Shown in pieces: positions 1-64,000 of a DNA stretch of 64,000 nucleotides. Below the pieces are notes generated by a model. It searched no databases. It was not told where the DNA came from and saw only the letters and a program-made list of their open reading frames with translations. The DNA comes from Aphrocallistes beatrix (Eukaryota; Porifera; Hexactinellida; Sceptrulophora; Aphrocallistidae). The stretch is from positions 12,125,524-12,189,523 of the forward strand of contig OY725488.1 of assembly GCA_963281255.1 (NCBI GenBank), read 5' to 3'. The translations under genes and the position numbers were made by a program. How positions within the stretch are numbered: position 1 is the first letter of the stretch; the number at the start of each line of letters is the position of its first letter.

Positions 1-112
1 AATACTAAAGTATCATTGATCAGTTCTCCAAATACTTGACCTATGACAATAAACAATTAATAGATTGTGTAAAACATAGTAAAGAAATTAGGTATAATTT
101 GTTAACTTAAGC

Positions 113-329
113 CAGCAGTTCCCAAACTGGGGTGCATGAACCACCTAGGGGTGCACGGGTCCTTAGTCGGGGGTGCACGGGACAAGGATTCGTCCTTATT
201 ATTAGTTGTCTTTATTGCAATGACAAGTCGGATCAATAGAGTTTTTCAGAGATAGGTGGGTCCTGGGGTGCACAAAATAATTTTTAGGTGTCAGGGGGTG
301 CACGAAGTAAATGAGGTTGGGAACCACTG
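113..329. mobile_element. hAT-type MITE with 8-bp TSD
   Basis: The 217-bp element begins CAGCAGTTCCCAAACT and ends with the complement of CAGTGGTTCCCAACCT. It is flanked on both sides by the identical 8-mer ACTTAAGC (105-112 and 330-337). An 8-bp duplication with CAGNGGTTC termini is the hAT signature. There is no ORF inside, so it is non-autonomous. Confidence 0.88.
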
Positions 330-345
330 ACTTAAGCTGTGAAAC

Positions 346-547
346 CCAGGGTATTATACAACCCTCCAGACATACGCTCCTAATCTCAAACCCCTAAATT
401 CTCATACGCCTAAATCGACAAATAACATTATAATATAGGGTAAGTTGGGTTATAAAATTCTAAATTTTCACTCTCCTAAACACTTTCGGGCTTAAAATCA
501 TACGTGTATTCCTAAAGGAGCGTCTCGCGCTCCTAGAAAATTCCTTG
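346..547 (-). mobile_element. Short inverted-terminus element, copy 1
   Basis: This region is the reverse complement of a relative at 3488-3680. Shared blocks include TCTAGGAGCGCGAGA, the hexamer TAGGAG and a terminus with GTATTATAC. Termini resemble CCAAGGAATT / CCAGGGTATT. TGAAAC occurs just outside both ends (340-345 and 550-555), a possible 6-bp duplication like the clear one at copy 2. The remaining sequence between here and the lectin gene (548-748) shows no gene. Confidence 0.6.
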
Positions 548-748
548 ACTGAAACCTAGCTAAAGTTTAGGAACTCTGGTGTTAAAAACGCGAGTATTAC
601 TATCTTAAATGGCAACCTGCATTGGATATTTCCATTATATGCTACAGTTTCCATTTTGGAGCATCAGATTATTCACCATGATTTTTAGCATCATGCATCA
701 TAGTGAAAATAATATCAAACAAAATTGAAATTTAAATAATGTAAAAAC

Positions 749-1159
749 CTGAATCGTTTCGAGCATTTATATCTCTTTTACAAATGTAGCATTTAGTTGT
801 AGCTTTACAGTCAGTTATATTCCAACTATCCAATCCTTCAAACTTATTTCTACCACAGTGATCAACATTTGTTTCATTACTAGATACTCCATGTAACTTA
901 TTATAGCTGAAATGCTCTCCATCAATCCAATAGTATTGCCCTGCATTCCCTTCCGTCAATCCAATCCAGCAATCTTCAGCTGAATAAGGCATTCTGTCGT
1001 ATAGAAGTGTATTCTCTGCTTCAGATGTTATACTAGCTAGATTACCTCCCCATCCTATGCAGCTTAATTGAGCAGCAGACCAGTTGATGGTTGGGTAGAC
1101 TAACTGGAATGCTCGATAACAGAAACCATCATTAGTAAATTGACATTCTCTGTCGGTCA
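749..1159 (-). CDS. CTLD 6 (type A) exon, last visible
   Basis: A 411-nt exon entered in phase 1 after TTTAG. It begins VTDRECQFTNDGFCYRAF, then CIGWGGNLASITSEAEN and CWIGLTE, and ends CYICKRD. A WN-containing stretch (LDSWNITDC) lies at the WND site. Either it splices at the weak donor TCAG|GTTTTT or reads on six codons to TAA at 732-734. Confidence 0.8.
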
Positions 1160-4100
1160 CTAAAGAGTAGAAATGTCTCGCATTAGCATCTAGTTATTGC
1201 GAAGCAAGAAAGTCATTGGCATACCTGGTCTTTGGCATATGAAGCAGGAAAGAGCTTCATGTCGATTCTTACCTTCCCATCCACCTGTTCTATTTCCACC
1301 CCTAGCTCTCAATGAGTAGTACTCTGAAGTTTGATCAATGATTGGAGTCTGTCTTGGATAATTTCTATATGTACTCACACTACCATCTGCCCAGATACTC
1401 GTCTCATTACCACTAATTCTCTTCTCCAGACCAATCCAGCACTCTGTATCATTACTAACTGCTAAGTCATACAGCAATTGATCTAGTTCTGCTGAGTCTA
1501 TGGTTGCAAGGTTTCCACCTGTACGTATACAGTGGAACAGTTGTACAGTCCCAACAAACAACCCAGCTCTGTGCGTAGTATAGTAGCTGAATATGGAACC
1601 ATTGAATGCCATTTCACGCTCTAATCCTTTAAAATAAAATAGAAATATTTAAATCATAATTTATATACAGTCAACTCCGCTTAATAGGGTCACATCAGTC
1701 AGAGGATATTTTGCCCCAATTAAGCGGATAACCCTATTAACCGAAAACATTTTTGTATTAGCTTCTACGTGTGAGAGCTATTCAGGTCCTGCCAGAAGTG
1801 ACCCCATTAAGCGATTGACCCTATTTAGCGGAGTCGAATGTATTTTAGCTAATATGCACTTCAACTTACTTGGATTTCGTGCGATGCTTAGGTCTCTTTT
1901 ACAAATGTAACATTTTGTTAGATTCCTACACCTCAAATTTTCCCATTCATCCATTCCATTAATATTAGATTGAGCACAATCAGCAGAAGGATCACTATTA
2001 GGAGCATTTCCAGCCCAGTTATTATAGTTGAACTGTTCCCCATCAATCCACTGGAATACTCCATTATTATTCACATCAGTCAAGCCAATCCAGCAGTTAA
2101 CTGCTGAATAAGGAGTTCTGAGGAATAAGAAATCATTTTCCTGTTGAGAAGTAATGCTAGCTAAGTCACCTCCCCAACTCATACAGTTTGATTGAGAAGC
2201 ATTCCAGTTGAGTGCAGTGTTTGTTTCAAAAGTTCTGTAACAAGATCCATCGTAGGGAAGATCACATCCTCTTCGGTTTGCTAGAAGATAAATTAACTGT
2301 TAGCTATCTGGCGATATCAGAAACTTCAAGTTAGGGAGTAAACAACGGTAATCTCAAACTAATTTTTCATGCAAGATCTCGCAACGGACATATAAGCGAG
2401 TGTATCTTATATATTAGTACGTTAGGATTTGTGTGTGTTTGTCCAAATTGATTGAAGAAATATTGGCGAGTCGTAGATTGGCATATAAATTTCACACCTC
2501 TGCAAAAAACACTATATATAATGAAAGCGTCTACCCACCATAGGAGGAGCACTGAATAGAGATTGAGTAATGTAGGAAATTAGCATTAGTAAGGTGGTAA
2601 TAGAGTACAGTGGAGTTCGCTTATTAGCAACTCCCTTATTAACAATATTGCTCTATTAGCAACCAATCTTCAGGTCCCAGGTGAAGATTTTGTGTTAATT
2701 ATGTTCCCTTATTAGCAACTTCGCGTATTAGCAACCATTTTATGAGCAAAACTCGAGTTGCTAAGCGAATCCCACTGTATTAAGTTCTACTACGTATGAC
2801 GTACCTAACTTTTGACAATAGAAGCAAGATAGAGTCTCTGCCATGTTGAGAGCATTCCATCCTCCACCACTTCCTCCATTCATAGATCTCAGAGAATAAT
2901 ACTTATCTATTGATGTGATGGTAGGAGTCTGTCCTGGATAGTTTCTATATGAACTGTCACTACCATCTACCCAGATAATACTCTCATTCCCACGAGTTGA
3001 GATTTCCAGACCAATCCAGCACTGAGTGTCATTACCAGCTGCTAGACTGTACAGTGTCCCATCCTCAGCTGCTGATTCTATGCTGGCAAGACTTCCTCCC
3101 CAACCAATGCACTCCTGTAGAGCTGTGTTCCAGGCTACTCCAGGCCATGATGCGTAGAAGTATCCAAACACTGAATCACCGTACAATGTTTCATCTTTTA
3201 CTTCTGTAAATGTTAACATAATGGACAGCAGGTTCAAAATATAAAATTATTAAAGTATATACTTTTTGAACAAGCAAGATGAGAATCAAGAATATTAATC
3301 TATCATATACAGTAGAACTCGGGTAAGACGTACCCCTCCGGGAAGCGGAAAAAGGTACGTACTATTAGCCGTAAGTGCGCACAAACCGAGTTGATATTAC
3401 ATAGGAATCTATATATTAAATGAATTTTGGTTTAGAGAAATGAGTACGTACTAAGCCGAAGTACGTCTTATCCCGAGTACGTACTAACCAAGGAATTATC
3501 TAGGAGCGCGAGATGCTCCTTTATGCGTTAGATTTTAAGCCCAAAAGTGTTTAGGAGTTTGAAAATTTAGAATATTACCTATTTACTCTATATTGTAATG
3601 CTATTTATCGATTTAGAGGTATAAAAATGTATAGGTTTGAGACTGGGAGCGTATCTCTGGAGGGCTGTATAATACATTGGTACTAATCGAGTTCTACTGT
3701 GTTTCTTTGACAGCAAAGCATACACATTCTATAGTTTTCGCTTTCTTGGTGCACTTTTAAGGTACATAATGGTGGGAGTATATTAACTGTTTATTCTCAT
3801 GCAAAATAACTTGAAATTTCAAATTACCTGGAGTTGAGACAATATTTTCAATCCTTTTACATATGTAGCATTTCAGATACAAATTATTGCAATTAGCATT
3901 GACCCAGACATTAGTTCCTCCTGAATTCCAATATACACAGTTACTATGTAAAGTTGACTGTCCATGATCCCATATCTCATAACTAAAAGCATTGCCATCA
4001 TTCCAGGTTATGTTACCATTCACACTACTAGTATACATTCCAATCCAGCAATTAAATGCTATTATTGGTGTTCTAGTGAAAAGTAACATATTCTCTGCTT

Positions 4101-5166
4101 CAGAAGTAACACTAGCCAGGTTGCCTCCCCAATCTTCACATCTTGATTGAGCTTCATACCAGTTGACCTGTGGATACACTTGGTATGTTCGATAACAGAA
4201 GTCATCATTCGTGAAATCACATCCTCTAGAGTTAGCTATTGGAATTCATTTTAGATTATTAAATAGTCAAATAAATTCAAACATTGTCCATTAGGACATA
4301 TAACGTGAACAGTTACTGAGTTAACATGAAATCAAATAAAGTGCATACTGTATTTCCCCGAAAAGCTCATCGGCGCCTGTTTCTTCAGTGCTAAAAAAAC
4401 GGAGCTGAAAATTAAAGCGACGTATCGGCTGAAAAACACTCGCATTTGGAAGAGATAAACGAATTCCAATCTCCTTTCTAATCACTAAGTGCATTCATAA
4501 ATACAACTAGCCATAACAAATGGTTTACCTACCTTAAAAAGTTCGCATCCTATCTAATCCTCGGCGCTTATTCAGGGAAAGACAGTAAGTATTTTAATAT
4601 ACACTACTCACCTATTTTTCTACACAAATAACAATTTGTGTTGTTATCTACATAGGCATTATCCCATTCTTCACTCAGAGAGTATCCGTTATTAGGTCTA
4701 AACTTGACATATCGCAGGGATGAGTCATTTGGAATAAACTTCCTGTAGGTACCATTACTTCCATCTTCCCAAACGTACCCATCTGGATTAAGCATGCTCA
4801 AAATAGAATTTGGATGCTTATTCAATCCAATCCAACATTGAAAATGGGTGGAATTCGTTAAACTGAATAATTGAGCATCTTCTTCCTGTGAGTTAATACT
4901 TGCTATATTCCCTTCCCAACTTACACAGTTATCTACAGCAGTTGATTGACTGAATGCATTAGTTGAAGCAGAAAAGATTGCGAATATTGTGCCATCATAT
5001 ACTAGTTCTCGATCAGGATCTATATTAGAGATGTTGTATCAAAATAATATTACTGAATTCGAATAGTAATATACACCAGCTTACCTATCCCATTAACAAA
5101 ATGGGACAATAAAAGAACAAACAGTTTGATGTACATTAAAAACTGCAAAATGACAATAGACTTCAT
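749..5166 (-). CDS. Secreted six-CTLD C-type lectin-like protein
   Basis: Seven exons read on the minus strand: 5166-5085, 5019-4612, 4235-3828, 3203-2805, 2280-1870, 1620-1225 and 1159-749. Each junction has an AG acceptor and GT donor; all introns are phase 1, so every domain exon is a symmetric 1-1 module. Exon 1 encodes a start and a hydrophobic signal peptide; each other exon encodes one CTLD with a WIG(L/M) core and paired C-terminal cysteines (CYIC, CFIC, CFYC or CYLC). The domains alternate B-A-B-A-B-A, implying duplication of a two-domain unit. Canonical EPN/QPD plus WND sugar-binding motifs are absent or altered, so calcium-dependent sugar binding is doubtful. The last exon runs into a TAA at 732-734 or uses a weak donor at 748, so the 3' end is uncertain. 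No transmembrane exon is visible; the product is secreted or continues beyond the window. Confidence 0.88.
1225..1620 (-). CDS. CTLD 5 (type B) exon
   Basis: A 396-nt exon, phase 1-1, acceptor AAGGATTAG and donor GTATGCC. It carries GGNLATIDSAELDQ, ECWIGLE, IWADGSVSTYRNYPRQTP and CFICQR. The first cysteine region reads HCIRTGG rather than CIGWGG. Confidence 0.85.
1668..1840. mobile_element. TA-flanked MITE family B, intron 5 of CTLD gene
   Basis: The 173-bp element starts CAGTCAACTCCGCTTAATAG, ends with the near-inverse (GCGGAGTCGAATG) and is flanked by TA on each side. The same family occurs at 8411-8564 and 14852-15025. TA duplication and the CAGT terminus suggest a pogo/Tc1-mariner source. 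Confidence 0.85.
1870..2280 (-). CDS. CTLD 4 (type A) exon
   Basis: A 411-nt exon, phase 1-1, acceptor TTCTAG and donor GTAAGT. It begins RRGCDLPYDGSCYRTF, with WGGDLASITSQQEN and NCWIGLTD. This domain is closest to a sugar-binding CTLD: NWAGNAPN has APN where EPN is usual and MDEWEN stands at the WND site. The Glu to Ala change argues against classical mannose-type coordination. Confidence 0.87.
2608..2777. mobile_element. TA-flanked MITE family D, intron 4 of CTLD gene
   Basis: The 170-bp element starts CAGTGGAGTTCGCTTATTAG and ends CTAAGCGAATCCCACTG, with TA on both sides. The motif TATTAGCAAC is repeated internally. No ORF. Confidence 0.85.
2805..3203 (-). CDS. CTLD 3 (type B) exon
   Basis: A 399-nt exon, phase 1-1, acceptor TTTACAG and donor GTACGT. 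It carries WGGSLASIESAAED, QCWIGLE, IIWVDGSDSSYRNYPGQTP and CFYCQK, and is most similar to CTLD 5. Confidence 0.87.
3310..3699. mobile_element. MITE family A with a nested insertion, intron 3 of CTLD gene
   Basis: The ends are CAGTAGAACTCGGGTAAG and CGAGTTCTACTG, matching the uninterrupted 188-bp copy at 16921-17108. TA precedes the left end; the right flank has decayed to TG. A 193-bp unrelated element sits inside at 3488-3680, accounting for the extra length. Confidence 0.85.
3488..3680. mobile_element. Nested short element, copy 2, 6-bp TSD
   Basis: The insertion interrupts a family A MITE. It starts CCAAGGAATTATC, ends with the complement of CCAATGTATTAT, and is flanked by TACTAA on both sides (3482-3487 and 3681-3686). 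It is homologous, inverted, to 346-547. Superfamily not assigned. Confidence 0.75.
3828..4235 (-). CDS. CTLD 2 (type A) exon
   Basis: A 408-nt exon, phase 1-1. Type A begins RGCDFTNDDFCYRTYQ, then WGGNLASVTSEAEN and NCWIGM, and ends CYICKR. The WND position reads WVN and no EPN triad is present. Donor G|GTAATT follows STPG. Confidence 0.85.
4348..4585. mobile_element. TA-flanked MITE, CTGTATTTCCC type, intron 2 of CTLD gene
   Basis: The 238-bp element starts CTGTATTTCCCCGAA and ends TTCAGGGAAAGACAG, with TA on both sides. CGGCGCYTNTT blocks near each end are inverted. A related end fragment lies near 29069. Confidence 0.75.
4612..5019 (-). CDS. CTLD 1 (type B) exon
   Basis: A 408-nt exon, phase 1 on both sides. 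It starts after an AATATAG acceptor and ends at a GTGAGT donor. The domain runs from DPDRELVYDGTIF through FQCWIGLN and WEDGSNGTYRKF to CYLCRKIG. Type B features are a (V/I)WxDGS(x)xTYR segment and no EPN/QPD motif. Confidence 0.85.
5085..5166 (-). CDS. CTLD gene exon 1: start codon and signal peptide
   Basis: The ATG at 5166-5164 opens a 27-codon exon beginning MKSIVILQF and continuing through a run of L, F, V and I to SHFVNGI, a typical cleavable signal peptide. It ends in phase 1 at a GTAAG donor (5084-5080). The leftover G joins AT of exon 2 to make the Asp of DPDRELVYD, keeping the frame. At 82 nt the exon is too short to stand out as an ORF. Confidence 0.85.
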
Positions 5167-5983
5167 TTCCAAAGGCCAATCTACTTGAATTGATTTTGAA
5201 ATTTGTCAACTGCACAATACAAGCTCCCACTCACAGCATTTATAACTACGTACATCATAACAACAGGATAAATTAGGATGAAATACGATGCTATCAATAT
5301 TAATCGTAAATCTAACCATCTACTTCTGAGTGAATTGTTGCTAATTGTAATCATCCTTAATTTCATCACAAAATTTTTTGCTGAATCTAAGCATGGATAC
5401 GCACCAATATTGTCAGTCTAATATAGTCAGTGTCTAACACGTGCATTTTATCAAGTCATCCTAATTCTCTACTCAGCCATTATTTACGTCAATTACTTGG
5501 GCGTTGTTGTTAAGAAATAACCTACACTAATAGACTTGGATTTCAATCCTTTTCTTATACTACGTATTAGCTTTGATAGATGAGCCAATAAACCATAATA
5601 CGCGTAGCATACAATGTATACTATGTACTTTGTACTATTATAATCAATAAGGGATTCTTATTGACTTTCAGCTTCTACGAAAAAAAATTTCCTTCATTCC
5701 CAGTGCTTTCCAGATCAACCAGTATACACTGAAATTATAATGCTATATACGTATTGGTAGTAGTCGTAGATACTCATCGTATCATTGAATGCTTTTAAAA
5801 GTATTGTTTGTGACAATGTTACTACAGTAGAACTTCCATAAGTGGGGAGCTCGAGATGGTTAAAATATACCCTCTAGCCTCTACATATGATTTTGTACCA
5901 TAATCGCAATGAATTAAGCCAAAATGGTTTGAACCCACGTTCAACATGATTTCTGGAAATATCTGGATTTATCCTTTGTGACC

Positions 5984-6357
5984 AGGGGCGTGCCGAGGGG
6001 GAGGCAACGGATCCGGATCGGTCCCCTGGGCGGCGTTTTTTAGGTTTCACACATGCAGAGCCTTAGCCTTAGCCATCGGCCCGGTTGGTCCAGGTTAACC
6101 AGACCACTTTTGACCAATTTTGCCTCAAAAAGCACTATTTGTAAGGTCGAACTAGTTTTAACCGGACCACCTCACACCTGGAGCCTACCATGTGGTGTCT
6201 GCTATAGCATAGGCGCCGAACCCGGGGGGGGCTAGGGGGGCTCGAGGCCCCTTGGATTCGAAGATGGCCCATAGACGCAATACAAAATTTAATAAAGGTT
6301 GAGCCCCCCCTGGAACCCCGAAATTATCCTTAGATTTCCAAAAGTTCGCCGCCCCTG
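5984..6357. mobile_element. hAT-like non-autonomous element upstream of talin
   Basis: The left end CAGGGGCG(TG) and right end CGCCGCCCCTG are inverted for about 9 bp. GC-rich ends contrast with the AT-rich surroundings. Inside is an AACCAGACCACTT block also present in the element at 36507-37244. No target duplication could be read. The rest of 5167-6526 shows no gene; it must hold the promoters of the divergent CTLD and talin genes, but no core motif was convincing. Confidence 0.55.
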
Positions 6358-6526
6358 TGCTATAGGACACACACTTGGAAACTCCATTCCACTGAAAAAG
6401 CGTTCATTCTTTCACCCAAGAAAGCCAATTCTTATTTCAGTCCAGTTTTTTATTATTATTTTTGTTGAGTTAGTCTATCTACTTATTCAACCAGACACCC
6501 ACATTCCCAAGTAATGAGCGGTTGCC

Positions 6527-9500
6527 ATGGAAAAACTCACCCTCACAATAAACATCGCTCGTAGCAACAAGCTTACGGCTGAATTTGATACAAGGATGAC
6601 AATATTCGATGTGTGTCGACAAATTCGCGAAAAATTCCCAGACTCAATCGAACCAGGAGAAAACGTGGACGACTATGGTCTGCTAAAAACAGACGAATTG
6701 GACCCAAGATTTGGAATTTGGCTCGACCTGAACCGCAACTTAGAATCCTACCAACTTGAGAACTACACGATGCTTGACTTTCGGACGAAAAAGCGCCCTT
6801 TGAGAGTCGATACGATGGATATGGCCATTCTTACGATTATAGTGGATGACAGTTTGAACGTGCGAGACCTCGTGAAGACAGTCTGTGCCAAGTACGGACT
6901 CAATAACCCCGAGGAGTTCTCCTTCATTGCCAAGGTGAGTTACTAATTATTTTAAAACTCTCGCTTGCCACAGGAATGTGTTGCGTCATTTCCGGTTTAA
7001 GCCATTTTCAATGGGGAAGCCATACAAGTTTGTGGTTACTACTATAAATAGAAAAATCCCAAATGCTTCCATGGGTTTTAATGGCTTGTTGTAATCAGAT
7101 TTGCATATTTATTGTCTGAGATGAATGTGTTTTAATTGGGAGCATGGATGGATCAGAATTTCCAATTTATATCATAGCAATCTATACTATCAGACACTCT
7201 GTGCTCAAATGGACTTGGACCAGGGATGGTATAGTTAGGGAACTTCACAACATGAACCCAAGTATTTTTCCTAGGCACGATAGACCTTAAAAATGTATTA
7301 CCAGCATATATAAACCACGTATCAGAGTCCCCGAATCCGTAATCAAAATGTGCATTGTAACCATCATATTGCGCAACGAGCCCTCTTTAGGCGAATTTAG
7401 GCAATTTTCTCACCTACAGTCAGGGTCGCCTATTATGAACCACCAGGAGACCAAAAATATGTTCATAATAGAGATGCTTTATATTAAGCGAACTTGATTC
7501 GATACAAATCCTATCTAAAAATGAAATTGGGACCAGGAGGTTAGTTCATAATAAACGAATGTTCATATTAAGCGACCCTGACTGTATACAGTTATAATCT
7601 ATCATTAGTGTCATATTTATCACAGAAACCCTACTTTGGACCAGTTGTTTAGAAATATGTGGAAAAATTACAATGCTACACACCGATAAATGGCACCATC
7701 AGCTAGGCAATAATCGACTTCCTATTCACCAATAACAAGCGCGCTTCGCTTGCTTGCGCTGCGCGGCTGGCGGACACTTTGACTTTTTTTTTAACTTTTG
7801 GGACTTTTGAATTAGTTGACATTTCCAGGAACCCGCAGGGAGACTGCGAATACAAAGTGTTCGCTAGCCTTGCACGCAAATGCGCAAAGTGCACTTGTAA
7901 TTTGTTATATGAAGCATCAGAAAGTTCATATACGTGTGTATATAGCTTTAGTTTTCTCATCTCCAGAATTTTCTTTTGAAGGCGTATGTTGTTGTATTCA
8001 GAGGCGGTCCCAGGAATTTGGCATGGACGACGGACTCAAATGGCTGAGCTCAGACAAGAGTCTGAGAGACCAAGGTGTGGACGAGGAAGAGGTGGTGGTG
8101 CTACGCAAGCGCTATTACTTCACAGACAAGAACCTGGACGAGAATGAACCTGTGCAGTTAGGACTGCTCTACTTACAGTGTCAGAGGGATATCGTAGAGG
8201 GAACACACCCCTGTACCAAGGATGAAGCAGTCAAGTTCGCTTCTCTTCAGCGACAGGTTTGTTTATTTTGTTGTTGTTATTGCCTTGGGATTATTTTCGT
8301 ATTTATTTATTTTTTTATCGTTTCGAAGAACTTTATCAAAGAATAAATATTTCACTTTAGTAACTCTTAGTAACTATTTTTATTGCAGTTCTATTCACAA
8401 AATTGTATTACAGTCGACTCCGCTTAATCGGGCCACTTTTGGCAGGACCGGAATAGCTCTCACACATAGATGCTATGCAAAATATTTTCGGTTAATAGGG
8501 TCCTCCGCTTAATCGGGCCAAAATGTCCTCAGACTGATGTGACCCTATTAAGCGGAGTCGACTGTATATTCTAAAAGTGATATTCCGATGCGAAAATACG
8601 CAAATAAAATAACGTAATCGATTATTTTTTCTTATTCAGATAGTGAGTGGAGATTTCGATGAGGAGAAACACAAGCCACAACTCATAATTCAAGTCCTCC
8701 CCAACATTCTGCCTAAAGAGTACGCCAAGACCCGCGGGATAGAGAGACTGGTGTCTCGGGAGTGGAAGCGTTGCAACGGTCTGAAAGAGATGGACGCGAA
8801 GTTCAGATTCATCCAGCTGTGCAGAGCTCTCAAAACCTACGGCGCCACTTTCTTCCTCGTGAATGAGAAGATGAAGGCCAGGAATAGACTGGTGCCCAAA
8901 CTGGTGTCTGGGTTGGTGCCTAGACTGCTCGGTAAGTTCTGCATTCTGAGTTCTGTTTGTAATTATTATCCACCGGAACATGTATGCAATTGAATGGAAT
9001 ACTAACATAGTAGATTATAAATAGTACTGTTGCGAGATATCTTGAGATCGTAATATTTTGAGATATCGTAGTATTCTGAGATTTTGTTTGGCTTACTCAA
9101 ATGGCCTTGTGGTTCAATCGGTTTCATTGTGGCACTAAATTGTGGCACCTAACATAATTTAGTGGCACGCGACACAATTTACTATGGTAAAACCCCATAT
9201 GGACCATACATTATTAAAATATAATTGATCCGTGGTCGCATGCCACAATTTAGTGCCACAATGAAACCGATTGAACCACAAGGCCATTTGAGTAAGCCAA
9301 ACAAAATCTCAGAATACTACGATATCTCAAAATATTACGATCTCAAGATATCACGCAACAGTACTATTCTAGTTTTGTGTACTATAAAGGCTATCCCGGT
9401 TCCAACATTACAAATTTATACGTTCAAGGATTCAGAAACGAAAATTATATTTCCCCTTTCTCTTACTGACACACGTATTTACATAACTCCTCCTTGACAC

Positions 9501-12500
9501 ATTGAATGATGGCATCAGCATTGAAATTTGAAATGGTTGTTGGAATATTTCAAAGTTTAACTGTAGAATGTCCAGCATTTATATAGTTGCATAGAAAATG
9601 GCTGGGAGACATCCGCGATATCGGGGACACTGTGTCCCCTCTGGGCATTCTACGGTTAATATTGATATCCTGTAGTAATACAAACCATGGATTGGAGAAT
9701 AAACACAAATCAAGAAGTATTTTGTTATTTACCATCTGAATATCATTTTAGGCATAAATCGAGACAGCATAATGCGAGTAGACGAGACAACCAAAGACGT
9801 GATAACAACATGGCCTCTAACAACAGTGAAGGGATGGGCAGCAGCTCCTAGCTCATTCACACTGGACTTCGGAGATTGCCAAGACTCCTTCTACTCAGTA
9901 CAGACCTCAGAAGGAGAGACGATCTCGGAGGTCATCGATGGATACATCAACAACCTCAAGAGGCAAGGCTCTGAGAAATTCGTCTATAATGCTGATGAAG
10001 AGGCTACTTTATTCGAAGATAATATCGCACCTCAGAGAGATACGCCCATGCAACAGATTGATCAGGTAACTCCTATAGTTCCAGTTCCTATTTGATGATT
10101 GACCAATGACCATACTTCTTGAATTGTGTATTCAGCTAAGCCATGTAGAATTGATTGTGAAGAAACTGCCAGGCACAGAAAGCTGATTTTTGGAGTCTTG
10201 GCTACCTTTTTATAATAATAAATTTCTGTTTTTCCACAATAACTCAGCCATTTTAGGTGATAAAATTCTGAAATCTTAATTGAATGTGTATAATAATACA
10301 TCTCAAATACAATGCAATTCTCTTTAAAAAAATGATGACTCATCACCGTGTTATAACATCATCATTACGCATCAAAAATTGAAAAATTGACAAATTTTGT
10401 GATTTTTCGAGTGATATCGATTATAACAGTAAGTCAGACGTATTTAGGGATGTTATCTACCTTATAATTGATCAATATGGGCCTAGGCGCCCAAAGGGCG
10501 CCTTCGGTGGACACAAAGTGTTCGCCAGCCGCACAGCGCGCTTGTGGGTAATTAGAATGTGTAGATTAGGAATTAGAAATTTAAAATAGAGTATTTCTTC
10601 CTGTTTAAGTACACATTCCTTTATGAATAGATCCACTTTATTACTATTTGTATGGAGGTTTCTGTGGTGGTCGAATACTTTTACCTCGCCAATATTCTTA
10701 CGACTTCAAACTTTACATTCAACTTTACATTAGGCACATTTGGTTCCAAGAAGGATTTTACGTTATCCAGTTGGAATCTATCCAACAGTACCGGTGGATA
10801 CTGCCCTGGACTTATAAACAAGTTTCTCTAAGCAAATCCGCTTTTTGGCTATCAACATTGAACGAATTCCACCTATAATATATCTATAATAGTATATGCC
10901 AAGTATAAATAACTGAGAAAATGAATACGTATCTAAATTTGGTGTATTTTACAACCTTGGAATTTCAGGATTTGTGAACTCATTTAAACGCTATTTATAC
11001 TTCTCAGGTTATCGCCAGTTTGAACACAGCCAGTGATCTTCCAGCTTTAGGGCGAGATTCAGGTTCTATAATCTGGAAGCAGGACACCATGGATGTGTCT
11101 AAGCAGAACGTGAACTCTCATCTAGCGGCTATGCTTGGTATGTCCTAGGACATAGCCTTCTAAATACAAGGCCATTTCACTGGTCTTAACCAGGGATAAG
11201 ATAGATATCAGTATTAAGGTAAATATCGAAAAATATGCATTATAGGTCTGCAGAATATATTACAACATACCGTATATAAACATGATATCAAAGTTTCGTT
11301 GTCAAAATTAAGATAAGTCATCATATTATTGCGCAATAGCTATATTTATATTTAAGACAATTACGCTGATTTTCTGACCTGTTTTAAACGTACTTTTAAG
11401 CATTATTAACGAATGATTTTCGCACAGAACCAAGTTTAGGACCAGTTAATACGAAAACTTTAAATTTTCAATGGAATGTTAGTACATTCCAGCAGTATTA
11501 CTATGGAAATCCAAAACAAATTAATATTCTTAATAACAATTAAGTCACAACGATGAAATCAACATACTGAAGTCGAGACTTGATGAAGACTATATTTTCA
11601 TCAAAGTCAAAAACAAAATGAAAGCTGACTCTGGCGAAGTCAGAACTCGATTAAACTGAGTATGGCAATCGCTAATAAAGGAATTTCTGACTAAAGACAA
11701 CTTCAAGATTCTGACAAATGCGGCATCCCCTGTTTAAGCACTTAAGCCTAGGAATGTTGCTTACTCATTTCCTAATAGGTCAATTTAGGCGGGAAAACGA
11801 TATAAATGCGAGAGAGTTACTATAAATAGAAAATGGTCCAAGGCTTTTAATGATTAATTATTTAATGAGGCGCATGTATTAGTTCGAATTTTGGTGTTGC
11901 CATTAGTTCGAATTTTGTGAACTGTCATTAGTTTGAATGGATTTTCAATGTACTGCTGTGTCATTGCTACGAATATATGATCTACGTATTATTTGCTGTT
12001 AACATCAAAGTTAACAAAGTACTTTAGAGGTATTTTCTCATATTTTCAGCAGAAATGCTGCTTTCCTCTCAATTCTTAATATCTCTTCCAAAATGCCACT
12101 CAATGACAGTACATTGAAAATTCATTCGAACTAATGGCAACATCAAAATTCGAATTAATGCGTTCCCGATTTAATGGGCCTCGATTTAATTACTTGCTTA
12201 TATCCATGGTTCACTCCATTGTGTAGCCGCCACATCGTCCGTGCTAACTATGACGAGAGAGGTATCCGAGGTGGATCACACTGCAGTAGAGTCAGCCATC
12301 ACTACCATCACCAGCAACCTGACAGAGCTGAGCAAGAGTGTGCGTATGATAGCACCGCTCCTCAAGTGTGAAGAACAAGATGGAGCCAACCTCCTCAAGG
12401 TAGCTCAGGACTTAGCCAGTGCGACAGGGAAATTCTTGGAACAGGTAGGCTAGTGTTCTACAATGCATTCTTATGCGTATTTACATATTGACTGACGTAA

Positions 12501-15493
12501 TCCGATTTCATCCCCCTCTCTCTTAAATTAGGCTTTAAAGATTTTGTAATGTTTATAGCATCGTCTCATCCCGCAAATTAAGTACTGACAAAGTTTCCGA
12601 AATGATCCCGTCCCGGAAATTAGGCATCTTAACCATAGCCTACTTGATCTATATAGGCTTGGTATCAAACTCAAAATTTTGGACTAGGAATGAAGTAGTG
12701 GATGTAATTATCTTAAATATTAAAACGTTAGGATTTTGTTTGTTTGTGTAAATTGATTGAGGAACCGGGAGGTGCTAGAAACGTGAAATGTGGCACACAG
12801 ATAATTAATAATGAAACTACAAGGGAGTTCGAAGATTTAAGCAAAATCTTTACACCTCGCCGAGATAAGTGACAAATTGTGCTGAACTAAACAAGAAAAG
12901 CAACACATTTTTCCTCTAATATACCCAAGCGCCCACTGGATAACTCAGCGGACACGCACTGTCCGCAAGCAAGCGAACGCGCTTGTTTGAAAATAAAATG
13001 GGGCAATCAAACTTCATTCTAACTCAGGCTCGTCCACCCTTCACCGGGCACCATAAGCCACTTCTAGACACAGCTGAAGATGTGGGAACCAAGGGAGGGA
13101 ATCTCCTGAAACAGGTGGGGGAGAGTGGTGTGGAACCGAGCATCGAAGAGAAGATAATGGCTCTAGCCAAGAAAGTAGGCACAACCACGACTGAATTGAT
13201 TGTTCAGGCCAAGAATGTAGCCACCAGGTGTGATTACGCATCCCTCACTACCATGGTGGTCTCAGGCGTCAAGAACACAGCTAGTGCCACTCATCAACTT
13301 GTCACCTGCACCAAAGTGCTGGTGCCTTGTATCGACAGTCCTCTATGCCAGGTTAATTCATTGCACGGAGATGGTAACTGAATTGTTTGGAGATTACCAT
13401 CTAAAAAATTTGCTAGAAACTAGCTTTCAACGGTTAACATGGGGTTTTCAGGATTATATTTTTATAGATTTTTATATTTTGGGATCTATATGAGAAATCT
13501 ATGAGAAATCAAATCCCCAAAATAGACTAGATTGAGTAACTCCAGGCGCCCACAGGGCGACTCTATGGACACTTTGTGTCCGCAAGCCGCGAAGCGCGTT
13601 TGTCACTGATTATGTTTGAATTCGTACGAATACCTCTAACTAATCATATGACTGATATCATCACGTGATGTAGGAGCAACTGAAAGAAGTTCTCAAGGCT
13701 GTAGCATACTGTGTGGATAAGCTAGTAGAGTTAGCTCAGAAGGGATGCACACAAGATGAAGCAGCTATTGGGTCCCTCAGGAAATTAGCTGGGAGTGTCA
13801 ACATCGCACTGAAGGAGCTCATCGACTTTATCGATCAGGGGATGGGACAAGGAGTGGGACAGTATGGTAAGATGTGTGAGGACATTCTCGCGGCTCATGA
13901 CAACTTCTCCTCATCGATGAGGAATCCTAGGAAGTTGGTAATGCAGGCTCAAGGCATAGCTAAAGCAACCAGCGAACTCATTAAAACTCTCCAGGTAAGC
14001 TGTTTTATTAATAGTTTAATTAATTAGTTTAAATAAAATTAATAAACTAATTAATTAAAGTCATTTATATTTATAGCAAAGGCCCCACACTACTAAGGTT
14101 TCCCCGCCCAAAATGAGTTAGCAAAAACCTAGTGCCATTTAATTAATAAGTCAATGAAATCCATATGTTTCCACTAACATTTATTCCTACAGGCGGACGC
14201 ATCTAAACAGAGCGACACCTCAGTGAGTCAGAGACTTTCAAACGCGGCTAAACAACTGGCTTCTGCCAGGGAAAAGATGGCTGCAGCTGAAAGTGAATCC
14301 GCGCGTAATCTGAAAGATCTCAGCGCTCAAGAAGCACTGAAGAAGGCAACTGAAGACCTCAGAGCCATTACCAACACAGTAGCGTCTCAGGTGAATTGGA
14401 ATTCTGAGTTATTAGCACTTGATAGATTGTGTCACTTTTAAAAGTCACCACTTCTATTTATAGACTTATCATAGTGAACATTAAGCGCTCCTTTAATGCT
14501 CTGGTTTTCTTTGGAGCGGTGAGGGGAAATTATTCAAGGGGATTCCACCATTATAGTGTGCATGATATACCATTCATATGATTAATAATTGTCACCTTTG
14601 CAGTTCATCAAGCGTAAGGTAATCAGGAAGTTGGAAGTGGCCGCTAAACAGACAGCTGCAGTGTGTACTCAATCCATCGCAGCAGCCCTAGGAGCAGAAG
14701 CGAGCAATAGGAATTCGTCCAGGCTGCAGCAGCTGATTTCTAACTGTCAAGTGGTAGCAGATAGCATCGCGTGGCTCGTACAGACAATGAAAGCCACCAT
14801 TTCCGATCCAGAGAGTGCTACTTCGCAACTGGGTACGGATATATTTAGATACAGTCGACTCCGCTTAATAGGGTCACTGTTTGATCGGGCCACTTTTGGC
14901 AGGGCCGAAATAGCTCTCACACATATAAGCTAATACAAAATATTTTCGGTTAATAGTAGGGTTCTCCGCTTAATCGGGGCAAAATGTCCTCTGACCGATG
15001 TGACCCTATTAAGCGGAGTCGACTGTACTTCTATTTATAGACCAGTGCATGGCCTACTTAATAAGTGCAAGCGCGGCCAGCAAACACTTTGTGTTCGTAA
15101 AGTCGCTGAGGATATTAAATTCAGAATCGATAGATTCGAAAATGAGATATTAGGAATCTACGTCCCGATAATCACAGGTCAATAGTTGAAAGCTAGTTTT
15201 AAAGCTAGTTTTTAAAATATTTTTTAACATAATGACCAACTTCATCGCGAATTCGATCCATAGGACTGATCGATGCGAGTCAGGCCATGCTACAGCCAGC
15301 AGGCGAGATGGTAGCAGCAGCTAAGGCAGCAGTTCCCACTATTGCAGAACAGGCAGTAGCCATGCAGTTAGAGAACTTCGCTACGGCCACTGCTAGCGCT
15401 ATAGCAGAGCTGAAGATTGCTGTGGAGAAGGCAGCTGAAGCTTGTGGATCTCTGGAATTAGATTCTACTCTCAATGTGATGAAGGGTCTAGCG
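6527..15493 (+). CDS. tln: Talin, FERM head and N-terminal rod (incomplete 3')
   Basis: Exons: 6527-6934, 8002-8256, 8640-8931, 9752-10065, 11008-11137, 12227-12444, 13028-13351, 13674-13994, 14193-14390, 14604-14832, 15264-15493. Together they give 973 codons without a stop, with matching phases and GT-AG sites. Talin is the cytoplasmic adaptor that activates integrins and links them to actin. Exons 1-4 encode F0-F3, including KYGLNNPEEFSF, LKTYGATFFLVNEKMK and the PTB-like SSFTLDFGDCQDSFYSVQ. Exon 5 is the short head-rod linker (130 nt). Exons 6-11 encode Ala-rich helical rod bundles (about R1-R4, e.g. TITSNLTELSKSV and EKAAEACGSLELDS). In F3 the integrin-contact Trp is kept (VKGWAAAP), but the preceding Arg of vertebrate talin is Gly. 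The ATG has context GCCATGG. Exon 11 ends at a GTGAGG donor, and no continuing talin exon was found for 13 kb. Identification rests on remembered family sequence. Confidence 0.95.
7417..7584. mobile_element. TA-flanked MITE family C, talin intron 1
   Basis: The 168-bp element starts CAGTCAGGGTCGCCTATTAT and ends AAGCGACCCTGACTG, TA on both sides. Other copies: 24057-24230, 25986-26072 (partial), 28895-29063, 41369-41453 (internally deleted) and 63767-63822 (broken). Confidence 0.87.
7734..7905. repeat. GC-rich hairpin repeat, two facing fragments
   Basis: 7734-7776 carries the core GCGCGCTTCGCTTGC followed by GCGCTGCGCGGCTGG and GGCGGACAC. A more diverged copy in reverse follows at about 7830-7905. 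The pair lies inside talin intron 1, in otherwise AT-rich sequence, and creates spurious ORFs on both strands. Confidence 0.7.
8411..8564. mobile_element. TA-flanked MITE family B, talin intron 2
   Basis: The 154-bp element has perfect CAGTCGACTCCGCTTAAT / ATTAAGCGGAGTCGACTG ends, with TA on both sides. The ends are 18-bp perfect inverted repeats, suggesting a recent insertion. Confidence 0.9.
9027..9361. mobile_element. Foldback MITE with very long inverted arms, talin intron 3
   Basis: The 335-bp element has arms of roughly 120 bp: CTGTTGCGAGATATCTTGAG at the left and its near-complement at the right. Both arms include GTTTGGCTTACTCAAATGG and ATTGTGGCACTAAATTGTGG. TA flanks each end. A single strand would fold into a hairpin with an approximately 90-bp loop. 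Confidence 0.87.
9561..9655. mobile_element. TTAA-flanked mini-MITE, talin intron 3
   Basis: The 95-bp element has ends CTGTAGAATG / CATTCTACGG and TTAA on both sides (9557-9560, 9656-9659), as expected for piggyBac-type transposition. It contains the palindrome GGGGACACTGTGTCCCC. A relative in the opposite orientation lies at 33456-33556. Confidence 0.82.
10195..10552 (-). repeat. Long dispersed repeat with GC-rich head, minus orientation
   Basis: The same ~450-490 bp repeat as at 15605-16045 and 27828-28315, here reversed. Order on the minus strand: GC head, ATTAATTATAAGG-like block, ATCGATATCACTCGAAAAATC block, a TGATGAGTCATCATTTTTT-like block, and AAAATGGCTGAGTTAT tail. No ORF or terminal inverted repeat was recognised. 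It lies in talin intron 4. Confidence 0.75.
11868..12168. mobile_element. MITE with iterated subterminal boxes, 8-bp TSD
   Basis: The 301-bp element is flanked by ATTTAATG (11860-11867 and 12169-12176) and ends 58 bp before talin exon 6. Its left arm holds about three copies of a CATTAGTTCGAATTTT-like box and its right arm about two in inverse orientation. The terminal sequence GGCGCATGTATTAG relates it to 60297-61131 and 61856-61945. Confidence 0.8.
13545..13600. repeat. GC-rich hairpin repeat fragment
   Basis: The fragment carries GGCGCCCACAGGGCG, then GGACACTTTGTGTCC (a perfect hairpin arm pair) and GCGAAGCGCG. It lies in talin intron 7, 74 bp before exon 8. A shorter fragment lies at 12947-12985. 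Confidence 0.7.
14852..15025. mobile_element. TA-flanked MITE family B, talin intron 10
   Basis: The 174-bp element has perfect CAGTCGACTCCGCTTAAT / ATTAAGCGGAGTCGACTG ends with TA on both sides. It starts 19 bp past the exon 10 donor. It shares the internal TTTTGGCAGG and CTCTCACACATA blocks with the copy at 8411. Confidence 0.9.
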
Positions 15494-15604
15494 GTGAGGA
15501 GATGCGATTGTTTGTTTGAAAATTTGTTTGTTTGAATTTAAAAGTGTTTATTCTAACATAACTCGCTCCGAAGTGGTCAAAAATTATTGCGAAATTATTT
15601 AATT

Positions 15605-16045
15605 TACAAGCACGCTTCACTTGCTTGCGCTGCGCGGCTGGTGGACACTTTGTATCCGCCAGAGGCGCATGGGGTCACATTGATTAATTATAACGGAAAT
15701 AACATCCCTAAATACGTATGTCCTGCTGTTATAATCGATATCGCACGAAAAGTCACCAAATTTGATGCGTAGTGATGACGTCATAACATAGTGATGAGTC
15801 ATCATTTTTTGATGATAGTTGTATCATATGTGAGATATATTAATATACACATTCTATTAAAATTTCAGCCTTCTATTATCTATCACCTAAAATGGCTGAG
15901 TTATAGTCGAAAAGCTGAAATTTCTAATTATAAAAAGGTGACAATGACGTCATAATTCCATGATAAGTCGACATTTTCATCTGATCCCACTCCCACATGC
16001 TAAAAATCAGGTTTCTGTGTCGGGCAGTTTATTCAATCAATTCGT
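15605..16045 (+). repeat. Long dispersed repeat with GC-rich head
   Basis: It begins with a diverged head (CACTTGCTTGCGCTGCGCGG, then TGGACACTTTG) and continues through GATTAATTATAACGG, ATCGATATCGCACGAAAA, the palindrome TGACGTCA twice, GAGTCATCATTTTTTGATG and AAAATGGCTGAGTTAT. It matches 27828-28315 almost end to end. No coding potential or tRNA-like promoter boxes seen. Confidence 0.78.
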
Positions 16046-16217
16046 TACCGTAAACTGGGGTGACTTTGTCCCACAGTAGCAATTTTAATAAAATATGCTC
16101 AAACTTTAAAGATTGCGATTTAAATGTCTTGGATATATTGAGAGTGTCATTAAACATATTAGCAATGTAATTACATTGATTCATAAGTTTGAGTATATTT
16201 TATTAAAACTAGCGCGC

Positions 16218-16419
16218 TTCGCTTGCTCCAGATTCTGACCTTTTCGCGTAAGACGGCCACTGCAACTGTTCGTGTTCTGTCAATACAAGATATTAATGAT
16301 AACGCACCCCAGACATATCCATCCTACATTTTCGAGATATCTGAAAATGCCGTCGTAAATTCATTCGTTGGATCTATCTCAGCTGTTGATATCGACCCAA
16401 ATCCACGAATAATCTAGCT
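16218..16419 (+). pseudogene. Isolated cadherin-repeat fragment
   Basis: The reading frame contains VRVLSIQDINDNAP followed by YIFEISENAVV and ISAVDIDPNP. This is the calcium-binding DxNDNxP linker ending one cadherin repeat and the start of the next (ENA and DxD positions). It enters after a CTCCAG possible acceptor, abutting a GC-rich repeat scrap (16211-16228), and ends at a stop after 64 codons with no donor. No other cadherin exon was seen nearby. A captured exon fragment or pseudogene is most likely. Confidence 0.7.
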
Positions 16420-16920
16420 TAAACCTGAAATGACGGGGATCAGGAGGGCCATGCCACCCACAAAAATAGTTTGAACTTGAAACACTATAAAACCAACACA
16501 AATACCTGAAGTCTGTAGTTGTAGTTAAGACAAATTCCATGTATCCTCTTGAAAAGCAATAAATAATAGCATCTTACTCGTAATTGTACCATACAACGTC
16601 AGAATCAACAAAGGAATTCGTCACTCCAATTATATAAATTTTCTTAGGACAGGATTAGGACAGGAACAGCATAGAAAAATAAATAAAATTATTTTCATTT
16701 CACCATGGAATAGCATATTTGCCAACTGCACTATTTTGACAGATGTCACGCTTTTTCGGAGTATTCCTATACAGCGATCATCAGTATCTCCAATTATAAT
16801 TATATACAATACCAACTATCCATGAATTTAAACAATGATTGAATAGCAAATGCATTAATTTTTTGGTTCAATTTTCAAATAAATTTAGGGAATCACTGCT
16901 CTAGTTACTATCATCAATTA

Positions 16921-17108
16921 CAGTAGAACTCGGTTAGTACGTACTCGGGATAAGACGTACTTCGGCTTAGTACGTACTCATTTCTCTGAACCAAAATTCA
17001 TTTATTATATAGATTCCTATGTAATATCAACTCGGTTAGTACGTACTTACGGATAGTACGTACTTTTTTCAGCTTCCCGGAGGGGTACGTACTAACCGAG
17101 TTCTACTG
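16921..17108. mobile_element. TA-flanked MITE family A, intact
   Basis: The 188-bp element has ends CAGTAGAACTCGGTTAGTAC and GTACTAACCGAGTTCTACTG, a 20-bp perfect inverted pair flanked by TA. GTACGTACT is iterated near both ends. The rest of 16420-18386 is AT-rich and shows nothing recognisable beyond a short dispersed-repeat tail near 17755-17790. Confidence 0.92.
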
Positions 17109-18386
17109 TAATTAATTCAAATGTGACAAACGCAATGCTATCGATTCTACAAATAGATTAGTATCTAAACTATTAAAACTCAATTGTTGTATGTTAAAAT
17201 ATGCAGTCGATATTAGACATTTTAAGGATTATAACAATGTTCATTCATTCTTTGCTTAGCATGAACTTTTCGTTTGGGATTCCATAGCTCTGCAGTAATA
17301 TAGTCAAGCTGTATGGTACTAGTATTGTTGTCAGTAACCTCATAACAGCAGTTAAGAATAAATAAAGCACACTTCAATTGTGAGTCACTTGAAAGGGATT
17401 GCAATGAGTTTGCTTAATTATCAAGAATATTGTAAACAAAATTATTAATTAAAGAAAGTCTGTACAAATAATGATATGTTTAGAACTTGAGTAAAATACG
17501 ATCTCTGACTAAGGATGTTATCTATTCCTAATACTGTCCTGTATTAAACTGTTGTAAATTTGGAACAAAATTGCTTATAAAGATTTAGTATGAAATCTTA
17601 ACAGCTTGCCAAAGAAAACATAAAATTGTATTATGTCAAAGATTTCTTTTTCGATTAATTGACGAATTGAATGAGAAATTGGAAGGGTAGATATTATTAA
17701 GAAACTTATATTAGCATTCAGTAAATAATATAATTCCTCAGTTAGCTCAAATATTTTAATGAAATTTTCACACCTCGCCGAGTAAGGTCGCAAACATTAT
17801 TACCAGCATTCTGGTTCTAATCCGAATTAAACTATCCCAATAATAACGATGTAGTAAAGTTGAATAGAGTGAGTTTATATGTTTTAATGATATTTCTATT
17901 TATAACTCAGACAAATACACAATTCAAGTTCAAGCTAGCAGACTATCTCTAGCAGATAGAGTGGGGAGAAGAGTAGATGTGTTATAGCAGGGTAGGGGTG
18001 AGTAATAGAGGTGTGAAATAGGAAGAGAGAGAAAGGGATTGAGTAGCAGCTGACACCTAGAGAAGTAGGACAGTTAAGATGTACTGCATTGAGATATCAG
18101 TGAATGAATGACACAGACTTCTAAGCCAATAGATTAGTAGACATTCTATTTATAGAAATGAAGAAATTAATTCTATTTAAACCAAATTCAAAGAGAAATT
18201 TAAAATATTTTATTAATTAAATTAATCGTTCTTCTGTGAGGTTTTATTTTATAATCGATTTAGAAATATTAAATTTTTGCGGGAATTCAATAGTTTAAAT
18301 TAAATTCAAATTATAATTAGTTTTGGAATTGAATCGAACTAAATTATTTAAATTTAAAATTAGAGAATACTTACCTTCAATGAGTG

Positions 18387-21300
18387 TTAGTCATCGCATA
18401 CAATCTTGATAGAACATTGTTCAGCTGACTGTTCGAGGAGTTCCAGCTGTTCAGGATCAGGACTCGAAAGTTCGGACTTGGATAGTCGCAGTATTTTGAT
18501 GTGTGGAGGTGTCAAGATGAGATATTTGAGAGGGAGACACGAGTTGGAACTGAGCTCGCAGCGTTGTATCCATAAATACCTAATGGCTGGATGATAATTC
18601 AGACTGTGACACAGTACCAACATTCCAGAATCTTGTAATGGAGTGTAGCGGAGTCTCATGTAGACGAGTGACTTCATAACTGTTAAAGCTCTGTACCAGC
18701 AACTCATATCATCAGGTGTGAAATTGCAATCGAACAGTTGTAACGATATCAAGTTGGAACAAATTGAAACTAAATCTAAACAACTATACCAGCTGTCAAA
18801 CCCAATTCTGTTTAAAGCGAGCAAGCTGATCTCTCTCAGTGAAGTGGCATTTTCAGAGATTAGTCGTGAGATGGAGTCTGGGTAGGATGGATTAGGAGAT
18901 GGGTAGGAAGCAGAGGTTAGACGGAGGTATGTGATGGAACTGAGTCGATGCAAGTATTGCAATGCTTCGTAGCAATCTTGTTTCGTATCCCAATGCAACT
19001 CTTTCAGCGAGGAGAGCGCTGATAGGCTGTCAGCTGTCACTGGGAGGAAACCGTGGAAGTCCCAAATGTACAGTCCATTGAGCGGACTGTCTGATATTAA
19101 TTGGTGAATGAGCGACCAATCGGAATCATTCGACTTGGGCATATAGTACAAATTGTGTAATGACCTGAATTGATTGGTCAAGTTCGCTAGCATTGAATGC
19201 TTCATTGGAGATTCATATAACTCCAAACTTCCACTGAATTGGTTGGTGGAAGGAAACAGCAGCTGAGAATCGTTACAAGCTGTCAGATCACACGATACGA
19301 AATCAATGCTAATTCTGGTGCTAGCAGGTAGAGTTGCAGAGGAGAGCGGACCAGTGAAGGAAAGGATCGATTCAAAATCTTTCTCAACAAAAGCGAGTGC
19401 TAAGTAATCCAGAAGGCAAGAGGAGAGTGCTGGGAGCAGAGAATTGAACTGTGTCGATAGAATAAAACTGGTATTGATAGATATGACATTAAATTCATTA
19501 ACAAATCGCAATGACTGTATGAAACAATGCCATTCATTTGGTGACACAGTGAATTCGAAATCCAAGTAGACAGGATAAGAAAACTGTTTCTTAAAATAGG
19601 CGAAATGTTCACAAATAGAATCACAATTCATTTCGCTAATTAGAGTGGATAATAATAGGAATGATTGTGTGAATTCAGTCCAGCCTGAAACATCAACAAG
19701 TTCAGTGGAATAACCCAGCTTATAAATCATCGGAACTTCGGAGAGAGACAGTGGTTTAGGGATTACATGTCGACAGAGAATGGGTGTGATGCGACCTGCG
19801 TTCTGTCTCAAGATGCCACTCACAAACCGAATCGCCATCTTGTAGATGGACAGGTACTGGACACTGGAACTTATGTAGCGGACAATGAAGCACTGCTTTG
19901 TCCACGAGTTGGCGCAGATGGACAGAGCGGTCATGAACTCTTGGATGGTGAGGTGCTGAAATGTCCACACCTTCACACGATGGCCGAAACCAACCACTTT
20001 GATATGCGCATGCATCAGACCCAGTCGTTCGCTGCACAATATTTCATCTCCGATCTTCAAAGGAATGTTCTTATCGGAAGTGAGGTCTCGGTCGAAAAGG
20101 CCCTGATTCGCTTCCTTCCCAATGGCACGAATGCACTTCCTGATCCCGGGATGGAACTTGGACAGTTCGCGGACGTCACTGTGCTCATCAAGACCCATCC
20201 GGGACAACTGGCGACGAATGATGTACACGACCAGCTGTGTGTAGATGTGGGAAAGGGTGGTAGTGAGGATGGAATCGGAGTTGTTGAACAGAGAAGTGAA
20301 CAAACTAGCATTCACTGGGACCAGTGCGAGTTGTTCGATTTCCTCGTGGCGGTAAAACATCTTAAAAACGGCGTTCAGTTTGTCTACGGTTGCCATTCGC
20401 TTACCAAAGTAGAGGTCTCGGTTTTCTGGAGAGAAACCGAGGACCTGGAAATTGTCGCTAATCTTGAATTGGGAGCCGTGGCTGAAACTCAGGTCGGACC
20501 AAGCACTCGGACGGCTTGTCACCAAAATGGTGCTAAACGTGAGGAAACGCCTCTCCAGGATTTTACAAAGCAGCGTCGTTTCAAATGGAACATTCCTCGT
20601 GAACTCATCCACGCCGTCGAGGATAATGAAAAGGCCGTCTCCATCGGATCTTAGCAGGTGTTGAGTCAGGGATTTGGTCCATTTGGCTCCAAATGACATG
20701 GAAAGTGCCAGCCAACTGACAATGAACTCCTCGTCGACTGGGTTTCCCGCTTCGTGTCTCGCTTCTTCCAGTTTGTGCCACTCTTTGCTACGACAAGGAA
20801 TAGAAAGGGCGTAGCTGAAGTTGGTCAGGGAGTGGGTACCGTATAAATAGGCGAAGTGCTTGCAGAGAAAACTCTTCCCACTACCGGGGTTGCCGATCAA
20901 GCACCAGATGGAATTCTCGCTACTCGGACTCGTAGTGACGATTGACTCAAAGTCTACTACTTCTACGGTTTGGAGGTGAACTCTGTTATGGATATTTCTT
21001 AGGAAGTCGATTTCATTAATTCCGCTTTCCTCTTTCACTCTCTCTTCGGCTGGCTTCACCTTAATCACAGTGAGAGGTGTGTAGACGGATTCGATCGGGA
21101 CACTGCCTTCGTCAAGGACGACGTTTACGTCTTTGTTGTGCGTTTTCATGTAACGTTTCAGGCAGTATTTCAAATCAACATTATGTACATCAGTGTCTAG
21201 TCCTAATGCATCGCTGATTTCCTCCTGAAAACTTTCCTTGGACATTTTCTGGAATATGGGTGTATAACGGCGAACTTTATCAGCTAAATCGCTTCTTTTC

Positions 21301-21788
21301 AAAATGCTGAGGGACTCAGATAGGTCGTTCATGTCGCTTGTGATAATTTTGTTGTCAACGCACAGCTTTAACATTTCCTTTGCGGCTTCGTTGCCCGTTA
21401 CACTCACTTTAGGATTACTGGTGGTTAGAATTTCCCATTGGCATGATGACATTTCGGAGGTTAACAATTCGACGAGGGATTTCACGGATTTTGGTTCCTC
21501 AGTGGTTGTCAATTGTTTGCGTCGTGGCGTGCTTAACCATTCTAATTGTCTAGCAGTTAGCAGTAACGTTTGGTCGCCCATCATTTCTAACGCATTGTCC
21601 AATCGATTCGGGTCGAACTGTTTCCAGTTCTTCAACGTGTTAATGAACAGCATCGGTTTACTTCGGATGTTTTCCCTCATTCGAGAGGGAATTTCCATTG
21701 CGTTTTCTAGTTTGTGTATTATGTCTGGCGTCAGTAAATCGTTGAGTTTGGTTAACGCACTCATCTGATGCTTTCCTTCTTCAGTCAT
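18387..21788 (-). CDS. NACHT-domain NLR-type receptor with C-terminal LRR-like region
   Basis: An uninterrupted 1133-codon ORF. Residues about 1-95 and 100-215 look like two helical death-fold-type segments (KLNDLLTPDIIHKLENAM; SLVELLTSEMSSCQWEIL), followed by a conserved-looking bridge with PIESVYTPLTVI (231-242). The NACHT NTPase has Walker A GNPGSGKS (299-306), Walker B LFIILDGVDEF (386-396) and a TSRPSAW sensor (424-430). The region after about 870 has LRR-like spacing (LKELHW, LISLQLFDCNFT, IKILRLSKSEL). NACHT proteins are cytosolic pattern sensors that oligomerise on activation. The start has context CAAAATGA. Just 3' of the TAA, CATTGAAG|GTAAGT (donor at about 18373) resembles a strong splice donor, so a 3' UTR intron or alternative C terminus is possible. 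Intron-free coding and the N-terminal type resemble sponge NLRs known to me. The gene lies opposite in strand to the talin exons on either side. Confidence 0.93.
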   Translation of the reverse strand: MTEEGKHQMSALTKLNDLLTPDIIHKLENAMEIPSRMRENIRSKPMLFINTLKNWKQFDPNRLDNALEMMGDQTLLLTARQLEWLSTPRRKQLTTTEEPKSVKSLVELLTSEMSSCQWEILTTSNPKVSVTGNEAAKEMLKLCVDNKIITSDMNDLSESLSILKRSDLADKVRRYTPIFQKMSKESFQEEISDALGLDTDVHNVDLKYCLKRYMKTHNKDVNVVLDEGSVPIESVYTPLTVIKVKPAEERVKEESGINEIDFLRNIHNRVHLQTVEVVDFESIVTTSPSSENSIWCLIGNPGSGKSFLCKHFAYLYGTHSLTNFSYALSIPCRSKEWHKLEEARHEAGNPVDEEFIVSWLALSMSFGAKWTKSLTQHLLRSDGDGLFIILDGVDEFTRNVPFETTLLCKILERRFLTFSTILVTSRPSAWSDLSFSHGSQFKISDNFQVLGFSPENRDLYFGKRMATVDKLNAVFKMFYRHEEIEQLALVPVNASLFTSLFNNSDSILTTTLSHIYTQLVVYIIRRQLSRMGLDEHSDVRELSKFHPGIRKCIRAIGKEANQGLFDRDLTSDKNIPLKIGDEILCSERLGLMHAHIKVVGFGHRVKVWTFQHLTIQEFMTALSICANSWTKQCFIVRYISSSVQYLSIYKMAIRFVSGILRQNAGRITPILCRHVIPKPLSLSEVPMIYKLGYSTELVDVSGWTEFTQSFLLLSTLISEMNCDSICEHFAYFKKQFSYPVYLDFEFTVSPNEWHCFIQSLRFVNEFNVISINTSFILSTQFNSLLPALSSCLLDYLALAFVEKDFESILSFTGPLSSATLPASTRISIDFVSCDLTACNDSQLLFPSTNQFSGSLELYESPMKHSMLANLTNQFRSLHNLYYMPKSNDSDWSLIHQLISDSPLNGLYIWDFHGFLPVTADSLSALSSLKELHWDTKQDCYEALQYLHRLSSITYLRLTSASYPSPNPSYPDSISRLISENATSLREISLLALNRIGFDSWYSCLDLVSICSNLISLQLFDCNFTPDDMSCWYRALTVMKSLVYMRLRYTPLQDSGMLVLCHSLNYHPAIRYLWIQRCELSSNSCLPLKYLILTPPHIKILRLSKSELSSPDPEQLELLEQSAEQCSIKIVCDD

Positions 21789-23041
21789 TTTGGTCTATGA
21801 AAAAGGACTCAATAAATCCAGGCTGGGATTTGGTCAGGTTTTGTTTTAGGTTGAGGACTTGTTGCAATTCTGCTTAACTGTGGTGTCAATCAAGGGCAGA
21901 TTTCTTATGAAAATATCCAAATTTTATGTTATATAGTTAAAACTAAAAAAATTCGGTCGAGACTGTGAGTGCAGTTCTATCAATGACTCGTCGGACACGG
22001 AAATGTGATATTTGAAATATACATAATGAATACCATATAGTAATCAAAGAGATCTCGCTTGATTAATTTATTTACATTATAGAGTATTTCTATAATTGCG
22101 TTTTAAAATCTTTTTTCATCTCAATAAATCAGATTTCAAATTTAGGGTGAAATCATGGGAATGCCTAATTTCCGGGATGGGAATTTTTTGCCATAGCGAG
22201 TTCAACTTTACCCCTCAAAATCTTTCAAAGAATCCGCCACGGGTATCAACCAAAAAACTATGAACTTGACCACCAAAAACTATTTCGTGGTCTAACTCCC
22301 AAAAATCGTGGTGTAATATTTATGTCAAGATTAAGCTACACTTCAAGAAAACGAATAAATTTGATACAGTATTTAATAGTAAGAATGAGGCATCACTTAC
22401 TTGAAAATGTTAATTGATAGTTAGAACGTGTGAGATAGCTGATCAATGATGATAAGCTGAATCTATAAATAGAAACAATTCACAAAATTATAATCAGACA
22501 GAATATGGTAGAAGTATTTGTGTAGAATGAGATGAGAATATTTGAAGGAGTTCAAATTGTATTATTCACACTTTCAATGCAACCTCTATTATTAAAGTTG
22601 CATTGTAGATTAGACAAACAGTGATACTAAAATAAAGTGAATAAATTCTATTTTGAAACAAGTTCAATGGAGCATCTAGAATTGTGAAGTTGAACCAGCA
22701 AAAATAATGACGCACTCCGTTCATTGCACTCTTTTCGATTAGTATTATTATGTACAGTGATAGGTCAATCATTATAGACACATTATTCAGTCAAATAGCA
22801 TATCCACTATCTACAAGTGTGGAACGATTATTGGTAATATCATTATCGAGGTTAATTGTGTGAAGTACTTTTATATTAAAAGTACCTACTATTATTCCTC
22901 ACTTAGTTGCAATCTCACTTCTAGAGGTACATTTGTATGTAAGTGACATAATTGTCTCGGAAACAAGCATTTATATTCAAATCTTCACTCACAGAGACCC
23001 AATAGTGGAAGTTGAGATATTTTAATGTATTTAAGTAAATA

Positions 23042-23747
23042 CAGTGAAACCGTTATTTTTACTATTTCTTTTCAGATCAACATAATAAGAATAAACCGAA
23101 TTAAGGATTTACTTGCTACTTACTACCTTTTGATTATTTTGGAGGAAAATAAAAGGTAGTAAGCATAATTCAGGATGGCGAGCAGAAAAAAGTAGCAAGT
23201 AAATTTCCGGGACACCTTGAGAAACTGGACATAGTTAAATCAGGAAAATTCTGATCCTAAAATCAACTCAAATATTTCTGAAAATCGCTCGATGCACACT
23301 CGTTTCTATCTTACACTACACGATCAATAATTTCTTCTCCTCACGCGAACTAAAAATGCCTGACAAAAAAATAGTTAGCAAGTAAAAAGTAGTGAGTAAT
23401 AAAACTAAATCTAAAATAGAGGAAAGAATAAAGTAGCAAAAATAACGGTTGGCAAAAAAACTTCCGTACAACTTTTCTTTTGAAGTTCTGGAATCCCTGA
23501 ACCGAACTAAGGATAAACCGATTATAAGAATAAACTGCGAGTAAAAGAAAAGCGATGGAATGTGCTAGTAAACCTGGAATTTCTTACACTATAGATAGAA
23601 AGAATAAACCGATTAGTAGGGATAACCCTGGGAGAAGAAAAACGATGAAAATTAGTTATTAAAACGAATTGATTAATATCTGCAGGGAGAATTAGTAAGA
23701 ATAAACCGATAGAAAGGATAAAGGTAGAAGAAAAAACGTTTCGACTG
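23042..23747. mobile_element. 706-bp TA-flanked non-autonomous element
   Basis: Left end CAGTGAAACCGTTATTTTT and right end AAAACGTTTCGACTG are imperfect inverted repeats with TA outside each. Inside are at least four copies of a GAATAAACCGA-type motif and an inverted pair TTTACTTGCTACTT / AAAGTAGCAAGTAAA (23106-23204). No transposase ORF. The surrounding 21789-23041 and 23748-24056 hold nothing recognisable. Confidence 0.7.
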
Positions 23748-24056
23748 TATATGCTTACAGCAAATTAAAATATTATACTTTTCCACCTAAAACTCTATCG
23801 ACCGATTTTACCTCAAACATTCAGAGAGACCTTGATATTAAAGGTTTCAATATAAATTGTAATAGAGCACAAAATCCTTTGATTTTCTAGCTGGACGTAA
23901 AGCTCAATATAAATTCAAAAACATTTTGTTTAGTCAAAGTATTCCACGAAAACTCGCGCCAATTTTAAGAAATTTTTTTTTAACGTAATTATTTATAATA
24001 AGAAATAGAATTAAATAAGGATATTAAACGAACTAACCAAAGACGCTCTTTTAATA

Positions 24057-24230
24057 CAGTCAGACTCGATTATTATGAAGTACCAGGGGAGCAAATAATG
24101 TGTAGATAATAGAGACACTTTATAACGAACTTATTCAACACACAGTCTATGTGCATAATTTAGCTGGCACAGAAGATCAATTCTGAAAAAGGTTCATACT
24201 AGGCGAGTTCATAACAAGCGACCCTGACTG
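24057..24230. mobile_element. TA-flanked MITE family C, diverged
   Basis: The 174-bp copy starts CAGTCAGACTCGATTATTAT and ends CAAGCGACCCTGACTG, TA on both sides. It is less similar to the other copies than 7417-7584 is to 28895-29063. Confidence 0.8.
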
Positions 24231-25985
24231 TAAAATAAACATAATTCTGATGGAAAATGTGATATTCTAATTTATTAAAGAATAGTGTCGAAGTGTTGCG
24301 AATTTGGCTACAATTCCAAGCGAATTCATGACTGTTATAAGAAATTCCCTTAATTTACTTCTTAAACCTTCATAATATCATTCTTAAAATTAACTGGCAA
24401 TCTTCGGTTGAACAATGTTAACTTCAAAGTTTGTCACATACGATTAATTAAATAAAATGTGTTACAGAGACTCAGTTAAGAAACACAGTTCACTACACTA
24501 CAGTGGGTACTTGAGCTGATGGAATACTATAGCCAATTATATCGATACTCTGTGAACAGTGAGTTTGTGTATATCTATGGTTATCTTTCCCACATATAAT
24601 GTTTCACGAAGTTAATTGCTTCAACTATATCTATAAATATATAATAGCCATGACGATTACTATCAGTAAAGAAATCAATACGATATTCAGGATTAGTAGA
24701 ATAGAGAAACCTGAAACTTAAATATCCCTCATCCTATTCCACACTACTAAACACTACATTCAGTAATTCGGATGCAGTTCACAATTCCTTGTCTATTCTT
24801 AGAGAAATAAGTTTAGATGATTTAAGTGTATTTTTGCAAAAAAATGTTTAAAATGAGACTATAAATTTTTATCAAAATATACAGTTTAAAACCATCCAGA
24901 GCAGGAATTGTTGTATAATCGAGCTATTGTCAATTCTAGGTTCAAAACTTCGAATTTAAATAGAAACATCTGAATAGGATCAAGAAGAAATTCCTATAGC
25001 AACTGTGCACAGAATTAATTTCTGCATCCGATGATGACAAACATAATATGAATATTTTGGAATTATTAGCAGAAGAGATAAAGCAGCATAATTGTGTTGT
25101 AATATTCAGGATCGAAATCGTAAATTAACTTGGCTTGTCTATAAAACTTTACACTTTATGTCAAAATTTCATTAATCTCACAATTATATTTTCACCAAAA
25201 AATCCGATTTGAAAATATATAAAATCAAGTGCCACAAAGTATATAATATAAATAATTGATTTAAAAGTTTATATTAAATTTGATTCGGTAATAAGAAGAA
25301 ACGAGAAGATTTATGAAGATAGATCAGTTTTCTTTCTCACTACGAAATTATAGAAATAACTAAACTCACTTGTATCGTATTTGAATCTGTTAAATTCTTC
25401 TTGAAATTTGTTTGAGAAATCGTGTTTTTGGGTGTTCGAAAAGTTTGAATGATTTCGTGAAATTGCGAAAGTCTCGAAAGTTTGTGAGATTTTGTCTCGA
25501 AAAGTCTGGAATAGTTTCGTGGTTGCAGTGTTGCGAGGTTTGAAGATAATGAATCAGTATATTTCTCTATTTAAGTAAGATAGCTGTGATGAGTTCAATG
25601 CACTTTGTAAAGGCGAGATTTAGAATTAATTAGGTTTACAGGTTAGTGGTTCTTATGCAAATTCCTTGTCGAGTCATAACCACTAGTTAGTTACACGTCT
25701 CCAATAACAATATTGCTTTGATTATAATTCTAGAATTTTCTAGAAAATGGAGTAATCCAGCATGTCATCAGAGCACCTGGAGATATCTTGGCTAGAAGGA
25801 ATGCATGAATGGGATATTGTATGGAAGTAATTACCATGCAATTTATCTTTAATTCACCTAATTAGACTCGGAGAAATATTAAGAGATAAATTTGTTAATG
25901 AATCCAATGCTTTCCATTAAAAATCCACATTAGTAGAATTTGAATTGCATTTGTTATTTGGGAGAATTTCATTTGTTCATTACAG

Positions 25986-26072
25986 ATCCAAATCCCTATA
26001 AGCAATAAGATTGAGGTCAGAAGTTTAGTTCATAATAAAGAATGTTCATAATAAGGTACCCTGACTGTGTAT
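25986..26072. mobile_element. MITE family C, right-half fragment
   Basis: Only the GAGGTCAGAAGTTTAGTTCA through ACCCTGACTG half is recognisable; the left end is missing. 24231-25985 is AT-rich with no gene or element I can support. Confidence 0.65.
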
Positions 26073-26405
26073 GAATACCAGACTACGAATAAAGCACAGA
26101 ATTGTGAATATTTGTAAATAAACATAAGGTGCTGGATTCCACACACTAAGTTCTATAAGGGAGCTAGAGTCCTCAGGAACACGTGGACACATGGACAAGG
26201 TATCACACTTCATAACTGTGACTTAAGATTGTTGTTCCTGTACGTTCTAGTAGAAATTCCCATCAACACACTACATCACTACCAGTGACACAGAAATAGT
26301 AAATAATCCTAGTGTGCTCTCACAATAAAACAATATCCACAATATAAATTCTAACAGCTTTTAGGTAAATGAATGAAAAGATGTGTTAAGATTCTTCTGT
26401 CTGCT

Positions 26406-26530
26406 AATAACTCCTCAGCCATTTGCTGGGATGAGTCTCCTGACTTCCTCGTGGGATGTGAGCATAGAGATATCTGATTCTAGCGTCTTGAAGGTCTGAT
26501 GGTAGTTCTCTTTCTATCTAGCAGCTCATG
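26406..26530 (-). other. Exon-like coding stretch, unidentified
   Basis: Minus-strand frame with no stop for about 34 codons (KENYHQTFKTLESDIS, then MLTSHEEVRRLIPANG). It is preceded by a GAGCTGCTAG possible acceptor but ends without a GT donor, only a GC dinucleotide. Composition and codon use look coding compared with the AT-rich surroundings. The family is unknown; it could be an orphan exon of a gene otherwise absent here, or chance. Confidence 0.25.
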
Positions 26531-26765
26531 CTCAACTCTAAGAATTCTCAGATAGTTTCTTGTCAGTATTGGAAGATTTCTTCTTCAACGCGTTTAGAAC
26601 TTATTCCCAGCATCTCAATCTAAAAGATGCAAGGCATTTAGATAGAAATCCATTAGCTCTACACACTTCATGCATTGATCAAAGTACAATCATTAACAAA
26701 TTGGTGTTGTGGATAATTCAATGCAGCTCTTTTACTAGGAGATAGCTTACTTGATAGCTTGCAGG

Positions 26766-27460
26766 TCTGTTCGTTTCTAGAAATATTAACGTAGCGGTTT
26801 TCAACCTTTTTTGACTGTGGACATCCTATATCAATTTTCCTATATTCTGTGGACCCCTACTATTAACTGTAATACAAAATTTCGAATCCTGTGACCCCCT
26901 GATTCCTTCTGTGGACCACTAAGGGGTCCATGGACTCCAGGTTTGGAACCACTGTATTATCGAAACAAATTCACATAGCACAGACAAACAAATATTGCTT
27001 GTATTAAATCAAAATACTTTTCGCAATAGATTTGAATATATCAAATTAAAAATTGCAGAGAAATCAATTAGAAACTAATAATGTTAGATAAGTGCGAGAT
27101 ATAAACAAGACAAACAAATTCCATTGAGTTTAGTTGGAATTAATTAATCTCGTCGCGGGAACAACGAAATTAATTAATTAAAATTCCAACTAAACTCAAT
27201 GGAATTTGATTGTTCAGAGTTTAAACCAATTTCGATAACATCAAAATAGTACAGATCTAGGAAGGCTTGTCTGTTCGTTCCTAGGATATTTAACGGAACA
27301 AATTCACGTAATACAGACAAACCAGGCTTACTTGGTTTAATCAAAATTCTTCTCACCGCATATTTGAATATCCAATTTAAAATCTGCAGAGAAATCAATT
27401 GGAAACTAATTAATGCTGATTGAGTTTAGTTGGAATTCTTTAATCTCGTCGTAAACAACT
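26766..27460. repeat. Tandem duplication interrupted by a hAT MITE
   Basis: Two direct copies, about 26766-27150 and 27245-27460, share CTGTTCGTT, CAAATTCAC, CAGACAAAC and GCAGAGAAATCAATT. The first is interrupted at 26792. Between them lies a palindrome centred near 27165 with arms TAGTTGGAATTAATTAAT-like. No coding potential. Confidence 0.7.
26792..26954. mobile_element. hAT-type MITE, 8-bp TSD with one mismatch
   Basis: The 163-bp element runs from (T)AGCGGTTTTCAACC to GGAACCACTG, flanked by TATTAACG (26784-26791) and TATTATCG (26955-26962). The empty site survives in the tandem duplicate (ATATTTAACGGAAC), confirming the insertion. Confidence 0.85.
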
Positions 27461-27827
27461 GAGAAAAGAGGAAATAAAGAGATGTACACTACCAGAACAG
27501 TATTTGTACACTTCATTATTTCACACACAATTAATACTAAAATGGATCTATTCATGAAGGTCAAGACTGCCAAACGGTAGTTGATACAACTAATCGGATT
27601 TCAGATTCGAACTCTGCGCATTCGAATTCGTTTTTGTACTACTAGAATATATCATTTCTAATCAATCATTAATTCTCAGTTTTCAAATGATCAATCACAG
27701 CCACCGTACCACATATGTCCCTACTTACCATTATACATGATGGAGATGGATTAGGAATGGGAAAGAATTTAAGCCTATGGTATTCCCACATGTGGGTTTC
27801 TGTGGGTTTTTCTTTGGGTTTTATTAA

Positions 27828-28315
27828 AACAAGCGCGCTTCGCTTGCTTGCGCTGCGCGGCTGGCGGACACTTTGTGTCCGCCGGAGGCTCCCTTCGGTC
27901 GCCTGGAGGTGACATTGGTTAATTATAAGGGAGATATCATCTCTAAATATGTCCATCTTAACGTTTTAAAATCAATATCACTCGAAAAATCACCAAATTT
28001 GTCAATTTTTAAAATTTTGATGAGTAATGATGACGTCATAACAAAGTGATGAGTCATCATTTTTTGATGATAGTTGCATCATATGTGAGGCGTGTTATTA
28101 TACAGATTCTATTAAAATTTCAGCCTTCTATCTTCTATAATGACTGAGTTATGCTCGAATAACTGTGTAGCTTAACTTTTTAAAATGTGACAATGACGTC
28201 ATAATTCCATGATGAGTCAACATTTTCATCTGAGCTCAGAACTTAGTGGAGAAAAGACTCCCACATGCCAAAAATCAGTTTTTTGTGCCTGGCAGTTTCT
28301 TCAATCAATTCATTA
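27828..28315 (+). repeat. Long dispersed repeat with intact GC-rich head
   Basis: The best-preserved copy. The head runs GCGCGCTTCGCTTGC, GCGCTGCGCGGCTGG, then the hairpin GCGGACACTTTGTGTCCGC. The AT-rich body carries TGACGTCA twice and AGTGATGAGTCATCA. A TATA/CA microsatellite follows to about 28350. The head alone recurs without the body at many places in the window. Confidence 0.8.
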
Positions 28316-28542
28316 CAGATATATAGATATATATATACATACACACACAAACAAACATTAATCGAGTTTTAATAGTAAAGATTGCTATTGTGGTACAAAG
28401 TCACCCAGGTACAGATATATACACATTAATCGAGTTTTAATAGTAAGGATTCCTAGAGAATTCTAAATTTAACATGTGTTAACTGGTCCAAACATATCTA
28501 AACAAACGCAAACATATAGTTTCACATCTTCTCAATGCTTAG

Positions 28543-28707
28543 GGGCCAGTGAAATATCCTAGCTTCGACTGCCTGGAGACACTACTGGAGAGAAGCAATG
28601 TACTCAACGAGCCCGTTTCAGAAATCTCCACAAGTGCTAGTGAACCAATCTTTGTAGCCCTACAACAGGGGGAGGCAGATAACAAAGGACACTCTGTTAC
28701 TAACCTG
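28543..28707 (+). CDS. Exon resembling a later talin rod segment
   Basis: A clean 55-codon exon between a TGCTTAG acceptor and a CTG|GTATGT donor, phase 0 on both sides. The stretch SFDCLETLLERSNVLNEP aligns with a talin rod segment I remember as FGCLDSVMENSKVLGEAM: Phe, Cys-Leu, Glu, Ser, Val-Leu and Glu identical, most others conservative. GPV just before also matches an NPV there. It lies far (13 kb) downstream of talin exon 11, with roughly 300 expected residues absent between. It is phase-compatible with the next exon at 29257 (TRAF-like gene). It may be a displaced talin exon, part of a disrupted talin gene, or a 5' exon of the TRAF gene. Confidence 0.6.
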
Positions 28708-28894
28708 GTATGTTTGTTTGTATACAATTTCAGTTATTTATTACAATTTGACTGAAAACTGAGTTTAATACATTCCTTGACTAATATCCTACTCCGACTT
28801 ATGAAGCGGTCGCGTTCGCTGCTTTTGTATAGACAATCTAAGATGGTTCTATTTGTAGAAACACTTTGTCTAATAAAGATACTGATTATAAATA

Positions 28895-29063
28895 CAGTCA
28901 GGGTCCCTTAATATGAACATTCGTTTGTATGAACTAACCTCCTGGACCAAATTTCATTTTTTAGATAGGATCTGTATTAAATCAAGTTCGCTTAATATGA
29001 AGTATCTCTATTATGAACATATTTTTTGGTCCCCTGGTGGTTCACAATAAGCGACCCTGATTG
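28895..29063. mobile_element. TA-flanked MITE family C
   Basis: The 169-bp copy starts CAGTCAGGGTCCCTTAATAT and ends AAGCGACCCTGATTG, TA on both sides. It lies between the talin-like exon and the TRAF-like gene and is oriented opposite to the copy at 7417. A CTGTATTTCTCTGAATAATC scrap begins at about 29069, an end fragment of the family at 4348-4585. Confidence 0.87.
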
Positions 29064-29256
29064 TATACTGTATTTCTCTGAATAATCCCCGAGGGTTTCA
29101 TTACTACGAAATTATTCCAAACTCATTAGATATTCATCTTAATCCATAGTCCATATTGTACAAATTATAATTTTACCTCGCCAATATTCTTACGATTTCA
29201 AACTTTATATTCAACTTTACATTAGGCACTGGTTCCTTTTTCTATTTATTTTCCAG

Positions 29257-32200
29257 GCAGAGATGGACATTGGAATGGCCGGCGTTACGAGAGAAAGTCG
29301 ATCTATATCCACAGATTCGCACTATCTTGATACGGCTAGTACTAAGACATACAATGAAGTAGATTGTATACAGCAACTTCTATATATCGAAATAGAGAAA
29401 GGCGAATATGGCGGTTATAGACAGCATTTGTTAGCGAATAGGTTGAGTCAAGTGGAAGTAGATTTTTACACTTGCACAAAGTGTAATGGGTTATTGAGAA
29501 ACGCTTGCCTAGTCGGGACAGATCAGAATCTAGCCTGCGAAACGTGCGTAGTAGAAAGAGAAATATCTCAACCAATGATTAAATCAAGAAAGAAAATCCC
29601 AGAATTAGGTGCGAAATGTCCGTTGGTGAGTAGAGGATGTGTGTGGAAGGGAAATATCGGCGAAGTTGATGTACACTTAGATGAATGTAATGAATTAATT
29701 ATAAAATGCTTAAATGGATGCAAAGTTATTCTGAAGAGATCTGAACTGATAAATCATTGCGAAAACGAGTGTATAAATCGAAAAGTCAACTGTATTCATT
29801 GCAAGGCTGTGATGCTATACAAAGAAATAGACAACCATTTCACTACTTGTCGTGAGTTACCGTTACTCTGTCTTAACGAGTGTTTGCAAACCATTCCTCG
29901 CAAAGAAATGACCTCACACATCGAAAATAATTGTCCTAACACTTTAATTGATTGTCCCAATGAATGTGGATTGAAGTTGAAACGAATTATAATTTCAGAT
30001 CATTGTGAAAACGAATGCCAACTTCGAACAGTCATCTGTGAATATTGTGGAGTTACACTGCAATGTAAAGAATTAGAAAATCACCACAAATCCTGTCGAG
30101 AATTCCCATTAGTTTGTCCTAACCAATGTCTAGAATGTTTCATTCGCAGGGAAATGGAGTTACACCTTGAAAAGGAATGTCCCAACACGTTAGTATTCTG
30201 TGCGAATGGATGTGAATCCAAATTCAAACGGTCTGAACTTTTAGTTCACTGTGAGAAAGAATGTCAGCATCGAAACGTCAATTGTATTCATTGCAAGGCT
30301 GTGATGCTATACAAAGAAATAGACGATCATTTCACTACTTGTCTTGAGTTACCGTTACTCTGTCTTAACGAGTGTATGGAAACCTTTCCTCGCAAGGAAA
30401 TGGCCTCACACATTGAAAATAATTGTCCTAACACTTTAGTGCATTGTATTAATGAATGCGGTTTGAAAATGAAACGGAGCAAACTTTCGATTCACTGTGA
30501 AAACGAATGCCAGCATCGAACAGTCATCTGTGATTATTGTGGAACCACACTGCGATATATAGAATTAGAAAATCACCACAATGCCTGTCTAGAATTCCCA
30601 CTAGTCTGTCCTAACGAGTGTCAAAGACGAATGCGGAAAGAATTAGAGTCACACATCGAAGAAGAATGCCCTAAGACACTCATAGCATGTCCATATAAGG
30701 AAATGGGATGTGATGTATTACCAAACGATGTGAAGTACAGCAACACGAGAAAAATTTCGAATCTTATCACTTAGAAATAACTGTGTGTTATTCAAACAAA
30801 GTTACAAGTATGAAGGCAGATAATGACATAATTGTTGAAGAGTTAATTGGGAAAGTATCAGCTATGGAAATACAGCTTCAAAATAAGCAAAAGGAACATG
30901 AGGTATTGGCTAACAAAATTAAAAATATGGAAACTCAAATGAGAGAAAAAGACAGTGATAACGAACAATTTACTGAAGAAGTTGAAACTTTGAGGAATCT
31001 ACTTCAAGAATTATTTGAGGAATTGCCTGAAGACGAAAAAATAAGTTTCAAACCATTTGCAGAAGCAAAAGATATAGAATCAATACACCCTCGATCAAAA
31101 ACAGAATCGAATGTTGAGCCTTTAGGAGTATATAAGGTGAGATATAAATATTGATATTTACTAGGACAATGATGCATAATGGACTTTAATCTGGTATAGC
31201 AAGGCTATAGGAACCAGGTTTGGAGCAGAGTTGGAATTGAGTCGACTTTTCAGAACCCGACCGGATCCGAACTTAAATCAGACTCTAAACCCGAGCCCAA
31301 ATCAGTTCATGAACTAAAACTCAAACATATTTTATATACTCCTGCCTATCGGTTATTCTAAGTATAAACCATACTAAATAATAACATGTTTTTGAGAGTA
31401 TAGTAACTTCAGCTTTCATAGATAGGGATTTTGCATTGTCACTTACTAAAACTGCTGTTGATAGTAAAATATAATACAGACGGCAAACACTTAATGTGTG
31501 ATACCTGATTCAGTTTGACCCCAACCTAAACCTAAACCGGAATCCAACTCTGGTTTAAAGAGCTCTGTTAGGAACAAAAAAAAGTGGATGAAATCAGTCC
31601 GACCGTACAAAATGATGATTTAGGATAAAATTTATAAGTGATCCCTTTGGAACCGAGTTCGGTTATGAATATATTTGACAATATTTGACATTTGTTTAGA
31701 TTTCTTCCATACTTTTTGGTGGAAGACTAAAACTGGCAGAAGGAAGGAAAAAAGAGAAAATACCAAGGGATGAAGAAGCTGAAATTCTACCTATCATGAA
31801 AAAAGAGCATCTAAAAGTCGGATTTTTGAATAGATTTGGTGAGGAAACATACCAAGAGTGCAGCATAGCGAACACTTCGTGTCTGCGGGGACACCCTTTG
31901 GGCGCCTGGGACCTCATTGATAATAGAGCTTTTCCATATATAATAAACATGTCGGTCGACAGACATATAGTGCAGCCCCAGTAAGTGACTTGAGATATAA
32001 ATATCTTAATGCATTGGGACTACTCAATATATGAATTTCATAATATACTCACATTCTTACGTTCTTACGTGCTAACCGTCCCTTTTTTTGCGGGATGTCC
32101 CGCTTTTTTCACTCTTCTCCTGAGCTAATTTTGGCAAGTTTGGCCCGTTTTTACATGAAATCTCTTGAGTCCCGTTTTTTCGGATTCTGTGTATAATACT

Positions 32201-32917
32201 TTTCTATTGCGTCCCACAATATTCAATGCTGCGTCCCGCTTTTATCATGGCTCAGTTGGCCTCTATGCTTACGTTCGAAGTAGGAAAATCGGATTCTACA
32301 AAAGTCAAACTAGATTTCGCAGTAGCGCGCTTACATACATAAATATTGACAGGCAAGATACAGCGTCCACACCATAAGGGCATCTCTCTACAGGAGCTGC
32401 CCTAAAAATGATATTTTTTTGCAGTTGCAGGCTATTTTTGGACTGGGTGGCGGAAAAGCCTTGTAGCGATGGAAGATGGAGCTTGCTATATCTACAACAC
32501 AGCTAAAGATTATGGCAAAAAGTCTACTTGTATTCTCGACATGGAGATGTGCGATGCAGTATATACGTATGAAGATTGTACAAGCAAAAATAAGCCAGCT
32601 GTTCCTCCAAATTCCTCTTCTCATAATGGCTTTGTCATAAGGGTTTTAGGAAAATGGAATTATTTCTTAGCAGACACCCTAAAAGATGCAATGTAAATAA
32701 TTTCTCGTTTTCTTTGTCTCTATTTCGCAAAAAATTCTCATTTTAAGATATTTGTTAACAGACTAATAGTACATATCTAAAACACTAACCGAAAGTCTTA
32801 AATTATTAATTTACAAATAATCTGTCAAAAGTAGGAGTGGGGTACCTGATTGTCCTTTTATTTTATTTTTTTCATTATAGGGAATGGATGGAATTATTAG
32901 AAAATAGCAGGAAGAGA
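29257..32917 (+). CDS. RING-like / TRAF zinc-finger array / coiled-coil / PH protein
   Basis: Exons: 29257-31136 (one frameshift near 30740), 31700-31838, 32425-32692, 32881-32917, all GT-AG. The ATG is at 29263. A RING-like Cys cluster (CTKC ... CETC, residues 71-95) precedes a long array of TRAF-type Cys/His fingers (about 119-485). Residues 173-237 and 338-402 are near-identical, an internal duplication with a 165-residue period. After the frameshift comes a coiled coil (VSAMEIQLQNKQKEHEV). A basic linker exon leads to a PH domain (AGYFWTGWRKSLVAMEDG ... ending EWMELLENSRKR). TRAF-like proteins are cytosolic adaptors or E3 ligases downstream of receptors; a PH domain would add membrane or phosphoinositide binding. 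No MATH domain was seen. Joining the PH exons to the coiled-coil exon rests on matching phases (0, 1, 2, 0). The 3' end is not found; one weak terminal exon candidate lies at 34357-34419. Confidence 0.8.
30725..30783 (+). other. Frameshift within the TRAF-like ORF
   Basis: The main frame runs on to a premature stop at 30772-30774 (KISNLIT). One base over, the sequence QQHEKNFESYHLEI continues the expected His-ligand spacing of the last TRAF finger and enters the coiled coil. A one-base indel around 30735-30750 explains it: assembly error, allelic lesion or pseudogenisation cannot be told apart here. Confidence 0.75.
31863..31915. repeat. GC-rich hairpin repeat fragment
   Basis: AGCGAACACTTCGTGTCTGC followed by GGGGACACCCTTTGGGCGCC. 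It is a diverged head copy in the intron before the PH exon. The sequence TGTCGGTCGACAGAC just downstream (31950) is shared with 41674 and marks another low-copy repeat. Confidence 0.6.
32072..32276. repeat. Low-copy TE-like repeat (CCGTCCCTTT type)
   Basis: The sequence has CTAACCGTCCCTTTTTTTGC followed by several GTCCCG motifs. A partial relative occurs at about 34860-34930 (TCAAGTTGGCATGTATGC versus CTCAGTTGGCCTCTATGC). Termini not defined. Confidence 0.45.
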
Positions 32918-33162
32918 GTAAGTAAAACTAGAATCTACACGAACCAAAAGATTCAACAGGCTGTTGATTACCATTAAATTAGCACTAAATGTGTTTATTT
33001 CTAAAAGGAAATGGTTCCAATATATTAGAGATACCTTAGATTTGAATTCTACGCACCTGAATTACCTATTTTAGAATTTTAAAAAAAATAGTACAATTTG
33101 ATGGTAAATAGCACCATATTGGAATACCTCTGTGCAAATATAGTATATATAGTACAAGGCAC

Positions 33163-33222
33163 TTAGCGCGGCTAGCGAACACTGTGATCGCAGAGTTTTC
33201 CTGCGGGCGCCTGGGAGCATTA
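33163..33222. repeat. GC-rich hairpin repeat fragment
   Basis: TTAGCGCGGCTAGCGAACAC then GCGGGCGCCTGGGAG. It is a head-only copy in the non-genic stretch 32918-35403, which otherwise shows only a TTAA mini-MITE and unsupported short ORFs at 33904, 34195 and 34846. Confidence 0.6.
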
Positions 33223-33455
33223 TGCATGATATCTGATTTGACACGTTTAAATTAATAAACTATGCTATATATTTACAGTATGTTTATCTGTATTATTAAT
33301 TGGTTATTTGATGTTAGTATCTGTTAATTATTACAGGGCTCAGATTAAGAATGTTATAACCATTTGAAAACCTGCATTTATCTTAGCATTTATCTTATTT
33401 AGCACTTTCAAAAGACTGAAGTTTCCAAGTGAGTAGGATTAGTATATTAGTTTAA

Positions 33456-33556
33456 CCGTAGAATGCTGACTAGGGACAGTGTCTCCGATATCGTGGAAGT
33501 CTCCCAGCCATTTTCTATTCAAGTGAAGCCATATAAATGCTCGGCATTCTACACAG
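33456..33556. mobile_element. TTAA-flanked mini-MITE, second copy
   Basis: The 101-bp element starts CCGTAGAATGCTGAC and ends CATTCTACACAG, with TTAA at 33452-33455 and 33557-33560. It is reverse-complementary to 9561-9655 through the TCCCAGCCATTTTCTAT block. Confidence 0.82.
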
Positions 33557-35249
33557 TTAAAGCTATAGAATTCTGAATTCTGAATGAAGTTGAGTATGCA
33601 TAATTAAGATCAATATTACACTTCATAATATCACGTATCGAAATGTCTGTATATTTGTATGGACTTTGAAATGTTGAAGCAAACCCATTACTCAACTAGC
33701 CTCGCTTTTTCAGTTTAATTACTTCATGCAAATCTCTTGAAATATACTTTCACACGATGAGCCTCTTGGAATTTAGTTTCGGAATTTCGGCACCCAAAGT
33801 GATAAAACGTTTACCCAGATGTTGACTAATGATGTTATAATTGTCGAGTCATCCCTAGGCTCTGTCCTGTCCTAGGAGCATCTACTCTGTCAAAAGTTCA
33901 ACTTTGAATCGGTCAATCCAAATATATAACATTGATTTATGTCGAATATTAGTTGGGCATTTATCGCATAAAAATTTTAATTTTGAGGATTTCACTACCG
34001 GTCTTCTGTTTCCAGAAGAACCAAATTATGTATCGCTTCGCTTGCCATCTTTTTCCCATCAAAATTTTCCATTATCGAAAAAGTCATAGCTCTAATAGTT
34101 GAAGATAAAATTCAACAGGAATGAGCTGTTTAATAAATGCTTACTGGAGCTGAACTTTCGGTTTGTCTACCTACATTTTCCTCCATAATTTTAAATGAGT
34201 GGAATTTGTTTACATATAAATACAAATGTCATCGGTGTCTTAAGAACTGTGTTCTGGTCACGAAAAATAAAATATAACAATGGCCGTACCACTTTGGAAG
34301 GACGTGCTACGCCACTGACTGATGATACATCAATAATTCTTTTACTTTCTTATAGTCGTTTAAGATATTTCGAAAATAAAGAGGAAATACGTAGAGTTGT
34401 TCAAGACAAATACTTTTGATGGATGAAGATTTTATTTATAAATATAAATGTGTAAATTTTGATTTATTTTTTACCCGATTTGCTAATACATTTAAATTTT
34501 TTCAATTGCAGTCGAATTGTTGTAAATGATGAATAAATAAATAGATCTAACTACATAGGCTCCGTTATGGTGGTAGAATCATGGCCACAGGCGCCAAATC
34601 CGGCGGAGACAAAAAAATTGGAAATGAGCCCTCCCTAGAAGCCTCAACAATTGGCTAATGGATTCAGCGCCCGTGGCCATGGCCTACATTGCTCTGTTTG
34701 TTTATTCTTTGTATATTTTTTGTTGTATTTGTATATTTTTTGTTGTATTTGTATTTATTTGCTTGATTTACACTTCATATCGGACAATATAATACATGCT
34801 ATGCATCTTTTGATTGCATTTTCATTAAATTAAACTTTCTTTGATATGTTATTATTTAACAGGGGTATGTCCCACAAATTCAACTTCGCCTCCGCTATTA
34901 TCATTGCTCAAGTTGGCATGTATGCTTTTATAGAAAGAACGTACGGTCCATGCTTTTGGGATATTATCCTCAAATCCATGGTTCAATCAATGGATTTTGG
35001 GAATCAATTTTCAAATATTTATATGCTGAAATATCAATTTACAGCTATTCTAACCATCTATAGATCTTATTATTCATTATTTTTGATGCATAAAATTCAA
35101 GTCACAAAAGTAGAAAGAGACAAACTAAAACCAAAATTCTCGCCTTCTTGAAAAGTTCTGCAATCAAATTTTGTTGATGAATTATACTTTGACAAATAGT
35201 AGCTCTAACATCTGATATCTCTTTTTATTTAGAAATAAAGATTATCTTT

Positions 35250-35291
35250 GTCCGCAACCCGCCCAGCGCAAGCAAGCGAAGCGCGCTTGTA
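35250..35291. repeat. GC-rich hairpin repeat fragment
   Basis: TCCGCAACCCGCCCAGCGCA followed by AGCAAGCGAAGCGCGCTTG, the head in reverse orientation, 3' of the bZIP gene at 35404. A similar scrap at 38190-38222 lies in the same place relative to the second bZIP copy. Confidence 0.7.
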
Positions 35292-35403
35292 ATCCATTAA
35301 TAATACAACTAAATGACTTAAACTGATAAGCTTCAGGCGCTAGTAGATTTATCAAAGCAGCTTAGGCAGCTATTAAACTTGTAGCATGTGAGCACAGAGC
35401 GAG

Positions 35404-35790
35404 CTAGCAAAAGAGTGGCGTAGACTTGGGGTGAGGATTGGTGCTTGATATAGCCTTTGGGTTATGACAGGATTGGTTAGTCTCATCTCTATATAACTCT
35501 ATTTCAATTAAGAGTTGTCTCTTTTCTGTTTCAAGGGTTTCTTTCTCTGCAGTTAGATCAGAAATAGTTCTATTGTATTTCTTCCTAGCTGTACCAGCAT
35601 AGACTCTAGACTTTAAGCACCGTCTCCTCTCTCTAATCCTAGACTTCATGAAGTCACAGGCTTTCCGTTTAGAGAGTAGTTGCCTCAGTGATACGATGCT
35701 TGAGTTTACTATGACGTCATCAGATAGGATCAAGTCTGAGTAGGAAGATCCGTTCTTGTAGAACAATCTAGCATTCTGTCCTGTGTTCAT
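35404..35790 (-). CDS. Maf-like bZIP protein, intronless
   Basis: The ORF gives 128 residues. An extended homology-like region (SIVSLRQLLSKRKACDF, 31-47) precedes the basic region RRRCLKSRVYAGTARKKY (55-72). A zipper follows with L79, L86, L93 and Y100 in heptad register. RRRCLKSRVYA matches the Maf-type signature RR(R)TLKNRGYA, where the Tyr is diagnostic. The Asn invariant in almost all bZIPs is Ser61 here, and the usual Cys before Arg is Ala68, so DNA specificity may be changed. Small Maf factors are nuclear dimerising regulators. The single-exon form suggests retroposition or ancestral intron loss. A second copy lies at 38342-38626. Confidence 0.75.
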   Translation of the reverse strand: MNTGQNARLFYKNGSSYSDLILSDDVIVNSSIVSLRQLLSKRKACDFMKSRIRERRRCLKSRVYAGTARKKYNRTISDLTAEKETLETEKRQLLIEIELYRDETNQSCHNPKAISSTNPHPKSTPLFC

Positions 35791-36506
35791 TTCAGATATT
35801 TTAAATTAAAACTTTGACTTCTGTGCCTTCCATACAGCAACAAAAGTATTTATATCAATTCAGTGCAAATATTTATGTGCAAATATTTATATCATGTTAT
35901 CCAAATGTATCTCTTTTTACAAATTATCGAGAATGACCACGGAGTATCCCTCAGGTCTTGCAGAATTATAGACGTACTATACTTTGCATGCGTTGTCGAC
36001 GACAAGTAAAGCTCTGAAATAAGCAATTCGAACAGTTTTGCTAAATAATTTTGGCTTATAAATATATATTAATTATATACTCTATCGTTCAGCTATAGAA
36101 CACTGTTAGGGTCTTTCCGAACGATAATTATTAACTAAAGATATGTTATGTCCTCTAACGTATCACGTCGTACAGATATTGTACAAGATGTCTTGTAATC
36201 AGAATATTGTTTAGATATGATGTAATTGAGTATGATATATTCTACTTTTCTGGGAGATCCATCCAGGTTAGAAGCTCAATATTTACCTCTTCATTACCAA
36301 GCTTAATCAGTATCAATTTAAGCAATCTGTTTCCTTGTCACTAGCTACACCCATCGCCATAATACCTGATGATGAGGACAAAGCAGCATAGATAGATAAA
36401 CTCTAATCCTAGAAACGAATTGGATAATATAAAATACGCTTTTAAAATTATAACTCAGCATTTGTTTGATTGGCATTTCCTTACAGTAATGAATCCACTT
36501 TATCAC

Positions 36507-37244
36507 CAGGTGCGGCGCCAGGTTTGTCGAACAGGGGGGCAGCCAATTTTATCGGGGGGATGTTTTTTCATGCAATCATATCTAAATACAGAGCATTAAC
36601 CACTGTTGCGGTGAATTCTATTAACTTAATTTATTTGCTACGGTTGACTAGGTTCAACCAGACCACTTACTTAAAGTCTGGTGGGTTCGGCCCTGATTTA
36701 ATCATATTCAACCAAATCAAGAATTTGTATCATAATAATTAACAAGTCAGAATACGCGTATGTGATTTGCCTATACAAGTAGTACTATCCTCATCTTTCT
36801 ACATTAATCTGTCGATTACCGATTCTGTCTTGATCTTGTGAAGCTCCTCCCTTTAATTTGTAAAGAGTTGAGTTCAGAGTGTACAAAAACCTCCCAATTT
36901 TACTCGAGAAATCCATAAAACCAAGTACCCTCAAACTTAGTCCTATAATCTTGAAATCTTGCCCCCCACAGGGGGTCAGGATTCAAACCAGGGGGGAAGG
37001 GCAACTCAGGCGTTCAATCTAGGTGCTCAGCCGGCACTTATAAGTGCCAGTCTGCTATCGTCCGAGGAACCAAGGTGCGTGCAGTGTGATTCTATTTTGG
37101 TATTGGGTTGTCATCACCTCTGGAATTACAAGATAAATCCTTGTTTGGGTGCCATATAACTTGTATCGCCTTCAAAAAAGTGCCGGACTGGGAAATCCTA
37201 AATAAACCCATGGGGCAACTGTCCTCCCTCTTTCGCCGCGCCTG
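36507..37244. mobile_element. 738-bp hAT-type non-autonomous element, 8-bp TSD
   Basis: Starts CAGGTGCGGCGCC, ends TCGCCGCGCCTG. TTTATCAC flanks both ends (36499-36506 and 37245-37252). The inside is GC-richer than the surroundings, without a transposase ORF. The AACCAGACCACTT block links it with 5984-6357. It lies between the two bZIP copies. Confidence 0.85.
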
Positions 37245-37495
37245 TTTATCACCATTTACGATGGGAATTTTTGAGAATTTTAGATACCTTTGTTTTGTTA
37301 CAGTAGCTGTTTATTATGCAGATAATTAATAATATTTTCACACATTTTAAATGGATTCATATTTTAAGAAATAAATGACTTAGGTCATGGGTTCTAACCT
37401 CGCTCTAGTCATTTGCATTTTACTTTCAATTGCATTGCTTCGGTAATGTAATCTGAGCCTACACTCTTGCAGAACCTTAGTGAGCTGAAAGCACT

Positions 37496-37936
37496 GTTAC
37501 ATGAAAAAATGCCCCCCCCATGAAAAAATGCCCCCACCATGGATATTCATGTAATATGGGGGGGGGGCAAAATTTAATGGAGTTAGCGTGAAAAATTGCC
37601 CCCCCGTGAAAAAATGCCCCCACCATGGATATTCTAAAGTATGCCAATGCTTATACAAAACATTTTGAATGCTATTTGGCTTCTATTCGTTTACTAAAGC
37701 ATTGCAAATCAACAAACTAGTCGTGTGAAGTAATAACAATGACTTTCATAAATGTATCGTATATAAATAGTATCAGCAATATTTAGTGTTAAACTCAAGA
37801 ATATCCATGGTGGGGGCATTTTTTCACGGGGGGGCAATTTTTCACGCTAACTCCATTAAATTTTGCCCCCCCCATATTACATGAATATCCATGGTGGGGG
37901 CATTTTTTCACGGGGGGGGCATTTTTTCATGCAACA
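37496..37936. mobile_element. Foldback element with G/C-run arms
   Basis: Inverted arms each carry two ATGAAAAAATGCCCCC-type boxes and ACCATGGATATTC. GCACT occurs just outside both ends (37491-37495, 37937-37941), possibly a 5-bp duplication. The centre (about 37630-37800) also occurs inverted at 53700-53906, so it is a dispersed family. Confidence 0.75.
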
Positions 37937-38341
37937 GCACTAAGGATGTCATCTCGTTTAAAGGTAAAGTTAGGTCAGGTGCTATCTTTCTTGCCTACTG
38001 TTAGCCGAGTTTTTCTCTGTAACACTCTATCATATGCATACACACATGCTGCATACAATACAGTCAGCAACTATCAGTAGGTTTAGCACCTCACCCAGAT
38101 TGTAAACCCCTAGAGGACATATTAGCATGGATTCGGGGGGTATATAAATCTATAAACTTGAACATTTAACTTTTTTAACGAAGAGTCAATAGGCAGCGAA
38201 GCTTTAGCAAGCGAAGCGGCACTTTTAATTCATTCATTCATTGAAATAAACATAAATTTATAAAATGCATCATTAGCTGGCTGGATTGTGTTTGCATAAA
38301 TATTATTGATTTCTTCTGGGTTTTGGGTTAGAGTATAAAGG

Positions 38342-38626
38342 CTATGGATGGCGTCTCTTTTCTGCTTCAAGGTTTTCTTTCTCTGCAGTTAGATCAGAAA
38401 TAGTTCTATTGTATTTCTTCCTAGCTGTACCAGCATAGACTCTAGACTTTAAGCACCGTCTCCTCTCTCTAATCCTAGACTTCATGAAGTCACAGGCTTT
38501 CTGTTTAGAGAGTAGTTGCCTCAGTGATACGATGCTTGAGTTTACTATGACGTCATCAGATAGGATCAAGTCTGAGTAGGAAGATCCGTTCTTGTAGAAC
38601 AATCTAGCATTCTGTCCTGTGTTCAT
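38342..38626 (-). pseudogene. Maf-like bZIP, second copy, truncated in the zipper
   Basis: The first 88 residues are nearly identical to the gene at 35404-35790, including the Ser-for-Asn basic region. Homology stops abruptly after AEKENLEAEKRR, where unrelated sequence brings a stop (94 residues), so only two zipper leucines remain. The upstream flank is also duplicated for several hundred bp (AACAAAAGTATTTATAT, TTATCGAGAAT, GCATGCGTTG). It may be a dead copy, or could encode a zipper-less product. Confidence 0.72.
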
Positions 38627-39558
38627 TTCAGATTATTTAAATTTGAATTTTTTATGTTTTCGATAAAACAACAAAAGTATTTATATTAGTTTCGTGTAAA
38701 TATTTATATTTTTGGTCCAAAATAAATTCATTTTATCGAGAATAGGGACTGAATATACCTGCATTTTTGCAGAGTACAACCATAAGTTAGGCATGCGTTG
38801 GCTTACGATGGGTAAAATACTAATTAAAAATCGAACATATCTTGCTAGCTAATTTTGCCTTAGGAATAATTACGATTATGTATCCTTGTTCAGTTAACGA
38901 GGAACTGCTAGGACAGTATTCCATTAGTAATAGTATATCTCAATTGGGATATCAAATGAACACTCATACGTTGTAATGCAGTATTATGTTGCACAAGATC
39001 TGTAATCAGATTCTTTTTAAATATGAGGTACTTGAATATGTGTATTCTGTTATTCTACTAGAACACCAGCCACTACAGCTCTACGCCTCAGGTGAAATGA
39101 AATCGAAAGTGCATCAGTGGAAATTATCAATGTGGACATTTTAAATTGCAAAATATAGAACCCAGACGCTAATTAGTCTGACATCTGGATATTTAGAGAT
39201 GCTTATAATCTTGGCTGCAATTCATAATTAATAAAGGATTCATTGGAGTCGTGCCATTATATTATGTACTTCACTTATACTGATGTATTTCAATTGTCAA
39301 CAGAGATATTGTTTTAATGTTATTCGGCTTAGAATCCATCATTGACATAAAATGCTCATTGTAACTGTAGAATTATTCAATAAGAATGATATCATTTGTG
39401 CTTTTTTTGAAAACATAGAGAACATTATTAAAAAGCTGAAGATTGGAATCATTTCCCCGAGAGGGCGATATAGCAAGATGCAAATCTTACGATAAATAAA
39501 TCTCTTGTGAAGGCGGTTATACAAATCCATTGCGAAACCAGTCGTCCAAAGCATAATA

Positions 39559-39600
39559 CAGTACACCCTTGCTAATTCGAACACTTCATTCTTACAATCC
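39559..39600. mobile_element. Single end of a TA-type element
   Basis: TA is followed by CAGTACACCCTTGCTAATTC, the same style as the pogo-like MITE ends in this window. No partner end was found. A minus-strand frame around 39830-39940 (NDHYSTTFNELLDDTEETN) could be a scrap of transposase tail, but I could not identify it. 38640-40600 has nothing else supportable. Confidence 0.4.
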
Positions 39601-40639
39601 GAATACCCAAAATTTAATATTATTTGCCTTTATGGTTTAGACAACGTTTATCTTTACTATTAAAACTCGATTTTTTGTGTATGTATCTAATATCTTTAAT
39701 ATTCTAACAATACAAATTTATTATAGTTACCTAATCGGAACAAATTCATTGCCAATCAATGATTCGAAATGGATACATCTAATGACGTTTCTTCTATGTT
39801 TTCTGGAATTGAAAAGTCAGGATTAGTAGGTTATTATCTAAATTAGATACATTTGTTTCTTCTGTATCATCGAGTAACTCATTGAATGTTGTTGAATAAT
39901 GGTCATTACGTTCATTTTAATTTGTAGACATTTTGGTTTGTCGACGTTATGACCTGCGCCCCTTGACACGTTTGGGTATTGCTGCATGCTGTGGGAGTAA
40001 TATTTTCGACCTGAATTTTTAGGTATCGTCTTTAAAATAATATGTCTAATTCAAAAGAAAATCATTTAATCAGTTGAAAATATCTGACAAATACATATGC
40101 TATAATTTTCATTTATATCCAATACATAATTGTTTGAATGGTGAACTTTGCCAGATAATAGGCAGCTGCAAAGGCAAATCTCTCTGCTTCTCATCTTTGT
40201 TCCTATACTGCCAGGTGCTGGTCATGTTCAGATTACTTAGGACTTTCTCTCTTAGTCTTTTCCTAGAAAAGTAAAAATTAAGTGAAAGAACTGAATGACG
40301 TGAATCTGGCGTAAACTTTGTGTTCATCATCAGCATAGCTGAGTGAGGATGAGTACTTTAATAATTATAAAAATATACTTGTAAACTGAATAATTATTCC
40401 TTACTATTCAAACATTGAAACTCCAAATGCCTTGGATTGATTATCTGATTGTATATTTGTAATCAAGAATCAGTCTCCACGAAATAACTCAGCAGATCCA
40501 AACGTGTACTCTAAAAGAGGTAAATATAAAATATATAAATAAATATAATAGAAATAAATACATACAACAACAACAACACACAAAATATATATAAAACTTT
40601 ATACAACTAAATACAGTATTATTTTATCACCACAAAGTC

Positions 40640-40765
40640 ATGGATGCAAAAAGACCTACTACAGATAAAGAACTCGAATCTGACGAAAAACGTAAAGAAC
40701 TCGAATCTGACGAAGAACGTGAAAAGTTGGTCTATTCAAATTTAGTAGGAGGACACTCCCACTGA
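40640..40765 (+). CDS. Small charged ORF with a duplicated 9-residue unit
   Basis: A 41-residue ORF from an AGTCATGG start. It contains KELESDEKR followed directly by KELESDEER, a 27-nt tandem duplication. It is highly acidic and basic, with no family recognised. It lies a few hundred bases before a LINE 3' end and may be chance. Confidence 0.25.
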   Translation: MDAKRPTTDKELESDEKRKELESDEEREKLVYSNLVGGHSH

Positions 40766-40944
40766 GCTATGACACAAGAAAAGACGAATTCGACAAAACG
40801 ATGGAAGTAGGCATTCAATTCTGTCCGCCGTTAGAACCAGCTTCGACACCTATCAATATTATTTCATCAAATACGGCAACGACAATAAAATCTCTATAAA
40901 ATCCTCTAAAACCCTTTGAAATTGTTATTTCTCTGTTGCTGATC

Positions 40945-41220
40945 CTGTCGAGTGGAGTCGCGTCACTCCCAAGATCAGAAAATCGCTATCTCTAGATAGC
41001 TTTAAAAAGTGCCTGAAGACTCATCTCTTCTCGATAGCATTCGAAGCACACACACGCACAAACTTTGAAAAATGGCACTGTACCCCCCCCCCCACAGGGC
41101 ACTGAAAATGTCTCAAATCACTTTCAAAATCAATCAAACATACAAGACACAACTGTCTTGTACAGCGAATTTGAACATATTTGCATGGAATTTTCGTTAA
41201 TAAATGTATTTTATTATTAT
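40945..41220 (+). mobile_element. Non-LTR retrotransposon (LINE) 3' end
   Basis: The frame reads WSRVTPKIRKSLSLDSFKKC then LKTHLFSIAF, matching the motif that ends reverse transcriptases of CR1/L2/Jockey-like LINEs (lR...sl..FKk.LKThLF). After a stop the element ends AATAAATGTATTTTATTATT with short TTA repeats, typical of a LINE tail. The 5' part is absent; an 11-C run at about 41085 lies inside. Confidence 0.72.
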
Positions 41221-41368
41221 TATTACTACGATGGTGATTTGTAACACAAGCTAATAATTATTGTAAAAGAATCATATTGAGTCCACAATCTGATGAAGAG
41301 ATTGCAAATTTAAAATCAAACGAGGATTTACAGTTTGAATCCACCTCTCTTGAAGGTTGAACGTATTA

Positions 41369-41453
41369 CAGTCAGGGTCGCTTATTATGAACCACCAGGG
41401 GACCCAAAAAATTGTTCATAATAGAGATACTTCATATTAAGCGACCCTGACTG
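41369..41453. mobile_element. Family C MITE, 85-bp internal deletion form
   Basis: Both ends are kept (CAGTCAGGGTCGCTTATTAT / TTAAGCGACCCTGACTG) with TA outside, but about half the interior is lost. It is the shortest member in the window. Confidence 0.87.
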
Positions 41454-42226
41454 TATTATTTTGGTATGTAAATTATTATGGTGGCTGAATAGTTTCATCT
41501 AGGGGTGGTCCCGGGAGGCGCGGGTTTGTCCTGTGACCCGATTTTATTGGACCGACCTAAGCCAAATCATAGCAAGGCCCCAGAATTGTTCCTTCGGTCC
41601 CGCCTCACCCTGGGCTTGGTCAATTCCTGCGACCGCTCCTGGTTTCATCAGGGAAGAACATAAATAAAAATGTCGGTCGACAGACCGATAGTGCAGCTCC
41701 CGGAAGTGACTCGAAGGAACATGAAATACGAATATCAGAATACATCGGCAAATACTCATTTTAGGAATTCACAAGTGCGAAATTTGGAATCTACATATTA
41801 AAATATCTTATATAAGCTGTTGAGAACTCGATTTTAGCTCAAAATAAGAATTTTACAGAAGGTGTGAAAATATCAAAGTTGACTAATTCACGAATTAATG
41901 AATAATTCGAATAATTCATAATACACAAGACTGAGAAGAATTATTCAAAATTGAAAGTTTATTACAAAGAAATATCATGAATTACTTGAATTACTAATAA
42001 ATGAATTATTCGAATAACTCATAATTCAGGATTCTGAATCATTGGAATGATTCATAATTCCTGAATTTTGAATTCAATTAATAGGCTTAAGTTTAGCGCA
42101 CTCCGTCAATAATTAGCCAGGATACCATTAATATATCAAGGATATATGCATAATTATACTTAAAATTATACTTTCAATATATCTGGACTCTTTTCTCAAT
42201 TTTCACGAAATGTAAGTACATCTATT

Positions 42227-42461
42227 CAGTGGCGGATTTAGGAGTGTGCGACCGCACAGGCCCCCACATTTTCGGGCCCCCCACAAATTGACATAAATTA
42301 TATGTACTTGTTTTTCTAATGAAATACTCCCACTAATATGAATATTGTATGCAGCAAATCTCATTTTTCATTTCCATTTCAAAATATTAATAAAATTATA
42401 ATTATAATTTTTTTTAAAAAATTTAGATGCCAGGGCCCCCACATTCCTAAATCCGGCACTA
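42227..42461. mobile_element. hAT-type MITE, 8-bp TSD
   Basis: The 235-bp element starts CAGTGGCGGATTTAGG and ends CCTAAATCCGGCACTA. CATCTATT flanks both sides (42219-42226, 42462-42469). Ends carry GGGCCCCCCAC-like blocks; the centre is AT-rich. 41454-42226 holds a shared repeat (TGTCGGTCGACAGAC, 41674) and AATTATTCGAATAATTC simple-repeat-like sequence but no gene. Confidence 0.87.
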
Positions 42462-42778
42462 CATCTATTTCATTTTTGTAAATAATCAATACAGAGATTA
42501 TTCTCGTTATGGCGTATATAGTGTTAATTAATATATATTATTTTTGAATGATTAACTTAAACCTATGCAAGATATTAATTTAATACATAATTATTTACTA
42601 CAAGTAGAAACGGCAATAATGGGCAGAAATGAGTACACATTATATCAAACTGCAAACAATTGGCCTTAGAAAACTTATGGATGCACTGAACTTAATTATA
42701 GAAATATATCAGAATGAGGGCATTGCAAAAATAATATCAGGTTCCATATGATAATTGATTTAAATAAATTATTTGGTA

Positions 42779-42830
42779 AACTCTGCGGACACACAGCGTC
42801 CGCAAGGCGCGCAGCGCAAGCAAGTAAAAT
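42779..42830. repeat. GC-rich hairpin repeat fragment
   Basis: TCTGCGGACACACAGCGTCC, then GCAAGGCGCGCAGCGCAAGC. A head-only copy in reverse. Confidence 0.65.
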
Positions 42831-43183
42831 GATAATTATTTTGTAACATATCTCAACAGCTATCAGCTTTCTCAGAATATGGCTTTCCACTACAGTCAGT
42901 AGAAAGCAGTATAATGTAAGGAAAGGTTGCTACCTACAGTAAATGGTGGATGTCGATCACCTAGTCCTCTGAATGTCAAAGTGAAGCATTCAACCAAGAG
43001 CAAGAGTGAAGGGAGTAAATTATTTAAATTTGTCAAAGTTCGTCAGATAGATGTGGTCTTTGTAGCCAGATCCTTACACTTAATATCATCTCTCTATCTT
43101 AAAAAAGACCAACCACAAGTCAAGGATAGATGACAAGTGAACTTGAGTTGTGCTGCTAACGAACACTTTTTGTTTGTTTTTTA

Positions 43184-44677
43184 TTGACTGCAGCTCAGAA
43201 TGTAAACAAAATTCAAAGGGAAGGAGGAACACACCAATTAAAGGGGAAATCAACTCTTTCCGATGTCTTGTGCAAGCCATTGGCTGGAACAACTTATGGG
43301 AATGTTCTGAACAGCTATGTGAGTTCAGCCACGTGTGTACCGTCCACAGCCTATGGCCGACTTACGAGCTTACGAAAGGTTTGTTGATTTCCTTCGCTCA
43401 CTAATGCCAAATCTGCTTCCATCTCCGGAACGTATGAAGGCGATTGAATCAATGCTGACAGCGTTAAAGAAGTCTTGGGAAAGGATCGCCATCTTCGCAG
43501 CATAACAGCCATGACAGCCAGTCGCGAGCGAATGCCACACTCTTTGGATGTCCTGCGAGAATGGCGCTTACGGAGAGAGGCAGTGGAGGTGAAGAAATTG
43601 TTCCCTGGCCTCCACCTCCACTGGTGATGGCAGGCCCTTCCCACTGGATGAGTGCTTATTCCTCAAGCTGCGCAACTATCTCATAGTAGAGATTCTGCTC
43701 GCCAATGCTCAACACTCCGGTATTATAGAGGGCATGTTAATCAGTGAAGTTCTGACAGCGAAGAACAACGCAAATAATGACGGGCTTCACTACATCTACA
43801 TCGAGAAGCATAAGATTGGGTATATCCAGCCAGCCATAATATACCTGGACGCGGAGATCTACATGTTCTTGTTAATCTTCGCTACAGTCGTCATCACTCA
43901 GCTGCCACCCATCGGACACGAGCGAACTGGAGCAGATTGCCGTGTCTTCCAGACGTGGACGGTGGATTCTCTACATACTAGCAATGTCAGCACTTGTCTA
44001 CGAACCGGCCTCTCGCTGTACGGGATCAACGATCCGCACGGCTGTCCCACGCACTACCGTAAAGCTGTTTCAACTTTAATCAGCCTACACAATCCTGATT
44101 TCCAGGAGTCGCTCTCGCAGTTCATGTGCCATGCCAGGAAAACGACGGAGAGCATTACAGACACCACATAGCACACCGAGGCTTGTACACCACTTCACTA
44201 AGCTGGCCAGATGTCAAGCAAGTCATGCCTGGAGAAGAGTGCGTCGCTGTTGCCACGCCCCACGATTCGAACCAACCTCATCCCTCTACTGCTTCTCTCT
44301 CTCCTGAGGCCCATCACGAGGATCCCGATGAATGGTATGCCCACGATGACGAGCATAGTGATGAGGGCGACGAGTGTGAGAATAATGTTGATGATGGTCC
44401 TGCTCCCACCAATCCTCCACCATCGCCTATACTCGTCCATTTTACTCCCCAATTCGAATGCTGCAAAGAAACTGCTCTCTCCAAATATTCTTCGAGGTGG
44501 AATGCGAATCAAAAGGAGGATATTTTCTTCCCGGAATTTGAAACTGTGCTCGACCATTCCGACACACAAGTTCATCCAGTAACTAGCAGTCATGTTCTCA
44601 AATTGAGTCAGGAATCACCCCAATTTTCTCCCAAATTGGGATCCTCGTGGAATATTTGGGTCAACAGTCAGTACTGA
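43184..44677 (+). pseudogene. Tyrosine-recombinase (Crypton-like) transposon gene, frameshifted
   Basis: Several frames together give a recombinase. An N-terminal core-binding-like part has LTSLRKFVDFLRSLMPN. A catalytic domain includes YLIVEILLANAQHSG, FQTWTVDSLHTSNVST and HYRKAVSTLISLHNP, then HARKTTES followed, one base out of frame, by HYRHH. This matches the LL.NGQR.G / R / H.. / Y order of integrase-like tyrosine recombinases found in many metazoan repeat proteins. The first Arg position reads NAQHSG (His instead of Arg). At least two frameshifts and stops (about 43400-43730 and 44160) mean it is dead. The C-terminal acidic tail (HHEDPDEWYAHDDE) runs to a stop at 44677. Exact superfamily is inferred. 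Confidence 0.68.
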
Positions 44678-44890
44678 AGAAAGTGTCGGACTAAATTTGG
44701 ACATTCGGACGAAATCATCGGAATAAAGACCCACACATTTTGATTAATCTAGCTTATCCATTCCTCCATTTCCTCACTCTTAATATCCCTCTGTTCAATT
44801 GTGTTTCGGTCTTAATTAATCCAATGACCACCTATTATTTGCCTTTACCTCATTATTTTTCAATGGGGAAGTAATGAAGGTGATTTCTGA

Positions 44891-46142
44891 ACGAGTGTTA
44901 TCTTAGCAGCGGATTCGAAGTCACACTTAATCGCTTATAACTCGAAAAGTATTCGTCCTAGATCAAAAATAATTATACCAGTGGAAAGAAGAGAGTTGGT
45001 GTATTTCATTTTTAGGTTTAAATTTTTAAATTTTCACAAAATGAGCTAGCAGTAGCACATCAAATTTAGGTCTCAGTTTTTGGTTAATATCTCATAAAAT
45101 ATTCATGATAAAACATTTCCTTTAATTAATAATCAAACTACGTTTATTTCAGCCTTGGTGTATTTTGTATTTCAAATTTCAAATTAAAATAATCTGATAT
45201 CACCGGGATTGGATCTATCAAAAATATCCTCTTTTAATCACACCAGATCATATTTTGATTGCTGAATTCGTGTCCAGTACTAAATTTCCAAGCAATTTGA
45301 CATATATATTGACTATATTGGGAGAATTATTTTGGTTGCCCGTTCCTAGCAACGGCCAGGAATGTTAAACATTCCGATCTCCAAATTTTGGAGCAACTAT
45401 TTAGAGTGACCCCTTGTTCTTCTCGGCTAGGTTCAGCGAGTACGAATATACTAGTTAGAATACTGACGTATCATATGTGGAATATATTAAGGTTTTACCA
45501 CATTCAACTATACCTGCCACAATGGCATACCACATAACTTTCATATATTCCACATATGATATGTCAGAGTGTTTTGACTTTTTTGTACTCGCTGAACCTA
45601 GCCGAGAAGAACAAGGGGTCACTCGATATGGTTACTCCAAAATTTGGAGATCGGAATGTTTTAACATTCCTGGCCGTTGCTAGGAATTCTCCAAATATGG
45701 TCAATATATATATCAAATTGCTGGAAATTTAGTGCTGGACACGAATTCAGCAATCAAAATATGATCTGGTGTGATTAAAAGAAGATATTTTTGATAGATT
45801 CAATCCGGGTGATATCACATTATTATAATGTAAAATTCAAATATTAATAATTCGTTCAAAAATTAATATTTTAATTTGAAATTTGAAATACAAAATACAC
45901 CAAGGCTGAAATAAACGTAGTTTAAAGGAAAAGTTTGTAATATAAATATTTCATGAGATATTAACGAAAAACTGAGACCTAAATTTGATGTGTCACTGCT
46001 AACTCATTTTGTGAAAATTTAAAAATGAAATACAACAACTTTCTTCTTTCCACTGGTATAATTATTTTTGATCTAGGACGAATACTTTTCGAGTTATAAG
46101 CGATTAAGTGTGACTTCGAATCCGCTGCTAAGATAACACTCG
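44891..46142. mobile_element. 1.25-kb Mutator-like foldback element
   Basis: Two inverted arms of roughly 600 bp (from ACGAGTGTTATCTTAG inward) meet at a short centre near 45500-45545. Paired blocks include CTCGGCTAGGTTCAGCGAGT / ACTCGCTGAACCTAGCCGAG and CATATGTGGAATAT / ATATTCCACATATG. TGATTTCTGA flanks both ends (44881-44890 and 46143-46152). Very long inverted repeats plus a 9-10-bp duplication point to a Mutator-like source. No transposase. Confidence 0.82.
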
Positions 46143-46149
46143 TGATTTC

Positions 46150-46411
46150 TGATGGGTCTGTAGTAATCACGATTGGCACTAAGCATGGCATAACTTCCTT
46201 GTCTTACTCAGATATTGTACCAAGCAATAAGACTCAACTATTACACCCCGAACAAGTATCATACACACACCTGTCGGTGAGAACGGCACCCCAGCTTGAT
46301 GTAGGAAGTCTTACTGATAACAAGTGTAAGAAAGGATGTAGTACTAATGGTTGTATTTACTTCAAACGTAAGGTTAAATCTTCTTCATTTTATTTAATGT
46401 CTCCTATGTAA
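46150..46411 (+). pseudogene. Transposon ORF tail with Cys-rich end, left copy
   Basis: The frame gives GTKHGITSLSYSDIVP and ends in CKKGCSTNGCIYFKRKVK, a Cys-rich C terminus of a kind I associate with integrase-fused animal transposon proteins. The mirror copy at 46796-47195 has the cleaner motif CKTGCNTNRCICFKRKVKC. The left copy has lost cysteines (GCIYF for RCICF). The Mutator-like foldback inserted at its upstream edge. Confidence 0.5.
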
Positions 46412-46795
46412 GTGTTTCCAGTTTGATAGTGAATAGCCAGGATTCTGGGAATGATAAAATCTCCTGGAGCTTTCTTCTTCCAAGATCTCTTACAAGAGTA
46501 AGCATTTGGAAGCTAAGTGTTCAGTTTTTTTAATCAGGAACGACAGGCTTGACTATATTAAAGGAGTGAGTAAGGGGGAAGTGTTACGTTGATTGTTACG
46601 CTTGATATTCCCAAGTCTTTCTATACTAATTCAGGATCCCATTCTAACTATACCATGTGGTCCATGCTAGCTAGCAGCTTTTCAACTTTCTTATTGATTG
46701 CTTATGTGCAATGACAAGAATTAGTGTAGTATTGATAAATTCATAAGAGCTTAATTCTTGGTATCGCACGTAATCAAACTACGTATTATATTTTG

Positions 46796-47195
46796 AAGAA
46801 CATTTAACCTTACGTTTGAAGCAAATACAGCGATTAGTATTACATCCTGTCTTGCACTTACAGGCAGGGTTTCATCCAGCTTTCCAAAGTCATACGCCTA
46901 AATGGACGTCACTATTTTTCTACGCGCCTAGATTCATTTTTATATATGTTTTGTGCCACGCGTCCAAGTGGTGTATGCCGCGCGCCTGACCCCCCAAATC
47001 ATACGCCTAATTATGACCTATGGGATCAAATACGCGCGCCCAGTACGCCTGGATGAAAGCTTGCTTACAGGAGTTATGAGTAGGACCTCCTACATGAAGC
47101 TGGGGTTCCGTTATGACCGACAGGCGTGTGTCTGACCTGTTCAGGGTGTAATATTTGAGTCGTATTGCTTGGTGTAATATCAGTCCTAATAAGAG
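46796..47195 (-). pseudogene. Transposon ORF tail, right copy, split by a hAT MITE
   Basis: An inverted duplicate of 46184-46395, interrupted at 46865-47063. The minus strand reads CKTGCNTNRCICFKRKVKC. The upstream part is frame-broken. The two facing copies are about 390 bp apart. Confidence 0.5.
46865..47063. mobile_element. hAT-type MITE inside an inverted transposon fragment
   Basis: The 199-bp element has ends CAGGGTTTCATCCAGCTTTC / TGGATGAAAGCTTG and CTTACAGG on both sides (46857-46864, 47064-47071). The empty site survives in the mirror copy (AACAAGTGTAAG). The interior repeats a CATACGCCTAA / ACGCGTCC motif. Confidence 0.88.
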
Positions 47196-48034
47196 GTCTA
47201 ACTAACCTCCAAGTCGTAAGAATCCTGATCCTGAACCAGTACTGGATAGCTCTGAGAGAACTTTAACTTTGGTGTACCAGTGGACTTCTGGTAAATGGAC
47301 AATGTAAGGAGGATGTATTGGTACCCATTCGGGAAAGAAAACTTCTCAGCCATGAGGAATGTGTCAATGAATAATGATTAAGAGTTTCAAATACTGAAGC
47401 TTTTTATATCATCAGACATTTATGATATATCAGTGCAGTTGTAAGAATATCTTATTTTGTTACACATAGTTACAATATTTGACTATGGAATTTGACTAAC
47501 AACAAAAATATGACAATGGAATTCAATACAAAATCTTAATTTGCGCGCTGTTTCGGGGCGTATCCGTTTAAACTATGAATTTAGATCTAGTTAGGGGTAT
47601 ATTGTATCAATATCTAATTGAAGTTTTGTGAAGTTTACTTTTGCAAGCATTTTTTTATTAAATAAATCTTGATTCTAATATAGCAACAAGTATAGAATTA
47701 AATTTTTCAACTGAAATACTGAAAATACTTGAATGAAAACAGGTTATTCGGTTTCAGCAAATTTTAAATGTATAAACTAAACATATTTTTTCGTCTTGTA
47801 TTGTTACAAAATGATCTTGCTTATATTTGAATTGAAGTTAATTTTAGAATTCCCCGTAATCACACAATTTTAGCTAACATGAACATGCATATTCGTAGAG
47901 TAATTGTACCGCTTCTAGGCACTCAATTGCTTAGAAAATTGAAACAAGTTTTATTCAAACAATAAGAATTCAAATAAAATCATAGAAAAATTTTTTCCTA
48001 TTCTTTGGTTCTAAACCACTGTATGACCCTCGTA

Positions 48035-48046
48035 CACACACACACA

Positions 48047-48098
<52 letters not shown>

Positions 48099-48136
48099 CA
48101 TCTGCCGTGCAGCGCAAGCAAGCAAAGTGTGCTTAT
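48035..48136. repeat. CA / CATA / TA compound microsatellite with GC-rich repeat
   Basis: CACACACA, then about ten CATA units, then TATATATA, ending ACATCTGCCGTGCAGCGCAA, a GC-head scrap (48106-48136). 47200-48034 is AT-rich without a recognisable gene. Confidence 0.9.
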
Positions 48137-48293
48137 CTTAAAGCTTAAAGAGAGTGATTTATATATGCATTAGATTATTGATTCAACCTCGTAGCGTTTC
48201 CATTAACTTCAGTTTGACTCAATTTAACCTTATCTACTACTTAATTAACCAACTTAACAACTTTATAACAGTTTTTTTCTTGTTAGAATCATC

Positions 48294-48485
48294 ATGTCCA
48301 AGCGCAAGATTGAAATGGTTGAACCGAAAAGGAGAGACAATTCAGTAAGCGATGCAATACATCCTAAATGTGAAACGATGTTCTCCCCTCCTAATGATTT
48401 GGAGATTGAGCCAGGCTTAAACTCGCACTATGATTATTATAATGATGATCTATCGTCCGTCCTGACAGTCGAAAATTATAGCTAA
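48294..48485 (+). CDS. Small ORF with basic N terminus and acidic C terminus
   Basis: From the ATG the ORF gives 63 residues, beginning MSKRKIEMVEPKRRD (nuclear-localisation-like) and ending YYNDDLSSVLTVENYS. A TTCTTGTTAG acceptor-like site lies 8 bp before the ATG, suggesting a 5' UTR intron. No family recognised. Confidence 0.35.
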   Translation: MSKRKIEMVEPKRRDNSVSDAIHPKCETMFSPPNDLEIEPGLNSHYDYYNDDLSSVLTVENYS

Positions 48486-48550
48486 AGCATTTATAAAACT
48501 GTTTCAACAATCATATTAGCTTTCACATTGTTTTTATTTACATTTCTAAA

Positions 48551-48703
48551 ATGGAGAATAAAAGGACTACAATAATTGAACTTTTTCAACGGAAAATAAA
48601 TCAAAGCGAAACAATGAAAATATTGAATTTTCCTAAATCGCGCAGATTTGTGTACCGCACTATCAAAAGGTATCAGGAGACGGGTATAATATTTTATATA
48701 TAA
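48551..48703 (+). pseudogene. Tc1/mariner transposase N-terminal HTH fragment
   Basis: A 50-codon ORF from ATG to TAA: TTIIELFQRKINQSETMKIL then VYRTIKRYQETG. This fits the first helix-turn-helix of Tc1/mariner transposases (IIeL...g.sq..ia..l ... v.rtIkry.etG). The sequence stops where the second HTH and DDE domain should follow. Confidence 0.6.
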
Positions 48704-48908
48704 TAATATTTTTTGCATCACTGAAACTTCATTTTGTCACTTTCTTTATTTGGTCATTTGTATTTCAGAAATAGCTTAAATATAAATCTGTTAATAATAT
48801 CACTTATGTATTTCCAATGAACTACAATATAATAGACCTCTCTCTCAATCTCAATCTCCAACAACCACCTCAGCCACTCCTCATCCTCCCACACCTCCTC
48901 CAGCTACT

Positions 48909-49319
48909 ATGGACGATTTGACGGCACATGTGTCAGCGCTTACACTTGCTCGTGACTCGGACTACGCTGAGCTGAAGGCATATATCACTGAGTTGCAATC
49001 ATCTACGGGATCAGCATTGTCGACGCTTGCAGACAAGTTCGCTCAGATGGAACACAATACTGGAGCTGTTATAGCGGAAGTTCTGAGAGAAAATCGCGAA
49101 CTTCGAGCTGAGAATGTACGTCTGAGTGCGGAAATTAGAAGCAGCGAAGTCACTACTCAGCTTGACGGAACTTCTGCTTCTCTTCCATCAATCACACCCA
49201 CAGTGGAGCCATCCCCACAGCAGTGGATGACAGTAGCAGCGATCAACAAGAAATTGCTTCACCTACCAGGCAATGGACACGGCAACTTGGCGACAACTTA
49301 CGATCCTTGGATCAACTAA
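48909..49319 (+). CDS. Coiled-coil ORF of a duplicated family, copy 1
   Basis: The ORF gives 136 residues, with a helical first two-thirds (LADKFAQMEHNTGAVIAE, ENRELRAENVRLSAEI) of leucine-zipper character and a polar C-terminal tail. A Pro-rich lead (TTTSATPHPPTPPP) precedes the ATG in frame. The 3' end is frameshifted relative to copy 2 (54359-54586). The third copy is reversed at 55045-55308. It could be a first ORF of a retroelement or a host gene; no RNA-binding motif is visible. Confidence 0.4.
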   Translation: MDDLTAHVSALTLARDSDYAELKAYITELQSSTGSALSTLADKFAQMEHNTGAVIAEVLRENRELRAENVRLSAEIRSSEVTTQLDGTSASLPSITPTVEPSPQQWMTVAAINKKLLHLPGNGHGNLATTYDPWIN

Positions 49320-49966
49320 ATCAACCTGATCGACATTAGTAAGTTATTTGCTTTCTATTATTATTTTAATTATATAAGTAGACATTATAACTTTTGAGAT
49401 TCGGAATCTGCATAACCAATTAACAAATAAAATTGTTAAAATCTTACATCTTACGTAAACAAAATTACCATAGAAAATTAGCATAGATCTCTTAATTATA
49501 CAAAGTTCCAGGCGTCGAAGTCACACTAGATTCGAATCCTTATTTCTCATTTTGCTTTAGAGGCATAGTATTGTATAATAAATTTGCAATCGCGTTAATT
49601 TCCTATTGGATTATTCTCGTCATATATGATAAATAAACATGTCAAATTTTTCAGAGAAAGTATAAATTTTCAACTTGTTATCTTATATTTTAAAACGTTA
49701 GGATTTTTTGTGTGTGTGTGTTTGTCCGAATTGATTGAAGAATTGGGCAGTCATAGATATGTGAAAATTGCCATTTAGGTTTCAAATGATATGACTACGG
49801 TTAAATTATAAGATCTAAGCAAATTTTCACATCTCTGCAAAAAATGGAAACTATTTTTCACACCTTTTATAGGATTTATTTATATCTAAGCATTTCATTA
49901 ATGAGATTGTATAAATACACTGATAAACGCGTAATAATTTTAATAAAATTCATATACTTACAATAG

Positions 49967-50178
49967 CTGAAACTCCGAAGGAAATAATTACTGAAACACC
50001 GGAAATAATGACTGAAACGTCTGAGGAGACGTTTTACGAGCCACGGGTTAACAATAATAAAAGGAGACGACAAAGAGGAGGGAAGAAGAGAGGGGCAGAA
50101 ATAGCAATCTCTTTCCAAGAGAATCAAATTGCTTCAAGATATAATAGCAGTGAGCTTTTAATTATAACCAAATTATAA
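49967..50178 (+). other. Exon-like ORF with nuclear-type basic cluster
   Basis: No ATG, but an ACAATAG acceptor leads into AETPKEIITETPEIMTETSE, then NKRRRQRGGKKRG and a stop 70 codons on. It is entered in phase 1. A donor-like GTAAGT sits at the end of the upstream coiled-coil ORF copies, but the phases do not match. Possible terminal exon of a small gene. Confidence 0.35.
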
Positions 50179-50280
50179 CCAATATACGTATATATGATAA
50201 TACAAAATGCCTAATTAGGGAAGATCAGCAGTACCAATTAATTATTCATTTCCAAATCATATCCAAATCATCCAATCAAA

Positions 50281-50625
50281 ATGTCTCAAGTATCCAACGA
50301 CTCTGCATGCAACGCCGCCTGTCCATGCAACTCAGATTTGGTGCAAAGTTGCATAAACAACAACATTTCTACACTCGTGGCCACATTTACTTCGAAACAA
50401 ACTGAATTGGTGGATTTACAGGAGCTCTCAGATAGCCAAGAGTACTACATTGGTTATCTGGACTCCCAAATTGGGATCAAGGAGGACACGCTTCGGAATT
50501 TGGTGGAAGAGAACATCGAGGCCAAGAAAAGCTTGGCATTCCAACTGAATGTATTGGCAGAGGATTTTCTGAGTGAATGCAATGATTTGATTAATTTATG
50601 TAACCGTGGGACATACGTAATTTAG
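50281..50625 (+). CDS. Small coiled-coil protein, paralogue 1
   Basis: The ORF gives 114 residues: a Cys-containing N terminus (MSQVSNDSACNAACPCNSD), then a helix LVATFTSKQTELVDLQELSD, the block YLDSQIGIKEDTLRNLVEE, and LNVLAEDFLSECNDLINL. The paralogue at 53315-53626 keeps YLDSQIAIKED and ALAEEFM. Conservation of protein blocks suggests coding. No family recognised. Confidence 0.5.
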   Translation: MSQVSNDSACNAACPCNSDLVQSCINNNISTLVATFTSKQTELVDLQELSDSQEYYIGYLDSQIGIKEDTLRNLVEENIEAKKSLAFQLNVLAEDFLSECNDLINLCNRGTYVI

Positions 50626-51106
50626 ACAATAGGGCAAAAAAATCTTTGAAGGTTTCACATTTTGTAAAACGTTCTTGTTGCGGCGGACAAAATCGTGTAG
50701 CTGACTAGCAGAAGTATTTTATTTCAATTTAATTTGATTTATGTGGCCTGACTTTCAAGTACATAGTCTAACATGTGCTTATGAATATTGATTACTGAAA
50801 AATAGATAGTTTGAGTCCATGGATAGCCACAACACCGCAGCATATATACCGTAACTTCACGGCATATTGATTAGGTTTAGATTTCATATACTGTACTCTC
50901 AGCCAAAATCACCATTATTTCGTCTATTGATAGTGATCCGCCCGTTTTCATTGAAATTGAATAGTGAACCAAGCTTTGCAGCGAAACTTTCGAGGCTAAT
51001 AGCTATGCTTGGATCACTCTATAGCAATCAAAGTAAGTAACATAGTTGTTCATTTAGTTTTCATTTGTTGTATAATAGTGCGATTTTATATGCTTTTCCA
51101 ACTACT

Positions 51107-51545
51107 TAGGTGAGGAGAATGCCACAACAACGATTCGAGCGTACACCGCCTGCAATCCAAGAGCCAACAGAAGCACTACACCCAAATCCCCCAGCTCAAC
51201 AGCATCAACTCTCAGATGAGGCCAAGCATCTAGCGGATTGTGATGATCCAATCAAATTCTTTGATCAATATTTCGTCCATATGAATTTCGAACAATCCTG
51301 AACGAGACCCTAAAATATCGGAAACAGCAACATCTCCGCATAATTATGCAATCCCAACCTATCAGGAGATCCGATGTTTCATTGGACTATTGCTCTAGAC
51401 ATCGCTTGTTCAAATGCCTAGCCATCGATCATACTTCACATATTCTGAGATTTACTACTTACCTCATTCGATTGGCGAGGTTCGGAATATCGAGGGTGCA
51501 CTGTACACAAAATTTTGTAAATTCTTCGAAAGAAATATCAAATAA
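51107..51545 (+). pseudogene. piggyBac-type transposase, N-terminal fragment
   Basis: The first frame reads DDPIKFFDQYFVHMNF; a stop and frame change follow, then YQEIRCFIGLLL and TSLVQMPSHRSYFTYSEI. This resembles the start of the piggyBac transposase domain (DyF..ff ... e.ikaFiGill.mg.v..P....yW). Stops and at least one frameshift make it dead. It may pair with the C-terminal remnant at 57933-58650. Confidence 0.55.
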
Positions 51546-51546
51546 T

Positions 51547-51710
51547 CGTCAATTGTTGCTGGAGGACAGTGGGAAGTGGCCTGGAACTGGTGGGACTGGG
51601 AGATGAGAGAGAGTTGTACATATTGTAAATAGTTAGATTTGTTTTTGTTACTGTAGTTTTTCAATAATTATTCAAACACAAATTAGTTTACACAATTTTC
51701 ATAACCTAGT
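51547..51710. repeat. Duplicated non-coding block, copy 1
   Basis: It shares TTGCTGGAGGACAGTGGGA, GAGATGAGAGAGAG and CAAACACAAATTAGTTTACA with 55400-55585. The block follows transposon or ORF remnants in both places. A hAT-like end scrap (GGTTGAGAACCACTG) occurs at 51959-51973. Confidence 0.65.
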
Positions 51711-52629
51711 GAACTTAATACATATCATGGCCTTTGTTAGTCAACCTTAGCTAATTCTTGGACTGTGTAAACCTCTAGAGTCTAGAGGTTCTAGTATTTA
51801 GTATTCATGCCTTGAACTACAATTATATTTCTTACTGATCGCTAATCCCAGCAGCAAAATTCAACATTGACAATATCAACATTGGAATAGAAAATAAAAT
51901 AAAGCAGTATGTAAGTGTGGTAAGGCCTGCGGCACCCCTAGAGGAAGCAAATGGCACCCCGGTTGAGAACCACTGATTTACAGTATGTACAACTCTCTCT
52001 CTCTCTTCATTATATTTCACTCTACTTTTAGTAACATGGTGCAATTAATCTATAAACGATACTAAATGCCCGTGATGCTAAACAGTAATTTCATATATAG
52101 TATGTGTTTCCTTCACTCTTATTTACTAACCAAAAAATGGGCTCCAGGTTTACACCTTGATCCATCCCTCCCTTTTCTTTAGCAATATACTTATTAGTTA
52201 TCTACCTGAACATGATATTTCAGTCAGTGTTGTTTCCCAAAGATGAATTTTAGTAAATCTATTCTCTCAATCAACATTATTATGACAATATCTACCTTCC
52301 AATTCTATTATTGGAAGCCTCTTTTCTTTTCTATTATTCAAATTGAAGTTCTGATTCTGCTGTTTTTATTTTCATTAAAAATTGCAAACGAAATGATAAA
52401 AATTCATCTTATTTGTTTGAATATTCATAATGTTATCTACAATAGATAACATACGATATCACATTCTCAAATCTAAGCTTAGAGACCTCACACATAGTCA
52501 ACTGTGTTTCATGTGACAATTCATAGTACATCCTATTTATCAAAACATGGCGACCACACAGAGAGCTAAAACTTTTTCTTTTCACTCTCTCCTTCTACTC
52601 TCTCCTACTTTCCCACTCCTGTCCCTGAT

Positions 52630-52935
52630 ATGAAGCGGCATCATTCACCCGCCATTGAAGACGGATCATCGTCTCCGATTCCACCCATGAAGTGGACCAA
52701 ACTAGAGCGTCCTGAGACCATCGAATGCCCTTCATCGTCAACTTCCTCTGAGCCGGAGACGGAAGATCAAGGTGTTGAGGTGTTGACCCTTGTCTACCCA
52801 GGGCCAAAATGGGTCATTGGCCCATCTAAATGTAGAAGCTGGGGGGAGAGCTTATTTTGGAGAAGGGAAGCTCCATATTATAGGATCGACCCCCGGTTTC
52901 ATTATGATCCGTCTTCTCCTCCATCCCTCTTCTAG
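52630..52935 (+). CDS. Small Ser/Pro-rich ORF
   Basis: The ORF gives 101 residues: basic start MKRHHSPAIEDGSSSPIPP, then a Ser/Glu-rich stretch (CPSSSTSSEPETEDQ) and an aromatic C terminus. No family recognised and no paralogue in the window, so weak. A short inverted repeat (GGATGTGGTGA / TCACCACATCC, 52996-53052) follows. Confidence 0.3.
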   Translation: MKRHHSPAIEDGSSSPIPPMKWTKLERPETIECPSSSTSSEPETEDQGVEVLTLVYPGPKWVIGPSKCRSWGESLFWRREAPYYRIDPRFHYDPSSPPSLF

Positions 52936-53314
52936 TTATTTCTTCTCCTCCTTCCCTCTAGTTCTCTATTCATTCTCAAATGTAATCTAGTTGCGTGGAT
53001 GTGGTGATCGCTATGACGGACGCAAGTCTCGACCTTTTTAGGTCACCACATCCGTATATGTTTTGTAGACGGTAATTGTATATTTACCGTCCATACTGAT
53101 AACTGTATGCTGATGACGCTAGTAAGCAGAAATTACTAAAGCCGCGAAATTGTTATAACTTTGAGTCACGCGATATTACCAATGGTTGAATTTTGAAAGT
53201 TACCGACACCTATGTTGATTATTCAGATATAAATTGTTCACACACAACGGATCTAGTTTCACCATTTTCCTTAACATATCTTATCAAAATCCATATTATT
53301 AAAATCAATATTAC

Positions 53315-53626
53315 AATGTCGCAATGCAATGCCGCCTCCCCTTCCAACATCGCCTCGCCAAATTTGGGTTCTATCGCAACAGTTTGTCAATCCTCAAGGC
53401 CACATTTGCCTCGCAGCAGATCGAGTTGACAGAGCTAGAGGAGCTATATTATAGCAACCATCAACACATTGAGTATTTAGACTCACAGATTGCAATCAAG
53501 GAAGACAAGCTAGAAAGCTTTAGAGACTTAATAGAGGAGAGCACCGAGGCCCAACAAAGATTGGCCTCAGAATTGAAAGCATTAGCGGAGGAATTTATGG
53601 CGAACTTTCATAATTTGTCAAATTGA
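53315..53626 (+). pseudogene. Small coiled-coil protein, paralogue 2, frameshifted
   Basis: The start MSQCNAASPSNIASPNLGS parallels paralogue 1; the frame then shifts near 53380 into LSILKATFASQQIELTELEE and YLDSQIAIKEDKLESFRD to a stop at 53626. The helical part is intact, so a single indel separates it from an ORF of about 104 residues. Confidence 0.5.
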
Positions 53627-53699
53627 TTGATTAAATTTACTATCTCATCAACTCTGTCAAATGCTAACTATGTGGGTTTATACGTAGTTTAATCTGTGG

Positions 53700-53906
53700 T
53701 TTCAACACTAAATATTGCTGATACTATTTATATACGATACATTTATAAAGTCATTGTTATGACTTCACACGACTAGTTTGTTGATTTGCAATGCTTTAGT
53801 AAACGAATAGAAGCCAAATAGCTTTCAAAATGTTTTGTATAAGCATTGGCATACTTTAGAATATCCATGGCGGGGTCATTTTTTTTCGGGGGGGGGGGGG
53901 GGGGGC
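53700..53906. mobile_element. Fragment of the G/C-run foldback family
   Basis: Inverse of the core of 37496-37936 (AACACTAAATATTGCTGATA, TTGATTTGCAATGCTTTAGT, GAATATCCATGG), ending in a run of about 18 G. One arm only. Confidence 0.75.
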
Positions 53907-54084
53907 AATTAACTGAAACCAATGTATCGATAAATAAATAAACCATAATTTGTTGAGATTCAAATATCACAATATCTAGCAAAAATAAATAACAATAATA
54001 AAACATTCCTATTCAAATATTATCTGCATCTTTATTTTATTTTATTTTATTTATTTATTATTTATTTTAAAGTTAAAATTATTT

Positions 54085-54231
54085 ATGGGTTGTTGCTTCA
54101 GTCGTCGCAAACAGTTTGAGGAAGGCAGAAGACTGTTGCCACCAGATGGCATTCCAGAGGCCAGATACTTCTGCCCAAAATGCCATAATACGTATCCTTC
54201 TATGATTTTACATTATTTTTATTTTCATTAA
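54085..54231 (+). CDS. MGCC-type lipidation-motif zinc finger, copy 1 (altered)
   Basis: The ORF gives 48 residues beginning MGCCFSRRKQ, a strong N-myristoylation signal (Gly2, Ser6, basic 7-8) with Cys3/Cys4 as palmitoylation candidates. LLPPDGIPEARYFCPKCHN leads into a C-x2-C ... H-x4-H end, with spacing shorter than in copy 2 because of a small insertion/rearrangement near 54205-54260. Too short for routine ORF calling. About 160 bp upstream is also duplicated. Confidence 0.5.
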   Translation: MGCCFSRRKQFEEGRRLLPPDGIPEARYFCPKCHNTYPSMILHYFYFH

Positions 54232-54358
54232 TTATATAATTTTTCATTATTTTTATGATCATCGATATTAAAAAAACAATAAATAATTATCTCAATAATA
54301 TTTACAATCTAATGCTGGCCCGATATGATGTGTTGCTCGGTTCCGCCTCGTTAGGGAG

Positions 54359-54586
54359 TTGAATCACAACGTCACGCCCACCAAATTAGAAGCAGCGAAG
54401 TCACTACTCAGCTTGACGGAACTTCTGCTTCTCTTCCATCAATCACACCCACAGTGGAGCCATCCCCACCAGCAGTGGATGTCAGTAGCAACGATCAACA
54501 AGAAATTGCTTCACCTACCAGGCAATGGTCCACGCGGCGACAATTTACGATCCTTGGATCAATTAAAGAATCCTGATCGACATTAG
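54359..54586 (+). pseudogene. Coiled-coil ORF family, copy 2 (3' part only)
   Basis: Homologous to 49144-49660 at nucleotide level through to about 54890, including the non-coding sequence after the ORF. The conserved frame reads INKKLLHLPGNG then LRSLDQLKNPDRH. The helical N-terminal part is missing. Immediately after, TTAGTAAGTTATT could serve as a donor or simply a TAG stop. Confidence 0.5.
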
Positions 54587-55044
54587 TAAGTTATTTGCTT
54601 TCTATTATTATTTTAATTATATAAGTAGACATTATAACTTCTGAGATTCGGAATCTGCATAACCAATTAACAAATACAATTGTTTAAATCTTACGTAAAC
54701 AAAATTAGTTTAGAAAATTAGCATAGATCTCCTAATTATATAAAGTTCCAGGCGTCACTAGATTCGAATCATTATTTCTCATTTTGCTTTAGAGGCATAG
54801 TATTGTATAATAAATTTGCAATCGCGTTAATTTCCTATTGTATTATTCTCGTCATATATGATAAATAAACATTTTTCAGAGAAAGTATGAAAAGTTTGTT
54901 ATTCAAATTATTTTGTCGAGATCATTTGATTGCTTTTCAGGTTTCCAATACTAACCAAACTCTAATAAATTCGACCAAACTAACAAACTTAAGATTGAGT
55001 TACAATAAATAGAGATGCGCTTTGGATATTTTTCTTTAGATTGG

Positions 55045-55308
55045 TCAGCCGCGTGCCATTGGTGAAACAGCTTCTTTATGATCGCTGTTACTGACAACCA
55101 CTGTTGGTGAGGATGGTCCCACTGTGGGTGTGATTGATGAAAGAGGAGCAGAAGTTCCGTCAAGTTGAGTAGTGACTTCGCTGCTTCTAATTTGCGCACT
55201 CAGACGTGCATTCTCAGCTCGAAGTTCGCGGTTTTCTCTCAGAACTTCCGCGATAGCAGCTCCAGTATTGCGTTCCATCTGAGCGAACTTGTCTGCAAGC
55301 GTCGACAA
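55045..55308 (-). pseudogene. Coiled-coil ORF family, copy 3 (reversed)
   Basis: The minus strand reads LADKFAQMERNTGAAIAE, ENRELRAENARLSAQI and SSEVTTQLDGTSAPL, with over 85% identity by eye to copy 1 in this part. The first third is interrupted by unrelated sequence near 55310. Three copies in two orientations within 6.5 kb. Confidence 0.55.
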
Positions 55309-55399
55309 TCCTGATTCGGTAGAGCTTCCAACTTAGTGATTGATGCCTTCAGCCAGCGTATTCCGACTCACGAGCAAGGCTAATCGCGACACCTGTGCC

Positions 55400-55585
55400 A
55401 CAAACTGTCTATAGTTGCTGGAGGACAGTGGGAGGATGGGAAATGGCCTGGGACTGGTGGGACTTAGAGATGAGAGAGAGAAGAGAGAGTTGTATATATG
55501 TAAATAGTTAGTATGTAGTGTCAAACTGTACCGATATGTCAATTATTTATTCAAACACAAGTTAGTTTACACAATTTTCATAATA
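55400..55585. repeat. Duplicated non-coding block, copy 2
   Basis: Match to 51547-51710 (TTGCTGGAGGACAGTGGGA ... CACAATTTTCATAA). 55586-56140 has no gene I can support. Confidence 0.65.
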
Positions 55586-56142
55586 GGGACATGCCTAGCT
55601 TATACAATTGGGGGACTCTTGTTTATACAATAGGATTATAGTCTAGAATATAGTCTATGTATTGCTTCCCAATTATAACAAATACTTGTAATTAGAGGAA
55701 TCTCTAGAGTGGAAACCATAGGTAATTGGATCTGATTGATATATAATTGCAAGTGAAAATAAGTAATGATCAGTTCTGAAATAGTCTACGATAATCACAA
55801 CGCTTCTAATTTCGCAATTATCACCGTAGCCAAATCAAGCATTGGATCCAGTATTTGGGGAATTGATAACATAATCTTGCATTGTAAGCCTGTACAAGCA
55901 ATAATATTCCAACTATTCTTGTATGGTTGAAATGATAGCTTGAAGTTGGCTGAAGTAAGTGAGAATGATATCTTAATAAATATTGTTCACTTAAGTGTAG
56001 GTAAAAAAATAAATAGTTATCGATCATCAATGTTCTTAGAAAGTATTGAAACCCCAAAATGGGACTTTTAAAACCTAATTGATGACCAAAAAGTCATTGA
56101 ATAAATCAAAGGAATTATTACAGGCCGTATACGGTTAAGGGC

Positions 56143-56348
56143 AAGATTATTCACTTAGAACTGAGATGTGAATGAGGTTTAACACAGAAAATTTGGATTT
56201 TTCCATGGAATGTCACTACATTCCAGTGTTGCAATGGAGACGTTTTTTGGCCAGTTGGGGTCATATCTTGAAAACTGCAAGAGCTAGACATTCAAATATA
56301 TCTTCCAAATTTTCTGTGTTAATTAAAACCCATTCACATCTCAGTTCT
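56143..56348. mobile_element. AGATTATTC-type foldback MITE, copy 1 (right end clipped)
   Basis: Starts AAGATTATTCACTTAGAAC, with AACACAGAAAATTTGGA / TCCAAATTTTCTGTGTTAA arms. The right terminus is lost after CAGTTCT. It is nearly identical to 59694-59910. Confidence 0.75.
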
Positions 56349-56482
56349 CATCTGAAATTCTTTAAAAAATACCAAAAGTTTTAATTATTTATTAAAACTA
56401 TTAGAAACGAGAGTGTTCGGTTGAAATTTATTTGCTTGCTATTCCGTATAAAATATTTATTTTTTATATATATTTTATCTAG

Positions 56483-56650
56483 AAACCGTTTATTGAGAGG
56501 GAGACGGGAGAAGTGTTGGGAGTGTTGGAGGCGGCGGCGGCGGCGACCCTAGCGGCGGCGGAGAAGGCAGAAGTAGCGGTGGGGTTTGGGGCGGGGGCGG
56601 AAGAGGGGGCAGAAGAGGAGGAGGAGGAGGGGAAGAATGCGAGTTTTTAA
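56483..56650 (+). pseudogene. Gly-rich ORF, copy 1, frame disrupted
   Basis: A TTTTATCTAG acceptor leads into RLLRGRREK, which stops; one base over, a Gly-rich frame runs GGGEGRSSGGVWGGGGRGG to GEECEFLIF and stop. The counterpart at 62631-62871 is open throughout, so this copy is frameshifted. At least 300 bp of 3' flank is shared with it (to about 57000). Confidence 0.5.
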
Positions 56651-57081
56651 TCTTCTAAGTTAAGCAATAAATTTGATATTTTTACTGCAACTCCTAGTAT
56701 AGTAGATGTCATGATCAATATGGAACGTCGTCGTACTTCACTCGTTATTGGAAATTATATTGAACTAATTTGGACCAATTTGGGCCATATATTCCTTATG
56801 TGGTGCAGATTAGCTAGCACCATGTGTTAATTTTCAAAATTTAATAAACATAGTCAAATTACCGGACCTTCAAACTTTTGAAAACAATTCTCAGCCTCCA
56901 TATAGATATTCGTAAAATCTATACGTAAGATATACGGATCATTTTTATAAAAACATTACAAAGGCCACCTTGTAAGTTCAATTCTAAATATCTAGTTCTA
57001 ATTTGTTGACTAATTCATTGAAATATGACGAAGAATTATGAATTATTCAATTAAAGAATTATTCAAAATCTCAAACATTAG

Positions 57082-57275
57082 TGCATATTCTAAATGGAAG
57101 TTGGCGAATAACTGCTAGCATATTATTAGTATACAAACGTTTTCGACGAGTGATTGAGATGCGTAAAGAATCTAATCGTCTAAATATATCCATGACGTAT
57201 TAAAATGATCTAAATAGAAGTTGGCGAATAACTACTATAGAATATGAATATATATTCTACAAACGTTTTCAAAAA
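57082..57275. repeat. Short tandem direct duplication
   Basis: AGTTGGCGAATAACT and CAAACGTTTTC recur in the same order in 57082-57150 and 57206-57275. No coding potential. Confidence 0.6.
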
Positions 57276-57413
57276 ACAAACTACTGTTGGAACAAGAACA
57301 AAATAAATTCGAAATATCCCACGGAATAAGAAATAAGAAATATTGAAACTAATGGCAGAAAAATCCAAACCCCCCGGGCGATAAACATTTCCTCTGAAGA
57401 AATAAACTCCTTA

Positions 57414-57845
57414 GTGGATTTAATTATAGAGAAAAAATCCCAACTGTTTATCAGTTTGAGTGCTTCCTTCACTCTCGAAGATAAGAATACAATTTGGGAT
57501 GAAGTCGCGTCTGGATTGTCAGCACTTCATGGCACATCAAGGAATCGAGACGATGTTCTCAAAAAGTGGTCCAACCTCCTGAGCAAGCATAAACCACTAA
57601 TTGCCGATAAGATTGCTTCGATGAAAAAAACTGGCGGAGGTCCCCTTGGAAGTGAGCTAACTCCACTGGAGGAGAAAATCCAAAATATCAAAGGGAAACA
57701 ATTATTTGAGGGCATCGCTTCTAGGGTAGACATAACGATAGAACCTACTCACTCCCAAGTACCACCCCTCAAGCTGAATATCCGTTATCTAATGAATTTG
57801 AGAGTTCCTTTGATGATGAAGATACTACAGATGAATTCAATTTAG
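57414..57845 (+). pseudogene. Myb/SANT-like transposon-associated DNA-binding domain
   Basis: The frame carries TIWDEVASGLSALHGTSRN, VLKKWSNLLSKHKPLIADK and KKTGGGPLGSELTPLEE. W-x-x-(v)...KW..L and kTGGGP are the signature of the trihelix/Myb-like domain of Harbinger-associated and NAIF1-like proteins. The C-terminal part soon loses frame. It directly precedes the piggyBac remnant; whether they were one element is unknown. Confidence 0.6.
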
Positions 57846-57932
57846 ATGATGAAGAAGCATATTTAGAGTCTCCAATATCTCCTAACTCTGGTGCTTTTTT
57901 GATGGATCGAACAGTATTCTACATTCGATTCA

Positions 57933-58650
57933 ATGGACACAAATACTACCAATAAGCGGGCAGAAAACTCGTGTATCTCACTGAAATCCAAGCGTCTTAG
58001 ATTCTTATATAATCCAAACTCAAAACAATCGAAATTGTTTACGAAATATTTGACAGGTTCTTTTCCCATCTCGTTCTCGCAGTGTACTTGCGATGCCAGA
58101 CAAACAGGTATGGTTGGTACATCAAATAACATTACTCTTCCTCCTGATCTCAATTATTTAGTTGAAAATAAGCATCCACTCACTTGGGCATTCAAATAGT
58201 TCATTCTTGATGCCAAATTCACCTACCTTCATGATGGAATCGTGGAACATCTCACTGCAAAAGAACCGGTTTCTATCACTGTGTGGAACGACAATAAATA
58301 CCGTGGCGAGGATAAGAAGGTTAATTTTCTAAATAATTGCATATCAAATATTCCATCTTCTAGGGAACAGTCCCAAGAAAAGAACATCCGAAACTCGTCG
58401 AAGATCAACACGAAACAACAAATCCCTAGCCTTCCACTACTCAAGGCATATAACAAGATGGGCGGAGTTGATAGACAGTATAGGATGGTTGGACAACACT
58501 CCATCCCATTGACATCCAAGCATGGTTATATTAAGATATTCTTCCACCTCTTGGATTCAGCGGTTGTGAATGCCCATATACTCTACAAGATATCAAAGAG
58601 GGCAAAGGGATTGTGGAATCAGCAGCACAACAAAAACACACCCTAGCATG
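57933..58650 (+). pseudogene. piggyBac-type transposase, C-terminal half
   Basis: Two frames separated by a stop at 58197-58199: TCDARQTGMVGTSNNITLPP, then PVSITVWNDNKYRGEDKKV and LLKAYNKMGGVDRQYRMVG, IFFHLLDSAVVNAHILYK. The YNKMGGVD motif holds the last catalytic Asp of piggyBac-type DDE transposases, followed by the expected helix. The upstream catalytic region is missing, so it is dead. A foldback element sits 37 bp downstream. Confidence 0.75.
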
Positions 58651-58687
58651 GTTCAAAGAAAGCATCTTTCTGTCATACTTTATTATA

Positions 58688-59059
58688 GGGATACAGACAA
58701 TTCGTGACATTACAATTCGTGACATTACAATTCGTGACATTACAATTCGTGACATACAATTCGTGACATTACAATTCGTGACATTACAATTCGTGACATT
58801 ACAATTCGTGACATACAATTCGTGACATTACAATTCGTGACATTACAATTCGTGACATTGCTATTCGTGACTATTCAACATAGAATTGATGAATTCAATG
58901 TTAGAATGTGAGAATGAATTTCTCTCTCGGGAAGTAATTCTTTTAGTTGTCATTGTCTCTCATCTTTAATTAATCAATAAACTAGTTGAATGAAACACTT
59001 TAATCTCAACTAATGATTGTTTACACGACTACAAGAATGTCACGAATTGTCTGTATCCC
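58688..59059. mobile_element. Foldback element with internal 15-bp minisatellite, 9-bp TSD
   Basis: Ends GGGATACAGACAATTCGTGA / TCACGAATTGTCTGTATCCC, with TTTATTATA on both sides (58679-58687 and 59060-59068). On the left, ACAATTCGTGACATT is tandemly repeated about 11 times, every fourth unit 1 bp shorter (59-bp higher-order period). The right arm holds a single copy. The 9-bp duplication suggests a Mutator-like source. Confidence 0.88.
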
Positions 59060-59530
59060 TTTATTATACGCAAAAGTATGGATTACGAGTGTTTACAAAT
59101 AGGCTAACCTGACGAGTCTTAGTTCTCTATGTTTACTTTACTATAACCGATTTGACAATTTTTAAATGAATCAATTAGAAAATTGATTGAATATTATCGT
59201 AATACTCGCATGTGATCTATGTAGGATTCTGAAATATCTAATATATTCAGTTTGAATTCAAAATATAATTAGTATCACATTACGTTCAATGCTTCGGTTA
59301 GTATTTTAATCCATTTACATATTTCGTTCACATTCCTCATTCCTCATTTATTGCTTTAGCATTTCAGAACAACTGAAATCAATGGATCGATAAATAAATA
59401 AACCATAATTTGTTGAGATTCAAATATCACAATATCTAGCAAAAATAAATAACAATAATAAAACATTCCTACTCAAATATTATCTACATTTTTATTATAT
59501 TTTATTTATTTATTATTTATTTTATTATTT

Positions 59531-59689
59531 ATGGGTTGTTGCTTCAGTCGCAAACAGTTTGTGGAAGGCAGAAGACTGTTGCCACCTGATGGGATTCCAG
59601 AGGCCAGATATGTATGTACTAAATGTTCTAACACATTTCCCTCTTCCCCTATTATGATATTTCATTATTGTTATGATCATAGATATTAA
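59531..59689 (+). CDS. MGCC-type lipidation-motif C2H2 zinc finger, copy 2
   Basis: The ORF gives 52 residues. MGCCFSRKQF is an excellent N-myristoylation plus Cys palmitoylation signal. The second half is a C2H2 pattern with canonical spacing: C29-x2-C32-x12-H45-x4-H50. Predicted: a small membrane-anchored zinc protein. Copy 1 (54085) shares MGCCFSR, EGRRLLPPDGIPEARY and the Cys pair; third-position differences are few, so the duplication is recent. About 150 bp upstream is also conserved. No homologous family recognised. Confidence 0.55.
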   Translation: MGCCFSRKQFVEGRRLLPPDGIPEARYVCTKCSNTFPSSPIMIFHYCYDHRY

Positions 59690-59693
59690 GGGC

Positions 59694-59910
59694 AAGATTA
59701 TTCACTTAGAACTGAGATGTGAATGAGGTTTAACACAGAAAATTTGGATTTTTCCATGGAATGTCATTACATTCCAGTGTTGCAATGGAGACGTTTTTTG
59801 GTCAGTTGGGGTCATATCTTGAAAACTGCAAGAGCTAGACATTCAAATATATCTTCCAAATTTTCTGTGTTAATTAACCCATTCACATCTCAGTTCTAAG
59901 CGAATAATCT
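59694..59910. mobile_element. AGATTATTC-type foldback MITE, copy 2 (complete)
   Basis: AAGATTATTCACTTAGAACT at the left and AGTTCTAAGCGAATAATCT at the right form the ends. It begins 5 bp after the stop of the MGCC ORF. No clear target duplication. Confidence 0.8.
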
Positions 59911-60170
59911 CATAATAAAAACAGTTAGAAGTGCCCTTATTAAACGGCCTAGAAATCACTACATTTGTCAAAATATAACCACAATTATATGGTGACTAAT
60001 CGCAATTTTAACAATGGATATTGGTACTTTGATTCCATATTTATATATGCTTGTAGTGCATTCCAAAGCTTTATTGTGCTTTGTAAATGATTTAAGGCAA
60101 CTAATGTATTAGTTCGACCGACTACCGCATCCCTAGTCCCAAATCCGCGAGTTACTGTGAAGCCTGTTTC

Positions 60171-60296
60171 GTGATATTTTGAGTCACGTGATATTCTGAG
60201 TCATTAGTATTAGTGAACCATGGATATTCCACTAGCGTGATATTTTGAATCATTAGTATTACTAAACCAGGGATATTTAACTACCGTGATATTATG
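60171..60296. repeat. Short tandem block (TGATATTNTGAGTCA type)
   Basis: CGTGATATT(T/C)TGAGTCA and ATTAGTATTA(G/C)T recur two to three times just before the foldback element, with one copy likely split by it (ATATTATGAGTC continues at 61132). 59911-60170 has nothing recognisable. Confidence 0.6.
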
Positions 60297-61131
60297 GGGG
60301 TGCATGCATTTGTCAGAATTTTGAAGCTGTCACTTGTCAGAATTATCCTAGTTGTCACTTGTCAGAATGGTTTTTAGGACTGCTGTCACTTGTCAGAATG
60401 GTTTTTAGGACTGCTGTCACTTGTCAGAATGGTTTTTAGGACTGCTGTCACTTGTCAGAATGGTTTTTAAGACTGCTGTCACTTGTCAGAATGGTTTTTA
60501 GGACTGCTGTCACTTGTCAGAATGGTTTTTAAGACTGCTGTCATTTGTCAGAATGGTTTTTAGGACTGCTGTCACTTGTCAGAATGGTTTTTAAGACTGC
60601 TGTCACTTGTCAGAATGGTTTTTAGGACTGCTGTCACTTGTCAGAATGGTTTTTAAGACTGCTGCCATTTGTCAGAATGGTTTTTAGGACTGCTGTCACT
60701 TGTCAGAATGGTTTTTAAGGAATGGCGGATGTTTCGTCACTGATATTTCTTTGAATGCAATTAAAGAATCACTACTTTCATTCTCCCATTCATTCTACCA
60801 AATAATAAATGACAATCACCCACCCTCACGAAATAAAAAAACCACTCTCGCGTGCCACTTTATATAAAAACCATTCTGACAAGTGACAGCAGTCCTAAAA
60901 ACCATTCTGACAAGTGACAGCAGTCCTAAAAACCATTCTGACAAGTGACAGCAGTCCTAAAAACCATTCTGACAAGTGACAGCATTCTTAAAAACCATTC
61001 TGACAAGTGACAGCATTCTTAAAAAACCATTCTGACAAGTGACAGCAGTCCTAAAAAACATTCTGACAAGTGACAACTAGGAAAATTCTGACAAGTGACA
61101 GCTTCAAAATTCTGACAAATGCAACTCCCCC
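60297..61131. mobile_element. Foldback element with facing 31-bp minisatellites, 8-bp TSD
   Basis: The 835-bp element is flanked by ATATTATG (60289-60296 and 61132-61139). Left end GGGGTGCATGCATTTGTCAG, right end with inverse TTTGTCAGAATTTTGAAGC. The left arm has about 12 tandem 31-bp units (TGTCACTTGTCAGAATGG + TTTTTAGGACTGC); the right arm has about 6 inverted units. TTAGGAC and TTAAGAC variants alternate over much of the left array, and a TCATTTG variant recurs 124 bp apart. The 140-bp centre is unrelated. No ORF. Confidence 0.88.
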
Positions 61132-61855
61132 ATATTATGAGTCAAAACGATTAGCTAATACAAAGGTTGGCAACCGCAACAATGACTCTGTTAAAAGTAA
61201 GTAATCGAGTATGACAATAACAAATATTTACTTACAAGTACATTACGATATCTTTTACGTAGTTTACTGATGACATACATGAACAGATATTTAACTTATC
61301 TATATAAATTGAATTTAAATATAATTTTAATCTTTAATATTCAATCAATTCCACTTTACTGACAACATACTACATACAAATGGAACAGAAAGAATTTCTA
61401 AACTTGGTAAATTACGAACCTGTAACATCAATGATCAACAGTTCTACTTCAACTTATGGAATGAAGTTAAATATAGATATTAGAGATAACAACTAAACAT
61501 TTAGAATTATATAGAAACTGTATTTGGCTCTTACATTTGATAATATAGATTAGAAAAATATTGAGTAATCTAATATGTATTTAATGAACTGTATTTGTAA
61601 TAATCGGATGTGTAATAAAAGTTATATTCTGTTAAAAATACTCTTCAATTTCAAATGTTTAATTCCTTTATAAATGTACAATTGTGCCTCCAAGGAAATG
61701 CTAAGCAGTGGAATCGTATTCTATAGACACGTGGGCCCTGGTTCATCGGCTTCAAACAGCCCAGCACGCCAAATGTGAGTGCCTTCAGATTTACATAGCA
61801 TACTTGTAAAATCCAAATAATTGATGTAATATTTGCATGATAAGAAGATACGGGG

Positions 61856-61945
61856 CGCATGCATTAGTCCGAATTTTGAAGTATGCATTTGTCCGAATTT
61901 TGAAGTATGCATTGGTCCGAATTTGTAGTATGCATTTGTTCGACT
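61856..61945. mobile_element. Partial element with 24-bp iterated boxes
   Basis: GGGGCGCATGCATTAGTCCG starts the same terminus as 60297-61131 and 11868-12168. The unit GCATTAGTCCGAATTTTGAA (24 bp with GTAT) repeats about four times with decay. The other end is not found. 61140-61850 and 61946-62580 hold no gene I can support. Confidence 0.65.
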
Positions 61946-62630
61946 GAGTATGCAAATGGTATCCTAATTCGATAGAAAGGTGATCTACTATGGATCTGGC
62001 CTATTTCGGAAAGAAAAGTGTCTACGATTAAGATCTAAGCGAAATTTTGACTCCAATAAATCGAAACATTTGTTCACACCTTTTCAATACAATATATAGT
62101 ATACTACTTTTACGTATATAGCTCTACCACATGATAGAAACCATTGTGAAATCATTGTAGTGTACCTGCGATGGAAAAGTTATGTGTATATTTTCACACT
62201 TTTATATACATAGTATCGTACGGAAATTTGATTCGGAATAGGTAATAGTTGATTCTCTCTGCCATGGGAGCATATGACACTAATCTTTGTAAAGCCTGAA
62301 ATTAAGGGGACTGGATTGTTTTATTATTTCTTTATATACTACCAAATATTTGAAAATTTCTTTCCCGCCAAAAGTGCAAATTATTTACTATCTGACAGCA
62401 ACATCTTCACTACTACCATTTATCGAATCCCTCATGTGGTATCATTAACTGAATTAGTATATTCTATCTGAAATATCAATTTTAATCTGGTGGTAGATGG
62501 GGCTAAACATCCCGGCTACTATTCTACGATATATTGTACTATAAATTTCTTTTACTTAAACCATGTAATTAGCCATGTAATTACTTGTGAAACAATGCAA
62601 CGAAAAAGTAAATTGTTTATATAATTATAG

Positions 62631-62871
62631 GGACCGGATTATCAAAAAAGGGAAGAGAGGAGGCGGAGGGAGGATGGGCAGTGGCGGCAGAGGTAGCAGA
62701 TGCAGAGGGGGCAGAGGCGGCGGCAAAAGCAGCGGCAGAGGCGGAGGCGGCAGAGGCAGATGCGGCAAAAGCAGCGGCAAAGGCAGAGGCGGGGGCGGAA
62801 GAGGTGGCAGAGGGGGAGGAGGAGGAGGAGGGGAAGAGTGTGAGTTTTTAATCTTCCAAATTAAGCAATAA
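62631..62871 (+). CDS. Gly/Arg/Ser-rich (RGG-like) ORF, copy 2
   Basis: An ATAATTATAG acceptor leads (with two bases from an unseen exon) into DRIIKKGKRGGGGRMGSGG, continuing through repeats of GGRGGG, KSSG and RCRGG and ending GGEECEFLIFQIKQ stop, about 79 codons. RGG-rich tails bind RNA, but a repeat expansion in a non-coding copy could look the same. Copy 1 at 56483 keeps the tail GEECEFLIF despite a frameshift, and the flank 62872-63190 is shared. Confidence 0.4.
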
Positions 62872-63766
62872 ATTTTATATTTTACTGCAACTCCTAGTAT
62901 AGTAGATGTCATGATCAATATGGAACGTCGTACTTCACTCGTTATTGGAAATTATATTGAACTAATTTGGACCAATTTGGGCCATATATTCCTTCTGTGG
63001 TGCAGATTAGCTAGCACCATGTGTTAATTTTTCAAAATTTAATAAATATAGTCAAATTGCTGGAACTTCAAACCTTTGAAAACAATTCTCAACCTCCATA
63101 TAGACATTCGTAAAATCTATACGTAAGATATACGGATCATTTTTATAAAAACATTAGAAAGGCCACCTTGTAAGTTCAATTCTAAATATTATTTGTCCAC
63201 GCCTCTTTGTACACTATGTTAATCAAAGCGTATTGTACGCGTAGATATTGAAGTACTATATAGTAATAGTCAAAACAATATGCATTGCAACAAAGGTTTA
63301 TGATATGAATCTTTGATATGAATATAGAATTGCCATTGATGAATATTTTAGATTACAAGCAAAATGATAACATTACAAAATACTGTGCATTCATGATAAA
63401 TTAACAGCTTTCGAAAATCGAAAAGTTCGAGTTACCATAAATTGTCCCATAATCACCTCAAATCAATGTAATTACTTTGAAAATCTTGCTAATTAAATGA
63501 TATCAACTATGTCTTATATTTATTGTATTTGTAGATGGCTCAAAGATTAGATGACGTACCGGGGGAGGGGGTCACATTTATCTTTGATTTCAACATACTG
63601 ATTTTACCCCCCACCTCACAGGGTCTGGGGTGGTGGGGGAGGATTATCAAGGAGTTAATGATGAATCATTATTTCGAGGAGTTGGGTTGTTCTTTGGGCT
63701 GAAGCAGAATTTGGATTCATATTCAAGTAATACTGGTATTTTATTTGTACCACATATTCCTTATAC

Positions 63767-63885
63767 AATCAGGGTCGCATATTGTGAACTACCAGGGGAG
63801 CAAAAAATATGTTCATAATAGAGACAAGCGCGCTTCGCTTGCTTGCGCTGCGCGGCTTGCGGACACTGCGTGTCCGCAGATTTAC
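63767..63885. repeat. Family C MITE broken by a GC-rich hairpin repeat
   Basis: TACAATCAGGGTCGCATATTG begins a family C copy; after TTCATAATAGAGA (63822) it switches directly to GCGCGCTTCGCTTGCTTGCG and GCGGACACTGCGTGTCCGC. The junction puts the GC repeat exactly inside a known 170-bp element. 62880-63766 and 63886-64000 show only a C/G-run stretch (63555-63650) and an unsupported ORF at 63630-63818. Confidence 0.8.
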
Positions 63886-64000
63886 CCAGTGGGAGCTTGG
63901 GGATATTAGAGAAACAATACGTCGCTTTCTTGTTTTATACTAAGTTCGCTGGATTGTCATTTGTCTACGGTTACATTTAAAAAATCAGAACTGTAGCAGA

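Follow-up and report, generated by a model that had tools for sequence, protein, structure and literature searches.

The three repetitive pieces at 11868, 60297 and 61852 of the window, by which we mean the whole 64,000-nucleotide stretch of the Aphrocallistes beatrix genome analyzed here (C1:12125524-12189523), belong to one transposable element family in the wide sense, that of the foldback-type Mutator-like elements (MULEs), and they fall into three subfamilies of it, each with its own box motif. Across the family, each end carries between 2 and about 35 tandem copies of the box. We find it quite probable that the window pieces are non-autonomous or truncated foldback MULEs whose arrays are putative transposase-binding sites that drift in number through slippage or unequal exchange. 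The initial annotation of this DNA had proposed a family forming an ordered series from MITE to minisatellite-bearing foldback; the family stands in the wide sense given above, but the ordered series is not supported.

RESULTS

Three subfamilies in the window

All three pieces were present in the window on re-examination. The first (11868-12168, plus strand, 301 bp) is a short non-autonomous copy with the box core TTAGTTCGA. It had been described as carrying two to three boxes per arm, and three boxes were located on the plus strand (11877, 11901 and 11926) and two on the minus strand (12136 and 12160); its right terminus is decayed. The target duplication ATTTAATG flanks it at 11860-11867 and 12169-12176, as the annotation had it, and is an exact 8-bp match provided that the terminal G at 11867 is counted as target. 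A search of the genome (100.5 Mb, 28 contigs) listed 157 matches to this element. At about 11670-11730 on the minus strand lies the lone 3' arm of a related element, with the box CATTTGTCAGAAT and the terminus GGGGATGCCGCATTTGT, which is 84% identical over 61 bp to the transposase locus L100 and was absent from the initial annotation.

The second element (60297-61131, 835 bp) is flanked by the exact 8-bp duplication ATATTATG at 60289-60296 and 61132-61139, again as claimed earlier. Its 5' arm (60297-60711, plus strand) consists of the terminus and 14 boxes with the core CTTGTCAGA, and its 3' arm (60865-61131, minus strand) of 9 facing boxes and the terminus GGGGGAGTTGCATTTGT, with box spacings of 24, 25 and then mostly 31 bp. 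The previous count of about 12 and 6 facing units is right if the two outermost boxes of each arm are left out of it, while the higher-order structure reported with it is weak and amounts to a partial alternation of two unit variants. The middle (60712-60864, plus strand) has at least 48 genome matches, and among those listed four, the window copy included, are 100% identical over all 153 bp. As a single strand, the element folds with a z score of -45.6, and none of 20 shuffled sequences folded as well. Immediately upstream, at 60187-60293, a 49-bp unit is repeated 2.2 times; a 49-bp array upstream of the transposase-bearing copy L029 (471-589) resembles it by appearance.

The third piece (61852-61954, plus strand) has four boxes with the core TTWGTCCGA at a spacing of 23-24 bp. 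The four boxes had been recognized correctly, with a start placed 4 bases too late at 61856, since the GGGG begins at 61852. Because the stretch 61860-61954 is a 94% match to boxes that lie within another copy, the piece is probably a truncated 5' arm; a 3' end and a target duplication were sought in the rest of the window, and neither was found.

The window holds other arrays and genes. Facing 16- to 18-bp arrays of ATCGTAATATTCTGAGAT and its inverse at 9037-9082 and 9305-9355 look like another small foldback element, and facing 18- to 19-bp units of GTGAAAAAATGCCCCC and its inverse at 37500-37621 and 37812-37846 form another foldback-like pair. At 58697-58871, the 15-bp unit ACAATTCGTGACATT is repeated 11.8 times; the start of the transposase locus L077 is flanked by 15-bp arrays with the similar motif GTCACGAA, and the window array may therefore represent another foldback family. 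A 1,135-amino-acid (aa) open reading frame (ORF) with a NACHT domain occupies 18387-21794 on the minus strand, and lectin-like ORFs were seen by eye; gene content of this kind points to an animal.

Shared termini and target duplications

A genome search with the 20-bp terminus had been suggested as a check on the claim that the three pieces share a terminus and tandem copies of their own boxes, and it bore this claim out. The 5' terminus GGGGYGCATGCATTWGT, with at most two mismatches, gave 495 genome matches against 8 for the reversed pattern (places were listed for the first 100 matches), and the ends of subfamily B, to which the 60297 element belongs, gave 117 matches against none in the control. 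The 3' terminus is different from, but related to, the 5' terminus and reads as GGGGGAGTTGCATTTGT, GGGGAAGCTGCATTTGT or GGGGACGCTGCATTAGT.

Among 23 paired copies, the target duplication was an exact 8 bp in 16, an exact 9 bp in 2 and 8 bp with one mismatch in 3; that of L010 was imperfect at about 7 bp, and L025 had none. This count excludes an ambiguous pair (L014), the window's 11868 copy (L001) and four transposase-bearing copies (L055, L056, L057 and L060). As a control, crossed flank pairs matched in 0 of 506 cases. These copies thus show the 8- to 10-bp duplications that mark MULEs, and their ends are the long, internally repetitive inverted repeats of variable length that mark foldback elements. 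The three box motifs differ in sequence, which would be expected of unrelated satellites that happen to look alike, but we give this reading practically no chance, as it is refuted by the shared termini (495 against 8), the target duplications and the transposase-bearing copies of the same architecture.

Arm plan and array turnover

In ten subfamily-B copies, the boxes are spaced at 24, 25 and then multiples of 31 bp in 15 of the 20 arms; L020 departs from this in both arms, L016 and L026 do so in the 5' arm and L025 in the 3' arm. Boxes were also counted across copies, another check that had been proposed, and the 5' arms of these ten have 4 to 14 of them and the 3' arms 7 to 34. The same start of 24, 25 and 31 bp is found in at least one arm each of L055, L056, L060, L007, L009, L021, L023 and L032; L057 has a spacing of 25 bp throughout, and L010, L024 and L034 deviate.

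Arm lengths were measured on 22 of the listed 153-bp middles, and 13 of the 14 copies whose middle is 99-100% identical to that of the window copy had both ends. In these 13 copies, the 5' arms range from 105 to 601 bp and the 3' arms from 175 to 392 bp, and the steps between them, taken from coordinates alone and relative to the shortest common arm, are whole 31-bp units to within 0.1 in 10 of 13 cases for the 5' arm and 12 of 13 for the 3' arm. In the four copies whose middle is 100% identical, the 5' arm measures 105, 119, 229 and 415 bp. Arm length differs 4- to 10-fold at no or about one difference per 153 bp; the box number changes faster than the sequence, and it does so by units. Within an arm, the likeness between units is 0.89-0.90, compared to 0.88 for the units of other copies, and we rejected a strong homogenization of units within a copy since this excess is small. 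The innermost unit can be recognized as a junction variant in most arms (7 of 10 on the 5' side, 8 of 10 on the 3' side), and units are therefore gained and lost inside the array.

This turnover bears on whether the arrays do anything for the element. The boxes may have been transposase sites at first and the long arrays passive products of slippage that hitchhike and confer nothing, which is what large and independent length variation among near-identical copies would look like; the lengths of the two arms are uncorrelated (n = 20 copies, rho = -0.34, P = 0.14). The copy L037, which has two boxes per arm, has an exact target duplication, so many boxes are dispensable. However, arms below a certain length are missing from subfamily B, with no 5' arm shorter than 91 bp in 22 copies and no 3' arm shorter than 175 bp in 20, and long arrays recur across many lineages with unrelated spacers. 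Taken with the conservation of the box core reported below, we regard passive arrays as a real possibility that nonetheless falls somewhat short of being probable.

Transposase-bearing copies

The search for an autonomous partner with the same ends, which the annotation had called for, was successful, in that transposase-bearing copies with the same kind of ends were found. The MULE domain (PF10551) had 121 matches in the genome, and a protein search listed 109 matches. One MULE-domain match lies about 1 kb inside the terminus of the copy L055 (the same element as L027; contig C3, 2,730 bp), which has both termini, 11 boxes in the 5' arm and 3 in the 3' arm and shows no target duplication; its RING region is in a different frame from the transposase. 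The copy L060 (C7, 2,478 bp) has termini and the exact duplication CTCGGCAC, and its transposase match contains stops. L056, L057 and L029 each have termini, boxes and transposase; no target duplication was found for L056, and that of L057 is a 7-bp match only, if shifted by one base.

A box array or boxed terminus lies upstream of the ORF in 25 of the 33 transposase loci examined. Among the remainder, the array is on the opposite side of the transposase in L063 and L064, L077 has its 15-bp array of another motif, and the stretches examined of L059, L075, L078, L082 and L089 contained no box array, L059 having a degenerate terminus and box. At both L100 and L106, a short 10-bp array of GTTTTGTCCA lies about 590-800 bases before the FLYWCH start.

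The window elements can be linked to such copies to different degrees. At L103 (C19), an arm that shares 94% identity with the 60297 element over 164 bp is followed by a FLYWCH N terminus, with the reading frame interrupted further on, and judging from this alignment the locus is a transposase-bearing relic of the same subfamily. The non-coding copy L021, which is 895 bp long and has an exact duplication, can be aligned both to L056 (90% over 487 bp) and to L055 (85% over 428 bp) and is therefore a deletion derivative of the transposase-bearing form. The 11868 element is connected to L055-type transposases by the box core and a weak similarity of 74% over 77 bp. L106, where its best match lies, was rejected as its partner since that match is a neighboring MITE. 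L104 was rejected as the partner of the piece at 61852, with which it has the 9-bp core TTTGTCCGA in common and nothing more, and it does not appear among the top six DNA matches to that piece. A Merlin-type transposase (IS1595 type, PF12762) came into consideration through the GG ends and the 8-bp duplications, and it has 20 matches in the genome, several with open frames among L039 to L053; it was rejected as the source, as these termini flank none of the 15 loci that were fetched.

The ordered series from MITE to minisatellite is not supported by these copies. Transposase-bearing copies already have long arrays, those of L083 and L092 reaching about 28-36 units, and copies that are nearly identical differ widely in array length without an established direction. 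The piece at 61852 looks like a truncated arm instead of an intermediate stage, and the three pieces belong to separate subfamilies.

A putative FLYWCH-MULE-RING protein

At two related loci, intact single ORFs, of 545 aa (C1:9739896-9741530) and 535 aa (C9:2278346-2279950), each lie between two facing arrays of their own motif. Both the MULE and RING domains score above the Pfam cutoffs in both ORFs (PF10551 at 29.1 bits in the 545-aa ORF and 38.8 in the 535-aa ORF, with 39.7 in L055, against a cutoff of 27.6). FLYWCH matches scored 20.8 and 21.5 bits (E values of 4e-4 and 3e-4), the 545-aa ORF included, which is below the Pfam cutoff of 23.6, and the Pfam search did not list FLYWCH for the 535-aa ORF; the C...C...H.H pattern is visible in most of 16 aligned FLYWCH domains. 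A MULE domain with a FLYWCH zinc finger at the N terminus characterizes the Phantom family in the sense of PMC6446971 and PMC3169594, for which these elements are thus candidates. Of the 12 loci from L055 to L066, to which this tally applies, 8 have a RING-finger match behind the transposase, later loci mostly stopping too soon. This is an unusual transposase architecture, and a text search of the literature, in the parts of papers that it covered, returned no description of FLYWCH-MULE-RING besides a single ring-finger table entry for a Phytophthora MULE.

Box cores and FLYWCH domains

With units excised by whole-unit alignment, the 13-bp core was off-consensus at 1.3, 0.3, 0.45, 0, 1.4 and 1.3% of sites in subfamilies B, A, G, R, M and Q, respectively, compared to 4.9, 6.2, 7.5, 4.7, 7.5 and 7.7% for the spacer. 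The core is thus less variable than the spacer in all six subfamilies, 4 to 20 times so in five and invariant in the sixth (27 units), which argues against arrays that are passive throughout; the units are not independent, and the comparison is therefore given without a P value. When the core was shifted circularly around the unit, its true position ranked 1/31, 3/31, 2/32, 7/31, 4/31 and 9/26 in the same order of subfamilies. Only in B did the true position come out best, since the spacer is itself conserved in parts.

The distance between FLYWCH domains correlates with the distance between boxes (Mantel rho = 0.55 over 16 lineages, with 0 of 5,000 permutations as high, the 9-bp box cores being read by eye), also without two outgroups (14 lineages, rho = 0.49, P = 0.0008), a correlation that shared descent alone would also give. 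A residue-to-base code suggested by nine lineages, in which Ser in the strand KYxxXK goes with A at box position 7, was rejected. Seven of eight newly fetched loci had a box, and five agreed, the agreement of L106 being doubtful since its array belongs to the neighboring MITE; the other two contradicted the rule (L104, Ser with C; L105, Phe with A).

DISCUSSION

The window pieces are in our reading the non-coding or broken members of a family whose autonomous form would encode a single protein that begins with a FLYWCH-type zinc finger at its N terminus, continues with a MULE (DDE) catalytic domain and ends in a RING finger at its C terminus. The arms mostly follow a common plan, in which the terminus is succeeded, as a rule, by two fixed boxes at 24-25 bp and then by a variable run of 31-bp boxes. 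It is plausible that the boxes bind the element's own transposase, the core being the putative site read by its FLYWCH domain, and the low variability of the core and the correlation of box and FLYWCH distances lend this indirect support. Several bound copies per arm could raise specificity or affinity and help the two ends to pair, and 31 bp, at about three helical turns, would set the boxes on one face of the DNA. The number of boxes would then drift by slippage or unequal exchange inside the array, with a small number kept, and the inverted arms, given how strongly the single strand folds (z of -45.6), may help arrays to change in length.

The boxes could instead serve mainly to attract the element's own protein so that chromatin is opened or the transposase gene is driven, and not to build a transposition complex, in the manner of the VANDAL/VANC system. 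The position of the arrays between the terminus and the transposase ORF would suit this, from one lineage to another several box motifs change jointly, as is reported for the targets of VANC (PMC5735166), and a RING finger in the protein could ubiquitinate partners. However, arrays are also present in the 3' arm and in non-coding copies and face inward from each end, which fits end recognition, and there was no separate VANC-like ORF in the loci read. We therefore regard an anti-silencing or transcriptional role as unlikely. We would also put little weight on a more ambitious proposal, that of a specificity series in which a dozen or more MULE lineages have re-coded the motif that their FLYWCH domain reads, with every box in both arms rewritten each time, and in which the arrays are landing platforms that concentrate a RING (ubiquitin-ligase type) transposase on its own copies, where it may remove host silencing or repair proteins and pair the ends. 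Recognition of the ends by the transposase, with arrays that drift in number, remains our preferred explanation.

Elements of this kind are already known, namely, Tm1, Muta/Phantom, Galileo and VANDAL/VANC, and the comparisons that follow draw on portions of the papers cited. Three things are new here: how many lineages with different boxes a single genome contains, how cleanly array turnover could be measured among copies that are nearly identical, and the presence of a RING finger in the transposase. One close system is Tm1 of root-knot nematodes, a Phantom-like MULE with foldback ends (PMC3169594), which shares the MULE transposase with a FLYWCH domain (a putative one in our elements), composite inverted repeats of tandem motifs with variable length, asymmetric outer motifs, MITE-like copies and 8- to 10-bp target duplications (PMC3169594). 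It differs in that the Tm1 motif is 13-15 bp long, with one per family and mostly 9-bp duplications (PMC3169594), whereas here the units are 31 bp and many lineages with different motifs occur in one genome, and no RING finger is mentioned for Tm1 in the portion of that report used here (PMC3169594). Muta1 and other Muta families of Aedes aegypti are placed in the Phantom family (PMC5225508, PMC6446971). Muta1, which is active in yeast and has a FLYWCH domain, likewise has 8- or 9-bp duplications (PMC5225508, PMC6446971), and its long inverted repeats contain a 12-bp subterminal repeat in 9 copies, a number that varies among derivatives (PMC5225508). In contrast to our elements, Muta units are 9-15 bp, and the protein has 504 aa, with the RING finger unmentioned in the sections consulted (PMC5225508).

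A ring finger of the C3HC4 type appears in a survey table of MULEs for one Phytophthora element, 37_Pi, and the same table records minisatellites next to the transposase ORF for aphid Phantom and Rehavkus (PMC6446971). The ring finger of 37_Pi is in an oomycete element of the SWIM group (PMC6446971), whereas here MULE and RING are joined with a putative FLYWCH domain in one ORF between facing arrays. VANDAL21 of Arabidopsis resembles our elements in that an element-encoded protein, VANC, has a short target motif in tandem repeats, the motif copies diverge together, and protein and target coevolve (PMC5735166). VANC is, however, a separate anti-silencing protein and not the transposase, and its target repeats are in non-coding regions, introns included, and not in facing arrays at the ends (PMC5735166).

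Galileo and Drosophila Foldback share the long, internally repetitive arms, with repeat numbers that differ between the two arms of a copy (PMC3688188, PMC3573991). Galileo has a transposase of the P-element type with a THAP domain, and its repeats are about 210 bp in the F subfamily (PMC3688188, PMC3573991), unlike those described here. In Galileo, the THAP domain binds repeats inside the long arms, and electrophoretic mobility shift assays (EMSA) showed that the tandem repeats contain transposase-binding sites (PMC3688188). According to the same paper, such binding was untested for the tandem repeats of Foldback and Phantom (PMC3688188). Many lineages in the present genome have a box and a FLYWCH domain of their own, and this question is therefore directly testable by cross-binding.
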